Part shown: one piece after another, positions 1-25,483 of the stretch
How positions within the stretch are numbered: the stretch's first letter is position 1
Layout: each line of letters starts with the position of its first letter
DNA from: Lachnospiraceae bacterium
Lineage (GTDB): Bacteria > Bacillota_A > Clostridia > Lachnospirales > Lachnospiraceae
Direction: 5' to 3'
Assembly (NCBI GenBank): GCA_024684065.1
Contig: JAIKXO010000274.1
Coordinates: 1-25,483 of the forward strand
DNA: 25,483 nucleotides
Made by a program: the position numbers and the translations under genes
The notes under the pieces: model-generated
Told to the model about the DNA's origin: nothing
The model's input: the letters and a program-made list of their open reading frames with translations, nothing else
The model's database searches: none

Positions 1-2441
1 GCTTCTGCGACCTCAAGGGAATATCTCACCGTAGCCATGGCATCCGCGGCATAGCAGTCCGCCCCTATCCTGTCGGCATATTCCTGTGTCATCACAGCCC
101 CTCCGACTATGATCTTAACCCAGGGAGCCTTTTCTCTCAAAAGCCTGATCGTCTCTTCCATCGCAGGCACGGTCGTTGTCATAAGGGCGCTCAGGCCCGC
201 AAGCGGGGCATTCTCCTTTATTACAGCGTTAACTATATCCTCTGCGGGAACATCCTTACCGAGATCGATCACCTCAAAGCCGTAATTCTCCAAAAGGAGC
301 TTAACGATATTCTTTCCTATGTCATGTATGTCGCCATGAACCGTGGCGATCACGAATTTCCCTTTTGAGGCCTTTTCACCAGGACCGTCCTTTATTTTAG
401 CCTTTATCCGCTCAAATGCGGCCTTCGAAGCCTCAGCACTCATTAAGAGCTGTGGAAGATATATGGTATTCTTTTCAAAGCCCTTTCCGACTATATCTAA
501 CGCGGGTATTATCTGCCCGTTTACTATGCTTAACGGCTCCTCGGAAGAAAGAAGCCTTTCGGCGATCTCCGAAGCTTCCGCCTTAAGCCCTTTTACTATA
601 GCCTTCTGAAGTTCGGTAAGCTCTTCTTTATCATTCTCCCCGTTTCCCTTTTTATTTTCTGCCGTATCCCGGCCCAGGGTTTGTCCATTACCGGCAGGAA
701 CCGCTTCCCGTACAGCGTATCTGTCTATATTCCCGATATAATCGGCACAGTTTTCATCAAGTCCCTGCAGCGTCCTGAAGGAATAATAGGCCTGCATCAT
801 CTCCCTGGAATTCGGATTCATGATGGCCGCGGACAGACCATTGGCAAGAGCAAGTGTAAAGAACGTGGCGGTGATCACCTCTCTTCTCGGGAGCCCGAAG
901 GAAACGTTTGAAACTCCGAGAGATGTCAGGCATGAAAGCTCGGTCCTTATCCTGCGAAGTGCCTCAATAGTCGATAACGCGGCAGAAGTGTCTGCACTCA
1001 CAGACATCGCAAGGGTGTCAAAGATCAGATCTTTCTTATCTATACCATATTCCGCCGCGGTTTTTATTATCTTCTTTGCGATCTCAACCCTTTTGCCGGC
1101 ATCATCGGGGATCCCGTCATCATCAAGGGTAAGGCATACCAAAAGCCCTCCGTATTTTTTTACGAGAGGGAATATATCTCTCATGACCTGTTCTTTTCCG
1201 CTCACGGAATTGATCATAGCCTTTCCGTTATACTGGCGAAGAGCAGCTTCCATGGCATCGGGGTCTGAGGTATCTATCTGAAGAGGCAGGCCGCTAACCG
1301 CCTGAAGCTCGAAGCAGACCTTCTTAAGCATGGAAATCTCGTCGATATCCGGAATGCCTACATTGACATCCAGTATATGTGCTCCGTTCTCCTCCTGCTT
1401 TATACCTTCTGAAATTATATATCCTATATCCTGCTGCCTGAGAGCCTCCTTGAAGCGTTTTTTCCCCGTAGGATTTATCCTCTCCCCTATAAGTACCGGC
1501 TGTTTCCCGAAAAAAACCGCATGAGAATAGGAGCTCACCACGCTGAGCCCTTTATCTGTCACCTTTACCGGCTTAAGACCTCTTGTTTTTTGCGCAACCT
1601 TCTTTATATAATCAGGCTCTGTACCACAGCAGCCCCCGAAGATCCTTACTCCCTGTCTTACGTAATCCGCGATATCATCCGAGAACTCCTCGGGAAACAC
1701 ATCATATACGGTCCTCCCCTCCTCGGTTCTCGGAAGTCCCGCGTTGGGCTTTAATATAACGGGAAGAGAAGACACCCTAAGATATTCCTCAACTACGCTC
1801 TTAAGCTGCTTAGGCCCCAACGAACAGTTTGCCCCGATCGCGTCCACACGAAGTCCTTCAAGCATCGCTGTCATTACGGAGGGAGAAGCACCGGTCATCA
1901 GCTTTCCGTCCCCGCCGTAAGCATTTGAAACAAAAACCGGAAGGTCTGAATTTTCCTTAGCCGCTATAACTGCCGCCTTTGTATCCAGACTGTCGTTCAT
2001 GGTTTCAATAAAGATCAGGTCAACTCCTTCTCTTACGCCTATTCTTACCGTATCGGAATAAGCCCTCACGGCATCCTCAAAATCCAGATCACCGTATGGC
2101 TTAAGAAGCCTGCCGACGGAGCCGATATCAAGGGCGATAAACTTAACCTGGGGTGCTTTGCTTTCCTCTCGTGCCCTTTTCACGTTTTCTATCGCGGCAC
2201 ACACAACTTCACTCAGCTCTTTGATTTCGTATTTCAGCGAATTAGCCCCGAAGGTGTTTGACGAAACGATATTAGAGCCCGCATCATAATACTGCCTGTG
2301 GATATCCGTGACGATCTCAGGGTGGCGAAGATTAAAGCGCTCCGGAAACTCTCCGGGCTTTAGTCCTCTTTTCTGAAGCATCGTGCCCATCCCGCCGTCT
2401 AAGATGACCAGATTATCCTTCATGTATTCTCTTATGGTCAT
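1..2441 (-). CDS. metH: Cobalamin-dependent methionine synthase MetH, C-terminus beyond window edge
   Basis: Transfers the methyl group of methyltetrahydrofolate to homocysteine through cobalamin. The frame is open for 813 codons and leaves the window at base 1. Domains in order: homocysteine-binding TIM barrel (about 1-300) with zinc ligands Cys206 (GANC) and Cys271-Cys272 (GGCC), almost the positions of the Thermotoga enzyme; pterin-binding domain from about 340, with DVNVG near 355; cobalamin cap; and B12-binding domain with the cobalt-ligand motif DIHDIG (Asp704, His706). The last visible residues (GADCYAADAM...) are normally close to the end of the B12 domain, so either the gene stops just outside or a reactivation domain follows. 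The ATG at 2441 overlaps the metF stop as ATGA, which suggests translational coupling. An in-frame ATG at 2423 is an alternative start. Confidence 0.96.
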   Translation of the reverse strand, partial: MTIREYMKDNLVILDGGMGTMLQKRGLKPGEFPERFNLRHPEIVTDIHRQYYDAGSNIVSSNTFGANSLKYEIKELSEVVCAAIENVKRAREESKAPQVKFIALDIGSVGRLLKPYGDLDFEDAVRAYSDTVRIGVREGVDLIFIETMNDSLDTKAAVIAAKENSDLPVFVSNAYGGDGKLMTGASPSVMTAMLEGLRVDAIGANCSLGPKQLKSVVEEYLRVSSLPVILKPNAGLPRTEEGRTVYDVFPEEFSDDIADYVRQGVRIFGGCCGTEPDYIKKVAQKTRGLKPVKVTDKGLSVVSSYSHAVFFGKQPVLIGERINPTGKKRFKEALRQQDIGYIISEGIKQEENGAHILDVNVGIPDIDEISMLKKVCFELQAVSGLPLQIDTSDPDAMEAALRQYNGKAMINSVSGKEQVMRDIFPLVKKYGGLLVCLTLDDDGIPDDAGKRVEIAKKIIKTAAEYGIDKKDLIFDTLAMSVSADTSAALSTIEALRRIRTELSCLTSLGVSNVSFGLPRREVITATFFTLALANGLSAAIMNPNSREMMQAYYSFRTLQGLDENCADYIGNIDRYAVREAVPAGNGQTLGRDTAENKKGNGENDKEELTELQKAIVKGLKAEASEIAERLLSSEEPLSIVNGQIIPALDIVGKGFEKNTIYLPQLLMSAEASKAAFERIKAKIKDGPGEKASKGKFVIATVHGDIHDIGKNIVKLLLENYGFEVIDLGKDVPAEDIVNAVIKENAPLAGLSALMTTTVPAMEETIRLLREKAPWVKIIVGGAVMTQEYADRIGADCYAADAMATVRYSLEVAE

Positions 2442-3325
2442 GAGAAATCCTTTCCCAGCACGGAAACCAGATTGTTCCTGATACCCAGAGCAACATCCGG
2501 CTTGTTCATGGAATAGACGTGAACGTTAGTGATCCCGTTGGCATAAAGATCGAAAATCTGATCCGACGCGTATACTATGCCTGCCTGCTTCATCGCCACA
2601 GGATCGTTTCCGAATTTATCTACGATAGCCTTAAACCGCTGCGGCATGAAGGCTCCCGAAAGCTTTATCGCTTTTTCTACCTGATTTCCGTTTGTAATGG
2701 GCATTATCCCCGGGATCACCGGGACGGTGACTCCCGCCTCCCTGAGTTTATACAGGAACGTGAAGAAAAGACTGTTGTCAAATACCATCTGAGTAGTCAG
2801 AAATTCCGCTCCCGCTTCGACTTTCTCCTTAAGGTGCTTTATATCCTCCTTCTGGTCAGCGCTTTCGGGGTGCTTTTCGGGATAACAGGCCGCTCCTATG
2901 CAAAAATCCCCGTCCTTCTCCTTAAGCTGCCTTATCAGTTCGACGGCGTAGCGGTAGTGCCAGCCGGATCTGTCCGAATCGGCAAGCTCCGGCGGAATAT
3001 CTCCTCTTAACGCCATTACGTTCTCGATCCCGGCATCCTTCATTGCCTCTATCTGTGCCTCAACCTTTTCCTTATCCGACGAAATGCAGGTCAGATGCGC
3101 AAGCAGAGGAACATTATATTTGTCCTTTATGTTCTTACCGATATCCAGGGTATATTTGCTCGTCCCGCCTCCGGCTCCGTATGTAACGCTCATAAAGGAA
3201 GGCCTGAGCTTTGCTATCTCCTCGGTCGCCTCCTTAACGCTTTCATAGGCTGTTTCCTTCTTAGGAGGAAATACCTCAAAAGAGATCGACAGCTCCGGCT
3301 TCATTAAAATATCGATAATCTTCAT
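2438..3325 (-). CDS. metF: Methylenetetrahydrofolate reductase MetF
   Basis: Reduces 5,10-methylene-THF to 5-methyl-THF, the methyl donor used by the MetH encoded directly downstream. The 295-residue length is normal for bacterial MetF. The N-terminus has the family hallmarks SFEVFPPK and, around residue 45, MSVTYGAGG; later come LTCIS, ALRGD, GAACYPEKHPE, TTQMVFD and PGIMPI, covering the FAD and folate pocket. A GAGGAG ribosome site lies upstream of the ATG. The stop codon overlaps the metH start by four bases. The gene begins 47 bases after trxB on the same strand, so trxB-metF-metH may be one transcript. No SAM-responsive leader is visible in the 47-base gap. Confidence 0.97.
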   Translation of the reverse strand: MKIIDILMKPELSISFEVFPPKKETAYESVKEATEEIAKLRPSFMSVTYGAGGGTSKYTLDIGKNIKDKYNVPLLAHLTCISSDKEKVEAQIEAMKDAGIENVMALRGDIPPELADSDRSGWHYRYAVELIRQLKEKDGDFCIGAACYPEKHPESADQKEDIKHLKEKVEAGAEFLTTQMVFDNSLFFTFLYKLREAGVTVPVIPGIMPITNGNQVEKAIKLSGAFMPQRFKAIVDKFGNDPVAMKQAGIVYASDQIFDLYANGITNVHVYSMNKPDVALGIRNNLVSVLGKDFS

Positions 3326-3372
3326 TCTTTCATTTCTCCTCTGATGAAAGGGCTTCTACCCTGATTTATCTC

Positions 3373-4299
3373 CTATCGGGCCGATAACTCCACCAAATAT
3401 TCCTGAACCGAAGTGACCGCATTTGCTCCGTCGCCCACTGCCGTGGTTATCTGCCTGAGTTTTTTACTTCGTATGTCTCCCGCCGCAAAAACTCCGGCAA
3501 CGCTCGAAGCACAGTCTTCCCCGGCAACGATATAGCCGTTTTTATCACAGTCAATATCCTTTATATAAGAAGCGTTTGGCTCGTTTCCTACCGCTACAAA
3601 AACTCCGTCTACCGAAAGCTCGGAAAGCTCCTTCGTCTTTACGTTCTGAACAGTGATGCCCGAAACCCTTTCTTCGCCCTTGATCTCAGTGACCACACTG
3701 TCCCAGATGACCTCGATATTTTCCACATTAAATAACGCCGTCTGAAGGGATTTCACGGCTCTTAACTCATTTCTTCTGTGAATAAGGTAAACCTTCGTGC
3801 AGCCTCTTGACAGGAATATGGCATCCTCGACCGCAACATCCCCGCCTCCGATAACCACTGTTACTTTATTTTTGAAAAAGGCTCCGTCACAGGTGGCGCA
3901 GTAGGATACCCCCATTCCGGAAAGCTCTGCCTCTCCGGGAGCTCCGAGCTTTTTCGGGGAATTTCCCGTCGCTAAGATCACGGTCTTTGACTTATATTCA
4001 TTCTCTTCGGTCTTTATTGTCTTTATCTCAGAGAGAAGCTCCATTTCTGTTACCTCCTCGGAGACACGCTCCACCTCCATTTTATCCACATGCTCCGAAA
4101 ACTTCATGCCGAGGTCAAAACCGTTTATCCCGGGAAATCCGGGGAAATTATCAACTTCATAGGTATTAAGGATCTGGCCGCCCCCCATATAATTCTTTTC
4201 TATTAAAAGAGTTGAAAGCTCCGCGCGCTTTGCATAGATCGCGGCTGTCATTCCCGCAGGTCCCGCTCCGACTATTATTACATCATATACTTTTTCCAT
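3373..4299 (-). CDS. trxB: Thioredoxin reductase TrxB
   Basis: FAD/NADPH flavoprotein that reduces thioredoxin in the cytoplasm. The 308-residue length is typical of low-molecular-weight TrxB. The FAD dinucleotide motif GAGPAG is at 11-16, the redox-active CATC at 134-137, the NADPH motif GGGDVA at 151-156, and the C-terminal FAD motif GVFAAGDIR follows. The start is supported by an AGGAGG-type site seven bases upstream. It precedes metF on the same strand. The long upstream region (4300-4470) carries perfect palindromes that could act in the trxB leader. A ferredoxin-dependent homologue would lack a normal NADPH motif; the GGGDVA here argues for the standard enzyme. Confidence 0.95.
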   Translation of the reverse strand: MEKVYDVIIVGAGPAGMTAAIYAKRAELSTLLIEKNYMGGGQILNTYEVDNFPGFPGINGFDLGMKFSEHVDKMEVERVSEEVTEMELLSEIKTIKTEENEYKSKTVILATGNSPKKLGAPGEAELSGMGVSYCATCDGAFFKNKVTVVIGGGDVAVEDAIFLSRGCTKVYLIHRRNELRAVKSLQTALFNVENIEVIWDSVVTEIKGEERVSGITVQNVKTKELSELSVDGVFVAVGNEPNASYIKDIDCDKNGYIVAGEDCASSVAGVFAAGDIRSKKLRQITTAVGDGANAVTSVQEYLVELSAR

Positions 4300-4328
4300 G
4301 ATTCTTCCTCCTTAGAAAACAGGATCAG

Positions 4329-4356
4329 TTCATAGTATGATTGACAGTACTATGAA
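4329..4356. promoter_or_regulatory. Inverted repeat in the trxB leader (9 bp arms)
   Basis: TTCATAGTA and TACTATGAA form a perfect 9-bp inverted repeat separated by 10 bases, ending 30 bases upstream of the trxB start. It could be a repressor operator or a leader hairpin; no known operator was recognised. Confidence 0.4.
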
Positions 4357-4381
4357 TACGTTATAAAGTAAATCTGACATC

Positions 4382-4411
4382 ACAATTAAGCGTTTCCGGG
4401 CGCTTAATTGT
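4382..4411. repeat. Perfect 11-bp palindrome upstream of trxB
   Basis: ACAATTAAGCG, an 8-base loop, then CGCTTAATTGT. The arms match perfectly. No U-tract follows on either strand, so this is not a simple terminator. It lies six bases from a second perfect palindrome. Confidence 0.6.
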
Positions 4412-4417
4412 ATGGGC

Positions 4418-4454
4418 TTACAGTAAACGCATGTGTTTTGCGCGTTTACTGTAA
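4418..4454. repeat. Perfect 13-bp palindrome upstream of trxB
   Basis: TTACAGTAAACGC, an 11-base loop, then GCGTTTACTGTAA. With its neighbour at 4382-4411 it makes a double hairpin between the divergent trxB and SDR genes. The function is unknown. Confidence 0.6.
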
Positions 4455-4515
4455 CTAACGGCCGGCCCATCATCAGATAAAGCCTGCACTGATAGATATT
4501 TTACCAAAACTCAAA

Positions 4516-4544
4516 TTGATAGGCAATATTTGTTGTTTTATAAC
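4516..4544 (+). promoter_or_regulatory. Sigma-A-type promoter for the SDR gene
   Basis: TTGATA at 4516-4521, a 17-base spacer, then TATAAC at 4539-4544. Transcription would start near 4551 and leave a leader of about 140 bases before the SDR start codon. That leader contains small inverted repeats (GGATCA/TGATCC near 4576-4594 and GGAGC/GGCTCC near 4613-4627). I recognise no riboswitch in it. Confidence 0.55.
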
Positions 4545-4689
4545 CTGTACCATTACGATCCGGCGTTTAAGGCTTTGGATCATAACCATTGATCCGTGAA
4601 GACAGGATAAAAGGAGCTCATGGCTCCGAAGAGGGTATGTCAGATATTTCAGACGCAAAAACCCCTTTCAACAGAGGAGGAGAACATAC

Positions 4690-5412
4690 ATGAAGAAAAA
4701 GATGGCACTTATAACCGGAGCTTCAAGAGGGATCGGCGCTGCGACCGCTGAGGTCTTAGCGGAGCATGGTTACGATCTTACATTGACATGTATCCGCTCT
4801 GAGGACAGGCTGTCCGAGTTTGCCGCTTACCTTTCCATAAGATATTCGATATCAGCCCAGACCTTCGTAGGGGACATTTCCTCATATGCATCTGTGGTAG
4901 ACCTTTTTTCCGGGATCGACGATATCGATGTTCTTATCAATAACGCGGGGATCGCTTACAGCGGTCTTTTACAGGATATGGATCCGGGAGAATGGAACAG
5001 GGTGATAGGAGTTAATCTTAACTCGGCCTTTTATACATGTAAGCTGGCCATACCTCTCATGCTTAAGAAAAAATCAGGGAAAATAATCAATATCTCATCT
5101 GTATGGGGCCGGTCGGGAGCTTCCATGGAAGTTGCCTATTCCGCCTCAAAGGGCGGGCTTAACGCGTTTACAAAGGCACTGGCCAGGGAGCTCGCACCGA
5201 GCAATATACAGGTAAATGCCGTAGCCTGCGGGCTTATTGATACAGATATGAACTCAGTCTATTCAAAAGAGGATTTAGATGGAATAATAGATGAGATCCC
5301 CGCAAACAGGGCAGGAAGACCTGAAGAAGCCGCGAGGCTTATTTATTCTGTCTGTGAAGGACCTGAATATATGACAGGGCAGATTATTTCCCTGGACGGA
5401 GGGTGGATCTGA
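4690..5412 (+). CDS. Short-chain dehydrogenase/reductase, FabG-like
   Basis: Predicted NAD(P)-dependent oxidoreductase of 240 residues with a complete classical SDR fold. The cofactor motif TGASRGIG is at 9-16 and NNAG at 84-87, with catalytic Ser137, Tyr150 and Lys154 in normal spacing. The C-terminus ends in the family-typical GQIISLDGGWI. The ribosome site is a strong GAGGAGG. It most resembles 3-oxoacyl-ACP reductases, but it stands alone, without fab, acp or polyketide neighbours, so the substrate is unknown. It is divergent from trxB and has its own promoter at 4516-4544. Confidence 0.9.
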   Translation: MKKKMALITGASRGIGAATAEVLAEHGYDLTLTCIRSEDRLSEFAAYLSIRYSISAQTFVGDISSYASVVDLFSGIDDIDVLINNAGIAYSGLLQDMDPGEWNRVIGVNLNSAFYTCKLAIPLMLKKKSGKIINISSVWGRSGASMEVAYSASKGGLNAFTKALARELAPSNIQVNAVACGLIDTDMNSVYSKEDLDGIIDEIPANRAGRPEEAARLIYSVCEGPEYMTGQIISLDGGWI

Positions 5413-5445
5413 ACTTTATGCGGCTCTGACCGGTAAAACCGTACC

Positions 5446-5471
5446 GATCCGGACTGTTTTCAGGCCGGATC
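5446..5471 (+). terminator. Hairpin terminator after the SDR gene
   Basis: GATCCGG and CCGGATC arms enclose CTG-TTTT-CAG, followed by a T-rich stretch, 34 bases after the SDR stop. The same core (GATCCGG, CTGTTTTCAG, CCGGATC) recurs with variations near 9005-9035, 14290-14310 and 17930-17950. Confidence 0.6.
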
Positions 5472-5549
5472 ATTTCCTTATAATTTCCTTATCATTTCCC
5501 CGATCTTTACGCACCATTATAAGAGCCTTAATCATGTCAAATCATATAT

Positions 5550-5742
5550 TATGATATCAGGGTCAAAAGCCTGAACCCACGGCAAGCTTGCTTGCCAGTG
5601 GGTGAAAGGTTTTATGACCTGCCACAATATGAGCAAGAAGTGGGGAGGGGGCCCCACGGATTGCGAATATTGGGGAGCGTGGTGGAAGTGCAAAGCACGG
5701 AACCACGCTTGATATCACTTTTGACCCTCACATCATATCATA
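5550..5742. mobile_element. 193-bp hairpin-rich element with terminal inverted repeats (MITE-like or structured RNA)
   Basis: The left end TATGATATCA-GGGTCAAAAG (5550-5569) pairs with the right end CTTTTGACCC...ATATCATA (5718-5742); the 10-bp inner part GGGTCAAAAG/CTTTTGACCC is perfect. Between the ends lie four well-formed hairpins: CCCAC-GGCAAG/CTTGCC-GTGGG (about 5576-5602), AGGT/ACCT (5608-5620), GTGGGG/CCCCAC (about 5640-5656) and GCGTGGT/ACCACGC with an inner GTGC/GCAC (about 5677-5708). The element is more GC-rich than its flanks and has no credible gene. A non-autonomous miniature transposable element and a folded noncoding RNA both fit; I did not recognise a named family. Confidence 0.5.
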
Positions 5743-5743
5743 C

Positions 5744-5779
5744 AAACAGCCGGATATGCCTAAACATATCCGGCTGTTT
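5744..5779. terminator. Terminator between the SDR region and the chemotaxis gene
   Basis: A perfect 15-bp stem (AAACAGCCGGATATG and its complement) with a six-base loop, followed on the plus strand by TTTTATT. It is 37 bases beyond the stop of the minus-strand chemotaxis gene and can serve both directions. Confidence 0.75.
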
Positions 5780-5816
5780 TATTACTTAACTGTCGTCAGA
5801 CTTAAAAGAATGCTTT

Positions 5817-7502
5817 TTACTTGAAGAACGCCACATTCTCCGTCAGGTCGTTTGATACGCCGTCCATGGTCTTCATCCTGTCCGCGATCATGCTCACATT
5901 GGCGGCTATGCTCTGTACGGAAGCCGTTACCTCCTCGGTGCTCGCCGCGTTCTCCTGTGAAATAGCCGAAAGATCCTGAACATCCGATACTATGGAGGAC
6001 TTGATCTCATTAAGGGCATCGGCCTTTTCTCCGATAGCCTGTATCTCTTCCACACTGTCATTTATCGCAGACTCGAGAACCTCAAACTTACCCTGGGCTT
6101 CAACTATCGCCGACTGCTCTTCGGAAATAGCAGCCTTTATAGCCTCGGAAAGCTTTACAGAATCCTCTGAATTCTTAAGGATCTCCGCCGCTATCTTACG
6201 GATCGTGGAAGCGCCCTCGTTACTCTGCTCGGACAGCTCGCTTATGTTCGTGGCAACTACCGCAAAGCCTCTGCCGGCTTCACCCGCTCTTGCGGCCTCA
6301 ATTGAAGCATTGAGGGAAAGGAGCTGTGTCTGATCCGCAATGCTTATGATCAGGCTGATCGCATCATTTATCTTATTTATCGAATCGTTCGTGAGAAGGA
6401 TCTGTTTGTAAATGTTGTCAACGCTCTCAACCGTGCTGTTGCTGCTCTGAAGAACAAGATCCATACTCTTTGACGCATCACTGCTTACCGAACGCATCTT
6501 CGCGGCATTATCGTTAAGAGCTCCGACGTTATCGCCGATCTCGACAACCTTGTTACCCATGTCAATGATCTTGCCGTTTACGTTTTCAACACTCTCGGCC
6601 ATGCTCATAGCGCCCTGTGCAAGATCGTCCACTGCCTGGGAGATCTGTCCTGCGGAATCCGCACTCTGCTGCGAAAGCCCTTCAACCTCGGAAACATCAT
6701 CAGAAAGTGCCGTGGAGTTGCCCCGGATATCCGTCACGGTACCGCTCAGGGTATCCTGCATCGTCTTCATGCTCTCTATCATCAGCTTGTTTTCATAGAT
6801 GTTGCTCTTTATGTCAACAGGAGTTGAAAGATCACCGGTGGATATGGTCTGCAGGGCATCTGCTATATCAACGCTGGCTTTTCTGATCTTAAGGGCAAAC
6901 AGTATGATCAGAACCACGCATATAAGCACAACTATCACCGCTATGATAACGATCTTAAGAACCGTCTCCCTCTGAACCTTCTCAACATTTTCCATACTCT
7001 CGCCTACGAAGGTCATACCGACGGTCTCACCCTCATATGTCAGAGGAAGATAATCGACGAAGTATTTCTTACCTGCTATATCTACATTCTCTGAGGTATA
7101 ATGCTGTCCGTTGCCTAAAACCGCGCTTGCGATCGCAGCCGATGCCTGGGTACCCTCGATACGGGCTCCGCTTGCATCCACCAGGGAAGTCATCATTCTT
7201 ACGTCTCTGGTCTCACCTCCGAATAGCGTAAGTTGGAGGCCCAGATCCTTAAATCCGTCAATATAAGTATAGTTCTTTGTTTCCCCGTTTACAGCGCCCA
7301 TACCGTACGCCTCAATAACCCTCAGTTCATAGTCATTAAAGGCACGGTTCGCAACCTCAAGCTTTTCCCTTGTCAGTGTTTCAACCTCATCTGATACCGT
7401 ACTGCTCGAAACGAATGCCAAAATGATTGTTACGATTATTACCGGGAGCAAACCGAACATCATCAGCATCTTAAGCATGTCAAAACCACGTCTTTGTTTC
7501 AC
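5817..7502 (-). CDS. Methyl-accepting chemotaxis protein with extracellular Cache-like sensor
   Basis: Transmembrane chemoreceptor that signals to CheA/CheW. I choose the GTG at 7502 because a strong AAGGGGGA ribosome site sits eight bases upstream; this gives 561 residues, while the upstream in-frame ATG at 7592 would add an unlikely 30-residue tail. TM1 is about 10-31, the extracellular sensor about 35-180 (single Cache-like, with FVDYLPL...GMTFVGES), TM2 about 183-206 and HAMP about 207-255. A long coiled signalling domain follows, with the conserved hairpin tip at about 385-425 ([20 protein letters not shown]). No chemotaxis or flagellar neighbours are present. It implies a motile relative, but the ligand cannot be predicted. 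Confidence 0.93.
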
Positions 7503-7699
7503 TTTGAAATCCCCCTTTTTGTTCTTGATCGGACAGACAGAAAAACTGTCCGCTAAAAAAGTTGCTTTGCTAAGCAAAGGCATAACAAACACAACCTCTT
7601 AAGACTCTTATTTATTTTTCAGAAATACCTGTCAGAACCGAAAAACCCTTCTATCCGTTTGAACCGCAGGCTATACATAAAGCTACTCTATACCCGTAT

Positions 7700-7728
7700 A
7701 GTATATCAAAATAGTTTCCGATAATCAA
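7700..7728 (-). promoter_or_regulatory. Promoter of the chemotaxis gene
   Basis: On the minus strand, TTGATT (7728-7723), a 17-base spacer, then TATACT (7705-7700). The adjacent CTATAC-CC-GTATAG palindrome (7688-7701) overlaps the -10 box and the expected start, so it could be an operator. The leader is about 190 bases. Confidence 0.5.
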
Positions 7729-7748
7729 TATGTGAAAACAGATTTATG

Positions 7749-8672
7749 TCAACTGTTAAAATAATTCAGGATATCCGGAAGCATAGCGTCAACCTTGTCA
7801 TTATCAAGCTGACAGGTTCCCGCATTTTTATGTCCGCCTCCGCCATACTTAAGACAGATCTCACCGATGTTCTTGTCAACATCGGGAGAATCCTTGAAAA
7901 TGGATTTTCCTATCATAACCGCCGTATTCTGCTTCTTAAAGCCCCACGCAACATGAATCGAGAAATAAGCATCGGGGAACATGGTGTAAATCAGGAAACG
8001 GTTGCCTGTATAGATAATATCCTCGTGCCTGAGATCCACTATGACGCAGCGCCCTTCCTGTTTTGAGATCCTTTCAAGCTGGGCTTTGAACTTCTCCTGC
8101 TGCTCAAAGTACATATCAACCCTTTCCTTGACATCCGGAAGCTTAAGCACATCTTCTATTGAATGATCAAGGCAATAATCAATAAGCTCCATCATCAGAT
8201 CATAGTTGGAGATCCTGAAATCATGGAATCTTCCGAGTCCTGTCCGGGCATCCATAAGAAAGTTCATAAGCACCCAGTCCTTCGGCTCCCTGACTTCCTC
8301 TATCGTAAAATCAGCGCTGTCACCCTTATCTACCGCAGTCATTATCTCATCGGAGATCCTCTCCAGATTGTCCTGCTTCTTGTAATAATTGTAAACAACG
8401 CGGGCAGCGCTTCTCGCATCCTTGTCAATTATCCATTTGCCCTCAGTTACCGCGCTTGAATTCCTCGAAAGCTCAGATTCATGATGATCGAAACAGAGCC
8501 CTACTCTCGGATCATAGGGAAGGTTCGTGGTAATATCATTTTCATTCAGATCGATCTTCCCGTCCTGAACATCCTTGGGATGCACGAATTTGATATCATC
8601 GACCAGATTCATCTCCTTTAAGATCATAGCACAGACTAAACCGTCAAAATCACTTCTTGTAACTAATCTCAT
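7749..8672 (-). CDS. DHH/DHHA1 family phosphoesterase
   Basis: Predicted metal-dependent phosphoesterase of 307 residues. N-terminal DHH domain: Asp8 and Asp10 in SDFDG, and the metal-binding DHH at 62-64 in FDHHES. C-terminal DHHA1 domain: GGGGHKNAG from residue 277, the nucleic-acid or nucleotide binding loop. Family members include nanoRNase/pAp phosphatases, RecJ-like nucleases and proteins annotated as exopolyphosphatase; the substrate cannot be settled from sequence reading. The linker region is long and charged. It is a single gene with its own promoter and no functional link to its neighbours. Confidence 0.88.
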   Translation of the reverse strand: MRLVTRSDFDGLVCAMILKEMNLVDDIKFVHPKDVQDGKIDLNENDITTNLPYDPRVGLCFDHHESELSRNSSAVTEGKWIIDKDARSAARVVYNYYKKQDNLERISDEIMTAVDKGDSADFTIEEVREPKDWVLMNFLMDARTGLGRFHDFRISNYDLMMELIDYCLDHSIEDVLKLPDVKERVDMYFEQQEKFKAQLERISKQEGRCVIVDLRHEDIIYTGNRFLIYTMFPDAYFSIHVAWGFKKQNTAVMIGKSIFKDSPDVDKNIGEICLKYGGGGHKNAGTCQLDNDKVDAMLPDILNYFNS

Positions 8673-8778
8673 ACCAAAATACCTCGCAAAGTTATCTTTC
8701 CCTAAAGCGCATGGAAAACAGTATCATTTCATAGTTTAGCATAACTGAATTTTTTTTTAAATATAAAAATCAAAATAT

Positions 8779-8807
8779 AGTATAACAAAATTAGATGCCA
8801 TTGTTAA
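8779..8807 (-). promoter_or_regulatory. Promoter of the DHH phosphoesterase gene
   Basis: On the minus strand, TTAACA (8807-8802), a 17-base spacer, then TATACT (8784-8779), followed by a very A/T-rich stretch. The leader would be about 100 bases. Confidence 0.55.
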
Positions 8808-8853
8808 GTGGACTTTTCGAATTAAATCGCCCTGATCTCTGACTGTAAGGCGC

Positions 8854-8983
8854 CGGATAACCGGATCGCAGACAGCCCTCAAATCATTTAAGATACCGGA
8901 TCTGCGGTCTTTAAAAATGAATACCCCGGTTATCCGTCAGGACTGTCGGGGCAGCCGCTGTATTCTATAACATAACGGCTGCG
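8854..8983. repeat. Intergenic inverted repeats between garK and the DHH gene
   Basis: This 385-base gap (8673-9057) holds no gene. CGGATAACCGG (8854-8864) pairs with CCGGTTATCCG (8926-8936) across 61 bases. A second pair, GCAGCCG/CGGCTGC, spans about 8952-8983. Two imperfect direct copies of ACCGGATC...GCRG lie inside the first loop. The role is unknown; these may be remnants of dispersed palindromic repeats. Confidence 0.4.
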
Positions 8984-9004
8984 TTTCCGGCTGATAAAAA
9001 TGAA

Positions 9005-9035
9005 ATGATCCGGTCCAGAAAACAGACCGGATCAT
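9005..9035 (-). terminator. Terminator at the end of the sugar-acid operon
   Basis: A perfect 11-bp stem ATGATCCGGTC/GACCGGATCAT with a nine-base loop. On the minus strand it is followed by a T-rich run (TTCATTTTTA). It lies 23 bases after the garK stop and closes the twelve-gene operon. Confidence 0.8.
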
Positions 9036-9057
9036 CATAAACTGCGATTCCTTAATC

Positions 9058-10197
9058 TTATCGTAAATCCATCCCGGCTTTTACGAAACGAAACATCCTC
9101 ACGGCGCCCTCATAATAAAGCTCCTGCGCGTTTTCCAGAGCCTCTTCAAGGGACATCGGAGCGTTCACGGTTGTCATGAGGGAGGAGATCCCATATCCGC
9201 AGATCTTCATCGCATCCCTGCCGAGGGATCCGGAAAGTCCTAAAACGGGGATCCCCTTCGCCTGTGCCCGAAGCCCTACCCCCTGCATGACCTTTCCGAA
9301 GCAGCTCTGCCAGTCGGTCCTGCCTTCTCCTGTAACAACGATATCAACGCCCTCAAGGCGCTCGTCAAAGTTTATAAGATCGAGCACTGCCTCGATCCCT
9401 GATTTCATTTTCCCGCCAAGGAAGACAAAAAGAGCCGCTCCGAGGCCTCCCGCCGCGCCTGCGCCTTCTATGTCATCACAGTCCACCGAGAAAGCTTCCC
9501 TGATAACGTCCCTGTAATTGCACATCCCCTTCTCAAGGAATTCCTGTATCTCCGGCGTAGCCCCTTTCTGGGCTCCGAAGGTAAAGGTCGCTCCGTCTTT
9601 ACCGCAGAGAGGATTCTTTACATCACACATAACCGTGATCTCGCATTCCTTAAGTCTCCTGTCAAGGCCTGTGGCATCTATCTTACGGACATTTATAAGA
9701 TCCCTGCCGAAGCCCTCAAGCTCTGTCCCGTCCTTATCAAGGAACCGGATCCCTAAAGCCCTTACACAGCCCATGCCCCCGTCATTAGTGGCCGAGCCCC
9801 CTATCGCGATGGAAAGCTTCCTGTAACCTCTGTCAAGGGCATCAAGTATAAGCTCTCCGGTCCCGAAGGTAGTTGTGTTCCTGGGATCACGTTTATCTGC
9901 AGGAACAAGGGTAAGCCCGGAAGCCGCAGACATTTCGATAACGGCCTGGTCTTTCCCGAATACGCCGTAAGAAGCTTCCAGGACCTCCATACAGGGTCCG
10001 TGCACGGAACATTTTACGATCTCTCCGCCTTCGGCTTTGATTATCGCATTGGCCGTTCCCTCACCTCCGTCGGCGACAGGCACTCCTGCCGTCTCGCAGC
10101 TGCCGAAAACCTCATGGGCGGCTTTGGTGAGAAGCTCTATGGTCTGCTCGCTTGAAAGGCTTCCCTTAAAAGAATCCGAAGCAAATAATAATTTCAT
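9058..10197 (-). CDS. garK: Glycerate kinase, GarK/GlxK family
   Basis: Phosphorylates D-glycerate, normally to 2-phosphoglycerate in this family. The start at 10197 gives MKLLFASDSFKGSLSS, the invariant family N-terminus, 379 residues, with AAAGGA upstream; a longer in-frame start at 10242 would overlap the kinase gene and lacks support. Other landmarks are PVADGGEGT, the central IGGSATNDGGMG and the late VVTGEGRTDWQS. It is the last gene of the operon, 13 bases after the ketodeoxygluconate kinase, and followed by a terminator. Together with the GarR homologue at the promoter end it forms a tartronate semialdehyde to glycerate to phosphoglycerate branch. Confidence 0.93.
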   Translation of the reverse strand: MKLLFASDSFKGSLSSEQTIELLTKAAHEVFGSCETAGVPVADGGEGTANAIIKAEGGEIVKCSVHGPCMEVLEASYGVFGKDQAVIEMSAASGLTLVPADKRDPRNTTTFGTGELILDALDRGYRKLSIAIGGSATNDGGMGCVRALGIRFLDKDGTELEGFGRDLINVRKIDATGLDRRLKECEITVMCDVKNPLCGKDGATFTFGAQKGATPEIQEFLEKGMCNYRDVIREAFSVDCDDIEGAGAAGGLGAALFVFLGGKMKSGIEAVLDLINFDERLEGVDIVVTGEGRTDWQSCFGKVMQGVGLRAQAKGIPVLGLSGSLGRDAMKICGYGISSLMTTVNAPMSLEEALENAQELYYEGAVRMFRFVKAGMDLR

Positions 10198-10210
10198 GAT
10201 ATGATATCCT

Positions 10211-11233
10211 TTATCTCTGCACGCGCCCGGAGCCGCTGCCATTTGCCAGTGCTAAGACCTCTGCTTCCGTCACAAGGTTGAAATCATGTTCGATAGTATG
10301 CTTGAGGCAGGAAGCCGCTACCGCGAATTCTATGGCTTCCTCCGGCTCAAACCCCTTAAGCTCGGAATGGATAAGGGCACCCCCGAAGCTGTCTCCTCCT
10401 CCTACACGGTCCACGATATGGATCGTATATTCCTTTGAAAAATAAGCGTCCTTCCCGTCGTATAGCATCCCGGCCCAGTTATTGACCGTGGCAGATATGC
10501 TGCCTCTTAAGGTTATCGCGGTCTTTTTACAGCCAAACCGTTCGCAGAGCTGTTTTGCGACACTTATATATCCCTCCCTGGAAAGCTTTCCGGAATCAAT
10601 ATCGGTGTCGGGAGCCTTGATCCCGAACACATCTGAAGCATCCTCTTCATTGGCAATACAGAGGTCGACGTAAGGCATGAGTTTTCCCATGGTCTCCCCG
10701 GCCTCTTCCCTGCTCCAGAGCTTCTTTCTGTAATTAAGATCACAGCTTACCGTTATATTCTTTTTCTTAGCGGCTTTGCAGGCATCCATGCAGATTTCCG
10801 GCAGCTCACCGCCAAGTGCGGGAGTGATGCCCGTAAAATGGAACCAGTCTGCACCCTCAAATATGCTGTCCCAGTCAAAGTCCGACCTTGCCGCCTTTGC
10901 TATAGCGGAGCCTGCCCTGTCATATATGACCTTGGAAGCCCTCTGCGAGGCTCCTTTCTCGACGAAATAGACACCTAAGCGGTCCCCGCCTCTTACTATA
11001 TGCTCCGTTCCCACCCCGAAGCTTCGGAGTGAATTGACACAGGCCTGTCCTATCTCATGAGAAGGGATCTTGCTTACAAAGGAAGCGTCATCCCCGTACT
11101 GTGCCAGAGAAACTGCCACATTGGCCTCTCCTCCGGCAAAGCTTGCCTCAAAGCGGTCAGCCTGTACTATCCTTCGGTACCCTTCCGGGTTTAAGCGCAT
11201 CATAATCTCGCCAAATGTTATTATCCTCGCCAT
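10211..11233 (-). CDS. kdgK: PfkB-family 2-keto-3-deoxy-sugar-acid kinase
   Basis: Predicted to phosphorylate 2-keto-3-deoxygluconate or -galactonate at C6. The start at 11233 (MARIITFGEIMMRL, 340 residues) is preceded by GGGAGG; upstream in-frame ATGs lie in the overlap with the dehydrogenase gene. The PfkB substrate motif GGEANVAVSLAQYG is near residue 35, and the ATP/anion-hole motif GGGDSFGG contains catalytic Asp281. The length and the FGEIMMRLNP start match KdgK-type kinases. In the classical Enterobacterial galactonate operon this step is done by DgoK, which is of a different fold, so this would be a non-orthologous replacement. Sugar specificity is inferred from the DgoD and DgoA neighbours. 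Confidence 0.88.
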   Translation of the reverse strand: MARIITFGEIMMRLNPEGYRRIVQADRFEASFAGGEANVAVSLAQYGDDASFVSKIPSHEIGQACVNSLRSFGVGTEHIVRGGDRLGVYFVEKGASQRASKVIYDRAGSAIAKAARSDFDWDSIFEGADWFHFTGITPALGGELPEICMDACKAAKKKNITVSCDLNYRKKLWSREEAGETMGKLMPYVDLCIANEEDASDVFGIKAPDTDIDSGKLSREGYISVAKQLCERFGCKKTAITLRGSISATVNNWAGMLYDGKDAYFSKEYTIHIVDRVGGGDSFGGALIHSELKGFEPEEAIEFAVAASCLKHTIEHDFNLVTEAEVLALANGSGSGRVQR

Positions 11234-11255
11234 ACGGCCTGAACCTCCCATCCGG

Positions 11256-12281
11256 TCATTTATCCACGACAACGACCTTTATAAGATTATCTTCATGATT
11301 CTTGAGCTTCTCAAAATAAACAGCCGCCTCATCAAGCCTTATCTCCTTAGAGATCAGAGGCTGTACGCTGAGCTTTCCTTCATTCAGGAGAGCGACCACC
11401 TCACCGAACTCCTGATAACCATACAGGAAAGAACCGTATATCTGCAGCTCTCTCGTAACTACCTCCTGCATGTTCATCTCGATCATCTTGCGGTTGTTTC
11501 CTATCCAGACGGCTTTACCGCTGAAGCGTAACACCGACATTACCTGCTGTACGGTAGGCGCGATCCCTACCGCTTCTATGGCACAGTCAACGCCCATGCC
11601 GTCCGTATGTTCAAGCACGACCTCCTTCGGATCGTTTTTACCGGGATTTATGATGACATCCGCTCCAAGGCTCTTTGCTACCTTCAACCTGTCATCATCC
11701 ATATCGGAAACAAAAATCTTTTCCGCTCCCTTTATCTTCGCGCATACCATTGCAAGGAGACCGATCGTTCCGGTACCCGCAAGAAATACGCTCTTGCCCT
11801 TAAGATCCCCAAGATGCCCTACTCCCCTGTAGGCAACCGCAAGAGGCTCCATAAGGGAACCGATCACGGGAGAGACACCCTCTGCAACAGGGAAACAGCA
11901 TTTCTCCGGAACGCAGAGATATTCGGCAAAGGCTCCGTTTTCGGCCAGCACACCGTAAGAACGCTTGTTAAGGCAAAGGTGAACGTCACCCTTTTTGCAC
12001 ATCTCGCATTCTCCGCAGAAATTCACGGGATAGACGGCCACAAGATCTCCGGGCTTAAGATTCTTTACTCCCTCTGCGCACTCCACGACCTCGCCGCAGA
12101 ACTCATGTCCCATTATCATGGGCTCGATACGCCTGCCGGTCAGCCCCTGGTATCCGGCCACATCGGATCCGCAGATACCGCAGGCTTTGATCCGAAGCTT
12201 AACCTCTCCGGACACGGGAGAAACCTCCGGAACATCCGTATAATTAAGCTTATTAGGTCCTTCATAAACCAATGCTTTCAT
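11256..12281 (-). CDS. Zinc-dependent medium-chain dehydrogenase (polyol/sugar-acid type)
   Basis: NAD(P)-dependent oxidoreductase of 341 residues. Catalytic zinc residues are Cys37 (GICGSD) and His59-Glu60 (GHE); the structural zinc site is Cys89, Cys92, Cys95, Cys103; the Rossmann motif is GTGTIG in the second half. A strong AGGAGG precedes the start. Relatives include sorbitol, galactitol-1-phosphate, threonine and L-galactonate 5-dehydrogenases. It sits between the dehydratase and the kinase, so a role in making or diverting the acid substrate is likely, but which alcohol it oxidises is not readable. A 126-base gap with a small hairpin (12308-12322) separates it from dgoD. Confidence 0.85.
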   Translation of the reverse strand: MKALVYEGPNKLNYTDVPEVSPVSGEVKLRIKACGICGSDVAGYQGLTGRRIEPMIMGHEFCGEVVECAEGVKNLKPGDLVAVYPVNFCGECEMCKKGDVHLCLNKRSYGVLAENGAFAEYLCVPEKCCFPVAEGVSPVIGSLMEPLAVAYRGVGHLGDLKGKSVFLAGTGTIGLLAMVCAKIKGAEKIFVSDMDDDRLKVAKSLGADVIINPGKNDPKEVVLEHTDGMGVDCAIEAVGIAPTVQQVMSVLRFSGKAVWIGNNRKMIEMNMQEVVTRELQIYGSFLYGYQEFGEVVALLNEGKLSVQPLISKEIRLDEAAVYFEKLKNHEDNLIKVVVVDK

Positions 12282-12407
12282 TATTATATCCTCCTGTCAC
12301 TGTTAAAAGGGGATTTGCCCCTGAAATTTATGTGTGTCATATGCTTATAACGCCTGAATCATACGACATACCTGTTTTGAATATTATGTAAACCAACAGA
12401 GCCGGGT

Positions 12408-13556
12408 TCACCACTCCGCCACCGATCCGTCCTTATGTCTCCATACCGGATTCTTCCACTGGTGCGGAGTCCTGTTTTCTTCCATTACAAGCTCTTTATT
12501 GACTTCTACGCCGAGCCCGGGCTTTACAGGCAGCTTCACAAAGCCGTCCTCAAATTTGAAATCCTCCTTATTCAGGGCATAATCCAGAACACTCTTTCCG
12601 ACATTGTAATGGATGCCTATGCTCTGCTCCTGTATCACGGCATTATAACAGGTCGCGTCTATATTAAGGCAGGCAGAAAGCGCTATCGGCCCTAAAGGAC
12701 AATGGGGCGCTAAAGCCACATCATAGGCCTCGGCCATTGCCGCTATCTTTTTAACCTCTGTCAGCCCGCCCGCATGGGAAAGGTCAGGCTGGATTATATC
12801 CACGCCGCCTGCCTGTAACAGCCGCTTGAAATCATATTTCGTAAACAACCGTTCTCCCGTGGCTATCGGTATATTACAGACGGAAGCGATCTCCTTAAAA
12901 GCCTCCATGTTCTCGCAAAGCACCGGCTCCTCTATGAACATCGGATCAAATTCTTCGAGCTTTTTTGCTAACACCTTTGCCATAGGCCTGTGCACCCTGC
13001 CGTGGAAATCAATGGCTATTCCAAAGTATTTCCCGCAGGCCTCCCGAATCGCCGCCACACGTTCAAGTACGGCATCGATCTTGTCATAGCTGTCTATCAT
13101 CTGAAGCTCTTCCGTCGCATTCATCTTTACGGCAGAAAACCCCGAATCCATCCTTTCCTTTGCGGCAGAACCCACATCTGAGGGACGGTCTCCCCCTATC
13201 CAGGAATATACCTTCATGCGGTCCCTGACCGCCCCGCCCATAAGTTCATAGGCAGGAACTCCGAAAACCTTGCCCTTTATATCCCAGAGAGCCTGATCAA
13301 TGCCTGAAAGGGCGCTCATTAATACGCCTCCGCCCCGGTAAAAGCCGGCTCTGTATATTGTCTCCGAAATATCCTCTATCCGTCCGGGATCCGCTCCGAT
13401 AAGATAAGGCTTATATTCCTGCACACAGGCAAGCACGGCGTCGCAATGACCTTCAAGCACTGCCTCGCCCCAGCCGTCATAGCCCTCGTCAGTCATTATC
13501 TCGACAAAACCCCATCTCGGACGGACAAAATATGTATTGACCTCTTTTATCTTCAT
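12408..13556 (-). CDS. dgoD: D-galactonate dehydratase DgoD
   Basis: Enolase-superfamily enzyme that dehydrates D-galactonate to 2-keto-3-deoxygalactonate. The length of 382 residues equals E. coli DgoD as I recall it, and landmarks fall at the same positions: Asp183 and His185 (IDFHGR), Glu209 (FIEEP), Glu235 (ATGER) as metal ligands and bases, and His285 (APHCPLGP). The N-terminal MTDEG.DGWGEAV and YRAGFYRGG, and the C-terminal RHKDGSVAEW, also match the DgoD pattern. The start overlaps the aldolase stop by ATGA. Closest alternatives in the superfamily are mannonate or other sugar-acid dehydratases, but the residue-for-residue match favours galactonate. Confidence 0.94.
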   Translation of the reverse strand: MKIKEVNTYFVRPRWGFVEIMTDEGYDGWGEAVLEGHCDAVLACVQEYKPYLIGADPGRIEDISETIYRAGFYRGGGVLMSALSGIDQALWDIKGKVFGVPAYELMGGAVRDRMKVYSWIGGDRPSDVGSAAKERMDSGFSAVKMNATEELQMIDSYDKIDAVLERVAAIREACGKYFGIAIDFHGRVHRPMAKVLAKKLEEFDPMFIEEPVLCENMEAFKEIASVCNIPIATGERLFTKYDFKRLLQAGGVDIIQPDLSHAGGLTEVKKIAAMAEAYDVALAPHCPLGPIALSACLNIDATCYNAVIQEQSIGIHYNVGKSVLDYALNKEDFKFEDGFVKLPVKPGLGVEVNKELVMEENRTPHQWKNPVWRHKDGSVAEW

Positions 13557-14188
13557 GGCTTCGCCTCATTGATCCGTTTTAAGAGACCCGCAACGTAAGC
13601 CGAGCCTTCCTCCCAGCGATCCTCATTTACATACTGCTTCGGAAGGATCGCACTGCTTAAGCCTACTCCGACGAACCCGTTCTTAAAGAAGCTTCCGATA
13701 TTATCCGGGTTCACTCCTCCTATGGCAACATACTCCGTACCGTCAAAGGGTCCCTTAAGGCTTTTTATATATCCGGAGGGAAGATCCCCCGCGGGGAAGA
13801 GCTTAAGTGTCGTAAACCCGTGCTTGACGCAGAAGCTCACATCGGTGGGCGTCATAACGCCAGGCATCATGGGTATCCCCTTTTCCTCGCAGTAAAGAAC
13901 CACTTCACTGTCAGTGGAAGGAGTCAGAAGGAACTGCGCTCCCGCGCTGACCGCGTCCTCCGCCTTCTTAAGGGTTACCGCCGTACCCGCGCCGATATAT
14001 ACATCTTCCGAAAAATGCTCCCTGAGCATCTTTATCTGCTCACAGGCAGAGGGCGAGTTCATGGCAACCTCAAAGAATTTAACTCCGCCATTTACTATAG
14101 CCTCCGCATAGGGAATTGTTTTTTCAAAGGGGACATTCCTCAATATGGCAAGGAGAGGATTGTCCGTAACAACATCATGAATATTCAT
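13553..14188 (-). CDS. dgoA: 2-keto-3-deoxy-6-phosphogalactonate aldolase (DgoA-type)
   Basis: Class I aldolase of 211 residues that splits the phosphorylated keto-deoxy acid to pyruvate and glyceraldehyde-3-phosphate. The Schiff-base lysine is Lys129 in TLKLFPAG and the general base is Glu40 in FEVAMNSPSA. The NSP motif and the aliphatic residue before GGV (VAIGGVNPDN) follow E. coli DgoA rather than KDPG aldolase Eda, which has Thr there. An AAGGAG ribosome site lies nine bases upstream, inside or next to the end of a palindromic repeat copy. It overlaps dgoD by four bases, so the two are translationally coupled. Confidence 0.9.
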   Translation of the reverse strand: MNIHDVVTDNPLLAILRNVPFEKTIPYAEAIVNGGVKFFEVAMNSPSACEQIKMLREHFSEDVYIGAGTAVTLKKAEDAVSAGAQFLLTPSTDSEVVLYCEEKGIPMMPGVMTPTDVSFCVKHGFTTLKLFPAGDLPSGYIKSLKGPFDGTEYVAIGGVNPDNIGSFFKNGFVGVGLSSAILPKQYVNEDRWEEGSAYVAGLLKRINEAKP

Positions 14189-14201
14189 ATCATCAGTCTC
14201 C

Positions 14202-14312
14202 TTACTGCAAATCGTATGCTTAGGTATAAACTTCTCAGTTTATGCCGATTAAATCCGGCATTTACTTTAGCAAATGTCGAATAAGTCCGGGCTGTTTTTC
14301 AGACCTGATCCT
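14202..14312 (-). repeat. Triple-hairpin intergenic repeat, copy A
   Basis: Lies between the permease stop and dgoA. It contains GGTATAAACT/AGTTTATGCC (14223-14246) and GGCATTT/AAATGTC (14257-14278), then a GTCCGGGCTGTTTTTCAGACC segment. The order and much of the sequence match copy B at 17827-17950; this copy has lost most of the first hairpin. Its right edge just reaches the permease stop codon. Confidence 0.7.
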
Positions 14313-15264
14313 AAACCCGGCTCTTCTTAAACGATGGGATGATCTGAAGCATCAGCACTATGATGAGAAGCAGTCCGGTAACTATCTGCTGCCACCAGGA
14401 ATTGATGTCGCCCTGGAGGTTGATCATATTCCCGATTATAGCCAGGATAAACACGCCGTAGATAGTGGTCTCGATCTTGCCGGAGCCTCCCGCGAGAGAA
14501 GTTCCGCCGATCGCGACCGACGCGATCGCGTCCATCTCCCAGCCGTCACAGGCAACAGGCTGTCCCGTACCGGCCCTCGATACCAGAATGAGCCCCGCCA
14601 GTGCGGATGCAAACCCCGAGATCGTGTATACCGCTATCTTTATCCGGTCAACCCTTATTCCCATCATCTGGGCCGCCGCCTCGTTACCGCCTACCGCGTA
14701 GATCTGGCGTCCGAACTTCCTGAACTTAAGTATATAAATAAAGATCAGGGCAAAAATGAGGAAGATAAGGAAAATGAGCGGCAGGTTGAATATGGCCAGC
14801 TTTGCTATCCTGGGAAGCCACTTCTTCGGCGTTCCCGAAATATGCATTGTCTCGCCGCTGGTCATTACAAGGGATATACCCCTTGCGATGAGCTGGAAGC
14901 CAAGGGATGAGATTATCGGGGCGACCCGCATCTTCGAGATCACACAGCCGTTCATGAATCCGAAAAGCGTTCCGATAAGAAGGGGAAGCAAAAGGATTAT
15001 GAAAGGATTTTCCGTGAAGCTTAAATACGCCGCTATGACCGAGGTCATGGAGCAGACCGCACCTACCGAAAGGTCTATCCCGCCCGTCAGGACGACCATG
15101 GTCATGGCCACCGCGATAAGGCCTATCATCGAATTCTGCCTGAGCAGATTATATATGTTCGTCCAGCTGTGGAAAACAGGATAGCGCAGGGCCGCTATGA
15201 TAAAAAGCACGATGAGTGCGGTGAGAGCGCTTTGTTTTGAGAAAAACTTTTTAATGTTTGTCAT
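14311..15264 (-). CDS. Sugar ABC transporter permease, RbsC/YjfF type (second permease)
   Basis: Inner-membrane subunit of a CUT2-class sugar importer, 317 residues with about eight to ten hydrophobic helices. Hallmarks are LTGGIDLSVGAV near residue 60 and VAIGGTSLAGGSGK, the ATPase-coupling loop, near 250. The ribosome site is GGGAGGG. It is 15 bases from the other permease. The pair of unlike permeases with a single two-domain ATPase is the YtfT/YjfF arrangement of the galactofuranose transporter, in contrast to RbsC homodimers. It is separated from dgoA by repeat copy A. Confidence 0.92.
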   Translation of the reverse strand: MTNIKKFFSKQSALTALIVLFIIAALRYPVFHSWTNIYNLLRQNSMIGLIAVAMTMVVLTGGIDLSVGAVCSMTSVIAAYLSFTENPFIILLLPLLIGTLFGFMNGCVISKMRVAPIISSLGFQLIARGISLVMTSGETMHISGTPKKWLPRIAKLAIFNLPLIFLIFLIFALIFIYILKFRKFGRQIYAVGGNEAAAQMMGIRVDRIKIAVYTISGFASALAGLILVSRAGTGQPVACDGWEMDAIASVAIGGTSLAGGSGKIETTIYGVFILAIIGNMINLQGDINSWWQQIVTGLLLIIVLMLQIIPSFKKSRV

Positions 15265-15279
15265 GTCGTCTGCCCTCCC

Positions 15280-16263
15280 TTACCGCTTCTTTTCCTGCTG
15301 GATGAATACCGCTATGATTATTATGAGTCCCTTCATGATCCGGGCATAAGCATAGTGGATATTATTCATGTTTATGGTGATCGTAATGAGCTGGATTATC
15401 ATCGCGCTTATCACGGTAGTAAGGATCCTTGATTTGCCGCCGGACATTGAGGTTCCGCCTATGGCGACTGCGGCGATGGCATCCATCTCGGCAAGGGCAC
15501 CGAGGTTTGTCGGATCAGCCGCGCTTGTCCTTGAGGATACAAGAAGTCCTGCAATAGCAGCAATAAAGGCACTTATCATATAAACCAGTATCTGTACCTT
15601 CGTCGTCTTGATCCCGCAGAGCCATGCGGCCTGAGGATTCTCGCCTATTGCCTGTACCTGATAGCCGAACACCGTCCGCTTTATGATAAAGGCAGTCACC
15701 GCCACAAACAGGATCTCTATGAGGAACTGGATCGGAACATTGCCCGGAAGCCTTAAGATTCCAACCGCGTTGAACGGAGTATTTGAAAACGACAGTATCT
15801 TTCCGTTTGCGATAAGCTGGGTAAGGCCTCTGGCGATAATATAAGTCGTCAGCGTGACTATGATCGGCTGCATCTTAAAGACAGATATCATAAATCCGTT
15901 AAAAAAGCCGAACAGAAGCGATACCGCAAGAGCCATTACGATACCTAAGAAAATGCTCTTTGGAAATATCGGATATATCCCGTTCATGATGACCGCATTC
16001 ATTGCCCCGGCAACCGCCATTACCGAACCGACGGAAACATCTATGCCGCCGCATGAAATAACAAAGAGCATGCCCATTGAGGTTATTATGATGGGGAAGG
16101 CCTGGATCAGCAGGTTCCACATTGTATTTATTGCAAGAAAGTTCTTGTTAGATATCGCATTCACGATGATCAGGAGCAGAAAAGCGTACAACGCTCCGAA
16201 CTTCTTCAAATGCTTGTTAAACCCGGGCATATTAGTCTGGATCCTTTGCTTTGCTTCAGCCAT
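15280..16263 (-). CDS. Sugar ABC transporter permease, RbsC/YtfT type (first permease)
   Basis: A membrane permease of 327 residues from the ATG at 16263, which has a strong GGAGGAGG site; a longer in-frame start at 16299 lies deeper in the ATPase gene and is less likely. The start overlaps the ATPase stop by eight bases, a coupling often seen in these operons. Hallmarks are SCGGIDVSVGSV and the coupling loop AIGGTSMSGGKSR. About eight to ten transmembrane segments begin near residue 20. It probably forms a heterodimer with the next gene's product. Confidence 0.92.
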   Translation of the reverse strand: MAEAKQRIQTNMPGFNKHLKKFGALYAFLLLIIVNAISNKNFLAINTMWNLLIQAFPIIITSMGMLFVISCGGIDVSVGSVMAVAGAMNAVIMNGIYPIFPKSIFLGIVMALAVSLLFGFFNGFMISVFKMQPIIVTLTTYIIARGLTQLIANGKILSFSNTPFNAVGILRLPGNVPIQFLIEILFVAVTAFIIKRTVFGYQVQAIGENPQAAWLCGIKTTKVQILVYMISAFIAAIAGLLVSSRTSAADPTNLGALAEMDAIAAVAIGGTSMSGGKSRILTTVISAMIIQLITITINMNNIHYAYARIMKGLIIIIAVFIQQEKKR

Positions 16264-17788
16264 GAGCCACCTCCTCCGTTTCCCTGACATTCTTTGCAAT
16301 ATGATTCATGATGCTCGCCTCCGTGATCTCCTCTCCGCTAAGCTCCGCGGCATTTTTCCCATCCCGTATGACGACCACCCGATAACAGTTCCTTATAAGC
16401 TCTTCAAGCTCCGAAGAAATATAGAGAACGCTTATCCCGTTCTCGGAGAACTGCTTTATCAGGTTTTCGATCTCCGCCTTCGCTCCTACATCGATCCCTC
16501 TCGTGGGCTCATCAAGGATTATGAGCTTGGGCCCCATGGAAAGCCAGCGGCCGAGAAGAGCCTTCTGCTGGTTTCCTCCGGAAAGGTTGCAGATAAGCTG
16601 GTCCGGGCTCGGGGTCTTTATACGGATCGATTTTATATATTCGTCAACGATCTCGTTCTGTTTGCGTCTGTTGACCACACCGAACTTCGATATCCTCGGG
16701 AGCGCCGTTATAGTCATATTCTCCTTTACTGACATATGGGGGAAGATGCCTTCGACCTTCCTGTCTTCCGAACAGTAAGCAAAGCCTATGTCTATCGCTC
16801 CGTTGGGGGTCTTTAACCGTATGGGCTTTCCTTCAACCTCGAACTCCCCGGTATAGGTATTGTCACATCCGAACACCACCTTGGCAAACTCGGATTTACC
16901 GGCACCGAGAAGACCTGCAATACCTACGATCTCTCCCGGCCTTATGTCTATCGATATCCCGTGGAGCTTGACCCTGTTATCAATATCCTTTGTATGCACT
17001 AAAGGTATCTCGCCCTCTTTGCCTTCATATTCTCCGACGGAACGCTTAAGAACGTTGCTCGCGTCCCTTCCGATCATCTTAGAGACCATCTCAAGCCTTG
17101 AGATCTTGTCGATGTCATAGCTCCCTACCAGCTTTCCGTCCTTAAGGATAGTAGCCCTGTCGCATATCGTATATACCTCGTCAAGCTTGTGGCTTATGAA
17201 GATTATGGAGATCCCCTTTGCCACGAGATCCCGCATTTTCTCAAACATCACCTTTATCTCATCGTCCGCAAGGGAGGAGGTAGGTTCATCCATTATAAGG
17301 AGCTTAGCGTTCTGGGAGATCGCCCTGGTTATCGCGACCATCTGCTGTATGGCAGTAGAATAGGTTGCAAGGTCCTTATCAACATCTATGTCGATCCCGT
17401 TATCGAGAAGAAGCTGCCTTGCCTGTCTGCGCACGGCCTTCCAGTCTATTCCGAAGACATTACGCGGCTCCCTGCCGATAAATATATTCTCGGCGACGGA
17501 CAGATGAGGGATAAGGTTTATCTCCTGATAGATAGTGCTTATGCCGGCATTCTGGGAATCCTGCGGAGTATGGAAGTTGCGCTCCTGCCCGTCAAAGATT
17601 ATCTCCCCGGAATCCTTTGAATAAAGCCCCGTCAAAACCTTTATAAGGGTCGACTTCCCGGCTCCGTTTTCCCCCATCAGGGCGTGTATCTCGCCCCTTC
17701 TGACGGAAAAATCAACATGATCGAGGGCATGCACGCCCGTGAACATTTTATCAAGCTGCTTAATTTCAAGAAGAAGGTTATTTTCCAT
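16256..17788 (-). CDS. Sugar ABC transporter two-domain ATPase, RbsA/YtfR type
   Basis: Energises import; 510 residues with two ABC domains. Domain one: Walker A GENGAGKST at 39-47, degenerate signature (YSTAIQQMVAI), Walker B LLIMDEPTSSL. Domain two: modified Walker A GLLGAGKSE, signature LSGGNQQKALLGRW, Walker B LIILDEPTRGID. The altered Walker A of the second domain is usual for RbsA-type proteins. The ribosome site is weak (AGGGAAAA). It follows a 250-base gap after the binding-protein gene that contains repeat copy B and a strong hairpin, so its expression may be lower than that of the binding protein. Confidence 0.94.
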   Translation of the reverse strand: MENNLLLEIKQLDKMFTGVHALDHVDFSVRRGEIHALMGENGAGKSTLIKVLTGLYSKDSGEIIFDGQERNFHTPQDSQNAGISTIYQEINLIPHLSVAENIFIGREPRNVFGIDWKAVRRQARQLLLDNGIDIDVDKDLATYSTAIQQMVAITRAISQNAKLLIMDEPTSSLADDEIKVMFEKMRDLVAKGISIIFISHKLDEVYTICDRATILKDGKLVGSYDIDKISRLEMVSKMIGRDASNVLKRSVGEYEGKEGEIPLVHTKDIDNRVKLHGISIDIRPGEIVGIAGLLGAGKSEFAKVVFGCDNTYTGEFEVEGKPIRLKTPNGAIDIGFAYCSEDRKVEGIFPHMSVKENMTITALPRISKFGVVNRRKQNEIVDEYIKSIRIKTPSPDQLICNLSGGNQQKALLGRWLSMGPKLIILDEPTRGIDVGAKAEIENLIKQFSENGISVLYISSELEELIRNCYRVVVIRDGKNAAELSGEEITEASIMNHIAKNVRETEEVAHG

Positions 17789-17826
17789 ATCTTTTCCCTA
17801 TCATTTCTGTATCTTAAGGTCAGATC

Positions 17827-17950
17827 ATTACTGCACCGATTTGCGCAGCAAATCGTGTGCTTTGGTATAAACTTTAGTTTATACCGAACCAATTCGGCAT
17901 TTGCCTTGGCAAATGTCGAATAAGCCCGGGCTGTTTACAGACCGGATCAT
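17827..17950 (-). repeat. Triple-hairpin intergenic repeat, copy B
   Basis: Three consecutive hairpins: GCAC-CGATTTGC/GCAAATCG-GTGC (17833-17860), GGTATAAACT/AGTTTATACC (17864-17885) and CGGCATTTGCC/GGCAAATGTCG (17895-17918). A CCGGGCTGTTTACAGACCGG segment follows. It is closely similar to copy A. It sits between the binding-protein gene and the ATPase gene inside the operon. Confidence 0.75.
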
Positions 17951-17974
17951 TCGAATCATTTCCTCTTTAAACGC

Positions 17975-17997
17975 AGGAGGAGCATAGAGCTCCTCCT
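17975..17997 (-). terminator. Hairpin after the binding-protein gene (partial terminator or mRNA stabiliser)
   Basis: A perfect 9-bp stem AGGAGGAGC/GCTCCTCCT with a five-base loop, 42 bases after the lipoprotein stop. Only a short T stretch follows in the transcribed direction, so read-through to the ATPase gene is expected. Similar hairpins after binding-protein genes raise the abundance of that mRNA segment in other sugar importer operons. The right arm also resembles an anti-ribosome-binding sequence. Confidence 0.55.
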
Positions 17998-18038
17998 ACC
18001 TGATTTTCTATAAAGCTTCAATTTAACTGAATTTATGC

Positions 18039-19076
18039 TTAGAAGCCCTCGCCGGCATCAAGTGAAGCCTGGGCATTGTCGATGTTGTAGAGCTTGCCCT
18101 GAAGGACGACCCTGTCATCAAAGGTCTCGCCTGCTTCAAGCTTGTTGATGAGCTCAACGATCGCATCACCGTAGAAAGGATTGCAGAGATATGTTGCGGT
18201 CATCTCACCGTCGATTATAGCCTGAAGGCCGTCAGTAGTTCCGTCAACACCGAATACCTTGATATCCTCGCCGGGTGTAAGGCCTGCTGCCTTGATGGCG
18301 TTGATCGCGCCGATACCGTTGTCATCGGAATGAGCATAAACTACATCGATCTCATCGCCGTAGCTCTGGATAAGGTTCTCCATAGCGGTCTGTGACTCTG
18401 TACGGGAGAAATTACCAACCTGTGAAGCTAAGATATTGTAGTTATCATACTGATCGATGATGTTTCTGAAGCCTTCCGCACGCTGTGCCGTAACGTCGGC
18501 ACCGGGGGTTCCGGTAAGCTCCACGATATTGATGGGATCATCTGTTCCGAAGGTATCAACAACAGCCTGTCCTACGTTCTCACCTTCCATGATGTAATCG
18601 CCCTGGATAAGGACATCATAGGGACCGTCCGCAAGGCGGTCATAAAGGACAACGGTTATGCCGGCATCCTTTGCTTCTTCAAGTACGTTCTCATAGCCTT
18701 CCTGCTCACGGGGACCGATTACCAGATAATCAGGCTTCTGGGCGATCATATCCTCAAGGTCTGAGATCTGCTGAGCCGTGTCGTCGTTAGCATCTGCGAA
18801 AATAACATTCCAGCCCTGCTCTTTAAGAGCGCGGTTGATATCATCCGTATTGGTAACACGCCAGTTATTATAGGAAGCATACTGGCTGAAGCCTACCGTA
18901 AGAGCCCCTTCTGCGGGAGCTTCGGCTGTATCGGCCTCAGGAGCCTCTGCATCATCTGCGGGTGCCTCTGTGGTCTCATCGGGGACAGCAGACTCCGTAA
19001 CCATTCCGGCGCAGCCTGTAAGAAGGGAAGCAGCCATTGCTGCTGTCAGTAAGGTTGCAAGTAATTTCTTTCTCAT
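18039..19076 (-). CDS. YtfQ-like sugar-binding lipoprotein of the ABC transporter
   Basis: Periplasmic-binding-protein-like lipoprotein that delivers a sugar to the importer. The start at 19076 (MRKKLLATLL) has TAAGGAGG just upstream and gives 345 residues. The lipobox is LLTGC with lipidated Cys22, followed by an acidic Ala/Glu/Pro-rich spacer to about 62. The ligand domain (Peripla_BP_4) opens with VGFSQYASYNNWR and contains IVELTGTPGADV, SQVGNFSRTES, VYAHSDDNGIGAI and GVDGTTDGL. This order closely follows E. coli YtfQ, the galactofuranose-binding protein, more than ribose- or xylose-binding proteins. The ligand is therefore probably a furanose aldose, but contact residues were not checked structurally. 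Confidence 0.9.
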   Translation of the reverse strand: MRKKLLATLLTAAMAASLLTGCAGMVTESAVPDETTEAPADDAEAPEADTAEAPAEGALTVGFSQYASYNNWRVTNTDDINRALKEQGWNVIFADANDDTAQQISDLEDMIAQKPDYLVIGPREQEGYENVLEEAKDAGITVVLYDRLADGPYDVLIQGDYIMEGENVGQAVVDTFGTDDPINIVELTGTPGADVTAQRAEGFRNIIDQYDNYNILASQVGNFSRTESQTAMENLIQSYGDEIDVVYAHSDDNGIGAINAIKAAGLTPGEDIKVFGVDGTTDGLQAIIDGEMTATYLCNPFYGDAIVELINKLEAGETFDDRVVLQGKLYNIDNAQASLDAGEGF

Positions 19077-19157
19077 GTCATCCTCCTTAATCATATTAAC
19101 ATAAATGCATTGTCTATCTCCTCACCTTTCGGTGCAGGGTTCATTTGCTTAGATCTG

Positions 19158-20057
19158 CTATTTGTCTATCTTCCTCATCTCGACACCGCTGATCTTCTCG
19201 TAATACTTAAGAATGGCGCTATGGTCATCGCTCCCCGCTCCGTTGTTGTGGAGCCACTGAAGCATCTCCTGGACCGCGCTCGTAAGGATCATCGGAGTTC
19301 CTACTCCATGACCGGTATCAAGAGCATTGTTCAGATCCTTTATATGAAGGTCAATACGGAAGCCGGGTTTGAAGTTTCCGTCGAGCATCATCGGAACCTT
19401 TGCATCCATTACGGTCGAGCCGGCAAGGCCTCCCCTTATGGCCGCAAATACCTTTTCGGGATCAACGCCCGCCATGGTGGCAAGCTCAAAAGCCTCCGCG
19501 CAGGCCGCGATATTTACGGCAACGATGACCTGGTTGGCAAGCTTTGTCGTGTTTCCGGCGCCGTTCACGTCTCCGCAGTGCACTACTGAAGCACCCATAA
19601 CGCCTAAAAGGTCATAATATTTGTCAAACAGAGCCTTCGGGCCTCCGCACATGATGGAAAGCGTACCGTCTATGGCTTTCGGCTCTCCGCCGGAAACAGG
19701 CGCATCCATCATATTGATGCCCTTTTCAGCGCACTTCTCGGCGATATCCTTAGACTGAAGAGGAGCTATTGAGCTCATGTCGATAATGTCAAGCCCTGCC
19801 TTCGCTCCCTCGGCGATGCCGCCTGCTCCGAAAACTGCCTCCCTTACGTGGGGAGAATTAGGCACCATGGTTATGACCACATCGCTCTTTGAAGCCACGT
19901 CGGCATTGCTTTCGCCTCTTTTCGCGCCGCAGGAAACAACATCATCAAGCGCCTCTTTTGCAAACGGATCAAACGCCGTCACCTCATAACCTGCCTTCAG
20001 AAGGTTCTTGCACATGGGCCTTCCCATGATCCCAAGTCCTACAAATCCTACTTTCAT
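19158..20057 (-). CDS. garR: Beta-hydroxyacid dehydrogenase, GarR/tartronate semialdehyde reductase type
   Basis: NAD(P)H-dependent reductase of 299 residues, in E. coli converting tartronate semialdehyde to D-glycerate. The cofactor motif GLGIMG is at 7-12, the substrate motif DAPVSGGEPKA at 119-129, the catalytic Lys172 in GNTTKLANQ, and the C-terminal helical DL..KDL..A stretch is present. An AAAGGAG site precedes the ATG. It lies between the split transketolase and the binding lipoprotein. Relatives also reduce succinic semialdehyde, 3-sulfolactaldehyde or act on 3-hydroxyisobutyrate, so tartronate semialdehyde is the best guess, supported by glycerate kinase in the same operon. Confidence 0.87.
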   Translation of the reverse strand: MKVGFVGLGIMGRPMCKNLLKAGYEVTAFDPFAKEALDDVVSCGAKRGESNADVASKSDVVITMVPNSPHVREAVFGAGGIAEGAKAGLDIIDMSSIAPLQSKDIAEKCAEKGINMMDAPVSGGEPKAIDGTLSIMCGGPKALFDKYYDLLGVMGASVVHCGDVNGAGNTTKLANQVIVAVNIAACAEAFELATMAGVDPEKVFAAIRGGLAGSTVMDAKVPMMLDGNFKPGFRIDLHIKDLNNALDTGHGVGTPMILTSAVQEMLQWLHNNGAGSDDHSAILKYYEKISGVEMRKIDK

Positions 20058-20101
20058 TACAGAATTTCTCCTTTCTAATTAACTATTTCCTTATATATCC
20101 G

Positions 20102-21043
20102 CTACGCCAGTGAGTTGATCTTCTTAACAGCTTCCGCTATATGTTCGGAAGTGAGTCCCAGATATTCAAGGATATCCTTGTAACTGTGAGCCGAAGCCCC
20201 GAACCTGTCATTTACTCCGACAAATTCTATGGGGATCCTTTCAAGCCTTAAGGCCTCCGCTATGGCTCCGCCAAGACCGCCGACAATGCTGTGCTCCTCT
20301 GCGGTAACGCATCCGCTCTTCACACTCTTTGCTATCTCTGTGACACAGTCCCTGTCAAGAGGCTTTATAGAGCTCACGTTCACAACCTTTACGGAAATCT
20401 CATCTTTGAGAGCCTCTGCGGCTTCCAAAGCCTTCGGTACCATAACGCCGCAGGCAAATACCGCAACATCCGTACCTTCCCTTAATACCGTAGGTTTTCC
20501 GGGTTTGAATTCCGCTCCCTCGGGGGTAACATTATCATAGGGATTCCTGTTTACCCTTAAGTACATCGGTCCCTTATGGGAGGCCATGTACCTTACGGCC
20601 GCTTCGGTCTCGTTAGCGTCAGCGGGAACAAAAACACTCATGTTAGGGATAACCCTCATATAAGCTATGTCATCTATAGACTGATGTGTCGCTCCGTCTC
20701 CGAAATCGGAACATCCTGCCGAGGATCCGCAGATCTTTACGTTCAGCTCGCCGATGGATATGGTCTGCCTTATCTGGTCGTAAGCTCTTCCTCCGGCGAA
20801 TACCGCGAAGGAACTGATAAACGGGATCTTCCCTGCCCTTGCTAAACCGCCTGCCGTCGAGGCCATGTTCGCCTCCGCTATGCCCATCTCTATGTGCCTT
20901 CCTTCAAGACCCGGCTCCGTCTCTACCATCTTACCCATGGTGGATCCTGCAAGGTCCGCGTCCAGCACCACGATGTCCTTATTCTCGTGGCAGAGCTCCA
21001 CGAGCGTCCGGCCGTATGCATTTCTCTGATTTGTTTCAGCCAT
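20102..21043 (-). CDS. Split transketolase, C-terminal (pyrimidine-binding) subunit
   Basis: The second half of a two-gene transketolase, 313 residues. It carries the catalytic glutamate Glu57 in EMGIAEANM, which activates the thiamine cofactor, plus the Pyr domain (GGRAYDQIRQ, DGATHQSIDDIA) and the transketolase C-terminal domain from about 190. The LRVNRNP segment corresponds to the sugar-phosphate binding region. The ribosome site is AAAAGGAG. It begins 40 bases after the N-terminal subunit. Both halves are required for activity. Two-gene transketolases are common in anaerobes for central metabolism, but placement in a sugar operon suggests a dedicated substrate. Confidence 0.92.
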   Translation of the reverse strand: MAETNQRNAYGRTLVELCHENKDIVVLDADLAGSTMGKMVETEPGLEGRHIEMGIAEANMASTAGGLARAGKIPFISSFAVFAGGRAYDQIRQTISIGELNVKICGSSAGCSDFGDGATHQSIDDIAYMRVIPNMSVFVPADANETEAAVRYMASHKGPMYLRVNRNPYDNVTPEGAEFKPGKPTVLREGTDVAVFACGVMVPKALEAAEALKDEISVKVVNVSSIKPLDRDCVTEIAKSVKSGCVTAEEHSIVGGLGGAIAEALRLERIPIEFVGVNDRFGASAHSYKDILEYLGLTSEHIAEAVKKINSLA

Positions 21044-21083
21044 GATTCCTGTCTCCTTTTATATAATGTAAGGTTTCGGTTTA

Positions 21084-21905
21084 CTATGAGAGTTCCTTAA
21101 GAGCTATGTCGTATTCTTCCTGCGTCAGCGCCCTGTTATGATACCCTGCCTGGTTCTCCGCGAAGCTTATTCCCTTTCCTTTTACGGTATGAGCCACTAT
21201 GGCGGTAGGCCTGTCAGTGCATTTTTCCGCTTCATCAAGGGCGGTAAGGATCTCTTCCATGTTATGACCGTCTATCTCTATGACATTCCAGCCGAAAGCC
21301 TTCCATTTATCCGCTATATGCTCGTTCGGGAGCCTGTCGGCTATTTTGCCTGTGGCCTGGAAGCCGTTATTGTCTATTATCGCGCAGAGATTGTTAAGCT
21401 TCTTTGCGCCCGAGGACATTGCTGCTTCCCATATCTGGCCTTCGTCCATCTCGCCGTCGCCTACGAGAACGTATACCCTGTTTTCCTTTCCGTCTAACTT
21501 AAGAGCTATCGCTATGCCTGATCCAAGGGAAAGCCCCTGTCCAAGCGAACCGGTGCCTGCCTCTATGCCGGGGGTACCTAAGTGCGGATGACCCTGAAGG
21601 TAGAAGCCCACCTCCTTGCAGCGGGGCAGATCTTCCACGGGGAAAAACCCTTTCTCCGCCAGGGCGGCGTACTGGAGTATCGCCACATGCCCCTTTGAGA
21701 GCAGGAAGTAGTCTCTTCCTTCCCATTCAGGGTCCTTCGGGTCGACCTTCAGCTTATGGAAATAGAGAGCAGCCATTATATCAGCGCTTGAGCAGCTCCC
21801 GCCGACATGTCCGGCAACACCGACCCCGATGCACTTTATGCAGTCGCGCCTTAACGTCTTCCCCATCTCCTCCAATGATCTTATGGTTTCTTCGCTATAT
21901 GCCAT
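21084..21905 (-). CDS. Split transketolase, N-terminal (TPP-binding) subunit
   Basis: The first gene of the operon, 273 residues. The thiamine diphosphate motif starts GDG at 149-151 and ends NN at 179-180. His33 (GHVGG) and His73 (SKGHVA) occupy the usual active-site histidine positions, and the GSLGQGLS loop is at about 119-126. The ribosome site is GGAGGAG. It pairs with the next gene to form a full transketolase moving two-carbon ketol units between sugars. It is separated by 469 bases from the divergent GntR gene and has its own promoter at 22010-22039. Confidence 0.93.
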   Translation of the reverse strand: MAYSEETIRSLEEMGKTLRRDCIKCIGVGVAGHVGGSCSSADIMAALYFHKLKVDPKDPEWEGRDYFLLSKGHVAILQYAALAEKGFFPVEDLPRCKEVGFYLQGHPHLGTPGIEAGTGSLGQGLSLGSGIAIALKLDGKENRVYVLVGDGEMDEGQIWEAAMSSGAKKLNNLCAIIDNNGFQATGKIADRLPNEHIADKWKAFGWNVIEIDGHNMEEILTALDEAEKCTDRPTAIVAHTVKGKGISFAENQAGYHNRALTQEEYDIALKELS

Positions 21906-21967
21906 GATTTTCTCCTCCGATCGCTTATGCTTATCCGTTTAAGTCATTAAGGCTGTTTTACGGGCTA

Positions 21968-21993
21968 GCTGTAAGCTGTGTGCTGTAAGCTGT
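21968..21993. repeat. Tandem direct repeat in the operon leader
   Basis: GCTGTAAGCTGT occurs twice with a 14-base period (21968-21979 and 21982-21993), in the transcribed leader of the transketolase operon. It may be a replication-slippage duplication or a binding site. Confidence 0.5.
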
Positions 21994-22009
21994 ATTACAA
22001 GTTAATCAC

Positions 22010-22039
22010 ATTCTAACTCCCTTTTATGGAGTTTGTCAA
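22010..22039 (-). promoter_or_regulatory. Promoter of the transketolase/galactonate operon
   Basis: On the minus strand, consensus TTGACA (22039-22034), an 18-base spacer, then TAGAAT (22015-22010). The spacer holds the inverted repeat AACTCC/GGAGTT, which could bind a regulator. The leader is about 100 bases to the transketolase start. Confidence 0.7.
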
Positions 22040-22073
22040 TTAGTCATTATCAACTATGTTTTACCGGGAAATT

Positions 22074-22090
22074 TTGTACAATTTGCACAA
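22074..22090. promoter_or_regulatory. Candidate operator of the GntR regulator
   Basis: TTGTACAATTTGCACAA is a 17-base near-perfect palindrome; outside the central base only one symmetric pair differs. It lies between the two divergent promoters, 35 bases beyond the operon -35 box. The TTGT...ACAA form agrees with operators of FadR-subfamily regulators in general. Confidence 0.55.
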
Positions 22091-22096
22091 GGTGAC

Positions 22097-22115
22097 AGGA
22101 TTTGCTGCGTAAATC
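22097..22115. repeat. Single hairpin resembling the first module of the operon repeats
   Basis: GGATTTGCTGCGTAAATCC. Its core GATTTGCTGCGTAAATC differs by one base from the first hairpin of copy B (17837-17855) read on the minus strand. It is probably a fragment of the same repeat family. Confidence 0.45.
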
Positions 22116-22146
22116 CATTATTGACGGTCGGGCTGTAAATATCCTT

Positions 22147-22175
22147 TTGACAGACAGGGGATTTGTGAATATAAT
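22147..22175 (+). promoter_or_regulatory. Consensus promoter of the GntR regulator gene
   Basis: Perfect TTGACA (22147-22152), a 17-base spacer and perfect TATAAT (22170-22175). The transcript would start near 22182 and carry a leader of about 190 bases. Confidence 0.85.
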
Positions 22176-22185
22176 AGATGCAATT

Positions 22186-22224
22186 ATCTAAGGAAAAACT
22201 GATTAAATCAGTTTTTCCTTAGAT
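22186..22224 (+). promoter_or_regulatory. 18-bp perfect hairpin at the 5' end of the gntR transcript
   Basis: ATCTAAGGAAAAACTGAT, loop TAA, then the exact complement. It begins a few bases after the expected transcription start. Two further hairpins follow in the leader: CGGATTTTC/GAAAATCCG with inner GGCAC/GTGCC (about 22239-22282), and GGAAAC/GTTTCC (about 22288-22313). The array may protect the 5' end, attenuate transcription, or be an inserted palindromic repeat. Confidence 0.6.
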
Positions 22225-22374
22225 GCTCCGCAGGATGCGCACGGATTTTCAGCGGAAATTGGCACTTCGTGCCGAAAATCCGGCGCGGGAAACGCTTTAA
22301 TCAGTGTTTCCGGAATATTTGTTATCCAGATATCAGAGAGGATATTACGTCAGGCGCAGTCCGGAAAGGCAGTT

Positions 22375-23061
22375 ATGAAGATTCATCCGATACAGAAGAT
22401 CAATGCAGTGGAGCAGGTATTTGAACAGATGCAGGAGCTTTTGATAGACGGCACCTGGAAGGCGGGAGACAAGCTTCCTTCGGAGAATGAGCTTTCGGCT
22501 ACCTTTGGGGTGAGCCGTATGACAATACGCCAGTCGATGCAAAAGCTTAAGGCTCTCGGGCTGATCGAGACCCGTACCGGCTCAGGCTCTTACGTTAAAG
22601 AGCTCAATCCGGGAGATTCCCTCAATGAGCTCATCCCCCTTATGTATATAGGGAAGCCTTCCCAGATGCATGTGTTCCAGTTCCGTGAGATGATCGAATC
22701 TGAAAGCGTGCGTATCGCTACGCCCCTTGCGGATGAGAAGAGCCTTAACAGACTTGAGGAACTGTTTAAGAGGATGAAAAAAGCCTCAGAAGAGGATAAC
22801 AGCAGGGCTTTTTCCCAGCAAGACCTGAAATATCATATGACAATAGTCAATCTGACCGGCAACCCCATGATAATAAGGGCTTACGAGATCCTCGGCACGG
22901 TCCTTAAGGAGTCCATGGTCTCTGTTATCGAAAAAATGAAGTATACTCCCGCACTGGGATATCACCGTAAAATACTAGACGCAATGAAGGAAAAGGATGA
23001 AGTCCTCGCCGAAAAGCTAATGCGCGAACATATAAGGCAGAATTACCAGTATTTTGAATAA
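22375..23061 (+). CDS. GntR-family (FadR/FCD subfamily) transcriptional regulator
   Basis: DNA-binding regulator of 228 residues, probably a repressor of the divergent operon. The N-terminal winged helix-turn-helix is at about 10-75 (KLPSENELSATFGVSRMTIRQ region). The C-terminal FCD ligand domain has the full metal-binding set Asp150, His154, His197 and His219. This domain class typically senses sugar acids or their breakdown products, as in DgoR and UxuR. The start has GGAAAGG upstream. It lies directly opposite the transketolase promoter, with a candidate operator at 22074-22090. The stop codon abuts a long palindrome. Confidence 0.93.
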   Translation: MKIHPIQKINAVEQVFEQMQELLIDGTWKAGDKLPSENELSATFGVSRMTIRQSMQKLKALGLIETRTGSGSYVKELNPGDSLNELIPLMYIGKPSQMHVFQFREMIESESVRIATPLADEKSLNRLEELFKRMKKASEEDNSRAFSQQDLKYHMTIVNLTGNPMIIRAYEILGTVLKESMVSVIEKMKYTPALGYHRKILDAMKEKDEVLAEKLMREHIRQNYQYFE

Positions 23062-23078
23062 GACAGGTAAGACAGGGG

Positions 23079-23146
23079 AAGACAGGGGGACGGTTCTTCC
23101 GTCTTATCCATGAGCAGATAAGACGGAAGAACCGTCCCCCTGTCTT
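23079..23146. repeat. Perfect 30-bp palindrome next to the gntR stop
   Basis: Two 30-base arms match without error around an eight-base loop (23109-23116). Each arm holds the GGGGGACGGTTCTT segment. The bases before the left arm repeat a short unit (AAGACAGG-like, three times from 23060), the first copy overlapping the stop codon context. Palindromes with a GGGGACGGTTCTT core are, to my recollection, dispersed repeats in Clostridia; the copy number here could not be checked. Confidence 0.7.
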
Positions 23147-23184
23147 ATTCACCCGTTAGAGTGCGCCATGGCGCGCAAACAAGG

Positions 23185-23227
23185 AAAAAGGGTGCGAGGG
23201 GACAGATCGTCCCTTCGCACCCTTTTT
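23185..23227. terminator. Bidirectional terminator between gntR and the TM2 gene
   Basis: A 19-bp stem from AAAAAGGGTGCGA to TCGCACCCTTTTT with one G-T pair and a five-base loop. A/T runs on both sides let it end transcription from both directions. Confidence 0.85.
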
Positions 23228-23274
23228 ATTTGATTAATAAACAGATTTAGATTTATACTGCCGGCCTTTATATT

Positions 23275-23475
23275 TTACTCTGTGATCCAGGGCGTACCGT
23301 CCTTTGTGGTAAATTTGCCCGTGCAGACCATGATTAAATCATAGAGCCAGCCGATTCCGAATACTCCGCCTGTTAAAAGCCAGAGGATACCGGTACCGAC
23401 TTTTCCGGTAAGGAAACGGTGAATGCCGAGTCCGCCTAAGAAAAAAGTGATACAAATTGCTCCTGCTTTACTCAT
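23275..23475 (-). CDS. TM2-domain membrane protein
   Basis: A small protein of 66 residues with the TM2 signature: two hydrophobic segments (about 5-20 and 26-52) around [12 protein letters not shown], and the [11 protein letters not shown] motif at the second helix. GGGAGAA precedes the ATG. It lies 58 bases after the lipoprotein gene on the same strand and may be co-transcribed. TM2 proteins are widespread, with no settled biochemical role. Confidence 0.9.
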
Positions 23476-23533
23476 AACTTTTTCTCCCGATACATATCAT
23501 TAATGTCACATTAAGAGGCCCGGTTACGGTATA

Positions 23534-24388
23534 TTAAGCCGCATCCGCATAGCTGAGCAGAGCATCGATAACATCTGCGCCAGGTACCTCATAAAGCACG
23601 CATACTCCGTTGTCAGATGTAAGGACGACACATTCATCTCCTTCATCATCAGTAGTATTCTCTATTCCGAGAGTTATTGAAGCGCCGCTTTCATCATCTG
23701 TAAGAGTAATAGTATCATCGCTGTTTCTTACCACGTCACCGAAAATAGTGACCGCATCACTCTCATCTTCACTGATAGATACGAAAAGGCCCTTGGAAGT
23801 GGTATCGGAAAGAGCCCACATAACCGTTGAGCCGTCATCCGCTGCTCCTGCATAACCTACGGGGAACGCTGCCTTTAAATCCTCGTCAGTTACTTCCGAG
23901 GGTGCTTCAGACATAAGATCAAGCACACCATCTAAGCCGTCCAGTATATCCAGGATAGCCTGGTTCATTGAAAGCAGATCTTCTTCACTCTCAAACTGAT
24001 CCTCTGTAAGCTCGCCCATCTCGTCTATAACGTCCTTAGCCTGCTTGAGAAGGGCTTCAACATCATCATCCTGTGCAATGGATTCATCCATATAAGCTGC
24101 TTCTACCGCATTATAAGCCTCAACCATAGCGGCGTAATTGTCCTGAAGATCAGAAAAGGTATAGCCAGCCTCTTCTGCCGGTGCTTCCTCTGTCTCTTCT
24201 GCAGCTTCTTCCGCAGGTTCTTCTGCAGGCTCTTCTGCAGGCTCTTCTGCAGGCTCTTCTGCCGGTGCTTCCTCTGTCTCTTCCACAGCAGCTTCAGGCT
24301 GAGCTTTTTCTTCATCATCACCACAGCCTGCGAGCATTACGCCTGCCATTGTCATGCTAAGTACGAGTGCCAGTAATTTCTTTTTCAT
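23534..24388 (-). CDS. Acidic-repeat lipoprotein of unknown function
   Basis: A secreted, membrane-anchored protein of 284 residues; I do not recognise its family. The signal peptide ends in a lipobox with Cys22 (MLAGC). Residues about 25-72 are a very acidic Glu/Ala/Pro spacer with EEPA repeated in tandem, flanked by two copies of EETEEAPAEE. Next comes a helical part (about 75-165), then a predicted beta-rich C-terminal domain (about 170-284, with VMWALSDTTSKGLF and a Thr/Asp-rich strand region). AGGAGG lies upstream. The architecture suggests a domain held away from the membrane. TM2 gene 58 bases downstream. Confidence 0.85.
   Translation of the reverse strand: MKKKLLALVLSMTMAGVMLAGCGDDEEKAQPEAAVEETEEAPAEEPAEEPAEEPAEEPAEEAAEETEEAPAEEAGYTFSDLQDNYAAMVEAYNAVEAAYMDESIAQDDDVEALLKQAKDVIDEMGELTEDQFESEEDLLSMNQAILDILDGLDGVLDLMSEAPSEVTDEDLKAAFPVGYAGAADDGSTVMWALSDTTSKGLFVSISEDESDAVTIFGDVVRNSDDTITLTDDESGASITLGIENTTDDEGDECVVLTSDNGVCVLYEVPGADVIDALLSYADAA
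24199..24262 (-). repeat. 12-bp tandem repeat encoding the EEPA spacer
   Basis: Near-identical 12-base units (TCTTCTGCAGGC on the plus strand) repeat about four times inside the lipoprotein gene. Length change would keep the frame and alter the spacer in steps of four residues. Confidence 0.75.
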
Positions 24389-24483
24389 TCTAGTAATTTC
24401 CTCCTGTTTCCCTGTCTTGTAAGACCTTATTAATACAGACCGTAAAAATGACTTTCGTGCATCTAAATATCTGCCGAAAATGT

Positions 24484-24511
24484 ATTTTATCTGTTTTTTA
24501 ATATATTACAA
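24484..24511 (-). promoter_or_regulatory. Possible promoter of the lipoprotein gene
   Basis: On the minus strand, TTGTAA (24511-24506), a 16-base spacer, then TAAAAT (24489-24484), leaving a leader of about 90 bases. Confidence 0.4.
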
Positions 24512-24520
24512 TAGTTTGGG

Positions 24521-24570
24521 CGCAAAAATGCAATTTAGAGCGTGAAAATGTAAGGCGCATATGTTATGAT
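24521..24570 (+). promoter_or_regulatory. Direct repeats and -10 box before the LytTR regulator
   Basis: CGCAAAAATGCAA (24521) and CGTGAAAATGTAA (24541) are imperfect direct repeats with a 20-base period. A TATGAT -10 box follows at 24565-24570, so the second repeat covers the -35 position. LytTR regulators bind paired direct repeats at about this spacing, so this could be an autoregulatory site; the sequence does not match a consensus I know. Confidence 0.4.
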
Positions 24571-24632
24571 GCTATATGACTTTTAACGCGCAGGCGGATT
24601 TGTAAGGAATCGGAAATAACGGGTTATATATA

Positions 24633-25400
24633 ATGAAAATAGCTGTTGTAGATGACCAGACTTCAGAAATATCATTCCTTTGCAGCATTATAGAAAGCTA
24701 TGCTGAAGATACCGGGCTTTCTCTGGAGATAAGCCGCTTTCAGAGCGGCGAGGAGCTGCTTTCCGGTTATCAGCCCTATACTTATTACGTTATTTTTCTT
24801 GATATTTATATGAAAAACATGTCAGGAATTGATGCCGCAAGGCTTATAAGGGATAAAGACAAAGAGACTTCCATTGTTTTTCTGACCTCCAGCAAAGATC
24901 ATATGAAGGATGCCTTTGATCTGCACGCTTTTCAGTATCTTGATAAAGCCGAGGAAACGCTTGAGGATTCTGTTCACCGGCTTTTGGATGAACTATTTAA
25001 AGAACTGGCGGATCCTTCTCCTTATCTCAGCTTTGCAGCAGGCAGGGAAGAAAAACATGTTTATTACAAGGATATCGTCTATGTCAAGAGCAGCAACCAC
25101 AACGTAGATATCCTTGATTCCGCGCATCACAGCTACTCCCCGAGAATGACCTATTCCTCCGTTTATGATATTCTGATCAGTGATGGCCGCTTCCTCCAGA
25201 TTAACCGGGGGATCCTTGTAAATATGGACAAGATAAAGGATTTTGCCCCTATAGCAGATTCACGGCAATTCACATGTGTTCTGGACGGAGATGTAAGTCT
25301 TCCTGTGAGCATCAACGACAGGAAGGCTATAGTGGAAAGATGGCAAAACTACATATTTTACAAAATCCACAGTGATATGAAGAAACGGAGGTCTTTATGA
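24633..25400 (+). CDS. LytTR-family response regulator
   Basis: Two-component regulator of 255 residues. The receiver domain (about 1-120) has the acidic pair Asp7-Asp8, phospho-acceptor Asp57 (IFLDIYM), Thr85 and Lys105. The C-terminal LytTR DNA-binding domain is at about 135-240, including YVKSSNHNVDIL and the FLQINRGILVNMDKI motif. The ribosome site is weak and the leader A/T-rich. Its last codons overlap the next gene by ATGA, the usual arrangement with a sensor kinase of the AgrC/GHKL type. Target genes are not evident; the divergent lipoprotein gene is a candidate. Confidence 0.93.
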   Translation: MKIAVVDDQTSEISFLCSIIESYAEDTGLSLEISRFQSGEELLSGYQPYTYYVIFLDIYMKNMSGIDAARLIRDKDKETSIVFLTSSKDHMKDAFDLHAFQYLDKAEETLEDSVHRLLDELFKELADPSPYLSFAAGREEKHVYYKDIVYVKSSNHNVDILDSAHHSYSPRMTYSSVYDILISDGRFLQINRGILVNMDKIKDFAPIADSRQFTCVLDGDVSLPVSINDRKAIVERWQNYIFYKIHSDMKKRRSL

Positions 25401-25483
25401 TAAGCGGTCCGGAATATCTTGTCTCGCTTGTTTCTTATCTCTGCATCATTCCTGCCGCGGTTCTGTGTTTTGCACCCATGCTT
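25397..25483 (+). CDS. Start of a membrane protein, probable sensor kinase, cut by window end
   Basis: An ATG overlapping the regulator stop (ATGA), with GGAGG seven bases upstream, opens a frame of 29 codons to the window edge. The visible residues are mostly hydrophobic (YLVSLVSYLCIIPAAVLCF), consistent with a first transmembrane helix. The position suggests the cognate histidine kinase, but no kinase motif is visible here. Confidence 0.6.
   Translation, partial: MISGPEYLVSLVSYLCIIPAAVLCFAPML

Follow-up and report, generated by a model that had tools for sequence, protein, structure and literature searches.

A galactonate gene cluster with a split transketolase-GarR module and a possible keto-aldonate route in Clostridia

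Gene content and transcription signals

The window (the whole 25,483-nucleotide stretch that was analyzed) contains twelve minus-strand genes extending from position 21905 down to 9058, along with a divergent gene for an FCD-type GntR regulator (22375–23061, plus strand; PF00392 and PF07729). In the 5′ to 3′ direction the cluster encodes TktN, TktC, GarR, a sugar-binding protein, an ATPase, two permeases, a KDPG/KHG-family aldolase, DgoD, a Zn-dependent MDR dehydrogenase (zADH), a PfkB kinase, and GarK. TktN (21084–21905), the N-terminal (TPP) subunit of a split transketolase, scored 168 bits with PF00456 and 304 bits with NF004559 over its N-half, and its nearest solved chain is the split transketolase 6yak. 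The C-terminal subunit, TktC (20102–21043), matched PF02779 and PF02780, so that both the TPP and the catalytic halves are accounted for; alignment to 6yaj and human transketolase places Ser108 at the position of the phosphate-site His. GarR (19158–20057) exceeded the cut-offs of the NF008592 equivalog (463 bits, cut-off 397) and TIGR01505 (406, cut-off 341), its top solved chain is the tartronate semialdehyde reductase 1vpd, and it possesses S122, K172, and N175, which we take to be the catalytic residues. Its equivalog scores thus predict a tartronate semialdehyde (2-hydroxy-3-oxopropionate) reductase.

The importer is of the CUT2 type and comprises a YtfQ-like substrate-binding lipoprotein (18039–19094; PF13407), most of whose closest solved chains bear the name YtfQ, an ATPase (16256–17788; PF00005 in two stretches, NF041861), and two permeases (15280–16299 and 14311–15264; both PF02653). 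All four components scored below the equivalog cut-offs of the YtfQRT-YjfF galactofuranose importer (205 versus 510 for YtfQ, then 590 versus 850, the ATPase score with NF041861, 177 versus 535, and 228 versus 363). The aldolase (13553–14188; PF01081) slightly exceeded the TIGR01182 cut-off (161, cut-off 156), scored 142 against a cut-off of 207 with the PRK09140 phosphogalactonate model, and is probably a 2-keto-3-deoxy-6-phosphogalactonate aldolase. DgoD (12408–13556) was assigned as D-galactonate dehydratase by the NF010624 equivalog (632, cut-off 311) and structure 3rr1. We propose that zADH (11256–12281; PF00107, PF08240), which has C37/H59/E60/E145 and C89/C92/C95/C103, is an aldonate penultimate-carbon dehydrogenase. 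Its top scores were with secondary-alcohol dehydrogenases (inosose, threonine, and idonate), it matched PF16912 (37.8, cut-off 34.9), and it reached no equivalog cut-off, with L-threonine 3-dehydrogenase models giving 209 versus 380 and 199 versus 458. The PfkB sugar-acid kinase (10211–11272; PF00294), probably a 2-keto-3-deoxygalactonate kinase, most resembles the NF041633 model in its kinase half (578 bits, cut-off 700) and KDG/KDGal kinases, reaching none of their cut-offs; matches to it occur in 34 of 80 DgoD loci. The glycerate kinase GarK (9058–10242) scored 441 bits with PF02595 and 427 with TIGR00045 (cut-off 168), and fell below both E. coli-type equivalog cut-offs (339 versus 686 and 339 versus 625). 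Judging from the positions at which the family matches begin, the true starts are probably 10197 for garK and 11233 for pfkB.

The two top-scoring promoter matches of an 18-kb scan both lie between the regulator gene and tktN: a predicted cluster promoter (22010–22039, minus strand; TTGACA-18-TAGAAT, 11 of 12 consensus positions) and a predicted regulator promoter (22147–22175, plus strand; TTGACA-17-TATAAT, 12 of 12). Promoter-like sites numbered 34 in that scan versus 23.4 (sd 3.9) in shuffled sequence, and terminator-like sites 24 versus 15.5 (sd 3.4). A predicted terminator with a 14-pair stem and a T-rich tail directly follows garK (9004–9036, minus strand), and a 19-pair terminator-like hairpin lies 3′ of the regulator gene (23185–23227). 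We thus recovered the layout given in a preliminary description of this DNA, namely twelve genes in one direction with a strong upstream promoter, a divergent FCD regulator, and a closing terminator. Because the 250-nt gap between the binding-protein and ATPase genes (17789–18038, minus strand) contains several inverted repeats, we only infer that the whole cluster forms a single transcript. Just downstream of the −10 element of the cluster promoter is a candidate operator, TTGTAATACAGCT (21988–22000, minus strand). The pattern TGTANTACA precedes tktN in 6 of 28 loci, compared to a mean of 0.19 and a maximum of 2 in 300 shuffles, and is a candidate for an operator common to the FCD regulators of these loci; it stays a candidate since the test of a longer motif was circular and the exact pattern is absent from the other 22 loci.

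Conservation of the transketolase-GarR module

The conserved-neighborhood comparison called for in the preliminary description located the full set of twelve genes, in unchanged order, in one other genome (G088, loci L129 and L294), with a cyclase-like gene and an opposite-strand gene resembling a regulator (by eye) inserted; this retention of order indicates that the grouping is not due to chance. A Lachnospiraceae MAG contig (L001) contains eleven related genes, including a KDPG-family aldolase of 32% identity at a different place in the cluster; garK was not seen there. Word matching in open-licence papers returned no description of this gene set.

Across genomes, tktN-tktC-garR forms a module that is usually accompanied by a dehydrogenase (Zn-MDR or SDR), often by an FCD regulator, and is mostly free of galactonate genes. 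We tabulated 32 module places, selected mostly through GarR, with neighborhoods counted over 12.5 kb; the table omits L297–L301 (Ser-type, from the TktC-first scan only) and the G004:C340 fragment, in all of which except L298 garR is adjacent. The fair test of adjacency is therefore the TktC-first scan alone (391 genomes, one class, including two places of the centre genome G004, itself selected for the module), where garR adjoins 19 of 22 Ser-type versus 0 of 8 His-type places (p = 2.8e-5). A TktC search of 398 genomes of the phylum at E ≤ 1e-130 gave two matches, one being the centre genome, a threshold too strict to be useful, and among fetched regions transketolase genes were present in 10 of 40 in one set (30 without) and 13 of 20 in another.

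A dehydrogenase of at least 39% identity occurs at 25 of the 32 places, none is found at three, and garR is missing from two of the three places in genome G578. FCD regulator matches lie near 18 places, window included. dgoD is present at only seven places, in each instance with zADH (7 of 7, p = 1e-4), and 25 places have no dgoD; at L132, L198, and L200, zADH and the module occur with a GntP acid transporter and no dgoD. Transporters of sugar-acid type adjoin 11 modules (GntP at 4, TRAP at 6, TctA at 1), genes of pentoside-hydrolase type are found at 6 places (GH43 at three, GH51-type at two, GH3 at one; called by Pfam for L203, L133, and L214 and by similarity or eye for the others), and a xylose-isomerase-like gene lies near some modules. 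A ketose-3-epimerase-like gene, with 5-keto-L-gluconate epimerase as its second NCBIfam match (below cut-off), adjoins the module in L131, L132, L138, L300, and L301; no epimerase was recognized in the window. Glycerate kinase genes adjoin the module in four genomes: garK in that of the window, G187, and G088, and one of the unrelated MOFRL type in G638. Kinases of either type are enriched in module genomes (21 of 24 versus 81 of 148 sampled, p = 0.0016, unions counted by hand), as is GarK alone (17 of 24, with that of G222 in two pieces, versus 73 of 148, p = 0.04), in comparisons between related, partly overlapping genomes whose completeness is not known.

The altered phosphate site of TktC

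The canonical transketolase phosphate site consists of Arg, Ser, His, and Arg, of which the window protein retains R7, S34, and R166 and replaces His with S108. In a tree of 67 TktC rows, from which seven rows of less than 36% identity were left out, 34 rows form a clade with support of 100/100, all with Ser108 and all retaining Asp116, His120, and Arg166, whereas none of 40 aligned rows outside the clade has Ser at this position. Three rows of the clade were not labeled as garR-linked: the two from G578, which have no garR alongside, and G004:C340, which has a piece of garR alongside. Of the 24 module genomes that were searched, 13 also yielded His-type TktC paralogs, paralogs having been fetched for part of the genomes. 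The suggestion that the transketolase could be a housekeeping copy, which the preliminary description had named as refuting its reading, is disfavored by this separate clade and by the paralogs.

His461 is listed among the substrate-binding residues of transketolase (PMC4601599), and an E. coli transketolase engineered for 5-keto-gluconate carries R358I/H461S/R520Q and is described as 55.3% more active (PMC12016104). Of these changes only the His equivalent, Ser108, is present here, the Arg equivalents R7 and R166 being intact, and a reported gain of just 55.3% implies that ordinary transketolase is not inert on 5-keto-gluconate. The marks of sulfofructose transketolase (Ala and Asp, RAFDR motif) are absent from the window protein, which has S34 and S108. 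The altered site suggests that the substrates cleaved by the Ser108 transketolase are sugar acids and not sugar phosphates. If so, Ser108 would be a natural counterpart of H461S, one of three changes credited with raising 5-keto-gluconate activity, these enzymes would be candidate keto-aldonate biocatalysts, and the motif GSSxGxSD[FY]GDG beside garR would be a sequence mark for finding the route.

A proposed two-arm route and its relation to known systems

Our leading reading, to which we give slightly less than an even chance, is that the cluster handles a pair of related sugar acids, D-galactonate and a second aldonate. Gene content, protein families, module conservation, and the Ser108 clade are read from the sequence; each reaction of the second arm, its substrate, and the cargo of the importer are inferred. 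In the first arm, DgoD would convert D-galactonate to 2-keto-3-deoxygalactonate, which the PfkB kinase and the aldolase would take to pyruvate and glyceraldehyde 3-phosphate. The second would start most likely from a pentonate such as L-arabinonate, which has C2–C4 in common with D-galactonate. Oxidation by zADH of the carbon neighboring the terminal CH2OH would yield a ketose acid (HOCH2-CO-CHOH-CHOH-COO−), and TktN/TktC would use this unphosphorylated donor to load the two-carbon ketol onto a sugar phosphate such as glyceraldehyde 3-phosphate, which would become xylulose 5-phosphate; tartronate semialdehyde would be released. GarR would reduce the latter to D-glycerate, and GarK would form 2-phosphoglycerate. 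As GarR would consume the reducing equivalent from the zADH oxidation, this arm can be redox-neutral. When we worked through the stereochemistry, the 4-keto-acid derived from L-arabinonate came out opposite in configuration to normal transketolase donors, so an altered enzyme preference or an epimerase would be required; a keto-aldonate intermediate would leave room for the epimerase-like neighbors of some modules.

The preliminary description had combined a galactonate route with an arm in which transketolase cuts a keto-acid, GarR reduces the aldehyde, and glycerate enters glycolysis. That second arm gains support here and is sharpened to a free-standing module with a changed phosphate site. 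The other part of the description, an imported sugar partly oxidized to galactonate, finds no support given the sugar-acid transporters beside 11 of 32 modules and the secondary-alcohol preference of the zADH scores. Stated generally, we consider it nearly an even bet that a Ser-marked family of natural keto-aldonate transketolases defines an undescribed redox-neutral catabolic route of Clostridia, wired to many different importers and glycosidases, that takes pentonates, and perhaps other aldonates as well, through dehydrogenase, transketolase, tartronate semialdehyde reductase, and glycerate kinase. If true, this would be a new carbon-carbon cleaving sugar-acid route in anaerobic gut-type bacteria.

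A less probable alternative is that the donor is a six-carbon 5-keto-aldonate derived from a hexonate, with the GarR-like enzyme reducing a C4 acid of the tartaric semialdehyde type to a tetronate. The engineered H461S-containing enzyme acts on 5-keto-gluconate, L-idonate dehydrogenase followed by transketolase has been proposed for the plant tartrate route, the epimerase-like gene has its sub-cut-off match to 5-keto-L-gluconate epimerase, and the invariable pairing of dgoD with zADH means that a hexonate would also fit as zADH substrate. Against this stand the passing GarR equivalogs, the glycerate kinases beside the module in four genomes, the pentoside-hydrolase-type neighbors, and the by-eye inspection of the loci, in which no tetronate kinase or aldolase was recognized. 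We regard as unlikely an ordinary pentose-phosphate transketolase whose role is to recycle the glyceraldehyde 3-phosphate formed from galactonate and pentoses, with GarR and GarK handling glycerate from elsewhere: ordinary split transketolases exist (6yak), three of four phosphate-site residues are intact, and pentoside-hydrolase-type or xylose-isomerase-like genes lie near some modules, but the Ser108 rows form a clade of their own that is linked to garR, His-type paralogs were also read in 13 of 24 module genomes, and dgoD is not there to supply triose in 25 of 32 places. A single linear route, in which galactose or galactofuranose enters through the importer and zADH oxidizes it to galactonate, is improbable still, since the YtfQ-type binding protein and the PF16912 match (sugar 1-dehydrogenases belong to the MDR family) are outweighed by the unmatched YtfQ/R/T/YjfF equivalogs, by the three GntP loci with zADH and no dgoD, and by a scan of 20 window proteins in which no lactonase was recognized; zADH as a galactose 1-dehydrogenase is likewise disfavored by family scores and module neighborhoods. 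A serial route, with zADH and transketolase acting after DgoD on 2-keto-3-deoxygalactonate, was rejected on logical grounds, as it gives no glycerate and dgoD is missing from 25 of 32 modules. Apiose via 3-oxo-isoapionate, which would yield hydroxypyruvate, was considered; no apionate oxidoisomerase was recognized, no model search having been made.

The window cluster shares DgoD and, probably, the kinase and aldolase steps with the D-galactonate (dgo) pathway, differing in its PfkB-type kinase and in adding the transketolase-GarR-GarK arm and the CUT2 importer. In the galactarate/glucarate pathway (garL-garR-garK), tartronate semialdehyde derived from an aldolase is converted to glycerate and then 2-phosphoglycerate; in the window cluster no aldolase forming tartronate semialdehyde was recognized, and transketolase would act instead. 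The apiose pathway that Carter et al. reportedly described in 2018 is also alike in having a catabolic transketolase within a sugar operon; its apulose-4-phosphate transketolase is said to act on a ketose that a kinase has phosphorylated, with no GarR. The plant and engineered proposal, in which transketolase converts 5-keto-gluconate to tartaric semialdehyde (PMC11066805, PMC12016104), resembles ours in placing a penultimate-carbon dehydrogenase before a transketolase that acts on an unphosphorylated keto-aldonate, with H461S in the engineered enzyme. That route takes a C6 substrate to a C4 product and is biosynthetic or engineered, whereas the one proposed here would be natural and catabolic, with GarR and GarK. 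The sulfo-transketolase pathway of sulfoquinovose likewise employs a split transketolase in gut-type Clostridia (genus Faecalicatena) with the phosphate-orienting His (position 108) replaced, by Asp in an AlphaFold model (PMC11659671). That enzyme transfers two carbons from a sugar whose acidic head group is of another kind, as the proposed one would; the former has Asp108 and Ala36 in the in silico model, whereas the window protein has Ser108, keeps Ser34, and differs also in its partner enzymes, GarR and an aldonate-type dehydrogenase.

Composition and conservation of the galactonate cluster

The preliminary description had claimed a gene cluster with a divergent FCD regulator, and this was confirmed: twelve genes lie on one strand of the window, from 21905 down to 9058, and an FCD-type regulator is divergent from them. 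Strong promoter matches were present in both directions between the regulator and tktN, and hairpin terminators are predicted at the end of both units. Six of 28 loci carry the sequence TGTANTACA upstream of tktN, compared with a mean of 0.19 and a maximum of 2 in 300 shuffles. The window copy falls within 22000-21988, immediately past the predicted -10, and is a candidate operator only. The regulator-gene leader contains a perfect 19-nt inverted repeat (22186-22224) just past its predicted promoter, and several inverted repeats occupy the 250-nt gap between the binding-protein and ATPase genes.

GarR scored above the cut-offs of two curated tartronate semialdehyde reductase equivalogs, DgoD above that for galactonate dehydratase, and GarK above that of its glycerate kinase family, while the kinase is of PfkB type and the aldolase belongs to the KDPG/KHG family. 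The importer is a CUT2 system with a YtfQ-like binding protein that missed the YtfQ equivalog cut-off, as the other importer subunits missed theirs. The dehydrogenase (zADH) belongs to the Zn-MDR enzymes and carries the zinc ligands expected there; it scored best against inosose 3-, threonine 3-, and idonate 5-dehydrogenases, each time below cut-off. Elsewhere in the window are a full-length Clostridiales-1 RNA (RF01699; 5552-5717, forward strand, 129 bits) and a 307-aa protein (7749-8672, reverse strand) that neither Pfam nor NCBIfam recognises at E ≤ 0.001; locus L163 has a 49% relative near a garR gene.

The galactonate half of the cluster is ordinary. Genome contigs were scanned with DgoD and the best 80 of 286 relatives were kept; 47 of these 80 had an aldolase match and 34 a PfkB kinase match. 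The genes tktN, tktC, and garR were also present in four of the 80 loci (L001, L052, L060, and L072); the transketolase of a fifth locus, L068, is more distant and of the His type. L001, on a Lachnospiraceae MAG contig, is almost syntenic with the window cluster, and genome G088 has the same 12 genes, including garK, in identical order, with insertions of a cyclase-like gene and an opposite-strand regulator-like gene. Both syntenic operons encode this 226-aa cyclase-like protein, so named by eye (L001:4314-4994 and, in G088, L129:7768-8448); it drew no match from NCBIfam at E ≤ 1e-15, and the window showed no counterpart. It is perhaps a lactone hydrolase.

The tktN-tktC-garR module outside galactonate loci

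GarR searches of the family of G001 (397 genomes, 60 matches at E ≤ 1e-90) and of the class of G004, a Clostridium sp. MAG (391 genomes, 36 matches at E ≤ 1e-120), were followed by reading the neighborhoods of part of the matches, and transketolase genes were found in 10 of 40 and 13 of 20 fetched regions, respectively. From these neighborhoods, tktN-tktC-garR proved to be a self-standing unit. The preliminary interpretation, a hybrid operon joining a galactonate route to a transketolase-GarR-GarK arm, was supported in part and is sharpened here to the transketolase-GarR module.

Among 32 places, from the window and 29 genomes, tktN was present at 31, garR at 30, the FCD regulator at 18, and dgoD at 7. 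A dehydrogenase of any of three kinds (Zn-MDR, gluconate-5-dehydrogenase/KduD-like SDR, or a second SDR) was found at 29, or at 25 when at least 39% identity was required. Acid transporters occurred at 11 places (GntP 4, TRAP 6, TctA 1), CUT1-type permease matches, some weak, at 8, and a CUT2 binding protein at 3. Glycosidases were of GH43 (3), GH51-type (2), GH3 (1), and GH29 (1) families; Pfam confirmed GH43 at L133 and L214 and matched an arabinofuranosidase C-domain at L203 and a fucosidase at L136, and the remainder were named from similarity or visual inspection. At 3 of the 32 places, and additionally at L300 and L301, there was a ketose-3-epimerase-like gene. URO-D-family proteins adjoin the module in four loci (L200:3894-4889 and L206:13543-14577 by Pfam; L132 and L198 by similarity).

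Because these places were gathered mostly via GarR, their garR count is biased. For this reason the 391 class genomes were also scanned with the TktC profile as starting point, yielding 30 places in 27 genomes at E ≤ 1e-105. Twenty-two, including two from the centre genome G004 where the module was already known, have Ser at the transketolase His position (GSSxGxSD[FY]GDG or a near variant), and eight have the usual TH motif. Within ∼1.5 kb either side of TktC, garR adjoined 19/22 Ser-type places versus 0/8 His-type places (Fisher p = 2.8e-5); the Ser-type places lacking garR were two of G578 and one of G525. G578 (L288 and L289) has three Ser-type places, and the two lacking garR lie beside TRAP transporter genes.

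Active site of the Ser-type transketolase

Ser108 of TktC aligns with the His of human transketolase CGSHCG, and Arg7, Ser34, Asp116, His120, and Arg166 are retained. In a 67-row TktC tree, 31 garR-linked rows and three others formed one clade (support 100/100); Ser108 was found in 34/34 clade rows and in 0/40 other aligned rows, which have His (24), Tyr (5), Arg (5), or others. The equivalent residue, His461, is among the substrate-binding residues listed in PMC4601599. In the Faecalicatena sulfofructose transketolase, as modelled with AlphaFold, Asp occupies this position, and the authors contrast the RAFDR of that enzyme with the phosphate-orienting RSFHR (PMC11659671). The E. coli variant R358I/H461S/R520Q converts 5-keto-gluconate to tartaric semialdehyde and is described as 55.3% enhanced in activity (PMC12016104, citing Wang et al. 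2022), so the ordinary enzyme is not inert on 5-keto-gluconate. Unlike the engineered enzyme, the natural clade has only the H461S equivalent of the three changes. We regard these findings as good evidence against a phosphate as the substrate head group of the Ser-type enzyme, and as moderate evidence for a carboxylate. Other TktC rows with Tyr108 (L249, L251, L265, L268, and L274), from module-carrying genomes and with SD..DG-like motifs, are possibly further specialised transketolases.

Proposed chemistry and comparison with known pathways

A GarR-type beta-hydroxyacid reductase requires an aldehyde beta to a carboxylate, and breaking the C3-C4 bond of a 4-keto-pentonate would yield exactly tartronate semialdehyde. 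By family and scores, zADH and the module SDRs resemble oxidisers of secondary alcohols adjoining a terminal CH2OH. A glycerate kinase gene stands next to the module in the window and in genomes G088 and G187; in G638 the neighboring kinase is of the unrelated MOFRL type. GarK was present in 17 of 24 module genomes (in two pieces in G222) versus 73 of 148 sampled genomes (p = 0.04), and either kinase in 21/24 versus 81/148 (p = 0.0016, unions counted by hand), the samples in both comparisons being related and partly overlapping.

At ≥45% identity, zADH was found at 7/7 places with dgoD versus 4/25 without it (p = 1e-4). Because zADH accompanies every dgoD, and because L-arabinonate and D-galactonate have C2-C4 in common, we favour L-arabinonate, by inference, as the candidate second substrate of the window cluster. 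By our reasoning, the keto-acid from L-arabinonate would be the stereochemical opposite of what ordinary transketolases take as donors, which counts against this substrate unless the enzyme preference has changed. The main rival to L-arabinonate is a six-carbon version of the same chemistry.

Word matching in open-licence literature found no paper combining transketolase, tartronate semialdehyde, and galactonate and, in the titles and abstract starts of 20 of the 23 papers sharing two of the terms, no transketolase-tartronate semialdehyde-arabinonate pathway; nor was the module route found in the titles or abstract starts of related open-licence papers. Such absence is weak evidence, since only open-licence papers were covered and word matching missed a "Split-gene" transketolase paper. 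So far as our search reached, the transketolase-GarR module is undescribed and widely conserved. It would work like the sulfo-transketolase pathway but without the sulfo-motif, and partly like the lower galactarate pathway, although no aldolase that would form the semialdehyde was recognised among the cluster genes; on these two differences, the module belongs to neither pathway.
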